The translations under genes and the position numbers were made by a program. From Tetracentron sinense (lineage: Eukaryota > Streptophyta > Magnoliopsida > Trochodendrales > Trochodendraceae): 64,000 nt of DNA. The stretch is from the NCBI GenBank assembly GCA_015143295.1, contig JABCRI010001479.1:1-64000 (forward strand). Reading direction: 5' to 3'. Positions within the stretch are counted from its first letter, which is position 1. Each line of letters opens with the position of its first letter. The notes below the pieces were generated by a model, which made no database searches, was not told the DNA's origin, and saw nothing but the letters and a program-made list of their open reading frames with translations. This document shows positions 1 to 64,000 of this stretch, in pieces.

Positions 1-1905
1 GCCTTGGATTGTCTCCTGGGGAAACTAGAAAGGCTCCTCTCGTGCACCAAAGTCGGGACACTTGGCTTGAGAGTCATTTTCAAGGCCCCATGATTTTGAC
101 TGTCTATCCCTCATTATTTTACAATGATTATAAATATGAATCCAGGAGAGATTCCAGGGAGAAGTCAAAATCAGGGGATAAATTGAATGACTTCTTCCCT
201 TTTAACCGCCCTGTCCCCGTATTTTTGTGGTTTGTCCGAGACCACCTTTCTGCTTTTGCCATAGACAATCCAGGCCTACATGAACTTTGGTACACCGATA
301 CCATGTACACACTATCCCACCATGCACCGAACTTACCTCCGCTCTATAGATTTGCTCAGCCATCTTATCATTAGTTGGTAAATCCCTTCCTGCCCAAAAT
401 TTGACTATTCCTCTGAATAGTGTTAGAACAAATGCTGTTTTTAGAAGGCTTGGTATATTAATCAAAAGCATTTGTAATTTAACAATTAGAATGATCACAA
501 TGACCTGAGTGATATCCTTTACACTCTTTGAAAAATAAACCGTTAAAAAAAGGGATTTTTCGGTCTTGATTTCGGGCAGGTGGGCGTTGTGATTTCCTAC
601 ACTTTCTTAAGAGATAGCTAACCCCTAACTTAGACTTGTGCACAAAAAAAAAAAAATCGAGAATTGCTAGGTTATCTCGAAGTTTGAAGCATACCTTTAA
701 AGCCAATGGAATAATGAATACGATTATACAATGATAATCGGAGCCGGGTACTTCTAGTCTAAAATTCATACGGCGGTAGCTCTTGTCAGAAATGAACCGC
801 AAGGAATGAACATTTAGCGTCCTTATATTTTTTTGTAAAATTTCTAAACATTATTAAAATGAGAGGGTAAAATGGTCCTATATATCTAGATATATATACA
901 TTTTGCATGTGTGAATAAATTCACATGTGAGCAGGCCCTTTCACAGAACATAAAACTAAGCTAACTCCGGGTGTCAAATGGGATTAGTCTTACTAGTCTC
1001 AACCCTTACCTACAAGAGCAGGGCCCTAGTCACCTTGTCTCTCAACGATAAGGAACTGTTTGGACTACCCGTTGCGGGCTAGGCCGGCTTAGTCAAGTAC
1101 AAGAATGTAATTTTGTTTTTTTACATCAGGATCGTAGATACCCATCGAATCATTATCATTTTTTTATCAACATCTGGGATGGCGTGCACCACCAAGAGTA
1201 TCACCACATAGTTATTTTTAAACTCGATGTTAGGTGAAATATTTTTCATAGTTTTAAAAAAATATAATTGCTTTTTACTATTCTTCTATAATGATATTAT
1301 ATATAATAAATTCTATAATTTGTTGTCTTTTAGCTATATATTTATAGATTTTATTGATAATTTCACCAATGCATATCATCAGGCATTATAAATCTTATAT
1401 GTAGGGTAAGTATATTATTGTTTTGCGGAAGCCATACTAACTATTTTGGACAAGGGATAACAATAAAGCATTTGAAAAAGTACAATGACCTAGAACCTAT
1501 AAATAATAAAAGGTATTTAACACACGACCCACATAGCCTAAATTAAGTGTTCTATATAAGTATATATACCAATATTCTATACTATAGAATCTTATTTAAT
1601 AACAATCTAACATATATATTTCGGTAGTAGCGTATGTGGAGGTTGGAGTCAGGTCAATCAAGGCAAGGCCCTATCCTGTGGTCCAGTCAAGTTAAGGACT
1701 TCTCACAATTCGGTCATCACTCCCCCTACTACCTTGGAGATGAAAAAAAGCCTAAATTTGTGACTAGGAGGGCCGGGCCGGGTTCCCCTAACTGAAGGCC
1801 CGTATTGCCATCCCTACCCCAACTACTCGTATATACGGACGCGGATGCCCAGCTCGAGAATGGTGTCATTTGTGATTAGACCCTAACATATGCATCGGTA
1901 ATTAT
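1..1905. other. AT-rich sequence with no supported gene
   Basis: I see no gene here. The longest open frame (9-374, +) has no recognisable domain, no splice context and low-complexity flanks. The 1620-1800 part is richer in GGCC/CCGGG motifs of the kind seen in decayed hAT elements in this window, but its ends cannot be placed. Confidence 0.5.
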
Positions 1906-2400
1906 TAGGGACTGCTGGCCCATAAGTACGAGTTGATATTATGGTGTGTACTGACTTGAATTGCTTGGTATGAATCATTTGCCTGTTCCTTTATAATAGC
2001 CTGTGTTTTCAATTAGCATAAATTAACAAGAATGGAGAACGTGGCTCATGTTCTAGTTCTAATATCTATGCAGAATTGTATAATCTTAGGCAATCTCTTA
2101 TTTAATATGTAAATCTATATAAGAAAGTTTCTCACAATGAAAAGGTACAAAGAAAAAATTCTCAAACCTATAGGTATGCTTTGCCTGATAGGTGATGACA
2201 TAGAATTAGTATTGAGTAATAGAGGTTCATTTCGTGAAGAACCGTGCTAGAACTTTCCAGATGGATAAGAGCAAGTGTGGTTTGGGAATAGTCTCCTAGC
2301 GTCCTTCATCAACCCCAAACACCCTACCCATCATGTTGTTGTGGTCCTAATTTACTTTTCATTGGGTCCCTGGAATGGACCGTGACGACCGGTATAAACC
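1906..2400. repeat. Upstream duplicated block, copy R1 (diverged)
   Basis: Pieces of this stretch, such as ATTATGGTGTGTA followed by ACTTGAATTG and a later GTCTCCTA..TCAACCCCAAA..ACCCTACCCATCA segment, match blocks at 29010-29912 and 58465-59346 in the same order. All three lie upstream of a member of the EF-hand family on the same strand, so the simplest reading is that the block travelled with the gene duplications. R1 is much more diverged than the other two. Confidence 0.5.
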
Positions 2401-4057
2401 TATTCCCATCTAATAAGACCCTTCTCTGCTAAAACGAACCTAAAGTCTTTAAAAGAGTATGTAAGAGAGTTTGGTCCACTCCTATGTGACCCTGCTAATA
2501 TGATTGCGGAGATACGCTATCGAGATAGCTAGACTTTGTAAGTGGATTTAGGTATTCAGAGAGTCACTTAAGACATTGCATTGATATTATAAATGGTAAG
2601 TTGAACACGCCATAGAATACCCTTCAGGTCCCTTATTGTTACCCTTAGTCTGATGTGTTGTGTTTTAGATTACCTCTCTATTAAAGAAAAACACATGCCG
2701 GGTTAGCATTATGATTTAAAAGGCTATTTCAGTTGGAGAGATAAGTTTGAATTTTTGTTTATTCTGGCTTTTAGAGAAATAATCCAGGTGACTCAGACAT
2801 TTTGTCTGAAATGCGTGCATATCTAAATTCGTAATGAAATCATTTTTTTTTTTAAATTGTCGCAAGCTTCTTTCTTCCTCAAACTAGTATTGAGTTTTTA
2901 GTTTTAATAGATCGACTGTCTCTTATATAGATGTTAGTTAATTTGTGTAAAAGGCAAAGTTTAGTGTCCCCCTCTTGATTGTTTTTTCCTTAATTAAATA
3001 AATTAGTAGGGTCCACGCCAAACCTCCTCAGGGTGGCTTTTACAAAATTAATAATAATAATAATAATAGTAATAACATTAAGACATAATATTATTATTAT
3101 TATTATTACAAAATGTTAATAATTGGTACTGAATTATGTAGGTATTATGGTCTTCCAGATTGGGGCCCAACCAAAAACAAACCCATTTATAATCGGGTTC
3201 AGAAAACCCAATCCAATCGAGTCCCAAGCGGGTTAGGGAGGCTGGCTTGACCGGGTTTAGAAACCTGATGCAACTTAAGCTAAATATGGTAAGTGCTAGT
3301 CCAGTTTGCGTGTACAATGCAGTCCCAACAACATTAGGATAATGTTTTTGATACTGTGCCACTCCAAAGAATCTGTGTAATACATATGAACTAGGCTTGC
3401 AGCCAAGGGGCCAAGTCGGGATTTTCTTGTATAGGTGCTAACAATGATTGAATGATAATGTTAGTAATTATTATTGATGAATTTGTGAAGAATGATTAGG
3501 TAAGTACAAAATATTCTTGGTCTAGGATTGTGGGCATTCAGAGGCATATCCTCCGATAATTATTTTGACAGCGAAGTTCATGGGCCATCTGTTTGTGTCC
3601 ATTTGTTTGTTGTAGAGATAGCTATTAGCCAGCTTTCCTTGCTAATGGCTATGCCCTTTTAAATTAAATAATATAGTACGAGGCTAGTTTTTTTACAAAA
3701 GCTAGGCAACTGTCCCCCTTGCCCCATGACTATGTCCTCTTAAATTAAATAATACAATATAAATTTATTTACTTTTCAAAAGCTCAGAAGGTTGATCTGA
3801 TCCCTCGCCCTAGGCTACGCCTTTTATTTAGTACCAACAAATTTTTTTTCTTCATAATTTCAAGGGGTGGCCCCATGTGGCTTTGCCCCCACTTGCAACC
3901 AACCCTATTTGCACACAAAGCGTATAGAGTTCAGAGGGCAACAACGTTCGCTGTTGCGCTGTTATCCGCCTGTGTCTTAAAAAAGTGGAGCTCATCCTTT
4001 TGTTGATGTAGTTCCACTTGAATTGAATACGGTGCCATCTTTTTATTGCCCATCTGA
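2401..4057. other. Unassigned sequence with decayed repeats
   Basis: No coding feature is visible. The 3390-3895 part, with GGGATTTTCTTGTA, GCC..TTAAATTAAATAATA and GGCCCCATGTGGC, resembles pieces at 10325-10510 and the ends of the insert at 23851-26975, so it is probably a decayed hAT-like non-autonomous element. A TAA/TTA hairpin microsatellite lies at 3048-3109. Confidence 0.45.
3048..3109. repeat. TAA/TTA microsatellite hairpin
   Basis: A run of TAA units (about 3048-3072) is followed after a short spacer by a run of ATT units (about 3085-3108). The two arms are complementary and could form a hairpin. Confidence 0.85.
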
Positions 4058-4073
4058 ACTCGAAGCACGTAAA

Positions 4074-4250
4074 CCCTCGGGGGTGTAGCCTAGTGGTCAA
4101 AGGACGAACCGTAAATCCAGAGATATTGACATCGAATCTAAGCTCCCCTCAATATGAGTATTGGGGGGAGGGAGGTTTACCTATAGATTAGGTGAGACTA
4201 GTATAAGTGTGGGCCCAGGATACCCACAAACAAAAAAAAAAAAAAAAAAA
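4074..4250 (+). mobile_element. tRNA-derived SINE, family 1, copy 1
   Basis: The head reads GGGTGTAGCCTAGTGGTCAA (A-box-like), followed by a B-box-like ATCGAATCTAA segment, and the element ends in a long A run. It is flanked by an imperfect duplication, CTCGAAGCACGTAA at about 4059-4072 and CTCCAAGCGTGTAA at 4251-4264. A second member lies at 37287-37459. The matching promoter of copy E has CTAAGCGCGTAA at about 60179-60190 with no insert, which is the empty site. The diverged target duplication suggests an old insertion. Confidence 0.85.
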
Positions 4251-4277
4251 CTCCAAGCGTGTAAGGCCTTCTTGGAA

Positions 4278-4369
4278 AAGGTCATGAGGGTGGAATTTTC
4301 CACAGGTCACTATCCCATCTATTGAACACCGTGATTTAGATGATTTGTTTTTGCCTCCTCTTTATAATA
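4278..4369 (+). promoter_or_regulatory. Promoter of copy A, shared with copy E
   Basis: AAGGTCATGAGGGTGG followed by ATTTTCCACAGG and ACTATCCC (4278-4316) is nearly identical to 60204-60243 in front of copy E. A TATAATA box lies at 4363-4369, about 40 bp before the start codon. Conservation between two paralogous upstream regions that otherwise differ marks this as a likely core promoter or 5' UTR. Confidence 0.55.
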
Positions 4370-4409
4370 GAGAACTCTGGGTCTAGTGAAACTTGGCCTT
4401 AAGGGAGAG

Positions 4410-4877
4410 ATGGATGAGATGCGTGAAGCAGCACTAGCTTATTATGAGGCGGGATCTGAGCAGCTTAAGCAGCTAGCATGGAAATTTTTCCGTTTAATGG
4501 ATATTGATGGAGATGGAAGAATAAGCATATTGGAGTTCGTGGAATTCCTAAAGCAGAGAGGATATGGAGTAAATAATAATAACTTCTTCAAGGAACTAGA
4601 CAGGGACCGTAACGGCTATCTGGATTTCAACGAGGTCCTCGTTTTCTACTACATCGTTAGGGCTAAGAGGCGGTCTTGCAATGGGTGTAAAGCTTTGCTA
4701 AAGGGACTGTATTTTACTTGCATCACTTGCTTCGACTCCTGCCATGAGAGCTACGATCTTTGCTACTCTTGTTATGGCCATGGAAGAAATCCCCATCACC
4801 ACTCCTTGTTCTCGGATAATTACGCACTGCTCATCTCCAAGAAAGGCTCTTCTTCGGCCGCACCGAGGGCATTTACG
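4410..4877 (+). CDS. EF-hand / ZZ zinc-finger protein, copy A, exon 1
   Basis: This exon encodes 156 residues. Two canonical EF-hand loops are visible: residues 31-42 (D-x-D-x-D-G ... E at position 12) and 64-75 (D-x-D-x-N-G ... E). They are followed by a ZZ-like zinc finger with Cys at 90, 93, 104, 107, 118 and 121, an extra Cys at 111 and a His run at 129-131. The EF-hands should bind calcium. ZZ fingers usually bind zinc and contact partner proteins, so a calcium-dependent adaptor is a fair inference but unproven. There is no signal peptide or membrane segment. The start at 4410 was chosen because the MDEMREAA opening is shared by the paralogues. The exon ends at ACG followed by GTACGA, phase 0, as in copies B and E. 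Confidence 0.85.
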
Positions 4878-4999
4878 GTACGAAATACTTTAACGGCATA
4901 TCTCCAATGTTATGTTGAAGTCAATGTTTTTATAAGATTCACTCATCGTCATGGTTCTAAGCCTTCTAACCTTTGTTTTTTTTTTAAATAATAATAGTA

Positions 5000-5480
5000 A
5001 AAATATTAACCTTCGGTTAATTAAGCATAAGCATACTTAAAGGGGCTCTACAAGCCACCACGTGTTCCTTTTAACACACACTTGCCATGGTTACGATTCA
5101 CTCAATCCTTGCGTTCATCCATCTAACCTTAATTGGTTTTAGGAATATATATATATATATAGACCTTAGGTTGATTATGCTTAACCACAATTAAAAGGGC
5201 TCTACAAGCCATCATGTGTCCCTTTTAACACCCACTAACTATGGTTAAGATTCACTCACTGCTAAGGTTCATCTATCTAACCTTTGTTTTTTTTAAAAAA
5301 ATATATTAACCTTAGGTTGATTGTGCTTAACACCTACTGGCTGTGGGTAAGATTCACTCACCCTTATTTTAAAAAAATATTAACCTTAGGCTAATCATCC
5401 ATAATATAATCTTGTTTATTTTTAATGTATAAAAAAATTAATCTTTAAGTTGATTAAGTTTAACCACAATTAAAAAGGGA
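5000..5480. repeat. Tandem copies of a CTCTACAAGCC foldback-type repeat in intron 1 of copy A
   Basis: The segment AGGGGCTCTACAAGCCA, then CTTTTAACAC and GGTTA.GATTCACTCA recurs at about 5040-5110 and 5195-5260, with shorter tails at 5325-5360 and 5395-5475, each separated by TTAACCTTAGGTTGATT. The motifs belong to the foldback MITE family seen at 24070, 35031, 43215 and 56115, here arranged head to tail. Confidence 0.55.
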
Positions 5481-5599
5481 TGAATGATGAATGATGAATG
5501 GGACATAGACATGCCTCATGACTCCATATTGCCTCATGCATAGGAAAGCTCCCTTTTGTCTTAATCATTATTATCATCATCATTATTATTATTTTTATT

Positions 5600-5965
5600 A
5601 TTTAGGTCACACAAAATTGAGAAAATCCTTGGGTAATGGTAAACTCTGTGCGGTCCAACATTATAGAGCCAAGGCCCAGGCCTATTCGAGTCAAATGTGC
5701 TTTGACCTGATCCAATTAAAATTGCACTGCTTAGCTGGGATCAAGCCTGGCTCGATTGTCATACGGGCCTCAAATTTCAGGCCCATAATGGCCAGTGTGA
5801 ATAATTTTGCTGCAAAACTTGGCCCATTTCGGACCCAACCCAATGCCATGGAAAAAGTGAAGCCAAACGGGCCCATAGTTATCCAAGTTAGATTGTTCCT
5901 CCAATTTTCACTGACAGGCCGAAAAACAAAAGACTTCATCACTAACAATTATTTATCTGATGCAG
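5600..5965 (+). other. Conserved 3' part of intron 1 (copy A)
   Basis: The stretch starting at AAAATCCTTGGGTAATGGTA and continuing through TAGCTGGGATCAAGCC and GGCCAGTGTGAATAA up to the exon 2 acceptor has counterparts in copy B (8820-9217), copy D (42225-42966) and copy E (63943 to the window end). It contains no coding sequence and is useful as a marker for where exon 2 should start. Confidence 0.6.
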
Positions 5966-6049
5966 CCAAACACTTCCCAAGTCATGTATCTTCAAAGGCC
6001 GCCAGAGACTTCAACAAAATATTATGTCAGTCCTCAGCCACCTAGAAAG
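5966..6049 (+). CDS. EF-hand / ZZ protein, copy A, exon 2
   Basis: This exon of 28 codons is rich in Pro, Ser and Thr (starts PNTSQV, contains PPETST, ends PPRK). It follows TGATGCAG and ends at AAG before GTGAGT, so both borders are good splice sites and both introns are phase 0. It matches exon 2 of copies B and D. I find no exon 3 between here and the promoter of copy B, so copy A either ends differently, has lost its last exon, or is spliced onto the exons of copy B. Confidence 0.7.
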
Positions 6050-6277
6050 GTGAGTTATTATTTATTTTGTTTTTTTAACAATACAGCCCAATTATAATTG
6101 GGGGGAACCGCGGAAGAATGTTTTTTTTTGCGAGTAAAACCACATGAGAAATTTTTTAGGAATAACCGTTATGTGGCATATTGACTGTTATGTACAAATT
6201 TTAAAAAGTTAAAATTTCTTTCTGACAATAAAACAAAGCTAGAGATTTAGGGATAATGTTTATGACTCTTGATGCCA

Positions 6278-7094
6278 TTCAACCACTAAGTAATTCGGGC
6301 ACCCACCTTTCCACGTTTATTGTTCCTCTCAAAACCAACACTTTCTCAAAATTCTATCTTTAGATTGTGTGGTTGCGACATGTGTTGCTCATTTTTCATG
6401 TAACTTTTAGATTCAATTGAGCCCATAGCATTCTCCTTAAGCGAATTCCTTTGAAAAAAAGTTGTTTGGTTAACCTATTCAAAGGGTAGAAACCACAAAG
6501 AGAGTTAGGAAAAAAAAATTTGAATTTTGCCAGTGGGTCTAGCACTCCTCATTCTCTTAGTTGGTGTTTGGATCAGATTTGTTTCCCGATTTAATCACTT
6601 AAAATCGGTTCTAAGCAATTTTAGACTTGAGAATTCCATTTGGTTCAGTTAGAAAAAATGAATCAATTTTATTAGAATTGATTTCTCAAAAATTAATTTA
6701 TTTTGAATAGAAATAGAGAGTGATTTTGAGAGGGGAAAATTGTTTTTTTCTTTCTTTCTTATAACTATCTAATAATACACAATTATTATATATTTTTTTA
6801 GCCTTAACCGTGGAATCGAATAACAGAGTCGCCTCATTATGGGCACAAAACACTTTTGAGCGGGCCCACAACTCAAACATTTTGTTTTTAATTCATGATG
6901 GGGCAAGTAGGTCAACAACTTGCACCAGGGGTTGGTCCCACTCCTCCACTTATCTTGGTATCCGTAGGAAAAATTCTGAGTGGATCAGTGTGACTACCTA
7001 AAGGGATTGGTCCTCGGCTCTCGATCAGAAAAGAAAAAAACCCACTTGATCATATATATCTCTAGCTATAGCTATATAGTAAGCCATTCCTTGG
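6278..7094 (+). promoter_or_regulatory. Promoter region of copy B, shared with copy C
   Basis: Two blocks match the region upstream of copy C. The distal block at about 6278-6352 (CACCTTTCCACGTTTA then CAACACTTTCTCAA) matches 36293-36360. The proximal block at 7057-7094 (CTCTAGCTATA, TATATAGTAAGCC, TTCCTTG) matches 36430-36462 and includes a TATA-like sequence about 45 bp before the start codon. Sequence between the blocks differs, so an insertion or loss separated them in one copy. Confidence 0.55.
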
Positions 7095-7118
7095 CTGAAA
7101 TTTTCACAGGAAGGGAAC

Positions 7119-7625
7119 ATGGGAGGGAGAGAGAGAGGGATGGATGAGATGCACGAGGCAGCACAAGCTTTTTTTAATGGGGGAAATGAGCAGCTTAAGC
7201 AGCAAGTATGGAGTTTTTTCCGTTGCATGGACAGGGATGGAGATGGAAGAGTAAGCAAACGGTACTTCATGGAATTCCAAAGGCAGAGTGGATATGGAGT
7301 GAATAGTGATAACTGCTTCATGGAACTGGACACAGACCACAACGGCTATCTGGATTTCAATGAAGTCCTCGTTTTCTACTATATTGTTCGAGTGGGGAGG
7401 CGGTCTTGCAATGGGTGTAAAGCTTTGCTGAAGGGACTCTATTTTACTTGCGTCGGTTGCTTCGACTCCGGCTATCAGAGTTATGATCTTTGCTCCACTT
7501 GTTATCGCCAGGGAAGATACCACCACCACCACCACCACCACCACCACCATGCCGTCTTCTTGGATAATCACGCAATGCTCATGTCCAAGAAACATCTTTC
7601 TTCTGCGGGAGGAAGCGCAAATACG
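7119..7625 (+). CDS. EF-hand / ZZ zinc-finger protein, copy B, exon 1
   Basis: This exon encodes 169 residues from the ATG at 7119. An in-frame ATG at 7140 gives the MDEM start seen in copy A, and either may be used. The second EF-hand loop (71-82) is canonical. In the first (38-49) the last ligand position is Tyr instead of Glu, so this hand probably binds calcium poorly. The zinc finger keeps Cys at 97, 100, 111, 114, 125 and 128 but has Gly at 118, where copies A and C have an extra Cys. A run of ten His (135-144, bases 7521-7550) expands the short His cluster of the other copies. The exon ends in ACG before GTACGG, phase 0. With exons 2 and 3 the protein is 224 residues (217 from the second ATG), the only complete gene in the window. 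Confidence 0.88.
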
Positions 7626-8104
7626 GTACGGAATTCGGAATACTCTTTTTTTTTTTTAATATCACACAATTCTGGTTAGCGAAATAGTAGGCCTACCAAC
7701 CACCACACCTCAACTCATGTGAATGGACCCAAATCATCCACATGGGATTACACACTTGCCACTATCACAAGCAAGCATGATGTTAAAAAAAACTGCTAAC
7801 CATACTCTCACAATCTCTACTCTCACCGTTTTTAGATAATAAAACAAAGACGATGTAGCTCTACCCTCAGTCAACCCTTACTCTCAACCTCTACCTCTCC
7901 ATTTTTTTGGTGAGAGAGTGCTTTAATCATTACAGAATGGCCAGGTGATTGGTGGATGGTGAGAGTGAGGATTGATTGAGAGTAGGGCTAGAACTTCTCT
8001 TAAACAAATGATTTTGTTTTATTATCTAAAAAGGGTGAAAGAATGGATTGTAAGAGTGTGTTTAGCATTCTTGTAAGTTGGCAAAAGTTAGTGTTGTAAG
8101 TTGG

Positions 8105-8280
8105 CCAGGCTTCAGTCGGGCGTGTGCTATTCAGGCCCAGCCCAACCAAGGATATGCTAAATCCAAGCCCGGCCAAGCCTGACCGGACCTAGAAAAGTCG
8201 ATCCCAAGCCCTACCCTAACACGGACTCGGGCCAAATTTGGGCTTTGTATAATACTACCATAGATTCTGTGCAGACTCAA
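8105..8280. repeat. CCGGGCC-rich decayed hAT-like fragment
   Basis: Repeated motifs such as AGGCCCAGCCCAACC, AAGCCCGGCCAAGCC and GACTCGGGCC resemble the ends of the hAT elements at 13211, 30506 and 37018. The termini cannot be placed. Confidence 0.35.
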
Positions 8281-8288
8281 TAAAGATT

Positions 8289-8661
8289 TGCTCCGTTTGT
8301 TTGCGTGTAAATGATCTTACGATGTAAATCATTTACGATGTAAAATGTTTTACAGTAAAATGTGAATTTTCTAATCAGTTTTTGGTTGTATTCTTGAAAA
8401 TAAGGTGAATTTTTTTAAATAAAAAATAAAAAATATGAATAAGTTTATTTTTTTTAATTTAAAAATATTTTTAAAGAGGTTGGTATTTTACGGGAAAATA
8501 ACTTAAGAGTTTTTAAAATGTAAGTCATTTTCCAAAAAAGTGGTTCATTTTCTGTAAAACATTACTTACGAAAGGTTTTACGTACAAACAAATGCTCATA
8601 ATAGGCATTTTCCACGGAATTGATTTGTTTTCCCATATTTTACGTCGAAACAAACGGAGCA
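8289..8661. mobile_element. MITE with TGCTCCGTTTGTTT termini
   Basis: The left end reads TGCTCCGTTTGTTT and the right end reads AAACAAACGGAGCA, a perfect 14-bp inverted repeat. Internal arms (TTTACG/CGTAAA motifs) are also loosely palindromic. The element lies in intron 1 of copy B. I could not settle the target duplication, so the superfamily is open. Confidence 0.7.
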
Positions 8662-9217
8662 TTAAGGTAATACTATGAGCTGAGGAGATCTAGGGTCAAT
8701 GAAATGAATTTGTAGAATTGTAGATCCAACAAAAAAAAGTAACAGGGTAAAAAATATGCAGGCTCAACAAAAATTAAAAGAATTTATAATATATATTAAC
8801 ATAAATTAATTTGCTAAAATCTGTAATAAATGAGTTTTGCTCAGCCAAGCAAGGATTGGATCAGCCCGGACCTGATCCGATTAAAAATTACACTGATTAG
8901 CTGGGATCAAGCCTAGCTCGATTGTCATATGGGCCATAAGAATTCAGCCCCATAAATGGCCAGTGTGAATAACTTTGTTGCAAAGCCCGGCCCGGCCCAG
9001 TTCTGACCCAACCCAAAAGCTGGTTTCGGGTTTGGGTAGGTTGACGGTTCGGGTCAATCCAAACATATTTAAGCATTTCTATTCTTGGGAGCGCAGAAAG
9101 GTAACAAGGTATTGATGCCAAACAGGCCCTTAATAGTCCCCAAGTTAGATTTTCCCTCCAAATTTCAACTCAGATAGACTTAAAACACTAACAACTTTTT
9201 ATATTTATCTTATGCAG

Positions 9218-9283
9218 CGAAACCCTTCCATGGTCATGCATCCTCCATGGCCACATACTTCAACAGTTCATCCACCTAGAAAG
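9218..9283 (+). CDS. EF-hand / ZZ protein, copy B, exon 2
   Basis: This exon of 22 codons follows TTATGCAG, ends at AAG before GTAATT and is open in phase 0. The product is Pro-, His- and Thr-rich and ends HPPRK, like copy A. It is shorter than exon 2 of copies A (28) and D (30). Confidence 0.75.
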
Positions 9284-9978
9284 GTAATTTTTTTTTGGAG
9301 TGTAATTAATTATAATAGAGTGCAAATAATTGGACGAATCGCGTAGAAATTATTTTGTGTGGAACCACGGACGAAATTTTCTATGCGGATCTACATGTGC
9401 TTATCAAAATAGTCTCTTAATTTCATAATTATGATCGTTTAATTGTGATTAATCTTATAAAAAAATTGTGATTATGAATGTTTATAATTCATTTACCATC
9501 TCACAGTTGTCTTACCTTGACATATTCAATTTTTTTATTAGTATCTTTACTATTATAATGGGAGAGGAAGGGGTAGCCTGATTTTTCCAAAAATTCCCAA
9601 ACTATCCTTATATAAAACAAAACTTTGATTTTATGTTTTTCTTTAATTCCTAAACTACCCCTTGCTCATCTGTCTATTTAAAGAACAGAATCACAACCAT
9701 TAGCGATTGAACTCGGGGAGAGTTCAATCGCACCTCTAGGTTAACACGTGTTCCTTTTAACTCCTATTAACTGTGGTTAACTCCTTCCCCTCGCTCTCAC
9801 GTGCATCGCACGTGCCACCCGCTAGTATATATAGAGATATCCTGGTTGGATTCATTTTGGGCCCATAAAAATAAGATTGACCAAATGATTTATTTGGGGC
9901 CCATGAATCAGCCCAAGTGAGTAACGAATATGAAAATGGAGGTATGTCAACCTAGAGTAGGTGAACTAATTCCAGTTA

Positions 9979-10156
9979 CACACCAAGGCTTTGTCCTAGT
10001 GGTAGTGTATTCCCTGTTTAGGGGGGAGGTCCAGGGTTCCATTCCCGAGAGGGTAGGAGTTGTATATACTCTCCACTCGCCCACTAACTCAGAACAAATA
10101 CTGACACCTAACCGGCATTGCGGCCTAAACGTATATCTCGAAACCAAAAAAAAAAA
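9979..10156 (+). mobile_element. tRNA-derived SINE, family 2, copy 1
   Basis: The head has CCTAGTGGTAGTGTATTCCC (A-box-like) and GGTTCCATTCCCGAG (B-box-like), and the tail is poly(A). A perfect 11-bp target duplication, AATTCCAGTTA, flanks it at 9968-9978 and 10157-10167. A second member is at 46614-46790. The perfect duplication suggests a fairly recent insertion into intron 2 of copy B. Confidence 0.9.
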
Positions 10157-10324
10157 AATTCCAGTTAGAGATACATAAAAGCACAATAACTTAAGATGGA
10201 TGAAACCATCGACCTAGAGGAGTGATGAATCCATCTCATTTATTGATAAGTGAGGACTCATTAACCTAGAATAGAGCATGGACCCAACCCACCCAGGAAG
10301 AGTGCCATTCATTTATATATATAT

Positions 10325-10506
10325 ACAAGGTTGGAGCCAGGATTTTCTTGTAGGGGGGCTAACAATGTGGGAATGGGGGTTCGGGTTTGTAGGCTATCTC
10401 GTCTATTTGTAGCCGCCTATGCCCTCTTAAATTAAATAATATAAGAATAAATTTAACTTTTTCTTTTTCCTCAAAAGTTCGGCCCCCGGGCCCTATGTGG
10501 CTCGGC

Positions 10507-10510
<4 letters not shown>
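10325..10510. repeat. Decayed hAT-like repeat with GGAGCCAGGATTTT end
   Basis: The left part GTTGGAGCCAGGATTTTCTTG and the right part CCCTATGTGGCTCGGCCCC resemble the fragment at 3390-3895 and the ends of 23851-26975. Only one clear end is present. Confidence 0.4.

Positions 10511-10554
<44 letters not shown>
10510..10554. repeat. (TA)n microsatellite
   Basis: About 45 bp of uninterrupted TA repeats in intron 2 of copy B. Confidence 0.95.
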
Positions 10555-10557
<3 letters not shown>

Positions 10558-11925
10558 AATGTGTTGTAATATACTTGAGAGTTTCTCTGAAAAATGATCA
10601 AAGTATAGGTCCTACAGGGTTGCAAATATGAGGTACTTCTACCTAAATTATATCATATTTGAGAGTGGTTGTTTTACAAGATGTGGTTTGAGAGTATTAC
10701 TATACATTATTTTTAGAAAATTTTCATCATATAATTGTTCCAAGGGACTGCTTGGATACATGAATGTGTGGGTCACAATGAAGGATAAGGGTGTGTTCTT
10801 TTCGTGAACATGTATCTCTCAAGAAATTGAATTTCCTAAGAGATTCAATTCTTGAGAAATTGAAAGCATGGGAATTCAAAAGTAAATTCCTTCAATTTCT
10901 AGTTCCTTAAGTCTGACCGACATGAGAAATGAACTTTTTTTTTTCGATTTTCATTTTCGGAGCTCCGGTAGGCGCACACACACACATATACTTGATTATT
11001 CTTGAAAATTATTTGTAGATGCAAATATATCATTTTTACTTTATAAACTATATGAAATAATTGATAAAATCATTCATTATTCAAATTTGTAGTCACAACA
11101 AACAAGATGACAATTGATATATTAAATGTTTCCTTCCAAATTAAATTACAAGATCACCCATAATTAACAAACCTTAGAAGAATCTTGCATTTTACAAAGG
11201 AAAATGAAAAAGTATATCCCTCTTAACATGAAAAATGAAACTTTATACAAAAACCGCGCTCTCTATAAACCATAAACCGCATTCTACAAATTTTGAAGCC
11301 ACGCTTCCGAGGTGATTTCACTCTCAAACCTTGAGAGCCAGGTTTGAAAGCAGGAGCGAGTAGCAGGTTGAGAGGTTTGGGTTACTAAGGTTTTATGATT
11401 TCCCACAATCTTTTAAAATTTGTCCATAAATTCATGTCTCAGGGTTGAGGCTGAGACATGAATTTCATATAAGGGTGGTGAATTTGTTTATCATGCCAAA
11501 CTCATTTTTTAGAAAATTGGAGCACCAAACATATGAACATTAGTTATTCTTAGGAATTGATATTTCTCATGCTAATTAAGAAAATCAAATTGGAAAAGTA
11601 AGCAGGTGTTTTGTCTCTATTCCTGAATATATAGCATATGCAGAAGGCTACTGTTCAAAAATAATCCATTGAATGGTCTAAGTAGTCGAATTTTTGTGAG
11701 CTGCATTTCCTAGATTAGAGTTTTTCCTCTCCTTTCCCAGGTGGGCAATGGCGCTAATCTCGGTTCCATTTCATGAATGCAAACGGCCCCTAATGCTGTT
11801 ATCTAAACATTAGTGAAAAGCACAAATTTGCTTGCTTAAATTACCCCCCTTTTTTGTTGAGTTTACCTGTTTAATTTCTTCACTTGATTGATTGATTCTT
11901 GTTGCTTGTATGATTATTCATTCAG
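10555..11925. other. Intron 2 of copy B, remaining part
   Basis: No coding sequence is visible. The segment at 11625-11700 (AGCATATGCAGAAGGCTACT, then AATAATCCATTGAATGG) is the uninterrupted counterpart of 44648-45645 in copy D, where three MITEs have inserted. A GGTTTGGGTTACTAAGG motif near 11376 matches the right end of the MULE-like insert at 53187-53853. Confidence 0.6.
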
Positions 11926-12027
11926 AATTCATGGGAGCAAGCATTAGAGGCATTTGAAGCATTCGAAATGGCCTTAAATTACGCAACTTTCGCATATGAA
12001 GCTGCAACTATGTGTGGCATCTTGTAA
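11926..12027 (+). CDS. EF-hand / ZZ protein, copy B, last exon
   Basis: This exon encodes 33 residues and a TAA stop after the acceptor ATTCATTCAG. The peptide starts NSWEQALEAFEAFEMAL and ends MCGIL. It is Ala/Glu/Phe-rich with helical spacing and a hydrophobic C-terminal half, and is clearly homologous to the last exon of copy D. The tail is not a known motif to me. It may be an amphipathic helix for membrane or partner contact. Confidence 0.8.
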   Translation, partial: NSWEQALEAFEAFEMALNYATFAYEAATMCGIL

Positions 12028-12245
12028 CGCGGATAGCATGGACAAAAAAATTTGCTACAGTGAACTTTTGTTGAAGCTTATGCATTGCAGTAATCAAAGG
12101 AATGGAACCTAAGTTACTGGAACTCTCTCAGACAATACATATAGATCCATCTTATATTTGGTGTTGTTTTGTTTTAATTTGAAAGGGTTTCTAAAATTAG
12201 TTTTGAAAGCTAATTTCTTCATAAATGAAGTGATAATGAGGATCT
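12028..12245 (+). other. 3' UTR-like flank of copy B
   Basis: The sequence from TTGTTGAAGC through ATGCATTGCAGTA, TCAGACAATA and GGGTTTCTAAA.TTAGTTTTG to GATAATGAGGATC is conserved downstream of copy D (46030-46215). Conservation over about 180 bp right after the stop fits a shared 3' UTR and polyadenylation region. Confidence 0.6.
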
Positions 12246-12254
12246 TACTCAACT

Positions 12255-12935
12255 CAACAGGTGGATTTTTGTTCAAAGTGTAGGACTTCCAGCCTTAGCA
12301 ATAAGTGGGCTGTGGGTTTAAATTTCACCAACAAAAGCCATTAGAGGTGCTGGATAGGGTTGATGTTGAGCCGAGTAAAGCTTGATCGAGCTTTTAATGA
12401 GCCGAACTTGAGCCATTCATGAATAGCTTGGTTCGTTAATCAACAGATCTGATGAAGCCTCTTCTCCTGATTTTTATCTATTTGAGAGTTGAGAACACTA
12501 TTTTTTTTTAATGCAGATCAAGCTGGGGAATGGTGTTGGCTCAAACTTTAAATGGCTTGCTTAAGATGACCCCTGCATTTATTCGATTACACGTGCAAGG
12601 GTATATTAGTTGCTTTCTCAAATGAAAATAATATTTTGTACTTAATTTAAATAAATTAAGTACATTATATATATATATATATATAATTGATCCGAGCTTT
12701 TATCGAGTCAAGTATTGGGATGTCCAAGCTCGGCTTGTTAATTAAACGAGCTTGAAAATCAAGCTCAAGCTTGACTTGTTTATTAAATAAATAAGCTTGA
12801 TCAATCTCTTAATGAGCCGAGTTTGAGCTGTTCGCGAGCAGCTTGGTTCATTAATTGCCATAGTGCTGGACCTGAGGTAGCTTAGCCTAATTAGGATTTA
12901 GCCCTGGTGCATATTCATGACAAGCAAGCCTAGAG
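12255..12935. repeat. GAGC-rich insert in the 3' flank of copy B
   Basis: This block is absent at the matching point after copy D, where GATGATGAGAACTGAGAGAG joins directly. It is full of TTGAGCCGAG, GATCGAGCTTTTAATGAGCC and CAAGCTCGGC motifs in both orientations, like 23580-23700 and 59762-59935. This pattern is typical of a decayed non-autonomous DNA transposon, but clean ends are not visible. Confidence 0.45.
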
Positions 12936-13210
12936 CGAAGATATTGGGTTATAAGACCTCAGAGAGCTCCCAGACCTCCATCTTGATGAACTGAGATATG
13001 ACCATACAGCCAAGAGCTCTGAGTTCATTCAAAACACACACGGGAGGAGGGAGCCCACCAAGAGCCTTAAGTTGACACCCGTAATTTGGTGTCCAGCGGG
13101 GAGTTTTGGGGAGGGACTATGTGGATAATTAAAGCAATAAAGAGAACAAAGACACACAAAAAATACAATAGATTTACGTAGTTTGGTGTTGTGCCTAGGT
13201 CCATGGATGA

Positions 13211-13876
13211 GTAGGGCTGTCAATGGGCCAGGCTCGGGCTGGGCCAATTTTATATGGGCTTGATATATGTAGGCTCAAGCCCTACCCATGTTTTACTCGG
13301 GCCGGGCCAAGCCTTGTTATTGATCAGGCTGGAGTGGGCCGGGCTAGCCCACTTATAAATGTTATATACAAGAGTGTATAATAATACTGTTATACTTATA
13401 ATGTTGTACACTGTTTTTTTTAAATGATAACAAAAGTTATTAGAAATCCTTATAAAGAATCATAAAGTCAATACTCAATGGTCTCCCTTGTCTTTGCCTT
13501 CAGTCATTGCCTTGTGGTATGATTGAGTTTACCAAAAAAAAAAATACTCAATGGTCAGAAAGATGATAACAAATGTTACAAATCCTAATATCTTTACAAA
13601 ATTAATAATTAAAAAGTCATTTAGAGAGGTGGGGCTTGGTGGTAACCATAGACATAATAGTAATATTAACCCTTATGAAAATATATATATTTAACATTGT
13701 TGTTAGCTAACATACATCCGGGGCCGGGCTTCAAACAGTCAAGCCCTAGCCTGACCCATATTTATATGAGCCTGAGTTTTTGGAGCCCGACCCTAACCCT
13801 ATGGGCCTTGATAGCAGGCCAAAATCGGGCCGAGCTGGATCGGGCCGGCAGGCCAGCCCAGCCCATCGACACCCCC
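13211..13876. mobile_element. hAT-type MITE
   Basis: The termini GTAGGGCTGTCAATGGG and CCCATCGACACCCCC are inverted repeats of the hAT kind, and the element is flanked by a perfect 8-bp duplication, ATGGATGA, at 13203-13210 and 13877-13884. It is 666 bp long, GGGCC/CCCGG-rich at both ends, AT-rich in the middle, with no coding capacity. Confidence 0.88.
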
Positions 13877-13989
13877 ATGGATGAACCCCCTAGAAATTGG
13901 CTATATTCGGATCCAAGCAATGCTTTGTCTATAGTACTTGTAAACACCCATTTTTGTACCCCTCTTTCACCTCGCTTTTCTTACCCAAG

Positions 13990-14700
13990 ATTTTGAGAAC
14001 TTACCATCTCCTATACCCTACCTAATCCTAGGAGCTTTCTTAATCCGTAGGATCCCATCTTAAACTATGGAACTCCTTCACAATTACCCTAAGAGCATTC
14101 TCAAACCCTAGGACTATTCCTAAACCCTAGAATCTCATTTTAAATCCAAACCTCCCCTTGGCCAATATTCTAGGAGCATTCCCATACCCTAGGACCATTC
14201 CTAAACCCTAGGACCTTATCTTAGCTTTTAAGACCCCCATTCGTCAATATCCTAGGAACATTCCCAAACCTTAGGAGCATTCCTAAACCGTAGGACCCTG
14301 TCTTAAACCCCGAGATCTCCTTCACTAATACTCTAAGAGCATTCCCAAACCCTAATACCATTCCTAAACCCTAGAATCTCATCTTTAACCCTCAGACCCC
14401 CTTCACCAATACCCTAGGAGCTTCCCAAGCCCTATAAACATTCTTTAACCCTATGACCTCATCTTAAATCCTAAGGCCTCCTTAACCAATACCTTAGGAG
14501 CATTCTTAAATATAGGACTCATCTTAAACCCTGAGACCATCCTTCACCATAACCCTAAGAGCATTCCCAAACCCTAGGATTCCACCAAAACCCTAGGACT
14601 ATTCCCAAATCTTAGGAACTCTCTTAAACCTCAAGAACCCATCTCAAACCATGAGGCCCTCCTCCTAAGCCTTTAAAACCCTAAACCCTAAGCTTTTAAA
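13990..14700. repeat. Degenerate CCTAGGAGCATTCCTAAACC tandem repeat inside solo LTR X
   Basis: Units built from ACCCTAGGA, CATTCCTAAACC and CTCATCTTAAACCC recur about every 45-90 bp with many substitutions. Similar CCCTAG-rich repeats occur in the relative at 51700-52080. They resemble telomere repeats only superficially. Confidence 0.7.
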
Positions 14701-15652
14701 ACTCTAAACCCGTATCCACTCAACACATAACCAAAAATCTCTAACCATGGCTTAAGACCAATGACTCATCTACTAACAACTCATAATCCAAAAGACCAAA
14801 CTCACATACCCATATCAATTTAACCCACATCCAAAACCCACAAACTCAAGTCCACTTTTCCTTTTCATATAAAAGCCCTTACTTGTTTTTTTCAAACCCC
14901 AAATAGTCTTATTCTTGTGTAAGAGTGTCAAACCCCAAACTTTTCCTTCTTGAAAAAGAATGGGACCAAGGGTTCCCCCTAATATCTACAAACCTTCTTT
15001 GTCTCAGCCCTACCTAACCCCTACCTAGCTTACCCTATTTCAATTTCATTTCCTAAGAAAAGAAAAAAGCTACCTTGAAAAGAAGTGTTGACCACCCATT
15101 CTCTAAGCTTGCCCTAGCCTACCTAGCATAACCCATACTTAGCCTAGCCTATCTCAATTTTATTTCCTAAGTAAAAGGAAACAAATCACTTTGAAAAGGA
15201 GTATAGACCACCCCGTCTCGAAGCTTTGTCCTACTCTACTTACCCACCTAGGCCCCTCCTACCTACACCCTACCCTATCTCAAGTCCCATCTCTCACTCT
15301 CTCTACCAAAGCCCTCTCTATATAAATCCAAGTCCTCCTCCTATCTTTTACAGCTCCAAAATCACCCTAAGGAAATTCTTGAGAATTCTTTCCTCCTACA
15401 CACCCTAGTGTTGAACTTTGGAAATGAGCTCAAGCTCAAAGACTAAGTCATTTGAGGGTGGAAGTCATTGGCTATACCCTTCTTGGACAAGTCTTACCTT
15501 ATCCTAACTGTAACGGATAAAATTCGTAAAAAGGAGCAAAAAGAAGGGGTAAAATAGGGATTTCTCATGCTCACAAATTCTAACATTTTAGCCGACATAA
15601 GCCCACTTGGGCTATGTGCTGGCTCACTTGAGTGTTGTCTGGCAGGTGAACT

Positions 15653-15697
15653 CATCATGACTGCACAAGTCATGATGACTCAAAATGCCTATAAATA
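15653..15697 (+). promoter_or_regulatory. LTR promoter: perfect inverted repeat and TATA box
   Basis: CATCATGACT (15653-15662) and AGTCATGATG (15668-15677) form a perfect 10-bp inverted repeat with a 5-bp spacer. It lies 12 bp before TATAAATA (15690-15697). The same arrangement is intact in the other LTR at 20204-20248. It looks like a dimeric transcription-factor site upstream of the element's start site. The factor is unknown, though TGACT-type cores are bound by bZIP and WRKY proteins. Confidence 0.6.
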
Positions 15698-15719
15698 AAC
15701 AAGAATCACCAGAGAGGAG

Positions 15720-17935
15720 TGTGAGCATGGATTTTTCTACCCACTTTCACATTTGTGGTTTGACTAAGAGTCGCCACCTATTCATTCTTAGGGATAGGTC
15801 CCGGATTGATTTGGATAAGGCAAATGATCTATTAGAGTTAGGGTAAGCGGTTCGATTAAGTCATGGGGAAGGTGTTAGGCACCCCAAGACCCCCGTTTTA
15901 CAACGGTTACCTACTCCCTAAATTTAAGCCAAATTTAATCTCAATATTAATTAAAATGTCTAAATGTTTAATCAAATGCTAATCCAAGAAAGAAAGAAAG
16001 CTAGATGGGCTAGGGTCGAACCCGGGTTGGGTTGCCTACGTACTCACATTGGGGTGAGATCAGACCGAGCGTAGTTCTGGCACATGAGCCCGTGCCAAGG
16101 CTAAGGGTGCGTGTGTGTGTGCATAAGGTGGTCAATGGTCTAGCCTAGGGGCTAGGGTTTAGTTGACCGGGTTGGTCAAGTGCAAGTTCTAGGTCTAACC
16201 GCGGTTAGAAGGGTGTTAACCATGGTTGAGTAGGCTAACCAAGATCTAGCAAGCATGTTTTTGGTCTTTTGGTATTTTTAGATTTTTTTGATATTTTGAG
16301 ATTTTGTAATGTTTTTGGTATTTTGAGATTTTATCATGTTCTTTTTTTTTGGATTTTCATATAGGTGAGATTTTGGCAAACTTAACTAAAGTCAAATTTA
16401 ATTCAAGAGAAAGACTAAGGAAAAGTTAGGCTAAAAGATTATATTTAGGACATAAAGAGGGGTGTGCATTGTGAATAGTAAATGGTCTATTGCCAACACC
16501 TATTTTGTTGGATTGGTGTTGATAATAAATCAAATACCATTGTCTTTGATATGAGGCATTTTGGATAAAGTCCTCTTTAAGTCCTTATGTCCTTAAGTCA
16601 TCATTTATCCATTCAAAATAGAACATGAAGAAAAAAAGAAAGAAATGAAAAAGTGACAAGTGAAGAAAATGAAAACTCATCATCTCCTCTCTAATGTAAT
16701 CCCTTTACACCATTATAAATGATGTAATGAGATTCAACTATGAAAATTTGAGTGATGATGAGTTTCCCAAATGATTCTAGAAGAAGGACTAGAATCAAAA
16801 TGAAGAAACAAAATAAAAAAGAGAGGTATAGCTTTAGCTTCCACTCTCTATGGGCCTACCCATATCCACACTAGTGGGTACATATGAAAGAAATAAATAT
16901 TTACATGAGAGAAAAAATAAGACATCTCCTTTCTTTTGAGGTGGGGTCCCTCTACACCATTAGATTGGTGTAGAGAGACCCAACTAAACTTGAGAAAAGA
17001 AAGGTCTTCCCAAATTATTTTAGAAGAGGACTACAAATAAAAAAAAAGATATGAACTAAAGAAGAAGATAAATAATAAAAGGAAGAGTGCCTACTCCTCC
17101 AAGACTACTTCTCCAATGCTCCAAGAGGTGATGAGTTTTTAGAGTCCACAAAGGAGGAGAGTTAGTGAAGAACTCTAGGCTTTTACTCCTAGAATTCTCT
17201 ACACACTCTAAACCTTGGCTTCTTCTAACTTTCTTCAAGGCTAAAAAGAAATAAAAGGAGTGAGAGGAGGAAGAGCTAGGGTTTCCACTTGGGATTTTGG
17301 AGATGGAAGAAATGGCTTGTGAGGGTCTTGTATTTATAGAGGTTTCAAGGGGTTGTGGCAATTTGGTGATTAATAGAGGGTTGGGTGAGAAGAAGGGAGG
17401 TGATTGGTTGGTCAAAATTGATGTGGTTGGTGATTGGGTAATCAAAAAGGTATGTACTTGATGAGAGGTGATTGGGTGGTCAAAAGGAGTGTAAGAGAAT
17501 TAATTGTTTTGTAAGAGGTGTAAGAATGAGTGTAAGAGGTGTAAGGGAGTATGGGAGGTGATTGGTTAGTCAAAAAGGTGTGTACTTGGTGAGAGATGAT
17601 TGGGTGGTCAAAAAGGTGTGTAAACATAAAAATGGGACTATTTGGGGTTTGAAGAAAAAATAAAAGGTCTTTTGTAGGAAAGTGGAAAGTGGACTTAGGT
17701 TAGTGGGTCTTGGACATGGGTTGAATGGATGTGGGTATGTGGACTAGACCTTATGGATCATGAGTTGTTAGTAGATGGGTCATGGGTTATGACAATTGGG
17801 CTTGGGCTATGGTAATTAGGCTTGATTGAGTTGTTTGGGTACAAGTTTGGCCAAATGGGCTTGGGCTTGGGTAAACCTTGGAGCATTTGAAGAAGTGGGA
17901 AGAGGGATAGGGGGTGCAAAAATAGGGTGCTTACA
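15720..17935 (+). mobile_element. Solo LTR Y (Ty3/gypsy-like) nested in the 5' LTR
   Basis: This 2216-bp segment starts TGTGAGCATGG and ends GGGTGCTTACA and is flanked by a perfect 5-bp duplication AGGAG (15715-15719 and 17936-17940). The uninterrupted LTR at about 20268 reads GAGAGGAGGGATGG, which confirms the insertion point. It shares GACTAAGAGTCGCCACCTA and GAAGGTGTTAGGCACC with the reverse solo LTR at 51678-55148, so both belong to one lineage. No internal domain is present. Confidence 0.9.
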
Positions 17936-18544
17936 AGGAGGGATGGATGGTGCGAAAGGCAAAGATGGATGGTGCGAAAGGCAAGAGAGGAGAGAAAGGG
18001 AAGAAGAAGAAGAGAAAGGGAAGAAGAAGAAGAGGAAGAGGAAGATCTGAGAAGCTTGAGTCATTCACACCCCTACCCCGAAGTGCTGTGCAGGTGGCCA
18101 CTCACCGGATTCCCTCAAATGTCATACTTGATGCTCTTTACAGCCTCACAATCGATTATGGCCACCGGATTCTCTCAAATAGGCCATGTCCGCCTGATGC
18201 TCTCCATGAATGGTCACGCTGCCACTTGCACAGCCTTGCAGTTTATCATCTGGTGAGTGCAATCATACTTGAACTTGTGCCTGACGCTGTGAATAGTGTC
18301 GAATACGTTGTGCTGTGAATGGTGCCGAATCCGTTGTTACGTTGTGCTGTGAATGGTGCCGAATCCGTTGTCACGTTGTGTTGTGCATAGTGCCGAGCTC
18401 GTTGTCCGTTGTCTGATGTACAACGTACCCGTCGTGAGCTGTACAACGTACACGTTGTTTGCTGTACAACGTACACGTTGTCTGCTGCACAACGTACCCG
18501 TTGTCTGATGCACAACGGATGCACAACATATACGTTGTCGGTGC

Positions 18545-18950
18545 CTTATCAGAGCTACGTTATCAGAGCTACGTTGTCAGTGCCTTATCAGAGCTACGTT
18601 GTCAGAGCTATGTTATCCGAGCTAGAGCTACGTTGTCAGTGCCTTCTGAGCTACGTTGTCAGTGCCTTATCCGAGCTACGTTGCTAGTGCCTTCAGAGCT
18701 ACGTTGCCAGTGCCTTCAGAGCTACGTTGTCAGTGCCTTATCCGAGCTAGAGCTACGTTGTCAGTGCCTTCTGAGCTACGTTGTCAGTGCCTTATCCGAG
18801 CTACGTTGCCAGTGCCTTATCCGAGCTGCGTTGTCTGTGCCTTATCCGAGCTAGAGCTACGTTATCAGAGCACGTTGTCTATGCCTTGTCTAAGCTGCGT
18901 TGTCTGTGCCTTGTCCGAGCTACGTTATCAGAGCTACGTTGTCTGAGCCA
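18545..18950 (+). repeat. Tandem GAGCTACGTTGTCAGTGCC repeats in the 5' LTR
   Basis: More than a dozen variable units of roughly 17-27 bp, each with GAGCTACGTTGTCAGTGCC or a shortened form, run head to tail. The same array is in the 3' LTR. Open frames across it arise from the periodicity and are not genes. Confidence 0.92.
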
Positions 18951-19285
18951 TATTCTTTGTGCCTCCTGAGCTACAATCTCTAGAGCATAACACCAGAGCT
19001 CATCCTCAAGTGCATATACCCAGTGACCTCATGATAAGTATCTCTATACTATTATATGCCTTATACTGATGTGCTTGTGCCTTATACCAATGTGCTTGTG
19101 CCTTATACTGATGTGCTTGTGCCTTATACTCATGTGCATGTGCCTTATACTGACTTTATCATCGGAGCTTATTTCAGGGTGCACACCCGCCCCCTCAGAC
19201 TCATTCACAGGTAGAGTTTTGCTATCATTCTTCTACCAGCTGAGCAGCTACAGACGCGTGGCATGTACGAGATTTTTCCCTTTCA

Positions 19286-20059
19286 AATTGGCGCCGTCTG
19301 TGGGAATCGAACTACGTTGTCTGTAGGAATGAGCTACGTTGTCTGTGGGAACAAACCCTCTGTGGGAATCCAACCCACTGTGGAAATAATTGAGAATGAG
19401 GCAAAGGGGCTTAGACAATCACAAATGACGAGCATCTTCTATGTCTGAATGGGGCTTTCAGTGCATGACAACAATCAAGAGGTAATTATCGAGTGCATTA
19501 TCAAGTGATTTTTCAATTGAACTGTCCAGTGCATACTCTAGTGCATTTTCAATATCAAGAGAATTCTCAAGTGAATTATCAGCCTATCAGTAAATGATCG
19601 ATGAACTGTCTAATGAAATGTGTCATAAATGCAATGTCAAATGACTTATCATCTGAGTAGGGTACTCATCACGGGACACATGTGGCTTATCTAATGAATT
19701 GTCATCTGAGCAAATCTAGTGGCTTATACTAATGAAATGTCATCTGAGCGTGGTGTCCCATCACGAGGCCTATCATATGAAATGTCAGTTGTCTGATTAC
19801 ATTTATGATGTGTTATGTTATGCGCTTCCGTACTCCTTTACTGTCATCTCATAATGTGTCTGTGTCTTACACTCGTGGCGGTAAAAAGATTATTCTTTTT
19901 TGCAGTGTTACTGATCTATGTTCATTTTTGTGCTCTACGTACTTGGGAGCAAGTTACTTGTTTGTTTGTGCAACTTGTAGGCTATCGTTTTTGAGAATTT
20001 TACCCATGAAGTATTCTCGGCACCTCGAACGGAGTTCAAGGCACCGAGAAGGGGTTAAA
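19286..20059 (+). other. Internal region of the small LTR element
   Basis: These 774 bp begin with the primer-binding-site-like sequence and end with the purine tract. The middle contains degenerate repeats around CTTATC..TGAAATGTCATCTGAG. I see no coding sequence. Confidence 0.8.
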
Positions 20060-20203
20060 TGTAACGGATAAAATTCGTCAAAAGGAGCAAAAAGAAAGGG
20101 TAAAATAGGGATTTCTCATGCTCACAAATTCTAACATTTTAGCCGACATAAGCCCACTTGGGCTATGTGCTGGCTCACTTGAGTGTTGTCTGGCAGGTGA
20201 ACT

Positions 20204-20248
20204 CATCATGACTGCACAAGTCATGATGACTCAAAATGCCTATAAATA
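20204..20248 (+). promoter_or_regulatory. LTR promoter, second copy
   Basis: The inverted repeat (20204-20213 and 20219-20228) and TATAAATA (20241-20248) match the set at 15653-15697. Confidence 0.6.
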
Positions 20249-20969
20249 AGCAAGAATCACCAGAGAGGAGGGATGGATGGTGCGAAAGGCAAAGATGGAT
20301 GGTGCGAAAGGCAAGAGAGGAGAGAAAGGGAAGAAGAAGAAGAGAAAGGGAAGAAGAAGAAGAGGAAGAGGAAGAGGAAGAGGAAGAGGAAGATCTGAGA
20401 AGCTTGAGTCATTCACACCCCTACCCCGAAGTGCTGTGCAGGCGGCCACTCACCGGATTCCCTCAAATGTCATACTTGATGCTCTTTACAGCCTCACAAT
20501 CGATTATGGCCACCGGATTCTCTCAAATAGGCCATGTCTGCCTGATGCTCTCCATGAATGGTCACACTGCCACTTGCACGGCCTTGCAGTTGATCATCTG
20601 GTGAGTGCAATCATACTTGAACTTGTGCCTGACACTGTGAATAGTGCCGAATACGTTGTGCTGTGAATAGTTCCGAATACGTTGTGCTGTGAATAGTGCC
20701 GAATACGTTGTGCTGTGAATAGTGCCGAATACGTTGTGCTGTGAATGGTGCCGAATCCATTGTTACGTTGTGCTGTGAATGGTGCCGAATTCGTTGTCAC
20801 GTTGTGTTGTGCATAGTGCCGAGCTCGTTGTCCGTTGTCTGATGTACAACGTACCCGTCGTGAGCTGTACAACGTACACGTTGTTTGCTGTACAACGTAC
20901 ACGTTGTCTGCTGCACAACGTACCCGTTGTCTGATGCACAACGGATGCACAACGTATACGTTGTCGGTG

Positions 20970-21378
20970 CCTTATCAGAGCTACGTTATCAGAGCTATGT
21001 TGTCAGTGCCTTATCAGAGCTACGTTGTTAGAGCTATGTTATCCGAGCTAGAGCTACGTTGTCAGTGCCTTCTGAGCTACGTTGTCAGTGCCTTATCCGA
21101 GCTACGTTGCCAGTGCCTTCAGAGCTACGTTGTCAGTGCCTTATCCGAGCTAGAGCTACGTTGTCAGTGCCTTCTGAGCTACGTTGTCAGTGCCTTATCC
21201 GAGCTACGTTGCCAGTGCTTTATCCGAGCTACGTTGCCAGTGCCTTATCCGAGCTGCGTTGTCTGTGCCTTATCCGAGCTAGAGCTACGTTATCAGAGCA
21301 CGTTGTCTATGCCTTGTCTGAGCTGCGTTGTCTGTGCCTTGTCCGAGCTACGTTATCAGAGCTACGTTGTCTGAGCCA
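20970..21378 (+). repeat. Tandem GAGCTACGTTGTCAGTGCC repeats in the 3' LTR
   Basis: Counterpart of the array at 18545-18950, with small differences in unit number and order. A second short array of CTTGTGCCTTATACTGATGTG units follows at about 21485-21560 (19060-19155 in the 5' LTR). Confidence 0.92.
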
Positions 21379-22766
21379 TATTCTTTGTGCCTCCTGAGCT
21401 ACAATCTCTAGAGCATAACACCAGAGCTCATCCTCAAGTGCATATACCCAGTGACCTCACGATAAGTATCTCTATACTATTATATGCCTTATACTGATGT
21501 GCTTGTGCCTTATACCAATGTGCTTGTGCCTTATACTCATGTGCTTGTGCCTTATACTGACTTTATCATCGGAGCTTATTTCAGGGTGCACACCCGCCCC
21601 CTCAGACTCATTCACAGGTGGAGTTTTGCTATCATTCCTCTACCAGCTGAGCAGCTACAGACGCGTGGCATGTACGAGATTTTTCCCTTTCACTAACCTA
21701 CCTTACTTTGGAGCTTTAGAAGTAAAGAGGAAGCTAAGGTTTTAGAGTGTGGAAAGAATTATAAGAACCAAAGCCTCGAGTTCTTCATAAACTCTCTCCT
21801 TTAGAGTGGACTTTTAAAAGTTCTTGAAGTAAAAAAAGTAGGGAATGAGCCTTTCTCTTGTTGCCAACCATATTCAAGGTTTCCTTTTCTATTATTTAGT
21901 TATATTTTGCTTACTTCATTTGCTTTTTATCTAGTTTTATTTTTCATCTCATTACTTCTTCATTTGATTAAACTCTAGTTCATTTCTAAAATTGGTGGAA
22001 GGCCCTGCCCCCATTTTTTTTTCAAGTAGTCGGGCCCCTTGTGATGCATCCTGTTAATTATGAGGTCCCAATGAAGAGAACGATGGTAGATGTTCTCAAC
22101 AATATATTTTCCCATTTTATTTTTTTTCCCGTAAACTCAGGTATGAATGAGCTATTTTTGGATACGTACCCCTTGATTTTCCATTTGTCCCCGAGTTTTC
22201 CAAAATTCTAGACTCGACCTAAGTTGGTTTTTTTTTCTTAGTTGGCTTGCCAATACCGATGCTCCATGCAAGAGCCTAAAGTTCTATAATAAACCAAAAA
22301 TATAAAAAAAAATTCATAAAAAAACACAAGTTAGCATGCAATGAACTACCTTGGCTTGATCTCATTAACTTGGATATGTAGGCAACCCTAAGGGTTCCAA
22401 CCCACCTAGATTAGGCATTTTCTTTTTATTATTCATGGTTCATCATCTCTTTACTTTCCATATGACATGTCGTCTTTTAATTTGGTTTGGACTTAGGGAG
22501 TAGGTTATCATCTTTGGATGAGGGTTTAGGGGTGCCAAACTCCTTCCCCTAAATTTGAACTAATCTCTTATCCTAAATTTCACATAGATCATATCTTATC
22601 TATAAAGGTAACAACTCTGTCGTAATGTATTTAGCGTCATTCCTCTTTAGAGATTCCCCTGAGATGGAAATGCAGTAAATGCCTGAGTCTAAAAGGTGAT
22701 TAGTGTTATTCATGCTAAGGGTATGTCCCGGGATGTAAATGTAGTAAATTCATTAACTTGCTCACA

Positions 22767-23850
22767 GTACTTCACCTACACTGTTCTACATAATACTAGA
22801 CACTTATCACAACAAACTGTTAGGCTCTTACTCATAAGGTTCTTTTTTGGGCCCTCAGTTTCTTCATCAATGAAAGGCTGAGCCTCTTTATTATTAAGTT
22901 TAATTTTGCATACAACTATTTCAGTCTTTAATAAAACCAATTTTTGGAGCGTTATGGGAGAGGGGAATGCTAGCCTTATTCTCTTTCAACGTTAATTGCT
23001 CTTAAAGGGTAATGGAACAAACCACTTTAATCAAAATTGAGGCTAGCATTCTTCTATTGAAGATGTCAGAACCGATCTATATCGAATAGTGCAAGCATAT
23101 AAAGATTTGATCGACTCAAAACTTAGTTGAATCTTGAAGATAGTGCGACAAATTCCTTTCATAAGTGGGAGGCTTCAATCATTTTAGGAAGCGTATATTA
23201 CATGTACCTCACCTTTGGGTTCCATTTTAAGGTGCCTGATATACTCAAAACCAAGTATAGAGGCGAAAATAGATTCTAATCTATTTTTGACAATGTCTAT
23301 TGTCTATAAATTGTTTTGGCCCCATTATAGTGCATTTTGCCAAGCCACTCTCATCGGCGTTGTTGTGCAACTTTGTCGAGTGTGAGGTTTTGCACCATGC
23401 CATTTTACAGTGACATACAACACGACTGAGGCCACCATATGACATCAACAGGGTGAGAACATTTGATAAAACCCATAATTTGAGACTTGAATATCTTACA
23501 CTAATCTTAATTATAAAAAAAAAAAAACCTTTTTAGTGCTTCTCTAAAAAAACCACGATGAGCTAACAGTCTAGGGGTGGGTATCGAGCTGACCCGAGCT
23601 AATGAGCTGAGATTTTATTGAGCATTGGTTTTTTCATTGTGTTCAAGCTTAGCTCGGCAAACCGAGCTCGAGCCGAATAAGAAACAAGCTTGAAATTTTA
23701 ACGAGCTCAATTAAATATGATTAATTTTTTAAAAAAAACTTATAAAATATAATTAATTTAAAAAATAACCCTTTAATTGAAGTTTTAGATTGAATATTTA
23801 CATATATTAATTTTTTATATTTTTAATATATAAACTAGCCAAACACCAGG
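22767..23850. repeat. Duplicated flank, unit 1 copy
   Basis: The sequence from TACACTGTTCTACATAATAC through CATACAACTATTTCAGTCTT, GAATGCTAGCCTTATT and GACAATGTCTATTGTCT to CTAGGGGTGGGTATCGAGC matches 48350-49790, and its first part also matches 46343-46930. It is non-coding. Together with the matching 3' flanks of copies B and D it supports a segmental duplication. Confidence 0.7.
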
Positions 23851-24069
23851 GTTGGAGCCAAGGGATGGGGGCATGCCCCCCCAATTTTATTTATTTTTTT
23901 GTAATTCCTTCTTTCTTTGGTATGAAATAGTGGGCCCCTCAAATTTTTTTTTTTTTTTTTTAAAGTATACTTGGCCCCCCAAATTCTTTTGTCTTACATA
24001 TATAGTGCCCCCCCCCCTAAAAAAAATAAAATAAAATATTTTTGTCATATATATAGTGGGCCTCCAATG

Positions 24070-26826
24070 AAGTCCAATTATGCCCTTTAGGTTACCCCAC
24101 ATGTCCCTGTTGACACCCCTTAACTATGGTTAAAATTCACCCACTCTTAGGGTTCAACCACTTGGTTTTTAGAAAAAAATATTAAATTGTTTTTAACCTT
24201 AGGAGTTAGTGAATTCTAACTAGGGTTTGAAAAAAAATTTGATATTTTTTTTAAAACCAAGCATAGGTTGGTGAATCTCAACCACAATTAAGTGGTATCA
24301 ATATATGTAGCGCCCCAAAATCTCTTCTAGGAGTTAGGTGAGACTTTAGACGTCACTGTCATAACCTGGCAAACCATCTTGCAAAAATACAAGGTATACT
24401 ATAGTGAAAACGAAATCAATGCGAAAGTGAAACAATGTGAAAGCGTGAACTCAATTTTTCTTTTCTATACATGATCAAAATTCCAAGTTTTTATACATAA
24501 ACATGACTAAATGTAAGAGTGGACATGCCTACCCATCAAAATACAAACTACAGAAGCCTCAATGGCTCTCCACTCAACAATAGTCTAGATAGGGCTACCT
24601 ATCTAGATTTCTGTCCTCCTGAGGCTGCAATGGGGATATGCGTCTTCTCTTCAGCATACTCTTCCTCAATCCATGGCTTAGGGTTGAAGATATCAACCGG
24701 ACCTACCGACATGAAATGTACGACTGAGTATTAAAACACTCAGCGAGTACAACTACTAGCTAACAATGATATAATACAATTCACAGCTTACTGACATTTA
24801 AACAATGCATTCATGTGCATGCATGAAAATCCGAACGCAAAACCTCATGTAAATCATGTGTGTATTATTCATAGCCTGTACTTGAAATTATCCTTTCGTA
24901 TTTTCAAAACTTGCTTATTGTACTTAAAACTTATTCTTGTCTTGTTCTTATTTCGTAGAAATCATGTTTGTCTTGTCTCGTTCTTGTTTCGTGGAAATCA
25001 TGCTTATCTTGCGAGCCAGATGTTAGTGCCCTTGTACCGACTTGTGAGTCAGGTATGTAAATACCCTTCATCGAATATTATTGAAAGTAACTTGTGAGCT
25101 GGGTATGTAAATACCTTTCAACGAAATAGAAAAGATACACCAACATCCTTAACCGACCCAAAGTTCGGCATTATTATTCTCATTTGTCTTGTTTTCTTGA
25201 AGCCAGATATAACATATCATTAGATATGCCTTATCCTTGACCAACCCAAATTTCAGTTTTATCATTTGTTTTGTGAATCACTTGTCTTGTTCTATGGTTG
25301 TTTTTCATATCCTTATGCTTAGAAAACTCGGTCATGCATACATGCTTGTGCATAGTGAATGGTGGACATCATATTGGCGTGGAAATACTTAAAGGAATAA
25401 CATATGACATTTCAAGCATTTATAGAAACATGGAAGATCTTAAAGAAACGTATATAGGCTTTATAGTAATGTGACATTTGTGGAAAAGCCTTAAAAACAT
25501 CGTAGTACTCATTAAAGGCTTAAAACATGAAATCATGACAATAGACATTATACATTTGACATACATTGCATAGATCGTGGCTACTTAGCCTATTATATCT
25601 ATAACATCCTTCAGAGTTCATATATTTAGAGAAATCATGGTAGATTTAATAATTTGAAACACATAGAAGAAATCTCGATATTTAAACCTGGAACCTAAGG
25701 TTTTGGGATCTAGGTTATCTTACTCTAGAAACTGTCACTACTTTTATGACTTTTAGCTGCGGCTTAAGTACTGTTGCTAATTTCATAAGTTTTAGCAGTG
25801 GTTTTTATAAACTTCTAATTTTATGAGTTTTAGCGACGAGTTTTTTAAACTGTCGGCAATTTCATGCCCAATTTTCTTATTTTCTCGGCAAAATACAAAT
25901 TTTAGTGATGGTTTGATATTTTTGTCAATAAAAGGGACATTTATGGGAGGTTATTGCTATCCGTCACTAAAAACTCTTTTTCTTGTAGTGTCTCTTGGTT
26001 AACTAGAAGGGTTTACTTAACACTTTCTATTCATAATCATGCATTCAATTCATATTTACTAATTTGTATCATAGCAAAGCTAGATAGTAGTAGTACTTAC
26101 TTGGGGATGGAAGAAAAACTTGAGAAGAGATGAGGATGTGAGATCCAAGCTCTACCTTTTTGCCAAAACTCTAGCTCTCCCCTTTCTTCCTTTCTAACTT
26201 TCTCAATTCCTCTCAAATTCTGCCTAGAGGGTTTATGAAACCCTCACCCACAAAATTGGGGCTTTTATATAAAAGGGGGAGGTCAAAAGACCACCCTACC
26301 CTGAATGTAACAGTCCCCTAGACCAAACTGGGCAAAAATGTCGGGGTCCCGGTCGACTGGCTAGGAGGGTCGGTCGACCGGCCTTCTTAAAACGCCTGCT
26401 GTAAAGCCCATTTTGGACTTTTCAGTATCAGTCGGTTGACCGGCTAGGGAGGTTGGTCGACCGGCCTTGCATAATTCACCCACTGTTGCCCCTTTTGGGC
26501 TGTTTTTGTGACAGCCGGTCGACCGGGATTCACCAGAACTTGGTGAATACTTTGTTTTTCCCTTTTCTTCAACTTAGAGTGGTTTCACTCTACCATTGAC
26601 TTACCCAGAGTGCTTCCACTCTTTTACCTTGGCTTAAACACCCTTACATAATTATATTTTTAGTTCTAACTCATTTTTATTCATAATGCACACATCATAT
26701 CCCATAGAAGACCCATTTTGATGAAAATCAGTATGCATTGACACTATTCATAGACACTATTCACCAAATGGGAAAATGAGTTTCGGTGTTCTACAATATG
26801 GACACGTGCTGACCTCAAGGACATTA
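24070..26826. mobile_element. Foldback MITE interrupted by a solo LTR
   Basis: The left arm (CCAATTATGCCCTTTAGG, CACATGTCCC, CACCCCTTAACTATGG, ATTCACCCACTC) is complementary to the right arm, which is split: GTGAATCTCAACCACAATTA before 24305 and GGACACGTGCTGACCTCAAGG after 26800. The MITE family also occurs at 35031, 43215 and 56115. Confidence 0.65.
24306..26795 (+). mobile_element. Solo LTR with TGTAGCGCC..TTCTACA termini
   Basis: This 2490-bp segment begins TGTAGCGCCCCAAAATC and ends GGTGTTCTACA, with near-identical 5-bp flanks ATATA and ATATG. The motif GAGTATTAAAACACTCAG at about 24725-24745 and repeated GGTCGACCGG-type sequences at 26345-26530 lie inside. The termini resemble Tekay/Del-type Ty3/gypsy LTRs, but the lineage is a guess. 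It interrupts the right arm of a MITE, which confirms both borders. No internal domain remains. Confidence 0.75.
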
Positions 26827-26975
26827 CTGGGAAAAAATTCTCAAAATATAAAAATTACCCCCATTTCTTTTTTCTCTAGGGCATAGCCCCCGAAACCCCA
26901 ATTCCATACCCTCAAATCCATTAGTTTTTTATAATGTATTTTGCCCCCCCAATGAAAAATCCTAGCTCCTCAACA

Positions 26976-27660
26976 CAAAAGGTGTTCAATCTTAGCTTGT
27001 TTACTAAACGAGTTTCAAAATGGTTTTCAAACTTATTTGTTAAGCCAACTGAGTCGAGCTCAAACAACTCGTGCCCACCCCTAACTAACACACCATGAGA
27101 GGTGTTTAAAAGGCATCAACCATAACACCAGGGATGGACAAACCCTAAAATGTAGGCTTTTACAAGAGTGGCCTTTAGCCAAACGAAGTCCATTGACTGT
27201 ACATGTAACATTTTGTTGATGAATTAACCATTTTGAAAAAAGATGTTCACAAGATGCTAATGGGATCCAAGATGTCAATTGATTGAATGGTACTTTAGAA
27301 TCTTTAGATCCACGGATTAGTCCGAATATGAGCCATTTCAAAAATATACAAATATTAAAAATAAAATAAAAACATTGTCCCCAAGCTATCAATGGGCTTA
27401 TCCATCCTGTGGGCTTCCAGACCGGTTGAGTGAGAGAACTTGGGCCACATTTTGTGGAGATAGTGTGTAAAGATTTGATAGGTCATGAATTTTTGAAAAG
27501 TTGAATAACGAATTGGTACGTATTGTCTTGTCGGCCTCAAATATTTGACTTGAGATCTCTTCCGGTTGGTATTGGCGAGGAGACCACCAACACCCACTCT
27601 TAAAGCGCCACATCAAATTTTGCACACCAACCAAGGTATTGGTTAGCATGTGTATACTTT
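26976..27660. repeat. Duplicated flank, unit 1 copy (continued)
   Basis: AGGGATGGACAAACCCTAAA, TAACCATTTTGAAA, GGGATCCAAGATGTCAA and AGAATCTTTAGATCC match 49800-50600 in the same order, with insertions and losses in each copy. No gene is visible. Confidence 0.65.
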
Positions 27661-29009
27661 CATTGACGTGCAAAAGCTATTGTGACGCCTTGGGAGTGGG
27701 TGCTGGCGGTCTCCTCACCAGCACCAACTAGAGAAGATCTTGTGTGCAAAGAGAGTTGGCGCTCTCAACTATCTTTCCCAAATTTGTCTAATGTTTTGCT
27801 AGATACTTTCACATCTTGGCCCTCAAGTCCCTGTAAGGGGTGGTACTGTCCTGGGTCGATCCCTTCTCATGTGGCGGGGTGATGCTGTCCTAAACGGGTC
27901 CCATCTTACACAGAGTTGGAGTGTGTCCTGGTCGCTACTGCTACTAAGGAAGGGCCAGATGCCCTGGTTTCCTCTTTCACGACCAACATCTCTTTGAGTC
28001 TAATGTAATTGGTCGGCTTGGCTGATTTGGATGGAGCGACGACAGAACTCTCCTGGGCAGAGGGGTCGAAATGAACTTCAATTAAAAATTTATAATCAAA
28101 CTGAATTTAAATAAATTGAACTATTCATCAAAAACTCTTAACTGTTGAGATAAACTAAACATAAATCTTTCATGAAGTCAATTACAATCTCCTTGGAATT
28201 CAAATAAATACTAAAAACCAAATTCAATAGTAAGGCCATCGATCAAGATCCCGATCTTCTTTGGGATGATCACCTGCTGTTTCTTCAATGTACTATTCCT
28301 CTTCCCATGGTCCAGATGCACAAATATTAAATTCACAACCTGTCGATAATAAAATTATCGGTTGAGTAACAAAGTCGCTCCGTGTATATAATAACCCTGT
28401 TGCCCAAGGTTTGGACCTTAGAGGGGGGGTGAATAAGGTTTATGACAATTTAAAATTCTTCGTATTCCTTTAGGCGGAATTTCAATTATACTAATTAAAA
28501 GAGAATGAAAATTTAACAATACTACACACACAATGCAAAGCAATAAAGTAAAGAGAATGCAAACAAAAGGAATTTGTTCTCAAGGTTCGGCAACCCGCCT
28601 AAGTCCCTCACGTTTCTCGAAAAATTTACCGTTCTCAATGATCGATCAACCATAGAGTGCCGATTGATCGGCATTGGTGGTGCCGATGATCAGCGTCAGT
28701 TTTTTTTTTTCAAAAGTCTTTTGCTACTTTTTTGATAGTTTAAATTTCAAGTAATTAGATCATTAAAAGGGGCTAAAATGAACAAAATAATATAGTTTCT
28801 ACTTCTAGACATCTCATATTAATTTCCATAAGAATGCATAGCATTAAAATCAATTACACTTTTCTAGGAAATTCATAAATATAGCTCGAATGTTAAGAAA
28901 ATAAACTCGGGTCTCTACAGCGTGTCTTTGATTTGATTTGTTCCTTTTATTTTTAACAGTTATATGACATCACATGTGATTCACAGAACACACATCATAC
29001 TACGCATGT
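27661..29009. other. Unassigned sequence
   Basis: The 27680-28080 part is richer in GC than its surroundings and could be a decayed element or gene fragment. I recognise no domain in any frame. The rest is AT-rich, with a GGACCTTAGAGGGGGGGTGAA motif near 28412 that often occurs beside plant retroelements. Confidence 0.4.
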
Positions 29010-29912
29010 ATCGATCACATCAACTAGAGAATGGTATGCGTTGCAAATATCAGAGCTAAGATCTGCGTATTAAAGAATGCTGACCCATACACTGTTAATT
29101 ATGGTGTGTATCTCACTTGAATTATTTGGGTATGATCTTTCCATTGCGTGTTTTGCACGCGAAAAAGAGATGTATATTGTTCAATCAGACTTATTCTTTG
29201 ACATGTGATGAAGAATAGAATTACCAAAAGGGCGTTGTATTATATTGAGGACCATTTCAAGAAGACGAGTGTGTGATGGGCAGTGGTCTCCTACGTCAAC
29301 TCAACCCCAAAATCACTCCTACCCATCAAAGTGAGGATCCAATTGAGACAGTAACCATTGTTTCAGCCTGCCTTGAATCCCAAATATATTTAAGGCCGAG
29401 ATTAAGATGTTTTGTGTCCTCTTTCTAGGTACTCTTTGTCAATTTTCCATAAGAACAATTCAGTTTCAATCATAGGACTGGCCTAACATTTATATCGTTG
29501 AAGCCTATGGACATGACCACAAATATGGAAACCCTAACCCGACCAATAAGAGAATCTGAAGATTACATGATTTAAGGATCAAGTAAATATAATTTTTTAT
29601 TTATTTAAATAGATTCAATCCATTTTGTCAAGATCATCTCATATTTTATATTTCTCAAGTATAGATCTAAGTATCAAGAACATAATATCATAAATCATTT
29701 ATTATGATATAATATGAGATCAAGAACAATATACCTTACAAAGCTTCTTAAGTGTTAAGCCTCCTATCAATGACATACAAGATCTCCTTTCTTGTTCATG
29801 GGTTTCCGTTGAATGAGAGAGATAAACCTTTTGATTTCTTCTGGCTTTTCTTTAGGATTTCTTTAATCGAATCTTTATTCAAGAAGTAGATCGCATACAG
29901 GTCTTGATCCCC
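29010..29912. repeat. Upstream duplicated block, copy R2
   Basis: The block matches 58465-59346 over most of its length: ATTATGGTGTGTA, GACATGTGATGAAGAATAGA, GAGGACCATTTCAAGAA, CAAGATCTCCTTT and TTTCTTTAGGATTTCTTTAA appear in the same order and spacing. It lies upstream of copy C, as R3 lies upstream of copy E. No open frame is conserved, so it is probably a duplicated intergenic region or a decayed element. Confidence 0.65.
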
Positions 29913-30930
29913 TAATCTTTAATAGATCATGATCTATATAATAATCCCTCAATCAAGACTCATATTTAATTAGTTGGAACTCAAAAAGAATTTAATTATG
30001 ATTAACTTTCATCCTAATTAATTAAACGAAAGAGAATGAGGAGAACTTAGTAAATGATATCTCAAAAAAGGTGTTTTGATATGTAGAAAAAATAGACTCG
30101 TGATGGTTACAAAACAAAAGCCACTTTAACTGTTCTTTTTAATTCTGGTTAACAACTTTAATATTTAGAGCTAATATTTTTTTTTTCAAAGAACAAAATT
30201 AGATGGTTGAAATCTAAGGGTTAGTGAGTTTCAATCACATTTAAGATGTATTAAAAAAGACACGTATTAGACGTGTAGGATGCTACCGGACTCCTTAGAG
30301 TTCAGTTACAAGTTGATAGAATTAAGAGTCAAAAATAAAATAAGGACATGTTTTTTGCACAGTTGATAAGGACATTTTTGTTTACGAATATTTTGCTTGT
30401 TTACAAAAAGGGTGCAAATCCTCTCCAGTGATAACCGGATGTGGCACATCCGGTTATCACCCCTAGAGGTCGCCACGTGTCTCCTTTGACACCCCTTAAC
30501 CATGGCCGTAGGCCTGTCAAAAAATCCCGGTTGGAAGGGTACCCGGCCCGGCCCAGCCCTTCAAAACCCGTCCCAACCCGGCCCTACTCCAGCCCTTGGG
30601 CCGGGTTGGGCCAAAAATTTGCCAGCCCGCCTCTAATAGGGCTGGGTCTGATCACGCCCCAGCCCGACCCTTCCAAGCCCGGCCCATCCCGAGCGCCACT
30701 ATACCATAAGTGTGGCATATAAGCGGAGGTATTAGTTTTAATTTTAAGTTTATTATGTTATACAATTTACATATATACCCTTCTTAACGTTTCTTTAACG
30801 AATTTAATCCGGGGTTAAAAACGTAATATCACAATTAATTTTATATATATACTCAATTCAACCCTAACCCTAAATCTCAGTTCTTACGAATCGCCTCTCT
30901 CCGATCGTCTCTCCGATCATCTCTCCCTGA

Positions 30931-30933
<3 letters not shown>

Positions 30934-30975
<42 letters not shown>
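30934..30975. repeat. (CT)n microsatellite
   Basis: About 40 bp of CT repeats in the 5' leader of the hAT element. Confidence 0.95.
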
Positions 30976-30979
<4 letters not shown>

Positions 30980-31439
30980 CTCAGACTCTCAGTCTCTACA
31001 GGCTACACCTCTACTCTCTCAGACTCTCGACTCTCAGTTCTCACGCTCATCTGAGAGCCTGCTGCGAACTCGACTGTGCATCACTGAGTCCTCCATAGTT
31101 CGCCGGACCAAATCTCGAGAATGCCGGAACTGAAACTCCGTTTGGCTGATCAATAAACGGGAACTCGACTGTGCTACTGTCACGACCACGGCTCCTCTGA
31201 GATTTCTGTTACTGTTACGGCCAAGGCTCCACTGAGATCTCTGCTACTTTCACGGCCACCGGGACACGGCTCCTCTGAGATCTCTGCTGCTGTCACGGAC
31301 TCACGGCCACGGCCACGGCTCAAGCTCAAGTCTGGAGTCTGGACCCTGCAGCCACGCCCCACGGCTCCATCGGTTAGGCCAGTTCACAGCTACATCGGTT
31401 AGGCTATCACTACCACCACTTCTATTTTTGTTCAGGCTT

Positions 31440-32040
31440 CCAAGTCCCTAACCCCCTAACCCTTAGAAAATTCTAAAACCCTAATTTCGAAACCCTAACC
31501 CTAGAAAAATTTAGAAACCCTAACCTAAGTAGTTCATACCCTAAACCTTTAACAAATTCTGAAATCCTAATTTCGAAACCCTAACCCTTAGAAAATTCTG
31601 AAACCCTAATTTTCCCTGAATATTATTTAGTTTGATAATTATTTATTATAAAACCCTAACCCTTGAATATTGTTTAGTTTGAATCGTCTGATAATCTGTT
31701 TCAATTTTTTCTGTTCTGAAATCTTAGTTTGATAATCTGATTTTAAAGTTTAGTTTGATTTGATAATTTGATAATCTGCCAATACTCTGATTTGATAATC
31801 TGATTCCACTTTGATCTGATTTGAGTTTAGTTTCTATTCTATTAATCTGATAATCTGATAATCTGATTTGAATAATCCATAATATTAGTTTTGTTTGATT
31901 TGATAATTTGATAATCTGTTTCAATTTTTTCTGTTCTGAAATCTTAGTTTGATAATCTGATTTTAAAGTTTAGTTTGAGTTGATAATTTGATAATCTGCC
32001 AATACTCTAATTTGATAATCTGTTAATATTCTGTTAATCT
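31440..32040. repeat. CCCTAA-type and TTTGATAATCTGA tandem repeats in the hAT leader
   Basis: Between 31440 and 31640 the unit AAACCCTAA..TTAGAAAATTCTG recurs. Between 31690 and 32030 a TTTGATAATCTGA unit and a longer unit beginning CTGTTCTGAAATCTTAGTTT (31708 and 31929) recur. They probably represent the long untranslated leader of the transposase transcript. Confidence 0.75.
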
Positions 32041-32082
32041 TAGTTCATATCCTAAGTTTAATTTAATTTTTATTAGGCTAAA

Positions 32083-34169
32083 ATGTCAACTCCCGGTACT
32101 AGTAGTAATGCCAGTTCTCCTTTAGTTGATTTAACTCATACCGAGGACCCTAGAATTGTGGAAGTTAGAGAGGGGAACATAACAAATCCCGACCCTCTTC
32201 ATCCATCACCCTCTTCCTCACAGCCAGAGACTGAAGATCCTCAACCCATTAAAAAAAGATCTAAAAATGCCTCAATAATTTGGGATCATTTCACCCAAAA
32301 GACAGTAAGTAGAAAAGGAAAAGATGGACAAAAAAAAAATGTACGTGTTGCTGTATGTCACCATTGTAAAATGGAATTGGATAATAGTGTTAAAAATGGA
32401 GTCGATCATATTAAAAGACACCTAGAATCGACCTGTAAGAAAAGGCCAAACCTTGACCCTACACAACCACTCATGACGTCTTATAAAGATAGTGGTCCTA
32501 TGGCCCATAAATTTGACCCAAAGTTGTGCCGAGAAGCACTTGCATTAATGATTATTCAACATGAGTATCCATTTAATATAGTTTCTCATGAAAGTTTTAT
32601 TTATTACAGTAGTGTACTACAACCTCTATTTAAGATGGTGTCACGTAACACCATCAAGTCTGATTGTATGGAAATTTATAAAAAAGAAAAATTAAAAATG
32701 TTAACATTTTTTTAAAGTAATTTATCGAAAATTAGTCTCACGTCTGATATGTGGACATCCAACCAAACATTAGGATATATGGCTATAACAGCCCATTATA
32801 TTGACTCTGATTGGAACCTTAAAAAAAGAATAATTAACTTTATTAATGTTGATCCACCCTACACAAGGTTGACTTTAACTGAAACTATTAAATCAAATTT
32901 AATAAAATGAAAAATTTCTGAAAAAATATTTAGTTTAGTTTTAGACAATTGTAGTACCAATGATTATATTGTAAGAGTTATGAAAACTCATCTTACTAGA
33001 AAAGAAGCCCTTCCATTTGAAGGTAAGTTATTTCATATGCGTTGTTCTGTACATATCCTCAACCTTATTGTACAAGATGGGTTGAAAGAAATAAACCCGA
33101 TTATTCAAAATATTCGGGAATCAGTAAAATTTATTAATAATTCAACAACACGTACACATAAATTTCGAGAACTTATTAGTGAATTAGGGTTAAATAATGT
33201 TAAGGGGTTACCCCTCGATGTTTCTACGAGATGGAACTCCACCTATCTTATGCTAGAGGCTGCATTAGAATTTAGAGAAGTTTTTGCTTGATTAGAAATA
33301 ATAGACTCAAACTATAAATGTAATCTTTTAGATGATGAATGGTATCAATCAAAGATAATATGCGAGCTTTTACAAAATTTTTATGAAGCTACAAATATAT
33401 TTTCTGGAACTAAATACCCAACTATACATTTATTTTTGGAAGAAGTGGTTAAGATACATATTGAATTAATGGAGAAAATACATGGTGAAAATCATTTCCT
33501 CTGCGATATAGCTAAAAAAATGAAAGTAAAATTTGATAAATATTAGGAAGATTATAATCCGATTTTTGAACTTGCTATAATTTTGGATCCTCAACATAAA
33601 CAATTGTATTTAGAATATGTTTTGAGAAATTATTTGGGGATAGTGATATAGCGAAGACACGAAAGGATAGAGCCCTTAAGAATCTTAAAGACTTGTATAT
33701 GGAATATAGTGCTAAATTTAGTACCCCTAATGTCTCGAAGTCAAGTAGGGAGAATATTGTTGTAAAAAGTTCAAAGAGAAAAAATGAAGATTTCTTGAAA
33801 TTTGAAGAAGAAATGAGTCAAATTACTGATTTAGAAATAAGATCAGAATTAGATTCGTATTTGGAAGAGCCAAGAGATAAATTTGACGAGTTAGATATAT
33901 TACTTTGGTGGAAATTAAATTCAAAAAAGTATCCAATTTTATCAATGGTGGCTCGTGATATTTTAACAATTCCAGTGACAACCGTAGCTTCTGAGTCTGC
34001 ATTTAGCACTGGAGGAAGGGTACTTGACCAGTTTAGAAGTTGTTTAAAACCAGACATTGTAGAAGCCTTAGTTTGTTGTCAAGATTGGATTCGTACAACT
34101 AAACAAAGTGAGTTAGACTCGATAGAAGTGTCAAAATTAGATATATTAATGGATGATATAAATATTTAA
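32083..34169 (+). pseudogene. hAT (Ac-like, RICESLEEPER-type) transposase, degenerate
   Basis: The first open segment (32083-32715) has a Ser/Pro-rich N-terminus and a BED-type zinc finger (C-H-H-C kind of motif starting CHHCKMEL, with a later H-x4-H-x5-C). The same frame continues after a stop through the catalytic region (SDMWTS, and RCSVHILNLIVQDGL at 33040-33075) and a DVSTRWNSTYLML motif. The C-terminal hAT dimerisation domain (WWKLNSKKYPILSMVARDI, SESAFSTGGRVLD) lies at 33693-34169 in a different frame. I count in-frame stops near 32713, 32908, 33288 and 33544 and one frameshift between about 33610 and 33650, so no active transposase can be made. A reading length of roughly 690 codons fits the family. 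The start is the first Met of the open segment. Confidence 0.9.
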
Positions 34170-34895
34170 ACATATTTTAAATTATGTTTTATATAGTTTT
34201 ATTACTCTATTTGTTTATCTATATTATGTTTTGTTACGTATTATTATGCCTAACTGTCACTAACAAGGGAATATTTTTTTTTTTAACTCTGCCATTGCTT
34301 TTTTTTTTTTGCAATGCCGGTCCCAAGCCCGGATAAAAGAAGAGGGTATCCATTTCCTTGTTAGGTTGATAGTCGGTGTAAAAAAAAATCTTGTCATCCC
34401 AAATGACAAAAAAATTCCCGCTCTTTCTTGGCCCTTTGGCCCGGCCCCGGCCCTTGAGGGCTGGGCTAGGGCCCAATCAATCCCGGCCCTTGAAGGGCTA
34501 GGGCCCTACTCTTATAGGGAAGGGTAGGGGTAGGGCTAGGGCTGACCCCGGCCCGGCCCCAACCTGGCCCTTTGACAACCCTAACCATGGGTAAGGTTCA
34601 CCCACCCCTAGGATTCACCCACCTATTTTTGGTTTTTTTTAAAAAATATCAATTCTATTTTTAAAATTAAAAAACTGTTTTTAAAGTTTTTTTAATATTA
34701 AAAACAATTTTTTAATTTTAAAAATAGAATTAATATTTAAAAAAAAAATCAAAAATAAGTGGGTGAACCCTAGGGATGGGTGAACCTTACCCACGGTTAA
34801 GGGGTGTCAAAGGAGACACATGGCGACCTCTAGGGGTGATAACCGGATGTGCCACATCCGGTTATCACTGGAGATGATTTGGCACCTACAAAAAC

Positions 34896-36284
34896 ACCCC
34901 ATCTCATCAAAAGGCGTGTTTTGGGGAGCTTCGGAAACGTTGAACCGTTTACCACGAGATCTCGGTTGATAGTTAATCTCAACTAATAAATAAAGAAATT
35001 AACTAATTATATTTTAAAGACTCCTAATCATCTCCATTGTAACCGGAAGGACTCGGGGGAATCTAGTTACGCCACTGACGTTGCCATGTGTCCTTAAGGG
35101 TTTTTAGAAAAAAAAAATTAACCCTGAGGGTCAGTGAATTTTAACCGGGGTTAAATTTCTTTTTTAATATTTTTTATATGTGGGTGAATCTTAACCACAG
35201 TTAAGAGCTATCAAAAGGGACACATGGCAGCGTCAGTGGCCTAACCCGACTCCCAATTGGAGAGAATCACGAGTCTATTTTAAATTACAATAGAACTTGA
35301 ATCTAAAACTGTGGAAACCAAACCTAGTTGTAGCAAAGAGGCCACGGGTTGACGAGGAGTATAGTCTTGCACGTACGCCACCCATTATTCAACAAGATGT
35401 AGTGTGCTTTGAAAAGTATTGGAGGCGAAGACAAATATGTCCTCCTCTCGAGTCAGTGTAGTTTTGTACTTTTGTCAATTGCGGAGGTGAATGAAAGGTA
35501 TGGGAAGACCCGTTTGGACTTAGCTTTAGGACTTTTCAATGCCCGGGAAATGAGTAGGAAGTGCAGAACAAGGTTGGTCTGGGAATTGAGGGCTACCATT
35601 TCTAACTCTTGGTGCCAATCAACTATGGGCGGAGCCCGGGGCACGTTCCACCCTTAAACTTTTGAAAAACAAAAAAAGAAATTATGAATTATAGGGCACG
35701 GCCATGGGCAAGAGCGGAGCAGGAGGGCATGTACCCCCTTAAACTTTTTATCTTAAAAAAGGTTATTGTTTAATAAGAGCCATGGGGGCACGGAAGCTGT
35801 CTCCCTAAACTAAAAGAAAATTATATTTTGATAAGGCATAGCCATAAAGCATGGGGAAATTGCCCCACTTAAACTTATGAGAATTATTTTATTTTATTTT
35901 ATACTATGTTGCTTAAAATATTTTGGGACATAGTTATAGGACAAGTGAGCAACTGTTTCGTGGACTTAAAACAAACAAATTATACTATCGTAGTTAATTA
36001 TTTAATAGAACATAGTAATGGGCAAGGGAAACAAATGTTCCCTTAACTTTTGATTTTTTTTTTATTTTTTATACTATGATATTAAATTATTTAACAATAC
36101 ATAACCTCGGGACAAGAGGACACTAGGCCCCATAAACAAAGAGAAGCAAAATATATATATATAGTCATCAATAAAAAAAAATATGAAGGGCTAAACCCTG
36201 AACCCCAATCCCTAGACCCAGAATATTTAGCACCCACCTAATCATTCTTTATAAATCTATCAACAGCTACTAACATTTTCCGCC
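34896..36284. other. Intergenic sequence with a foldback MITE and a decayed hAT-like repeat
   Basis: A foldback element at about 35031-35264 has TCTCCA termini and the arm motifs ACTGACGTTGCCATGTGTCC / GGACACATGGCAGCGTCAGT. The 35630-36180 part has several rounds of GGGCA..GGCCATGGGCAAGA and resembles the GGAGCC-type repeats at 3390 and 10325. No gene is visible. Confidence 0.5.
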
Positions 36285-36292
36285 TCTGCATT

Positions 36293-36462
36293 CAATGACT
36301 AAATTCAGACACCCGCCTTTCCACGTTTACTGTTCATACACATGACAAACACTTTCTCAACTATTCCCTTAACCCGTCATTGATAGTAAATACTTGCAGC
36401 CAAACAGGTATGATATTACCATCCATATCTCTCTAGCTATTATATATAGTAAGCCTTTCCTT
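36293..36462 (+). promoter_or_regulatory. Promoter region of copy C, shared with copy B
   Basis: The distal block CGCCTTTCCACGTTTACTG (from 36313) and the proximal block CTCTAGCTATTATATATAGT (36430-36449) match the region in front of copy B. A TATATATA sequence at about 36440 lies some 45 bp before the start codon, with a GAGAGAGAGAG leader just before the ATG. Confidence 0.55.
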
Positions 36463-36488
36463 GATAAAATTTTCAGAGAGAGAGAGAG

Positions 36489-36959
36489 ATGAATGAGATA
36501 CGCGAAGCAGCACTAGCTCATTATTATGCCGGGTCTGAAGAGGTTAAGCAGCTAGCAGGGAGTTTTTTCCGTTTCATGGACATTGACGGAGATGGAAGAA
36601 TAAGCGTATGGGAGTTCGAGGAATTCCTAAAGCAGAGAGGATATAGAGTGAATTATAATGACTTCTTCATTGAACTAGACAACGACCGCAACGGCTCTCT
36701 GGATTTCTATGAGGTCCTTGTTCTCTACTACATTGTTAAAACGAAGAGGGGGTCTTGCAGACAATGTAATGCTCTGCTGAGGGGACAGTATGTTACTTGC
36801 GTCACATGCTTCGACTCCTGCAATGAGAGCTACGATCTTTGCTCCACTTGTTCTTATAGCTATGGAAGATCTAACCACAACCACTACTCTTTCTTGGATA
36901 ATTACGCAATGCTCATGACCAAGAAGGGCTCTTCTTCTGCGGCTGCAAGCGCAAATCCG
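36489..36959 (+). CDS. EF-hand / ZZ zinc-finger protein, copy C, exon 1
   Basis: This exon encodes 157 residues from the ATG at 36489 (MNEIREAALAHYYAGS). Both EF-hand loops are canonical (31-42 and 64-75, each with acidic positions 1 and 3 and Glu at 12). The zinc finger keeps Cys at 90, 93, 104, 107, 111, 118 and 121, with His at 130 and 132. The exon ends at CCG before GTACGT, phase 0. No exon 2 is found before the truncated copy D, because intron 1 is filled by a 2.6-kb hAT element. C may therefore use the exons of D. Joined to D it would make about 299 residues with two zinc fingers; skipping the partial D exon gives about 220 residues, close to copy B. Confidence 0.85.
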
Positions 36960-37286
36960 GTACGTACTAATAAGGCCATAGCTTCGATGTTAAGTTAACA
37001 AGGCAAAGGGTTGTTGGTAGGGCTGTCAATCCGGCCCTTTGATGAGGGGGCTCGGCCCCATCCGGCCCTTCAAAGCTCAAAAAATAGAGGGCTTTTCCCC
37101 CTTCATAAGGCCCATGGGCTGGACTAGGCCCAATTTTGGAAAGCCCTCATACTTGAGGGTCAGGTTAGGTAAGCACATGGCCTGGCCTGGCCTGGCCTGG
37201 CCCGACCCTTCATTCTATATGTTATATCATATATAATATTTTGTATAATATAATAACTTATAAAGACTTATTAAAACCTAAGAAGC

Positions 37287-37459
37287 AACCATTGGGGGTG
37301 TAGCCTAAGTGGTCGAAGGACGAACTATAAACCCGGAGGTCTTGAGATCGAATCTGGGTTGCCCTAAATATCGGATGTATGAGTTGGAGGTTTACCTATA
37401 CATCACGTGGGACTAGTCTGATTCTGGGACTAGTATACCCATGTTTACCAAAAAAAAAA
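37287..37459 (+). mobile_element. tRNA-derived SINE, family 1, copy 2
   Basis: The head GGGGGTGTAGCCTAAGTGG and the GAGATCGAATCTGGG box match the copy at 4074-4250, and the tail is poly(A). The flanks AACCTAAGAAGC (about 37275-37286) and AACCTAAGAGGC (about 37458-37469) form a 12-bp duplication with one mismatch. Confidence 0.88.
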
Positions 37460-37707
37460 CCTAAGAGGCGAAGCCTTATTCTGTGTATATATAGCATACT
37501 AATACTGTAGTAATATAGTCTAGTATCCTTCTAAGATCTTTCTAATATAAGTAATTTTTTTTTTTTTATATAAAAAATTTAACAGAGGCTAAGACTTATT
37601 GTGTGTATGTGTAACAGACTAATAGTGTGGATTCTTCCTAAGATCTTTTAATGTTACCACTTGTAAGTTGAAATATTAAAAAAATATATCATTATGCTAA
37701 TACTAAC

Positions 37708-39267
37708 TGTTGTGCAAGATTTTACCACATTTCCTTCCGGGTCGGGCCGTGTGGAGGAACAACGCTAAAATGACCTTTATGGTCTCACTGGTTGACTAAG
37801 AGTCGTCACCTATTTATTTGGGGGAAATAAGACCCGAAAAGAATGGCCAAGGCTAGGGAGCCTGGAGGCCTGTGATGGTCAAAGGCATTAAGTGGAGCCT
37901 AGGGGGACTGACCCCATGCTCTGGAATGGACCAGAGGGTAAAGAAGAAGGGTGTGGAGCCAAAATTTTAGGGGAAGCTCAGAATGTCGGTAAACACATTA
38001 CCGAAATTCTGGGTCTTCTCCAGATTTCACGAAATTCAGCAGAGTTTAGGGGGCCTGGGGGACTTAGAATGATCTTGGGTCTTAGGGGAGGACCCTGGGG
38101 ACTGAGTTTGATCTTCGGAATGGATCAGAAATACACAAAATATGGTCTAAAGCCACTGCAATGGAAGATTTCTAGAATGACAGTAAACACAGTACTACCA
38201 TTCTAAAAATTTTCCAGGAATCAAATTTACTCCCTTGGCTCTGAGCCATGGCACTTTCAGGGTGTTCCCTAAGGCTTAGGGATACTCTAGAATGCCTATG
38301 GGGTTTCAGACATGGCGAATGAACAAGAAAAATGACATGTAGCCTGCCTTCTTCATGGGGTCCCCTATCCCATACATGGATGAGGTAGGGGATCCTACTA
38401 TCCTTCTACAAAGATTTGAGCTCAGGTCCCTCCAAGTGGACCAAGTACACCAATCAGACGAAAATAAGACAGGGTCCTACCCTTCTTCTATTGTGCTTGG
38501 CAAGCTTCGAAGTGGTGTTGATAGTCCTACGGAGGCTTGGGGAAGATGACCATACAATGGAGGATAGCTAGGCTAGTCCTCAGATCTGATTCTTATGCCT
38601 AGAAGCCGAAATGGTAATGGAAGAGAGGTTTGGGTGTTTTTGGCATGGGTTGGAAGCCAAACAAGGCTAGGTATTTATAGAGCTAGAGGGATCATGGCAC
38701 ATGGGTAATTCAAGGGTGGTTTAGGTGAGGCAAAACGAACTCATTGGAAGTCAACCTTAGGGCTCAGGAAGGGTGCAACACTGCACTGCGCATAATTGCT
38801 GGAATGACAGTAAAACCAGTACCGTCATTTCCAGCTAAGGGTAAAAACTAAATGACAGTAATGTTATTACCTCTATTTCTGGATCTTTCTCATAAAAGGG
38901 CTTGCTTAGCATGGCCTGGCCTAGGTTTGGGATATTGTAGCATTATCACAAAATTAGTAATGTCGGAAATTGGATTGCCGACATTATTTGAATTTTCAAA
39001 ATTTGAATTTTTGGCAGGCCCCAGGGTGGGTTAGGTTTGTGGGCCCATATTTGGGCCCAAGGGATGTCTGGTTGTGGATTTTAGGCCCTGGACCTTGGGT
39101 TTTGATTCTAACTGGGCCCTGGGCTCGGATTGAGTTTAGGGTTAGGTTAGGGTTGATATTAGGATTAGGGTTAGGACTAGGGTCAGGGTTAGGACTAAGT
39201 CAAGGTTAAGTCAGGGTAGGAATTGGAGCTTGAGAGAGGGCAATGGTGTAAAAATTGGGTGCTTACA
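37708..39267 (+). mobile_element. Solo LTR (Ty3/gypsy-like), 1.56 kb, nested in an hAT element
   Basis: It starts TGTTGTGCAAGATTTTACC and ends TTGGGTGCTTACA, with a perfect 5-bp duplication CTAAC at 37703-37707 and 39268-39272. The GGTTGACTAAGAGTCGTCACC segment and the 3' end place it with solo LTRs Y and Z. No internal region is present. Open frames in it are fortuitous. Confidence 0.85.
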
Positions 39268-39605
39268 CTAACAATTTAACGGTAATAAATGGGGATGTAT
39301 TAATGCTATCAATCTAACGGTACCAAAACTACGTCATGTTGCTCTTTGAGTTACATTGTCCTCAAATCCAAATAAAGATAGAGGGTTGTATATGAGGTTG
39401 GCTATCAATTAATGTAGTTAAAATTGTTAAAGCATGATATTTTTTTTTTATTCTTTCGGCCCTTGCCAACCCTGGCCCTTGAGGGTAGGGCTTGGACTTA
39501 TCTAGTTCTGGCTCTTCGAGTGCTAGGGCCTCACCCAGGTGAATGAGGGTCAGGCCCGGTAAGACCTAGGCTCTGACCTGACCCTTTGACAACCCTAGTT
39601 GTTAG

Positions 39606-40426
39606 GTAAATTAGGCTAAATCTCTGCACACATGACCACTTAGAAACACTAGATACATAAAAGAGACAAATAATTAAACAATTAATTATTTAATTAATTG
39701 TAATTTAGAATCGCTTCGTTAAGAGGCGTCAATTGAGTCTTTCTTGAAAATAGTTGAAACCTCTCATGTGCAAATGATGTAGCAACACTTTCTCCCTGAT
39801 ACAACTCCGCTCAGACTCTCTCTGGTCTTCCTTACGAGTTTGCACTACTCAATAGAAGACGGGATACTGATCTTCCTTTAGGATGCCCTTTAAAATAAAA
39901 GATGCATATAAATAATCATTTTATTATGATTTGCAAATTATCTAAATGTCCTAAAGTCCCAACTGATTAATGGAAAGAGATTATCTCATTAATATAACCT
40001 TTAAAATATATTTTTAAATATAAATTTATATAATTTTTAAATATTAATTTAAAATTTTAAAACTTTTTAAAAAGTAATAGGATAATCCGGATACTATCCG
40101 AATTCGGATATTTTAATCGGAGTAGGATACGGATATCATATTTCACTATTCTCCGGATATTTATTCAGATTCGAATATATAATCAGATACGAATTTGGAT
40201 ATACCACTATCCGCTCCGTTTACAACATCCTAAAAGAAGTTTAATACCCCATTATCCGTAAAATAATGCCAACTCGCATTAGAAGTAGTATTGTCATTTC
40301 TCACTGGCATGTACGTAGGAGGCTTCAACTATTTTAAAGAAAGATTCATCGTAGCACCTCTCAATTGAGTGATTCTCAAATTTTCTTTTATACTAATTAT
40401 TTATAATAAATCGATTATTTGTGCAG
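39606..40426. other. Sequence between the hAT element and copy D
   Basis: No gene is visible. The 40080-40225 part is made of repeated GGATAT/ATATCC and CCGAATTCGGATA motifs, a pattern found in foldback-like repeats. The 40300-40380 part (AGGAGGCTTCAACTATTTTA) resembles the 23165-23185 flank. Confidence 0.4.
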
Positions 40427-40663
40427 GGAATTCACCCAAATTATCTACCAGGGAGGCCATCTTGCAATGGGTGTAGAACTTTGTTGAATGGACTGTATTT
40501 TACTTGCGTCACATGTTTCAACTCTTGCGATGCGAGCTACAATCTTTGCTCCACTTGTTATGGCAAAGGAAGATATTTCCACCACCACACCTTCTTCTTG
40601 GACAATTACGCAATGCTCGTGAACAAGAAACTCTCTTCTTCGACAACAACAAGCACATATATG
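40427..40663 (+). CDS. EF-hand / ZZ protein, copy D, zinc-finger-only exon
   Basis: This segment of 79 codons follows a good acceptor (TTTGTGCAG) and ends at ATG before GTATGA, both phase 0. It encodes the complete zinc finger (CNGC, CVTCFNSC, CSTC and a His cluster) and the conserved FLDNYAML stretch, but the EF-hands are missing and there is no initiator ATG. The first 12 codons (GIHPNYLPGRPS) replace the region before the first Cys in the other copies. It is either a 5'-truncated relic or, since it is open and in phase with copy C, an internal exon of a C-D gene. Confidence 0.65.
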
Positions 40664-41488
40664 GTATGAAATTTGGAAGAGCTGAGTTGTCCTTGCTTTC
40701 TGATTTAAAAAAAAAAAAATATGTCCTTAATTAATTGGCTTTTGGCTGAGTGTAGAGAATGCTGAGTTATCCTTGCTTTCTGGACCGTACTGTCCTAGGG
40801 CCAAGCAAGATCTTAGCCTTAAAGTAGATTAAATTTTTTTGGTAGACTCAATAATACCACGAGCTGATTACTGAAGGCAAGACAAAGGAAACATACACAC
40901 CACACATGCAAATCACACACACCACACATGCAGAACACACACACATGATAGATTAACTTAATGGCCATAAAAAAAAAAAACGACTTTGAAATTATGTGAT
41001 TCCTTTCATTTTAGGAATCACATAAAATGTTAAAAACCCTAACATTATTTAAGGAATCTTATAATCTTTAAGGATTCATCTAAAATGTTAAAACCTAATA
41101 TAATGATTTTGCATTTTGGGGTCCGTTGAGACTTATAAAGCTTGACACTTACTTTGTCATGGTAGTTGGTAAGAAATTTGAGTCATTTTGCCAAGTTTTT
41201 TAACAAGATTAATTCTTACTATCATGAGATTTCAAGTCTTTCTATTTTTTTTTTTTTATGAGATTTGAAATCATTCATTTTGTTGCATTTATAGTCTAAT
41301 GGGAGAATTGCAACCCAATGATGAAAAACATCGATACATTTAATTCTCAAAGAAAATGCATATTGTACATTGACAAAACTTGCAAAGTGTCGTACTTTAT
41401 AAGTCTTCGCAAAAGAATGGACCCTTAATCCATTGACAAAACTTGCAAAGTGCCAGACTTTATAAGTCTTCGCAAAAGAATGTATCCT

Positions 41489-42089
41489 TAAGTTGTGTTT
41501 GGTTGTCGAGAAAATGTGAAAAAGAAAAAAAAAGAAAAGAAAAAAAAAGAAGAGAAAAATTATAAATTTTCCATTGTTTGGTTGTTTAGAAAATTAGAAA
41601 GAAAATTTGCTCAGTTTAAAAAAAATTATCAAAATGCCCCTACCTTTTTAAAATTATCAAAATATCCCTAATCCTTTAAAATGACTTCAAAATTTTTAAT
41701 TTTATTTAATTTTTTTTACACTTTTGAATATTTTTTTGACATTTTAAAACATTTTTTTCAAAAAAAACCTAAAACAATTAAAAAAATATCAGCTGTGTCA
41801 CTATCTTCTTCCTCACGACAGGACGTCCCAACTACTGTTTTCAGTAGGGAAGAAGAAGAAAAATGAGACTTCGAGTAGGGAAGAAGAAGAGAAATGAGAA
41901 ATGAGAACCCGATAACTTTTTTTTTTCTCTTCAAAATCCAAAGTTTTTTTAAAGATTCTAAATCCATCAAATGGGAGAAAATTTTCTTCCCATTTTCTTT
42001 TCCTTCTTTCACTTTCTCTATAACCCAACAATGAAAAATTAGATTTTCTTTTCCATCCCTTATTTTCTCGGCAACCGAACAAAGCATAA
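41489..42089. mobile_element. MITE-like element with TTTGGTTGTCGAGAAAAT termini
   Basis: The left end GTTTGGTTGTCGAGAAAAT is complementary to the right end ATTTTCTCGGCAACCGAAC with two mismatches. The interior is A/T- and GAAGAAG-rich with partly complementary arms. A shorter relative is at 62219-62395. The target duplication was not resolved. Confidence 0.55.
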
Positions 42090-42224
42090 AGGAATTTTAC
42101 ATAAAAAATTTCTCACTTTTATTTGTTGGGATTAAAATCAGCTGCCCATGTAGACTTCTAATTCGTACAGTTGTAAATGCTTATCTGTTGGTATTATTAT
42201 TATTATTATTACAGTTTTTGTTCA

Positions 42225-42966
42225 TACAAAATTGAGAATTTCCTTGGGTAATGGTAAACTCTGTTCAGTCCAACATTGTAAAACCGGGGCCCAAGCATGA
42301 GGGAGAGTTTTAAAAGTGGGCCTATCCGAGTCAAAATATGCTCAGAACCGTACTAAGGCCGGACCTCTTCCAATTAAAATTGCACTGATTGGCTAGGATC
42401 AAACCTAGCTCGATTGTCATATAGGCCTCAAAATTTAGGCCCATAAATGGCCTGAGTGAATAACTTTGCTGCGAAACCTGGCCCACTCCAGACCCAACCC
42501 AAAAGCTAGCCATTGGTTTAGGTTGATGATTCGGATACAATTTTTTCTTTTGATAATGGAGGGTGTCCCAAACCCTTTGAGGCAAGGACTAGTCCCCTTG
42601 GGTATCCGCACCAACCCACTCGAAAATTTCCCTACAGACACCAAGGTAAGTCGAGGAATGAGAGTTGAACAAATACACAACCACAGGAAGCAAACTCAGG
42701 ATGCTAGCCAATTGCACCAACCCCACAGTAATGGTTTTTGCTTTTCACATTATATCAGAAAAAGTTCGGGTTATTATTTGCTTAGTCCTACTAATCTCCT
42801 TTTGGTGGTAAATGGTAAGCCAAATTTCAGCTGAGATAGTTTCTGGGCCGAAAAGCAAAGAGACGTTTTAGAAAAAAAAACTTTTTTTTTAAACTGAAAA
42901 AAAGTGCTTTTTCCTTGGAGATGGCAAACACACCCTGAATCACTAACAACTATTTATCTGATGCAG
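42225..42966 (+). other. Conserved 3' part of intron 1 (copy D)
   Basis: TTGAGAATTTCCTTGGGTAA, TTAAAATTGCACTGATTGGC, GGCCTCAAAATTTAGGCCC and the TGATGCAG acceptor match intron 1 of copies A and B. An extra segment at about 42545-42720 is absent from the others. Confidence 0.6.
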
Positions 42967-43056
42967 CCAAGCAGTTCCCAGGTCGTGTCTTTTCCAAGGC
43001 CAGAGACTTCAACAACAGTTTATGTTTATGGAGGCTATCATCAGCCACCAAATACG
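42967..43056 (+). CDS. EF-hand / ZZ protein, copy D, exon 2
   Basis: This exon of 30 codons (starts PSSSQVVSFPRPETSTTV, ends PPNT) follows TGATGCAG and ends at ACG before GTGAGT, phase 0 on both sides. It is homologous to exon 2 of copy A and slightly longer. It is open, which argues against long-standing loss of function. Confidence 0.72.
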
Positions 43057-43199
43057 GTGAGTTATTTGTTTCCGTTTTCTTGCATAGGAATTTAATTAAA
43101 ATAGAGCACAAATCATTGGGGGTACCGCAAAGGAAATTTTTTTGAGTAAAACCTTCTAGGACATATTTTGGGCGGATCCAAATTTGCTTATTATAGGAA

Positions 43200-43780
43200 T
43201 GAAGTCCTGTATAACTGGGACTCCCCCAGTCCGGTTATGCCCTTGAGGTTGTCAAGTGGTCCTTTTTGACACGTTTTAACTGTTGTTAAGATTCACCCAC
43301 CTATCATTGGTTCTTAGAAAAAATTAAAATATTTTTTAAACTGTGGTTTAAAAAAAAATTAAAATATTTTTATTTTAATATTTATAGAGTCATTATATAA
43401 ATAAAATTAACTATATTTTATAATTTTTATATTATACACATAAAAAAATTATAAAATTTTTGAAGGGCCAAACTTCCCACATAATTAACAATTACATCCT
43501 AATTTGGAGTTGTGATCACAATCAATTGCGATTGAACTCAGGAGAGTTCAATCACACCCATAGGTCAACATGTGTCCCTTTTAACCCCATTAATTATGGT
43601 TAAGATTCACTAACCCCCAGGGTTTAACAATCTAACCTTAGTTTTTAGAAAAAAAAAATCTTAACCCTAAGGGTTTCTAAATTTGTAACCACAGTATTTT
43701 TAAAAAAAGGCAGGTAAAAAAGTGCGATTGAACTTTTCGGAGTTCAATTGCAATTGGTCAGGATTCGAACTCCCTAATTA
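43200..43780. repeat. Foldback and MULE-type MITE remnants in intron 2 of copy D
   Basis: The left half of a foldback element (GGTTATGCCCTTGAGGTTG, GATTCACCCACCTATCATTG) lies at 43215-43330. A second element at about 43508-43775 has the ATTGCGATTGAACTCAGGAG / GAGTTCAATTGCAATTGG inverted repeat of the family at 44659-45015. Confidence 0.6.
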
Positions 43781-44649
43781 TTTGGGGATGGCATAATATA
43801 TAAAAAGTAGATATTAATCATATATATATATATAATATATATTAAATAATTATAACTATAAAAGGAAAAAAATTACAATTTTTTCTTTTGGGTAGTGATT
43901 AGCACACCCTGCATTAGACTTGCATCTTTTCTAGTGGTGACGACAACAAGAAGCTATAGGAAATAAGAGTTGAAGCATTAAGAGAGAGTTTTGTTAGACT
44001 TGCATCTTTTCTTCAATTCCGTGATAGTGTGATATTGCCAAATAATACCTCAAAGTACGTTGAATTCTACTTATATTAGCCCATGAATTCACCTCATCAA
44101 TTTTGTACAAAATTGACGAATTCCAATTCCACCATTTTCATAATTGAGCTCAAACGAGGAAATCAGAATTCGAGAAAAACATTGACTATTCTATCCACCA
44201 ATTCCGTAAATCCAAACTCTCTTAAAATAGTGGGAAAATAAAGGTTATTTTAGGTATTTTTAAAATTAAATTTTAAGTTATTTAAAAGGGACAGCTAAGA
44301 CTACTTCCTTAGTTTTTTTATGTTAGGTTTTAAGTATTATTTTTATTATACATAGTTGGTATTTTTTTTTTGATAATATACATAGTTGGTATGGGAATAT
44401 TATTATGAACTTTTAGTCTTTGAACTTTTGATTTATTGAATGAGGGGTTTAAGCCTTTGAGTTCTTTGCAGAATTTTTGGGTTATGGTTTAAGAGCTATT
44501 ACTACCCGTTTGTTTTTGGAAAATTTCCCTCATATAACGGTTCGAATGGACTACCTGGGCACATGGATGTGTTGGTCACAAATGAAGTATAAAGAGGAAA
44601 TATCATATTGCAAAAATAAAGCAGGTGTTTTGTCTCTCTTCCTGAATAG
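43781..44649. other. Intron 2 of copy D, unassigned part
   Basis: No gene is visible. The stretch at 44470-44560 (TTTAAGAGCTATTACTA, AGGTTCGAATGGACTACCTGG-like) corresponds to 10675-10780 in intron 2 of copy B, so it is ancestral intron sequence. Confidence 0.5.
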
Positions 44650-44658
44650 CATATGCAA

Positions 44659-45015
44659 GAGATCGAATCACAGCCAATCACGATTGAAGTCAGGGATAGT
44701 TCAATTGCATCTAGAGATCAACATGTGTCCTTTTTACCCCTACTAACTGTGCTGTGGTTAAAATTTCTTAACCCTTCAACAATCTAAATTTTTAGGAAAA
44801 ATATTTTTAAAAAATTAACCTTAGGGTTAAGAAATTTTAACCCTAAAGTTAAATTTTTTAAAAATAAAATTTCTAAAAACAGGGTTAGATTGTTGAATCC
44901 TAACAGTTAATAAATCTTAACCATGGTTAATAGAGATTAAAAAGGACACGTGTTGACCTATATGTGCAATTGAACTCTCCCTGACTTCAATCACGATTGG
45001 CTGTGATACGATCTC
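44659..45015. mobile_element. Mutator-like MITE, 357 bp
   Basis: The ends GAGATCGAATCACAGCCAAT and, reversed, GAGATCGTATCACAGCCAAT form an inverted repeat of about 50 bp. The flanks are a perfect 9-bp duplication CATATGCAA (44650-44658 and 45016-45024). The matching point in copy B (about 11635) has AGCATATGCAGAAGGCT, the empty site. Confidence 0.92.
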
Positions 45016-45039
45016 CATATGCAAAGGCTATTCTTCAAA

Positions 45040-45405
45040 GGCAGCAAATCCTCTCCGGTGATAACCGGATTTTGCAAATCCGGTTATCACCCCTAGAGGT
45101 CACCATGGTTAAGGTTCACCCAACCCTAGGGTTCACCCACCTATTTTTGGTTTTTTTTTAAAAATAATAATTCTTTTTTAAAAATTAAAAAACTGTTTTT
45201 AATATTAAAAAAACTCTAAAAACAGTTTTTTAATTTTAAAAAAAAAATTATTATTTTTTTAAGAAAACCAAAAATAGATGGGTGAACCCTAGGGTTGGGT
45301 GAACCTTACCCATGGTTAAGGGGTGTCAAAGGAGACACGTGGTGACCTCTAGGGGTGATAACCGGATTTGCAAAATCCAGTTATCACCAGAGAGGATTTG
45401 ATGCC
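45040..45405. mobile_element. Mutator-like MITE, 366 bp, relative of the hAT host MITE
   Basis: The ends GGCAGCAAATCCTCTCCGG and, reversed, GGCATCAAATCCTCTCTGG, with a perfect 9-bp duplication TTCTTCAAA (45031-45039 and 45406-45414). Its arms match those of 30411-34886, so it shows the arm without the hAT insertion. The left arm lacks about 25 bp present in the right arm. Confidence 0.92.
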
Positions 45406-45423
45406 TTCTTCAAAAGAGTCATA

Positions 45424-45611
45424 ATATGAGCCAGAGCTTTGCTTCACTACGTTGAAGCGAAGCTCCCCTTTTGCGTGGAATTGATTATGTAATTATGAGG
45501 AAACAAAAATATCAATATCTTTTTTTATAATTACAGAAAGGCCACCAAACATTGCATTATGAAATGGGGAGCTCCGCTTCACGCCCGGAAACAAAGCTCC
45601 GGCTCATATTT
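45424..45611. mobile_element. Small MITE with AATATGAGCC termini
   Basis: AATATGAGCCAGAGCTTTG at the left and, reversed, AATATGAGCCGGAGCTTTG at the right differ at one position. The flanks AAGAGTCAT and AACAGTCTT could be a decayed 9-bp duplication, but this is weak. The interior repeats GAAGCGAAGCTCCCC / GGGGAGCTCCGCTTC. Confidence 0.75.
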
Positions 45612-45732
45612 AAACAGTCTTCAAAAATAAATTCATTGAATGGTTTCAATGGTCAGATTTTCGTGATTCCTCATTTGTTTGTTTGGTTGATTGATTGATT
45701 GATTCTTGTTGCTTGTATGAGTATCCTTTCAG

Positions 45733-45834
45733 AATAAATGGGAGAAAGCAGTTAGAGCATTTGAAGCATTGGAAGTGGCGCTGGGTATTGGAGTTAGCGC
45801 TTATTGTGCTGCAGCAGTGTGTAGCATCATGTAA
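45733..45834 (+). CDS. EF-hand / ZZ protein, copy D, last exon
   Basis: This exon has 33 codons and a TAA stop after the acceptor CCTTTCAG. The peptide starts NKWEKAVRAFEALEVAL and ends VCSIM, homologous to the copy B tail in length and in the pattern of hydrophobic and charged residues. The conserved length and open frame suggest that the tail is under selection. Confidence 0.75.
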   Translation, partial: NKWEKAVRAFEALEVALGIGVSAYCAAAVCSIM

Positions 45835-46029
45835 CGGGGCTTACACTAACATGGACAAAACATTTCGTAGTAGTTCGACCTTTGTTTTTTTTTGTTTTTT
45901 ATTTGGTATTGGTATCAGTAGATTCAGTAAACGGTCAGTAGTTAGTTGGGGGCATTGAGACTCTTGCAACCCTTACCCCAAGGGGATTGGGGATTAGATC
46001 CCTAGACCTTCCTAACGTGGGGGTAGCTC

Positions 46030-46342
46030 GAGCTTTGTTGAATGCTTAGGCATTGCAGTAGTAGAACATTAGTTACTAGAACTCTTTCAGACAATATATA
46101 CATGTCCAACCTATATATATATATTTGGTGTTTTTGTTTCATGTTCTTAATTTTCAAGGGTTTCTAAAGTTAGTTTTGAAAGCTAATTTGTTCATAAATT
46201 AATTGATGATGAGAACTGAGAGAGCTCCCAGACCTCCATCTTGATGAACTGAGACGCGAGAGTTCGTTCGAAACACACACAGAAGTGGAGGGAGCCCACC
46301 AAGAGCCCTAAGTTGACGGGGAGTTCTTGGAGAGGGACTGTT
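46030..46342 (+). other. 3' UTR-like flank of copy D and duplicated downstream sequence
   Basis: 46030-46215 matches the flank after the copy B stop. 46215-46335 (GAGAGCTCCCAGACCTCCAT, GAGGGAGCCCACCAAGAGCC) matches 12960-13110. The two copies differ mainly by the insert at 12255-12935. Confidence 0.65.
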
Positions 46343-47019
46343 ATTGGGGCTCAATTTCTTTATCAATATTGAAAGGATGAGCCTATTTATCATTAATTAA
46401 ATTTGATTTTACATCCAACTGTTTCAGTCTTTAATAAAACTATTTTGTGAGCATTATGGAAGAAGGGAATGATAGCCTTCTTTGCTTTCAACATTAATGG
46501 TCCCTAAAAGGGTAATGGAACAAACCCCTTTAGGTGGACCTCTGTAGGGGTGATCAAGGGCACTGTGATTAAGGCTAATATTCTCCTATGGAAAATGTCA
46601 AGTACCTCGTCTACACACCAGGGCTTTGTCCCAGTGGTAGTGTATCCTTGCTTTGGGGGGAGGTACCGGGTTCTATTCCCAAGAGAGTGGGAGTTTGTAT
46701 ATACTCTCCACCCGCTCACTAACTGAACAGATACTAACACCTAACCGGTGTTGCGGCCTAAACATATATCTTGAACCAAAAAAAAAAAAAAAGTACCTCG
46801 TCTAGGTACCGTATGGTGCAAGCATGTAGGGAGATTTGATCGATTTAGAGCTTAGTTGAATCTCGAAGATAGTGCTGCCAAATTCCTTCCACAATTCAAA
46901 CCGTATTTTACATTTGCCGCTGATATACCTTAATCCCAGTATAGGAGCCACTATCTTATATATACTAAGCTAGAGTTTGTTTTAATGTCGTGATAGCCTC
47001 TCAATTCTTATTTCAAATA
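46343..47019. repeat. Duplicated flank, extra copy
   Basis: The sequence from GGCTCAATTTCTTTATCAAT through AACTGTTTCAGTCTTTAATA and GGGTAATGGAACAAACCCC to GCTTAGTTGAATCTCGAAGA matches both 48432-48790 and 22855-23150. Unit 2 thus has this block twice, either side of the LTR remnant at 47020-48236. Confidence 0.6.
46614..46790 (+). mobile_element. tRNA-derived SINE, family 2, copy 2
   Basis: It matches the copy at 9979-10156 over its whole length and ends in poly(A). A perfect 14-bp duplication AAGTACCTCGTCTA flanks it (46600-46613 and 46791-46804). The matching flank at 48690 (ATGTCAAGTACCGAATAG) lacks it. Confidence 0.92.
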
Positions 47020-48236
47020 CCCCTCTAGGATAAGTCTTTCTTTAGACTAACCTACCTTGCTCTAGAGATTTAGAAGTAAAGAGGAAGCTAAGGTTTTAGA
47101 GTGTGGGAAGAATTAATTCTAAGAATTAAAGCCTAAAGTTCTTCACAAATTATCTTCTTTTAGTGGACTTTTAAAAGTTTTTGAAGTGAAAAAGTAGGGA
47201 ATGAGCCTTTTTCTTGTTGCCAATCATATTCAAGGTTTCTCCCCCTTCTTTTTCTTTTATTTAATTCTATTTTGCTTACTTTATTTGTTTCTTATCTAAT
47301 TTTTATTTTTGATCTCATTACTTCTTCATTGCATTAAACACCAGCCCATATCTAGAAACCGGTGGAAGGCCTACCCCCATTTTTTTCATGTAGTCGAGCC
47401 CCCTTATGAGTGTTCCATAAATTATGAGGTCCCATGAAGAGAAAGAGGGTAGGCATTCTCACCTATACATTTTCCCATTAATGCCTCTTCTGTTTTTATT
47501 TTTCTGTAAACTCGGGTATAAATGAGCCATTTTGGGCTACGTACCCTTGGGTTTTCCATTTGCCCCTGAGTTTTCCAAAATTCTAGACTCGACCTAAGTT
47601 AGTTTTTTACCCTAGTTAGCTTGTCAATAACCCATGCTCCATGCATGCATGAGTCTAAACTTCTATAATAAACCATAAAGAAAACATTCAAATAATCCAT
47701 AAAAACCACAAGTTATATAACATGCAATGGCTTGATCTCATTAACCTGGATATGTAGGTAACCCTAAGGGTCCAGCCCACCTAGCTTAGACATTTTCCTT
47801 TTTTATTATTCTTGGTTCATCCTCTCTTTACTTTGCAAAATGACATGTCCATTTTGTTTAAGCATGATTTCTTTTATTGCTTAACATGATTCATAGTGCA
47901 TCAAATTCTCTTTATAATTTCTTTAATTTTGGTTTGGACTTAAGGACTAGGTTACCATCTTTGGATGAGGTTTTAAGGTACCTAACTCCTTCCCCTAAAT
48001 TTAAACGAATTTCTTACCCTAAATCTTACATAGATAGTATCTTATCTATAACAAATAGATCCTATTTTTCCCAAAAACAAATAGGCGGCAACTCTGTCGT
48101 AAGGTGTTCAACGTCATTCCTCTTAAGGGATTGTCCCGGAATTGAAATGTGGTAAATGCCTACGTCTAAAAGGTGTTTAGCGTTATTCCTGCTAAGGGAT
48201 TGTCCCGGAAAGGAAAGGTGGTAAATTCCTTTGCTC
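47020..48236 (-). mobile_element. Truncated LTR remnant related to solo LTR X
   Basis: CTAACCTACCTTGCTC, AGGGAATGAGCCTTTTTCTTG, GTACCCTTGGGTTTTCC and GGCGGCAACTCTGTCGTAA correspond to the part of X between 21693 and 22766. The right end lies at TTTGCTCA before GTACTT, as in X. The left part of the LTR is missing. It is an old fossil. Confidence 0.65.
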
Positions 48237-48814
48237 AGTACTTCTCCTACACTACTCTATAAAATACTAGACATTTATACAATAGATCGGTTGGTTCTGC
48301 TAAGGGATTGTGCTGGGATGGAAATGTGGTAAATACTTTGTTCACAGTACTTCCCCTACACTACTCTACAAAATACTAGACATTTATTACAATAGACCGT
48401 TAGGCTCTTACTCAAAAGGTCCTTGTTATGGGCTCTCAGTTTCCTCATCAATGGAAGGCTTAGCCTCTTTATTACTAAATTTGATTTTGCATACAACTAT
48501 TTCAGTCTTTATTAAAACTAATTTTATGAGCTTTATGAAAGAGGGGAATGTTAGCCTTATTCACTTTCAACATTAATCAACCCTAAAAGGGTAGCTGGAC
48601 AAGCCACTTTAGGTGGACCTCTTTAGGGGTGAGGGGATGATTAAGGGCGTCAAGATTGAGGCTGGCATTCTCCTATTGAAGATGTCAAGTACCGAATAGT
48701 GCAAGCATGTAGAGAGATTTGATCGACTCGAAACTTAGTTGAATCACGAAGACAGTGGCGTCAAATTCATTCCTTGTGCCTCACCTTCGGGTTCCATTTT
48801 ATGGTGCAGGATAT

Positions 48815-49258
48815 CATGGTTTAAAATTTCATTGAAATTTCGTGAAATTTCGCGAAATATCGGTTTCAGACAACCCCATCGATATCGAAATTAGGTTTAT
48901 TTCGAAAATCAGATTTCGGCCGAAATCTGATTTTTTATTTTTAAATAATTTTTTTAATTATTTTTTAATTAAAATTCCGAAATATTTCGAAATTTTTACT
49001 GAAATTTCGAAAAATTTATATATTAATTTTAAAAATAAAATAATAATATATATAATTAATATTATATAAAAAATATATAAAAAATGAATATTTCGAAATT
49101 TCGGAATATTTCGGCGAAATTTCGGATTAAATTTCGGAATAATATTTTATTATAAAATTCGATTTCGGTGAGATGTCGGCCGAAATTTTGAAATTTCGGA
49201 ATATTTCGTTTCGAATGGGACATCCGAAATGGACGGAAATTTCGAAATTTTAAACCTT
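48815..49258. mobile_element. Mutator-like MITE rich in GAAATTTCG
   Basis: The ends GGTTTAAAATTTC and GAAATTTTAAACC are inverted, and a perfect 9-bp duplication GCAGGATAT flanks it (48806-48814 and 49259-49267). The whole 444 bp is built of GAAATTTCG/CGAAATTTC repeats. The duplicate flank at 23237 (GTGCCTGATATACTC) lacks it. Confidence 0.85.
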
Positions 49259-50720
49259 GCAGGATATACCCTAATTCCAGTATCGGAGGCTAAAATAGAT
49301 TCTAATCTATTTTTGACAATGTCTATGGTCTCTAATTGCTTTGGACCCATCCATTTTACAGTGCCTACAACACGACTAAGCCCACCATATGGCCTCAATG
49401 GGATGACAACATTTGATAAAATCCTTAATTTGAGACTTGACTCTCTAACACTAATCTTCATTATTGAACTCACCAAAAAAAAAATCTTCATTATTGAAAA
49501 TAACATTTTTAACGGTTCTCCATAAAAATGATGGTGAGCTAACACTAGGGGTGGGTATCGAGCCGAGATTTTATCAAGCATTTGAATTTTCACAGTGTTC
49601 AAGCTTGGCTTAGCTCGTTAACCGAGTTTGAGCCAAATGGCAAAAGCTCAAGATTTTAGCAACCTCAATTAAATCTTATTATTTAAAAAACTTATAAAAT
49701 ATGATTAATTTAATTGAGGTTTTTAGATTGTATATTTACATATATTATTTTTTATATTTTTAATATATATATATATATATAGGAGCCGACAACAAAAGTG
49801 TTACTAAACGAGCTTCAAAATGGTGTTCAAACTTGTTTGCTCAGTCAACCGAGCCTCGTGCCCACTCCTAGCTAACACACCATGAGAGGTGTTGAGAAGG
49901 TATATGACACCAGGGATGGACAAACCCTAAAATGTAGGGTTTTACAAGATTAGCCAAAGGAAGTCCACTGCTTGTACAACAAAGATCGTCTTGATGCAAC
50001 TTTTTGTAGATGAATTAACCATTTGTTGCGCTTGGGTGAAACTTATTTGGGCTATGTGTGTTTTGTGGTGCGTGTGTGGTGTGTGTGAGTGCGTGAGTTT
50101 CCTTGTGTTGCCTACTGACTTTGCCTTGTGCTATTGTTGGGTTTAATAAAAAAAAAAAACAAATTTACCATTTTGAAATAATATCTCACAAGATGCTAAG
50201 GGGATCCAAGATGTCAACTGATTGAATGGGAGTTTAGAATCTTTAGATCCCCAACCGACTCCATACCCTCCCAAAACTAAACTAATATATATATATATAT
50301 ATTTTAAAAATCCCCTAAAGCTATCAATGGGCATATCCATCTTAAGGGCTTTGGGAGAACTTGGATCACATTTTGTTGAGATAGTATGTAAAGATTTGAT
50401 AGCTGTGATTGGGATGAAGGTTTGAAATTTCGCACAATTTTGATCTTGCTCTACTCCTTCAAAACAGAGATGTCAATTATATCGTTATGCAAGATTCTAA
50501 AGTACCATATGCATATGCTTGAATGGTATATTAGAATCTTTAGATCCACGGATTAGTCCGACTATGAATTAAACTAAACTAATATTAAAAAATAACAGAA
50601 CTTGGGGCACATTTTGTGGAGATAGTGTGTAAAGAGTTGATATGGCGTGATTTAACTAAAGTCATGAACACTAAAAAAAAAGTTGAATAATGAATAAGAA
50701 CGTGTTGCCGCCCTCAAATA
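49259..50720. repeat. Duplicated flank, unit 2 copy
   Basis: This stretch matches 23240-23850 and 26976-27660. A (TA)n run sits near 49768-49784, and a second partial round of the AGAATCTTTAGATCCACGGA segment occurs at 50530. No gene is visible. Confidence 0.65.
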
Positions 50721-50978
50721 TTTTGGGATTAAGGTTTGAAATTTGGCACAGTTTTGGTCTTGCTCGACTCTAAAGTCATGAACACTAAACAAAATTTGGC
50801 ACAATTTTGTGAAATGTCAACGTACGTCCTTGGAAAGGAACTCATCACCATTATTGGAGGGATGTGCTCATAGTGAAACTATGTTTTCTGATTATTTTAT
50901 AGCATCTACGCCCGTTTTGGATTCCATGCGAGTGAATGATAAATGCCTCCAGACACCTGTCTGTTGTGAAGTGAGTGT

Positions 50979-51340
50979 TGTGAAAGCGTCCAACTCAAAA
51001 CCAATTGGCAATGAGTGGAGAGGCCTTACATGTATATAAGGCCACAACTATTTATCTATTTAGTCGATGTGGGATTAATTCTCTTACACGCCCCCTCACG
51101 TGCAGCCCTAATTCTAGGTCTGTCACGTGCGCCTTTTTTTTTGGGTCGTCAATCATGCAGCCTTTCTGTTTGGGTCTGTCATCGTGAGTGAGCATAATTT
51201 GGCCGTTGGGCTTTTTGAGCTCTGATACCATATGAAAGCGTCCAACTCAAAACCAATTGGCAATGAGTGGAGAGGCCTTACATGTATATAAGGCCACAAC
51301 TATTTCTCTATTTAGTCGATGTGGGATTAATTCTCTTACA
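50979..51340 (-). mobile_element. TRIM (miniature LTR retrotransposon), 362 bp
   Basis: Two 110-bp direct repeats (50979-51088 and 51231-51340) differ at very few positions and run TGTAAGAGAATTAATCCCAC to CTTTCACA on the minus strand. Right inside the minus-strand 5' LTR is TGGTATCAGAGC (51219-51230 reversed), the usual initiator-Met tRNA primer site. A purine tract GAGGGGG lies next to the other LTR. A perfect 5-bp duplication AGTGT flanks it (50974-50978 and 51341-51345). It has no coding capacity and looks whole and young. Confidence 0.93.
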
Positions 51341-51677
51341 AGTGTATCCCTTATTTGGGTTATCAGGGTTCAAATCCCTTTAGGGGAGGAGGTTGGGAAG
51401 TCATCTTGAAACTAGGTTCGAATGCTAGGCAACTAACAACAAATACTCGGGTATTGTTATTTATTGTCACCCTGATGCAACATGGCCAAGCACCTAATGC
51501 AACATGCTGGCAACCTGATGCATCACGGACGAGTACCCTGATGCAATATGGTCGAGTGCCTGATGCAACATGTTGAGCACCCTAATGCAACATGTTGGGC
51601 TGTGATTTCTGCCTAGTGCCCTAAATGTCATAGTGAAGAAATTCATCCAAGTGCGGGTAAACGGTATGAATAACTAT

Positions 51678-54600
51678 TGTAAGCACCCAATTTTTACACC
51701 CCTTTTCTAACCATGGTTAAAGCCTTTTAACCATGGTTATCCTCAACCAAGTCCCTTCAACCCTAGGTTAACCTTAAACCCTAGACCTAACCCAAGGTAA
51801 ATCCCTAGCCAACCTTAGGACAAGCCCTAGTCAAACCATAGGCCTAACCCTAGTCAAATCCTAGGCCTTACCCTAGGTAAATCCTAACCCTAGGAAGACC
51901 CCTAGTCAAACCTAGGCCTAACCCTAGTTAAACCCTAACCTTAGGTGAACCCCTAGTTGACCCTAGGTCCATCCCTAGGATTAAAACCTTAGTCAAACCC
52001 TTAGCAAACCCTATGCCCAAAACCCTAAGCCCTTAGGTTTCAAGCCCAGGCGAAAGCCCTCAAAACCTCGGCTTGGGCCCAAGCCCAGGCCCAAAAATTC
52101 AAATCTCCAGCCTCGTACCGCGTACACTGCCAGGGCCAGACCCCTATTGGTTAAAACCCGGTATTGGCGGTAGATAATCTACTGCCATTACCATTTTGCA
52201 CTGTTTTGGTAATAGCAGTAGTTATTTTACCGCCAATACCTGATTTTGTGTTCAGCAGCACAACCACCACCTCAGGGGTCAGGCATGCTTCTGGCAGCCC
52301 CTCTCCGACCTCCTGTGCCTCTGTCTACCCTGGTACTAATACCAGGGGTGTCTCCAAACCCTTCTTCTATAAATTCACACCCCCACAGCCTTCCAAAGGA
52401 CTAAAGAACTCCCATACCTGAACCCCTGTTCAAACTCCCAAGACCAAAGCCCTTGCAAGCTTCTGAGAATCCTCTCAGCCACTCCAGAGCACTCCAGGGA
52501 CCATCCAGCTCCGTCCTCAGCATCTGCACAGCACCACCACTTCGCTCCACCACCTCTGCCAACTACCACCACCGCTAGAGGAATATAGCAGCAGGGTAGG
52601 GCCTACCCCTACCCCATTTATTTTCTGTTTTACACTCTTGTGAGCCCCTGGAAGATCCAGGAGACTTTCTCTTCGTTATTTAGCAAAAATCCATAGTAAA
52701 GGGGCCCCCCTCACCTTCATCATAGGTGTACTCTACGGGTAGAGGCACCTCTCCGACCAGCCTTGAGGCATTTGGGGGTCCCACAATCCATGAGGGAACC
52801 CCTGGATCCATCCTAGCATTATCCTGAAGGGCAAAAAGCAATTTCTGGAAAAATCCAGGAATGACGGTAAACTTAGTACCGCTATTCCTAGCATTTTCTG
52901 TTTGAACCCCTGTGGACCCCACCTGAGTTAGCCCTGGTCCATTCCAGGGCATGGGTTAGACTTCTAAGACCCTCTTTTGCTTAAACCCTGGTCTTCTAAG
53001 TTCAACACATCTCTTTAACCATGGTTAAAACTCACAAAAATGCAAACTGTGTAGAATGGCGGTAGATGTTGTGTTATGTAATAGGACTTCAACCTACTGT
53101 GGGGCCCACTCCAGACTACTCTCAGGGCCTACATCAGGCCCATGGTCTTCCCTGGACTTCCTTCTTCATCTTTGAGGGTTCAGAACTAAGAAACCGAAGC
53201 GTGGAGCGGGAGCGGGAGCGGGAGCGAGAGCATCAAATTTCAATTTAAGATATGGTCGAAAGCGTCTCTAGAGCGTCAATATATTAACATATATTAATCT
53301 TAAGAGTTTAAAGTCTTTAATTACAGTTAGATATTTTTCTTAAAAATAAGCTTAGATCATTGAATTAATAAATACATCCTTTGAACTTCTATCTTAAAAA
53401 CTATGGTTCTTAAGGGTTAATTAATAATTCTTAACCTCAGTTCAAGTTAATAGGGAATAGGGACATGGTTTGATTGTGGGTGCGATTGAACTCTCCAGTA
53501 ATTGGATTGAGATTGGGTGCGATTGAACTCTCCCCGAGTTCAATCGTACGTGATTGGCTGTGATTTCATTTCAAAGAGACAAAAGCCTCTACTGACACAA
53601 GGTTTCTGTACTACTGAGTACTGACACAGGTTTCTTACACAAGTATGACACAAGTTTCTTACACAAGTATTCTTCTCTACTGACATAAACCACCTTCGAA
53701 TAAAGATTTTAAAAATGAAAAAGTTAAAAGACTCAAAAAGCGCCGCTCTATTGTTTCAGAAATCGCACTCTCTACGTGGATTCGCTCTCAAACTGTGAAA
53801 GCAAGGTTTGAGAGCGGGAGCGGGTGGGTAAACACACGGTTTGGGTTACTAAGGTTTAGAACCTCTTGGATCCACTCCTAGCTTAAACCCCAGACTTGCA
53901 AAGACCCTCTGAAAATGTTCTGTAATGGCAGGAATCCTATTATTGTAATTTATTGATTTTCTATTCTTATGGGCTTTTGTAAGGGCTCAGGCTTGGTAGG
54001 AGGCCATTCTAGTTCCTGCCTAGCCCCTTGGGCACATCTCAGACCATCTCAGGCCTTAACCATGGGTTAATCCAATCCTAGTTAAGTTTTAACTATGGTT
54101 AGCTGATCTAACCTTGAGGAAAAAATTCCAGAAATTCTATAAAAATCCTAAATAATTTGAAATGTTAGAAATGATCAAAATCAGACTTTGTAACCAGCCT
54201 AACCGTGGTTAAATGAGCCTAACCATGGTTAAATCTTTCCTCAACCATGGTTAAGCCCATTTAACCTTGGAAAAATCCATAAAATTGTCAAATAACATTA
54301 AGAGACCACAAAACTATTCTTGGATCTTGCCAATCATGGTTAGCAACCCTAACCATGGCTAGGCCACCCCTTAACTCCGGTTAAACCCTTTTGGCCTACC
54401 GGGCCCAACCTAACCATGGTTAGACCACCCCTTAACTTCAGTCAAACCCTTTTGACCTACCAGGCCCAACCCTAAGCCTACCGGGCTTACCTTTAGCTTA
54501 CTGGGCTAGACCTTGACCTCTGGATCTAAACTTTGGCCTACCAGGCCCAAACCGGCCTATCGGGCCCAATCCTTTATTCTATTGGACTAAACCCTAGCCT

Positions 54601-55148
54601 TCAAGTTTATCTCTTGGCCTACCAGACCCAACTCTAAACCCACCGGGCTTACCCTTAGCCTTCGAGCTCCACCCTTGGCCTACCGGGCCCAATCCAACAA
54701 AACCAAGCATTTGACCAACCCGGTCAACTTAACCCTAGCCCCCCGGGTTAGACCCTAAGCCACCCTCGATGCACACACAACACTCCCCTTAACCTTGACA
54801 CGGGCTCATGTGCCAAAACTACGCTCGGTCTGATCTCACCCTAATGTGAGTACATAGGCAACCCAACCCGGGTTCGACCCTAGTTAACTTTTTTCCTTAT
54901 TAGATTAGTATAAACTAAAACTAAAGCATTTAAACGATAATTAACATTAAATTGGCTTAAACCTAGTAAGTAGGAAACCATTGTAAATGGAAGTCTTGAG
55001 GTGCCTAACACCTTCCCCGAGTTTAATCGAACCTCTTACCTAGAACTCTAAAGCAGACCAAGACCTTATCCATAAACCCAGGGACTTATCCCTTCTGAAT
55101 GAATAGGTGGCGACTCCAAAATCCCAGTGAGTAAAATCCGTGCTCACA
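51678..55148 (-). mobile_element. Solo LTR Z (Ty3/gypsy-like, reverse) with a nested insert
   Basis: On the minus strand it runs TGTGAGCACGGATTTTACTC to GGGTGCTTACA. The 5-bp duplication ACTAT (51673-51677 and 55149-55153) is exact. It shares several blocks with solo LTR Y, for example the one ending GTTAGGCACC. Without the insert at 53187-53853 it is about 2.8 kb. CCCTAG- and CCTACCGGGCCC-type short repeats fill 51700-52080 and 54360-54700. No internal domain is present, so it is a fossil solo LTR. Confidence 0.88.
53187..53853. mobile_element. MULE-like insert in solo LTR Z
   Basis: This 667-bp segment interrupts the LTR and is flanked by GTTCAGAAC (53178-53186) and GTTTAGAAC (53854-53862), a 9-bp duplication with one mismatch. 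The ends, CTAAGAAACC and, reversed, CTTAGTAACCCAAACC, are weakly inverted. It contains a GCGGGA tandem run (53208-53227) and a decayed piece of the CGATTGAACTCTCC MITE family (53480-53570). Confidence 0.6.
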
Positions 55149-55153
55149 ACTAT

Positions 55154-55177
55154 GACTCTCTTAAGGTAGTCAAATGT

Positions 55178-55215
<38 letters not shown>

Positions 55216-56114
55216 AAGATTCTCACTGTCCCTATCTACTATCTTTGAAATTTTTTTTTTATAAAAAACTCAAGGTTAGATTCTTTAACTTAAGGGTAAA
55301 AGTGTTTTAACCACAATTAAAGGGAGTTAAACAAGACACGTGTTGACTAGCGGGTGCGATTGAATCTCCAGAGTTCAAATCTGAACCCCGTTGTCTCACA
55401 TGTGCTAGGACAGGCACTCACGTCATGAGATTGTCTCTAGCAAATAGCAGAAAATTGGTCTTGGGCATCCACACATCATCCGACATATGGCGTTAAAAAG
55501 GGGTCACATACGGTTACTTCGAGAAGGGTGTTTTCATTTTCTCCTCATGTTTTTGACTTCTCGCCACTTAATATCTCTCTCCCTTTTTATCGCCACATGT
55601 AAAAAGATGTGTGGATGCCAGAGACCAATTTTCTCGCATCTGCAAGAGGCAATCCCATGCCGGCACCCACAGTTTTGTGGGTTCCATATGTAGGATGACA
55701 TGGGTTGGATTGTGCTAGACAAATTCGGGTTTAATGAAAATATAGACCAAACCCGACATTTTATAAACGGGTTGAAAATGCAACCCAAACCAGCCCAACA
55801 GAAGCCCTTGACATGCCCACCCAATTCAACTAAAATTAATAAGGAGAAAAATATATTTACACCCCCTGAGGTTTGACGACAATACACATAGGTCCCTTAG
55901 TTTTCAAAAAATACATTAGGTACCCTTTCTTTTCAAAATAATGACACTTACACCCCTTCTATCAGTAACAGACATGCTGATGTCATGAAATAAACTTTAT
56001 AAAATTTCAAAACTACCCCTTGAATCATTTTGGGAAAAATACACTTACACCCCCTGAGGTTTGATGAAAATACATATAGACCCCCGAGTTTTGACAAAAA
56101 TACACATAGACCCC
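55154..56114. other. Unassigned sequence
   Basis: No supported gene. 55860-56115 repeats the segment AATACA(C/T)ATAG(G/A)CCC.C.GAGTTTTGA / ACACTTACACCCC three or four times, a low-complexity repeat. A CGATTGAATCTCCAGAGTTC piece at about 55360 belongs to a MITE family seen above. Confidence 0.4.
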
Positions 56115-56965
56115 CTCAGTTTTCAGAAAATTTAATCTTAGAAATTAGTGAATTTTAACTAGGGTTTAAAAGAAATTAATAATTTTTTCTAAAAACCAAT
56201 GAGAGGTGGGCGAACTCTAAGGGGAGATGAATCTTAACCATAGGTAAGGGGTGTCAAAAGAGACACATGACAACCTCAAGGGCATAATCGGACTTCAATT
56301 GTGGTTAAGATTCACCCACTTAGAGCATTCCTAGCAGCCTCACCAAATTTTACTCAGCATAATAGCCAAAACTCACTTTTTTTTCTATTTTAACTATCCA
56401 CTTTTTAAAACACTCCAAACAGCCTCACCAATTTAACAAAAAAAAAAAAGGAGAGAGAAACATTGTTTTATTATTTGTGTCAGAAAACAAAAAAGGAAAG
56501 GAGAGAGAAACATTATTTTATTTATTTATGTGACAATAAAGGAAGGAAGAGAGAAACTTTATTTTATTATTTGTGTGGGACCACAAAAAGGAAGGGAGAG
56601 ATGAAGATTTGGTTTGGTACTTGGTGAGTACTGTACACTCACCAAACCAAAATGGTTAATTTAAAGAGGGTGCTGGAGGCCCCTTTTTACAAATTTTAGT
56701 GTTTTGTCTCACCAAGATAACTTTTTAGTTATTTTGGTGAGGCTGCTAGGAATGCTCTTATTCTTGGTTTTTAGAGAAAAAAAAATCATTTTTTTAAAAC
56801 TCTGGTTAAAATTCACTAACTCTTGAGGTTAAATCTTTTTTTTATTTTTTTTTATAAAAACCAAGGATAAGTGAGTGAATCCTAGGGGTGGGTGAATCTT
56901 AATCACGGTTAAAGAGTGTTAAAAGGGACACATGACGACCTCAGTGGCGTAACCGGACTCCAGCT
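56115..56965. repeat. Foldback MITE cluster
   Basis: Right-arm sequence of one foldback MITE (GATGAATCTTAACCATAGG, AAAAGAGACACATGACAACC) is followed directly by the left arm of another (GTGGTTAAGATTCACCCAC), a Tourist-like insert, and the rest of the second element, ending GACACATGACGACCTCAGTG and GTAACCGGACTCC at about 56960. Confidence 0.65.
56323..56757. mobile_element. Tourist-like (PIF/Harbinger) MITE nested in a foldback MITE
   Basis: The ends GAGCATTCCTAGCAGCCTC and GAGGCTGCTAGGAATGCTC are perfect inverted repeats, and the flanks are TTA at 56320-56322 and 56758-56760, the usual 3-bp duplication. It is 435 bp with three rounds of GGAGAGAGAAACATT..TTTATT inside. Related foldback copies with an uninterrupted arm confirm the insertion. 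Confidence 0.92.
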
Positions 56966-58464
56966 CTCTAGCAAAATGCTCTAAAAGAAGAATGTCTCGT
57001 CAAGGCCCCGTCCACCTTGTTTCTTTGCTATATTCAAAATATCTCTAAAGTTTTTTGGTTCTTAAATTGTTCATATATCATATTTCTATAAACGTGTCTT
57101 ATAATATTTTTTTATCCAAAATGTCTCTCAAGTTTCTATACTTAAAATGTTTCTTAAATTTTTTTAAAAAATGTCTTCACTAGAGTCCCTCTTCTCAGAC
57201 TCTCTCCCCTTCCTCTATCACATGCATTCGCACATGCTGTCCATTAGTAAATGAAGCCAATTGATGGACCCAAAACGTAAACACCTGGGTTGATGTTTAT
57301 TGAATGACGAACCCAATTGATGGACCCAAAACGTACACACCTGGGTTGAAGTTTATGGAATCAGTAATCTAAATGAAATGGGGTATATATTTGCTGCATT
57401 CCCAAGGACAAGCTTGAAAGATGATAATAGTTACAAATATTCGAGCGAATTTGATAGTAACTTTAATAGGTGATAAATTAAAAGAAAATTTATTAAATTG
57501 ATTTAGGGACATTTTATTCCGACCAATGACAACACCAGATGGGTAGTGAATTTGTGTAGATTGAAACCTTTAAAAAGGTCGGGGAATTTCCAATATTATT
57601 TGGATGTAGATGTAGATGTAGATGTAGATGGTAATGATAAATTTGATAGCACACAATTTGATCCGTAGCATGACTTCTAATTACGGAACGAGAAAATTGG
57701 ATTCGTGTCGCTATGGTGCTGTTTTTTTTTTGCTTGGTCCTAATCATTTATCTACGTAAGTTAGGGATTAGGGGGTTAGTAGGGTCAGCACTCATGGTGG
57801 GCATCAACAGTCATACCAAGACTTGAACACAGGTGACACCTCCCCAAATGGAGATACACAACCACTGGGACAAGCCCATGGTGTCGGTGCTTATATTTAT
57901 GATGATAATGATTAGAATACCATTTTGAGGAGTGGTGCATTCGAAAGGGGTGGGACTTAGCATCTAAGGGGCCAATCAAGATCATATAATGTGATTTGAT
58001 GATCATTATCATTTGATATACTATTTTAGTATAAGGGGAGTTCATGGGCCGTTCTTGGTCCATAACCTGAATATTGGGCTAGAGTCTGGCCCATAATTAA
58101 TTGAGATCTTTGATAGAATGTAATTCCTAGTTCAATGGGCTGAACTGAAAAGAAATCACCAATGTTAAAATCTCACTGCACCAACATTACTGAATTAAAC
58201 CAACATTAACATATATGTTTTCTATCTGCATTTGTTCATCAAAATATTCCAATCTCCTTCTTTCTACATTGCAATTTTTTTAAAAGAATGGTTGACTACT
58301 CCAACTCCGCAATGGCTACACGATTTAATTTAAATCGTTACAAAGTAATTATGACAAAAATATGATCGGTTTTAGTTTGTTAATACAAGAACTCCATCGA
58401 TCAATGACAAAAGCAATCAAAGTAGATGATGCTGCTATATTTGGAGAAGCCGAAAGTTTTCTGA
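56966..58464. other. Unassigned sequence
   Basis: No supported gene. The GATGTA hexamer repeats about four times at 57604-57629. A 40-bp segment (GATGGACCCAAAACGTA, CACCTGGGTTGA) is repeated at 57263-57300 and 57314-57350. Confidence 0.45.
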
Positions 58465-59346
58465 TCGCATCAGCTAGAGAAAAGCTTGTATTGCATATAT
58501 CAAAACTAACATCTGGGTATTAAGGAATATTAACCAATACAAGATCAATTATGGTGTGTAACTCACTTGAATTGTTTGGGTATGATCATTTCCCTTGCAT
58601 GTTTCGCACACGAAAAAGAGACCTATACCATTCCATCAAACTTATTCTTTGACATGTGATGAAGAATAGAATTACCAGAACGGAGTCATATTGAGGACCA
58701 TTTCAAGAATACGAGTGTGTGATGGGAAATGGTCTTCTATGTCAAATCAATCCAGAAACACTCCTCCCCCTCAAAATGAATCCAATTGAGACAACCACTC
58801 AATTTCAGCCTGCCTTCAACTATATGTAGAAATTTATGGTGAGATTAAGACTTAATGTGTCCGCTGTATGGGTACTATTTGTCGGTTTCCAATATGAACT
58901 AAAAAGGGCTTCGATCATAGGGCTGGCCCAACACTTATATCAATGGGCCCTGTGGGCCAGGACACTAACATACAAACCCTAACCCGACAAATAAGGGAAT
59001 CTAAAATATTATATGATCTAAGGATCAAGTAAATAAAATTTTCTATTTAAACATATCCAATCTATTTTGTCAAGAGCATTCTCATATTTTATATTGCTCA
59101 AATATAGATCAAAATATGAAGAACGTAATATCATAAATCACATATTATGAAATAACATGAGATCAAGAATGATACACTGCACAAAGTTTCCCTAGTGTTA
59201 AATTTCCTATCAATGGCACACAAGATCTCCTTTGTTGTTCACGGGCTTCTGAAGAATGAGAGAGCTCTTAACTTCTTTAAGCTTTTCTTTAGGATTTCTT
59301 TAATCGAATCTTGATTCAAGAAGTAGATAGCATCTAAGTCTTGATC
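58465..59346. repeat. Upstream duplicated block, copy R3
   Basis: It matches 29010-29912 and lies about 1 kb before copy E. No conserved open frame is seen, so I treat it as duplicated intergenic DNA. Confidence 0.65.
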
Positions 59347-59690
59347 AGACATGACCCTCAGCGTAATACTTTGACTTTATCCATATTGGCTCAGGAGGGG
59401 TTCCTTGTGAACTAATTGGAACTGCTCTGGCATCTAAGTGGCTTGATGACACTTTCAATGAAGGCGAGGCATTTGCCTCGGCTTGTTAATATGTGAAACT
59501 CGCCCGCTTTTATTCTGAGTGTATGTTCTGGTGGGATTTGCCACTTGATGGAATTGTCTGTCCCATAGTTGAATGAGGGTGGCCTTGCCCCAACATGCGC
59601 GAATCTTGATCTGGGTGGTAATTATGCTTTTCTCTTGCTTGTCTGCATGGTGAATCTTAAACAGAAATAATTATGTTAATGTATATTAAA
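59347..59690. other. GC-richer unassigned block, possible gene or element fragment
   Basis: This block starts exactly where homology with R2 stops and has a less AT-biased composition. The minus strand has an open stretch of roughly 40 codons around 59430-59560, but no domain is recognised. An A-rich tail at about 59700 could mark the end of an inserted retro-element. Confidence 0.35.
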
Positions 59691-59761
59691 TATATTTTAC
59701 CAAAAAAAAGGTATACTAAATATATAATATAAATTTAATTTTTAAAGGGTATTATTATAAA

Positions 59762-59935
59762 ATTAATCGAGCCGAGTCGAGCTGAGCCACCTATTGTTCA
59801 AGCTCGGCTCGTTTATTTTTTGAGCTCATTTTTAAGGCTCAGCTCGGCTCGGCTCAACGAGCCCAAAGTAAAAACTCAAGCTCAGTTTATTTCGAGTCGA
59901 GCCAAGCTGGCCCGGCTCATTGACACCCCGACTTG
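59762..59935. repeat. GAGC/GCTC-rich repeat
   Basis: Dense GAGCCGAGTCGAGCTGAGCC and GCTCAGCTCGGCTCGGCTC motifs resemble 12360-12860 and 23580-23700. Probably one end or the whole of a decayed hAT-like element (right end CATTGACACCCC). Confidence 0.5.
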
Positions 59936-60203
59936 ATATCTCTTTCTCTATCGCTTGTTGTGGTCCATGTGGGTCCGCCCTTAATTGCAGTCAACCCTAT
60001 TTGCATGGAAACATATCGTCAGTGTTCTTCTCGACCAGCGTTTTTGAAGGTCAGGATTTCTCTAATGATTATAACTGTTAAATCCGTACAAACCAATTGA
60101 TCCTAACCTTCCAACACTCATGGCCACGAACCGAACCCAGGGAAGAGCATTGACGATAAGCTTCCCTATTTGCACGTACCTAAGCGCGTAACGCGGACTT
60201 GGA

Positions 60204-60282
60204 AAGGTCGTGAGGGTGGCATTTTCCACAGATTACTATCCCGCTTAGCTTCCACGCGTCTGACTTGAATGCCAAGTATAAG
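60204..60282 (+). promoter_or_regulatory. Promoter of copy E, shared with copy A
   Basis: AAGGTCGTGAGGGTGGC, ATTTTCCACAG and TTACTATCCC match the copy A promoter. A TATAAG sequence at 60277-60282 is further from the ATG than in the other copies. Confidence 0.45.
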
Positions 60283-60395
60283 ATGTTTTGTCTAGTACTA
60301 AAATTAACTCTATATCAAAGCTGCCGAGAAGTTCGTACATCATAAAGCAGTCTAGATTTCGAGGAGGTCCTAACTTTCTACAAAGGGAGCTAGAG

Positions 60396-60859
60396 ATGAA
60401 GGAGATGCGCGAAGCAGCACGAGCTTACTATGAAGCGGGGTCTGACCAGCTTAAGAAGCTAGCACGTGAATTTTTCAATTGCATGGACATGGAAAAATTA
60501 GCATTTCGGAGTTCATTGATTTTCTAAAGCACAGAGGATATGGAGAGAATTACTTTAAGTGCTTCAAGGAACTAGATGCGAACCGCAACGGCTCTCTGGA
60601 TTTCTATGAGGTCCTCGTTTTCTATTACATTGTTAGGGTGAAGAGGCAATTTTGCAATGGGTGTAATGCTTTGCTGAAGGGACTGTATTTTAGTTGCGTC
60701 GCTTGCTTCAACTCCTGCCATCATCAGAGCTTCGATCTCTGCAACTCTTGTTATGGTCGTAGAAGAAAAGACGACGACCACACCTTCTTCTTGGATGATT
60801 ACGCAATGCTGATCATGTCCAAGAAACGCTCTTCTTCGGCGCCTGCGAGCTCATATACG
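60396..60859 (+). pseudogene. EF-hand / ZZ zinc-finger protein, copy E, exon 1, frameshifted
   Basis: The first 32 codons (MKEMREAARAYYEAGS onward) are intact. Compared with copy A, ten bases of the first EF-hand loop are missing near 60490 (ATGGACAT is followed directly by GGAAAAATT), which shifts the frame. The rest, in the new frame, still encodes the second EF-hand (loop D-x-N-x-N-G..E, with Asn at position 3), all zinc-finger Cys (CNGC, CVACFNSC, CNSC) and the FLDDYAML stretch, and ends at ACG before GTACGA. The downstream part is otherwise clean, so the loss is probably recent. Intron 1 continues to the window edge, and exon 2 should lie just beyond it. Confidence 0.85.
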
Positions 60860-61018
60860 GTACGAAAATCGGATTACTTTAACGGCATAGGCTCAAACTC
60901 GAATGGGCAACAGCGCTTGCTGTTGCCCATAGCCTCATAGCTTCGATGTTATGTTGAAGGAGTAATGGTTCTGGGACCATAAGGTCCTAGGGCTAGCTAA
61001 CCAAGGGCCACTGCCTCT

Positions 61019-61247
61019 CAAGGCCGGCCCGTCCATTAAGCCATCAAAACCCATGCTTTAGGCCCCAAAAAAAATGAAACCCTAAAGCTTGGGGGCTTTG
61101 ATGACTTTATGAATCAGGTTTAGTGAAAAGAAACCCTAAAAAAATCCATTTAAAAAAAGACTCCATTTTATAGTGAACCTAATTTGAAAAAAAAAGCTTC
61201 ATTTAGAATTCTCGCATTAGACCTCCAAATAGATCGGGCCGGCCTTG
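61019..61247. mobile_element. hAT-type MITE, 229 bp
   Basis: The termini CAAGGCCGGCCCG and CGGGCCGGCCTTG are perfect inverted repeats, and a perfect 8-bp duplication CTGCCTCT flanks it (61011-61018 and 61248-61255). The inside (CCATTAAGCCATCAAAACCC, GGGGGCTTTGATGACTTTAT) is partly palindromic. A relative lies at 63708-63908. Confidence 0.93.
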
Positions 61248-61395
61248 CTGCCTCTAGAACAGGTTAACTTATGGGCCGTTTGGATATACGGCTGTTTTTC
61301 TATTTTTATTTTCCGTTTTTAAAAACCGAAAAATGGCTTTCTTAACTTGTTTAAAATAAGAGAAAAACATAATGAACATAATAAATGAGTAAACA

Positions 61396-61905
61396 ATTTC
61401 AATTTATGGTGGCATCAGTGGTGGGTGGTAGTGATGAAGGTTAGGGGTGGTGGTGGTGATGAGTGGGATGTGATGGTGGTGGTGGGTGTAGTGTGGTGAC
61501 GGGTGGTGGTAGTATTGTGGTGAGTGGTGGGTGGTCGTTGGTGGGTGATGGTGGTGGTGGTGGTGGTGTAGTGGTGGGTGGTGGTGGTGGTGGTGGTGGG
61601 AGGTGGTTGTTGGGTGGGTGGGTGATGGTGTGTTGGCGGTGGTGTAGTGGTGGGTGGTGGAGTAGTGGTGGATGGTGGTGGTAGTGGTGGGTGGTGGTGA
61701 TGATGGTGGTAGAGGTGGGTGGTTGTAGTATTGTAGTGGTGGAGTGGTGGTGTCAGGTGTAGTGATGTGGTGGTGGGTGGTGATGATGTGGTAGTGGTGG
61801 TAGTATTGTGTTGGGTGTGTGGTGGTAGTGGTTGTGGTTGGTGGGTGGTGGTGGTGGTGGTGATAGTGGCGAGTGGTTTTGAGGGTGGATGATGAGTAGT
61901 GGTGT
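61396..61905. repeat. TGG/GGTGG-rich minisatellite
   Basis: About 510 bp consist almost only of GTGGTGG, GGTGGGTGGTGG and TAGTGGTGG on the + strand, with strong strand asymmetry (almost no C). The long open frames on the minus strand here (Pro, Thr and His only) are a by-product. G-quadruplex formation is plausible. Confidence 0.95.
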
Positions 61906-62218
61906 GACACATATGTTTTCTATTTTTGTTTATTATTTTCAAAATTAAAAGGTAACAAAAAAATTTTGTTACCTTGATTTTCATAAATATTGTTAATAAT
62001 GTTTAAAAAAAAAAAAAAACTTGTTTTTAGAAACAGAAAAAAGAAAGGAAAGTTTAATCAAACGGACGCTTAAAGAACAAGGAAAAAAAATTGAGACTTT
62101 GAATCACAAAAAATGTAACGACAAATGCTTCTAAGACTCTGTAAGGCCAAGACTGTCTCGGCCACGCATGCACAGTCTAAGGCCCTACACGGTCTTAAAA
62201 GCATTTCCAAATGCTAAC

Positions 62219-62395
62219 CTTATGTTTGTTTGTCGAGAAAATAAGTGAAAAGAGAGAAAGGAAAAGAAAAGAAAATTAAAGAGAGAGAAAGGAAAAGAAA
62301 AAAAAATTGGACTAAGAATTGTATTAGAAATCTAAAATTTTTTTTTCTTTTTCATGTAATTATCACCTATTTTCTCGGCAACCAAACGTACCATA
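62219..62395. mobile_element. Small MITE with GTTTGTTTGTCGAGAAAAT termini
   Basis: The left end TATGTTTGTTTGTCGAGAAA and, reversed, the right end TGGTACGTTTGGTTGCCGAG are related inverted repeats. It is a shorter relative of 41489-42089. Confidence 0.55.
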
Positions 62396-62399
62396 AAGG

Positions 62400-63341
62400 A
62401 TTTTGCTAGTGAGTGAGATTGTGTCTCTCAGCTAAGGATTCAAAAAATGTCTAAATCCTGTTTTTTTTTTCCATCCCCGAGCTGAGACACAGTCTCGAGG
62501 TGGTCTCGGCCCTAGATGGTCTCATTAGCAAAATCCAATTTCAAAACCCTAGCTAACAATATATAAGAATCGATTAAGTTAAAGGTTTCTTATAATCTTA
62601 ACCGATTTCTCTAAAATGTTAAAACCCTAACATTTAATGTTTTATGTCATTCTTGTAGGCTTCCAAACTCTCACACAAGTGTCACTATTTTTTTCTATTA
62701 CCTTGAAAAATCAGTATAAATCATAATTCTTTATTTTAAAGATTTTGTTTTCTTAACCTACTAAGAAGAGTAGCAACACTAGATGTGAATTTGGAAAAAA
62801 ATTGAATTTTTCTTATTGGGTTAGGCTGCTAGCCCTCCACTTCTTACAAAATCAGGGGATTGCTGTTATTTATTCTCAAGGTCATAGTTCGCCCAAGTAC
62901 CTTACAAAATAGGTGTGGTCCACTAACCCTAACAATTAACCTTAGTACTATATTGACTTGTCATAAAGTTTTTTTTTTTTTTTGTTTGTGTTATCATTTA
63001 TCTATTGTTAGTATCAATCATTAGTTAGTCCTAATAAATGACACTCTTGCAAGACAACAACTTATCTCATAAAAGAGGTCACATCATGTCGTTAGAGCAA
63101 ACAGTAGTGATTTTTTTTTTTTTGTCTCGTAAAAGGTCCCTTTAATTTGTTGGGATTAAAATCAGTGGCCCAAGTAGACCTCTAATTGGTACAGTACTAA
63201 ATGATTAGGAGTAGGGAATGTTGTTCGATAACTCGTTGTATAATTTTGGGCCCCTGACCCAGAATCATCCTTATTGAGTATTCCTTGAATTGGATTGGAT
63301 TTGAGTGTATCTCTATTATGGGCCTAAGCTAATATCTTTAT
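62400..63341. other. Intron 1 of copy E, unassigned part
   Basis: No gene is visible. TTGTTGGGATTAAAATCAGT and the following CAAGTAGACCTCTAATTGG (63148-63190) match intron 1 of copy D at 42124-42170. Other parts are AT-rich with T runs. Confidence 0.55.
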
Positions 63342-63496
63342 GGGTGTGCTCGTTTGGCGAGAAGTTTTGGGGAGAATGTTAAGGTATAATTGTCCCTATT
63401 GAGAAAGTGAAATAAAGGAAGGTTTGGCGCACCAAACACAAGAAAAGTACAAGAAACCTCACTTCTTTTTCTCTTTCCCTCTAAACAAACACACCC
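63342..63496. mobile_element. 155-bp MITE with GGGTGTG termini
   Basis: GGGTGTGCTCGTTTGGCGAG at the left matches the reverse of CTCTAAACAAACACACCC at the right with a few mismatches, and TAT flanks both sides. The superfamily is uncertain. Confidence 0.6.
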
Positions 63497-63707
63497 TATG
63501 GGCTTGGTCTGAAAGCTCATATTAGAAAATCCTCACATCAGATGGCTAGATTCAATGCCAAGATAATTTTTGGCGTTCTTTTTCACCAACATGTGGGCCA
63601 ATCGTCGCTGAATTAGTGTGCACATAACTCCAAACTGCTTCATGCATAGGAAAGCTCCCTTATGTCCCATTCTTCTTCTTCATCATCGTAATAATAATTA
63701 TTATTAT

Positions 63708-63908
63708 CAGGCCAACCCAAGCCATTTGGAAGCCTAAAGCGAAAATTCTAAATGAGGCTTTTTTTAAAAAAAAAAATTTGTAATGTTATTAAAAAAATAT
63801 TAACTATAAATGGAGCCTTTTTAATATTCTAAATGGGGCCTTTTTAATTTTATTTTTTTAATGGAGCCTAAAGCAAAGGCTTTGATGACTTAATGGACGG
63901 GCCAGCCC
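63708..63908. mobile_element. Relative of the hAT MITE at 61019
   Basis: GCCTAAAGC, GGCTTTGATGACTTAATGG and ACGGGCCAGCCCCG match the inside and right end of the element at 61019-61247. It sits in an ATT-repeat context (TTATTATTAT on both sides), so its borders are approximate. Confidence 0.6.
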
Positions 63909-63942
63909 CGACTATTATTATTATTACACTTTAGTTTATACA

Positions 63943-64000
63943 AAATTGAGGAAATCCTTGGGTAATGGTAAACTCTGTTAGGTCAAACATTATAGAACCA
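63943..64000 (+). other. Start of the conserved 3' intron 1 segment (copy E)
   Basis: CAAAATTGAGGAAATCCTTG, GGTAATGGTAAACTCTGTT and ACATTATAGAACC match the intron 1 segment of copies A and D that precedes exon 2 by about 350-740 bp. Exon 2 of copy E is therefore expected shortly after the window ends. Confidence 0.75.

What the first reader, a model, noticed from the sequence alone, without database searches (positions are those of the whole stretch)
4410..60859. Tandem family of EF-hand plus ZZ-finger proteins with a conserved novel tail
Five pieces of one gene family lie on the same strand. The architecture is two EF-hands, a ZZ-like zinc finger, a Pro/Ser/Thr linker exon and a 33-residue helical tail. 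I do not know a named plant family with this exact order. EF-hands bind calcium and ZZ fingers bind zinc and partner proteins, so a calcium-gated adaptor is plausible. The tail keeps its length and pattern between copies B and D, which suggests a function.
Basis: partly seen in the sequence, partly recalled or inferred. Interest (0 to 1): 0.75.

Follow-up and report, generated by a model that had tools for sequence, protein, structure and literature searches.

The report
Prenylated calcium- and zinc-binding plant genes
A plant genome carries two clusters of fast-evolving, partly decayed genes whose proteins join a calcium-binding domain and a zinc finger to a tail that ends in a lipid-attachment signal, so they probably act as membrane-anchored calcium-responsive adaptors.

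Summary
Five pieces of one EF-hand–EF-hand–ZZ-like family lie on the + strand, and the three-exon model (exon 1; Pro/Ser/Thr-rich exon 2; 33-residue exon 3) is supported by conserved splice sites and in-frame indels. In the window only copy B has all three exons intact. A lacks exon 3, C lacks exons 2 and 3 of its own, the fourth piece is ZZ-only, and D is frameshifted in both haplotypes.

All 7 of 7 distinct complete exon-3 copies found end C-x-I-[M/L]-stop (five CSIM, one CNIM, one CGIL). Three of them lie in a second, diverged cluster on C16, where the rest of the tail differs in sequence and length.

Best reading: a calcium sensor/adaptor tethered to membrane by farnesyl (CSIM) or geranylgeranyl (CGIL). 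Nothing here shows expression, prenylation or partners. dN/dS among the C20-cluster copies is 0.55-0.97 (weak recent constraint) and 0.32-0.59 between clusters. The architecture combines known modules (EF-EF-ZZ order recalled from dystrophin; a prenyl anchor as in CaM53).

The parts
4410..4877 (+). Copy A, exon 1: EF-hand 1, EF-hand 2, ZZ-like finger; donor ACG|GTACG at a codon boundary; intact in both haplotypes
5966..6049 (+). Copy A, exon 2 (PNTSQVMYLQRPPETSTKYYVSPQPPRK), 84 nt, phase 0; no exon 3 found before B
7140..7625 (+). Copy B, exon 1 (EF-EF-ZZ with a His run); EF loop 1 degenerate at position 12 in this haplotype only
9218..9283 (+). Copy B, exon 2 (RNPSMVMHPPWPHTSTVHPPRK), 66 nt, phase 0
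11926..12027 (+). Copy B, exon 3: 33-residue tail NSWEQALEAFEAFEMALNYATFAYEAATMCGIL plus TAA; CaaX box CGIL
36489..36959 (+). Copy C, exon 1 (EF-EF-ZZ), intact in both haplotypes; no exon 2 or 3 of its own found before Cf
40427..40663 (+). Cf: ZZ-only piece, 79 open codons between a possible acceptor (GTGCAG) and a possible donor (GTATGA); either a decayed copy or an extra ZZ exon of C. Borders are read by eye
42967..43056 (+). Cf exon 2 (PSSSQVVSFPRPETSTTVYVYGGYHQPPNT), 90 nt, phase 0; 84 nt in the other haplotype
45733..45834 (+). Cf exon 3: NKWEKAVRAFEALEVALGIGVSAYCAAAVCSIM plus TAA; CaaX box CSIM; lies in a stretch of about 16 kb with no long counterpart on C20
60396..60856 (+). Copy D, exon 1, frameshifted inside EF loop 1 in both haplotypes (pseudogene); its exon 2 lies just outside the window (C749:64334-64411)

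Best explanation
This is one of two tandem clusters in this plant genome of a gene family encoding small proteins (180 to 228 residues where the exons can be joined on paper). The order is a Ca2+-binding EF-hand pair, a ZZ-like zinc finger, usually a short Pro/Ser/Thr linker, and a tail exon that ends in a CaaX box. Most likely mechanism: the CaaX cysteine is farnesylated (CSIM, CNIM) or geranylgeranylated (CGIL), which together with the rest of the tail (in Cf, E and T also a second cysteine five residues upstream that could be S-acylated) tethers the protein to a membrane. Ca2+ binding to the EF pair changes how the neighbouring ZZ finger presents its partner-binding face. The protein would thus be a membrane-anchored, Ca2+-responsive adaptor. 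Shown by sequence: domain order, EF loops, zinc-ligand pattern, exon borders, conserved CaaX ends. Inferred: splicing in vivo, prenylation, membrane location, Ca2+ gating, partner binding. In the window B is the only complete gene; the array is under birth-and-death turnover.
For: EF-hand Pfam models pass their cut-offs in the EF-bearing window pieces. Exon 2 has phase-0 AG...GT borders and a length that is a multiple of three (36 to 90 nt) in 7 of 9 exon-2 copies measured (A, B, Cf749, Cf20, D, E, s1; E uses a different acceptor); of the other two, F20a fits with a donor five bases further on and F20b does not fit. Seven of seven distinct complete exon-3 copies (B, Cf, E, T, and C16 copies s1, s2, s3) end C-x-I-[M/L]-stop, and all three stop codons are used. 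In a scan of 448,014 codons (six frames of the C749, C20 and four C16 stretches) CSIM-stop occurs six times, all at exon-3 sites (five distinct copies, E in both haplotypes). An nhmmer model of exon 3 with its flanks, built only from C20/C749, finds the three C16 tails downstream of their exon 1 (E=3.8e-10, 3.8e-8, 1.1e-5). Between clusters dN/dS is 0.32-0.59, below 1 in the three pairs tested (p=2.4e-7, 3.3e-6, 9.3e-7).
Against: No transcript, protein or lipid evidence. Within the C20/C749 cluster dN/dS is 0.55-0.97 and not significantly below 1 for B-C and C-F; haplotypes differ by 15 nonsynonymous and 1 synonymous changes over A, B and C, and s1-s3 and s2-s3 ratios are 1.00 and 0.92. Many copies are broken (D, E, s4, the F allele on C749, the F-like copy on C532) or have no exon 3 that could be found (A, C, D, F). 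ZZ scores are below Pfam's gathering score. The AlphaFold model of exon 1 is poor (mean pLDDT 49, ZZ part under 40). Tail-exon dN/dS within the C20 cluster is 0.55-0.80, and about 2 for E-T on 9 changes. The s1 match to the exon-3 model lies mostly in the sequence before the exon.
Confidence: 0.68

Rival explanations
1. The window copies are mostly a dying array: transposon-disturbed, neutrally drifting remains of a family whose working members are on C16 (and perhaps B).
For: D and E are broken in both haplotypes; the F allele on C749 and the F-like copy on C532 carry stops; no exon 3 was found for A, C, D or F; dN/dS is near 1 for B-C and C-F; about 16 kb of C749 with the Cf exon 3 is absent from C20.
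Against: A, B, C and F keep intact exon 1 frames on C20; B is complete in both haplotypes; exon 2 length changes are in frame in most copies; A against B, F and C leans below 1 (p=0.029, 0.032, 0.051).
Confidence: 0.4
2. Soluble and membrane forms: copies without their own exon 3 (A, C, D, F) either end in an intron and make soluble EF-ZZ proteins, or splice onto the next copy's tail exon (A to B exon 3, C to the Cf exons, D to the E or T exon 3). The borders are phase 0, so such joins stay in frame.
For: Order along the array is A1 A2 B1 B2 B3, C1 Cf Cf2 Cf3, D1 D2 E1 E2 E3 T3, F1 F2; borders are phase 0; Cf has a possible acceptor and an open frame in both haplotypes.
Against: Partial duplication or deletion explains missing exons without function; no transcripts are available; on C20 the C group has no exon 3 of its own; D is a pseudogene.
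Confidence: 0.15
3. ZZ as a degron or peptide reader: the finger works like the p62 or KCMF1 ZZ domain and brings N-degron proteins to a membrane in a Ca2+-dependent way.
For: Best PDB sequence matches of the ZZ stretch are p62/SQSTM1 and KCMF1 ZZ domains (E 0.077-0.79); the YDLC motif is shared.
Against: The E-values are not significant; the first acidic residue of the p62 pocket (recalled) is Asn in A and B and varies among copies; no binding data.
Confidence: 0.08

Closest known systems
Prenylated plant calmodulins CaM53 (petunia) and CaM61 (rice)
   Same: EF-hand calcium sensor with a C-terminal CaaX box; for CaM53 the prenylation state decides between plasma membrane and nucleus (passages of PMC12609287); CaM61 has a basic C-terminal domain and a CaaL motif (abstract of PMC3886798 in the listing)
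   Different: Those are calmodulins with a basic extension; that they have no ZZ finger is recalled. Here two EF-hands, a ZZ-like finger, a P/S/T linker and a tail that is not basic
Dystrophin/utrophin/dystrobrevin EF-EF-ZZ region (recalled)
   Same: Order EF-hand, EF-hand, ZZ next to each other in a membrane-linked adaptor
   Different: Dystrophin EF-hands are of the EF-hand_2/EF-hand_3 type (recalled), not listed here up to E=1; here canonical Ca2+ loops, a small protein, and a CaaX tail
HIPPs, heavy-metal-associated isoprenylated plant proteins (recalled)
   Same: Small plant metal-binding proteins, multigene, with C-terminal CaaX
   Different: HIPPs carry an HMA domain; none is listed for the exon 1 proteins
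CML calmodulin-like proteins
   Same: Plant EF-hand sensors; best PDB hits of the EF part are calmodulin-like
   Different: CaM/CML in rice were taken as having no functional domain other than EF-hands (abstract of PMC1797041 in the listing); a ZZ-like finger is present here
p62/SQSTM1 and KCMF1 ZZ domains
   Same: Nearest ZZ domains by sequence in the PDB
   Different: No EF-hands or CaaX in those proteins (recalled); weak E-values

Membership tests
EF-hand calcium-binding proteins | EF-hand pair with canonical loop ligands | tested here: met
   EF-hand_7 51.6 bits in A (cut-off 30), EF-hand_1 46.7 (25.4); loops read. Not met at loop 1 of B on C749; D broken.
ZZ-type zinc finger | Pfam ZZ (PF00569) over gathering score | tested here: not met
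   20.4 bits against 21.4 (B), 16.6 (A), 16.4 (Cf), not listed for C and D; ZZ_ADA2 at most 24.1 against 27.5; none of six genome-wide PF00569 hits is in this family. Hence 'ZZ-like'.
ZZ-type zinc finger | C-x2-C ... C-x2-C ... DLC-x2-C ... H ligand pattern | tested here: met
   Invariant C90 C93 C104 C107 C118 C121 H131 across the 5 window pieces; the pattern as definition is recalled.
CaaX (type I) prenylation substrates | Cysteine fourth from the C-terminus with permissive aaX | tested here: met
   CGIL (B), CSIM (Cf, E, T, s1, s3), CNIM (s2) in 7 of 7 distinct complete exon-3 copies. The interrupted C749 allele of T is not counted.
CaaX (type I) prenylation substrates | Lipid actually attached | not testable with these tools
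   Needs an in vitro prenyltransferase assay or mass spectrometry.
Dystrophin family EF-EF-ZZ | EF-hand_2 and EF-hand_3 type domains (recalled) | tested here: not met
   Neither is listed up to E=1 for 5 of 5 window pieces (HMMER's filters drop most matches above about 0.1).
CML | No recognisable domain besides EF-hands | tested here: not met
   A ZZ-like finger follows the EF pair.
HIPP | HMA domain (recalled) | tested here: not met
   No HMA family is listed up to E=1 for 5 of 5 window pieces.

The most novel reading that the evidence does not exclude
The cluster is a modular array in which several EF-EF-ZZ cassettes (A, C, F and formerly D) share a few lipid-anchor exons through phase-0 splicing. 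One locus would then make soluble and membrane-bound Ca2+ sensors, including a double-ZZ form from C plus Cf, and haplotypes would differ in which anchors (CSIM, CGIL or none) they carry. Prenyl choice (farnesyl against geranylgeranyl) would be diversified by turnover of tail exons.
Probability: 0.12. Interest if true: 0.8.

Novelty: new variant of a known kind. Interest (0 to 1): 0.5.

Why it matters
If right, plants have a class of calcium sensor that puts a Ca2+ switch, a zinc-dependent partner-binding finger and a lipid anchor on one small protein. That would widen prenylated calcium signalling beyond CaM53-type calmodulins. The conserved CaaX end gives a sharp, cheap test (cysteine-to-serine version, prenyltransferase mutants). 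Gene models that stop at exon 1 would miss the feature that best explains the protein.

Tried and rejected
Structure: AlphaFold on the five window exon-1 pieces gave mean pLDDT 49 with the ZZ part under 40; no fold search was run because the model is too poor. Pfam on ten other window ORFs (of 88 listed) found only a hAT transposase part and a sub-threshold BED finger, so no linked partner gene is proposed. A tail search of the whole genome with one tail protein found only C20/C749 copies. The C16 tails s1 and s3 were found with a CaaX pattern, s2 by reading around a weak HMM hit; all three were then checked by nhmmer with a model that did not contain them. A diverged exon 3 of A, C, D or F was looked for with a protein HMM (--max) and nhmmer (--max) and not found in the DNA held (for F only to C20:14735000). 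A conserved stretch before exon 2 (e.g. A 5582-5843) was set aside as a further exon: similarity is readable in more than one frame, as expected of a recently duplicated intron. Literature: ten searches. Among the papers listed (one search lists 10 of 14, one search lists 15 of 117) no title or abstract start describes a plant EF-hand plus ZZ plus CaaX protein. The library lacks most subscription journals and other plant proteomes could not be searched, so the family may well be in databases under a general EF-hand name.
Full report
What the window is. The 64-kb window is the start of contig C749 (92 kb) of a 1.16-Gb genome. The main collinear blocks of C749 align at 91-99% identity to C20:14.66-14.72 Mb (blocks over 1 kb only), with the same gene order, so it is taken as an alternative haplotype.

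The family. Exon 1 of copy A encodes two EF-hands and a ZZ-like finger. Whole-genome searches with A and with a C16 copy (counts are lower bounds by the tool's own statement) place the family in two clusters. One is C20 with its alternative contigs C749 and C532: units A, B, C, Cf, D, E, F. The other is C16: s1 at 26.005 Mb, s2 at 26.834 Mb, s3 at 26.741 Mb, s4 at 26.810 Mb. One search also lists two weak hits (C4, C10; E about 1e-4) that cover only the EF part. Intact exon-1 frames: A, B, C (both haplotypes), F (on C20), s1, s2, s3. Broken: D (frameshift, both haplotypes), E (stop, both haplotypes), s4, the F allele on C749 and the F-like copy on C532. Cf has only the ZZ part.

Exons 2 and 3. 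Comparison of the downstream DNA of the copies gave a P/S/T-rich exon 2 and a 33-residue exon 3. Exon 1 has a GT donor at a codon boundary in 10 of 10 sequences measured; for the seven C20/C749 sequences the script looked only at codon boundaries, for the three C16 sequences it did not. Exon 2 has phase-0 borders and a length that is a multiple of three in 7 of 9 sequences measured (A, B, Cf749, Cf20, D, E, s1). The others are two F exon-2 copies: F20a fits with a donor five bases further on, F20b does not fit. The Cf haplotypes differ by 6 nt in exon 2. C16 copy s1 has its own exon 2, PNASTTQTTTSRQISPVQ; none was found for s2 or s3. Exon 3 was found for B, Cf, E and an orphan T on C20. It is 33 residues in each except E on C749, which has 30 (33 on C20). 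On C749 the T exon is interrupted: similarity to C20 stops inside it at 71971.

The CaaX end. B ends CGIL; Cf, E and T end CSIM. A CaaX pattern search downstream of the four C16 exons gave two hits, in s1 and s3, both CSIM; s2, ending CNIM, was recognised by reading the region around a weak HMM hit. Because the search used a CaaX pattern, homology was checked without it: an nhmmer model of exon 3 with flanks, built from six C20/C749 sequences, finds the same three C16 places (s3 E=3.8e-10, s2 3.8e-8, s1 1.1e-5). These matches include the sequence before the acceptor, and for s1 mostly that. Thus 7 of 7 distinct complete exon-3 copies end C-x-I-[M/L]-stop, with TAA, TGA and TAG stops, while tail length is 30-33 residues on C20/C749 and 26, 34 and 55 on C16. 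CSIM-stop occurs six times in 448,014 codons of all six frames of the C749, C20 and C16 DNA scanned (C532 not included), all at exon-3 sites; five distinct copies, E twice. The general pattern used for searching occurs 39 times in the same DNA, so a single general CaaX hit would not have been convincing. Cf, E and T have another cysteine five residues before the CaaX cysteine, which could be S-acylated (inference).

Selection. Nei-Gojobori ratios on exon 1 (Fisher tests on rounded counts): A against B, C and F 0.55-0.61 (p=0.029, 0.051, 0.032 for the three pairs tested); B-C 0.83-0.97, B-F 0.82-0.89 and C-F 0.89-0.90 (B-C p=1.0 and 0.57, C-F p=0.66); C20 cluster against C16 0.32-0.59 (p=2.4e-7, 3.3e-6, 9.3e-7 in three pairs tested); s1-s2 0.40 (p=0.0005), s1-s3 and s2-s3 1.00 and 0.92. 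Haplotypes differ by 15 nonsynonymous and 1 synonymous changes in A, B and C together (p=0.22 against neutrality). So the family was constrained between the clusters, and recent duplicates evolve fast or drift. The pairs are not independent.

Function. EF loops are canonical in most intact copies, a zinc-ligand pattern is invariant in the five window pieces, and the tail ends in CaaX. The mean hydropathy of the tail before the CaaX is 0.02 (B) and 0.64-0.80 (Cf, E, T), and -0.12 to 0.20 on C16, so only part of the tails is clearly apolar. By established knowledge (recalled) X=M favours farnesyl and X=L geranylgeranyl. The review PMC12609287 (passages; section 3.1 in full) calls CSIM, in another plant protein, predicted to direct farnesylation, and reports that the prenylation state of petunia CaM53 changes its place between plasma membrane and nucleus. 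I therefore take these proteins as membrane-anchored Ca2+-responsive adaptors. Splicing, lipid attachment, location and partner binding are inferred.

Known or new. EF-EF-ZZ order is recalled from dystrophin-family proteins, but their EF types are not listed here. Prenylated EF-hand sensors are known (CaM53). CMLs are excluded by the extra domain, HIPPs by the missing HMA. Ten searches of open-licence papers listed no title or abstract start describing this combination; that is weak evidence, since the family is likely present and generally annotated in other plants, which could not be searched here. I class it as a new variant of a known kind.

Noticed in passing
window 32077-34166 (+): hAT transposase remnant: Dimer_Tnp_hAT (E=6.5e-34) at 33600-34166 and a sub-threshold BED finger at 32077-32712, between copies B and C.
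   Followed up: partly
window about 42731-59182: About 16 kb of C749 has no block over 1 kb on the fetched part of C20 (the Cf exon 2 at its edge is on C20). Parts of it resemble the region downstream of B (9977-29909), so a segmental duplication was probably lost from or gained by one haplotype. It holds the Cf exon 3.
   Followed up: partly
window 17936-21692: Two roughly 1.4-kb copies (89% identical) rich in short repeats such as GAGCTACGTTGTCAGTGCC.
   Followed up: no
window 61446-61877: GGT-rich minisatellite of about 430 bp some 600 bp downstream of copy D exon 1.
   Followed up: no
C749:71904-71971: The orphan tail exon T, complete on C20 (about 14716726-14716827), is broken on C749, where similarity to C20 stops inside the exon.
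   Followed up: partly
window 7140-7625, B exon 1: The two haplotypes of B differ by nine nonsynonymous and one synonymous change, including loss of the position-12 glutamate in EF loop 1 on C749 only.
   Followed up: yes
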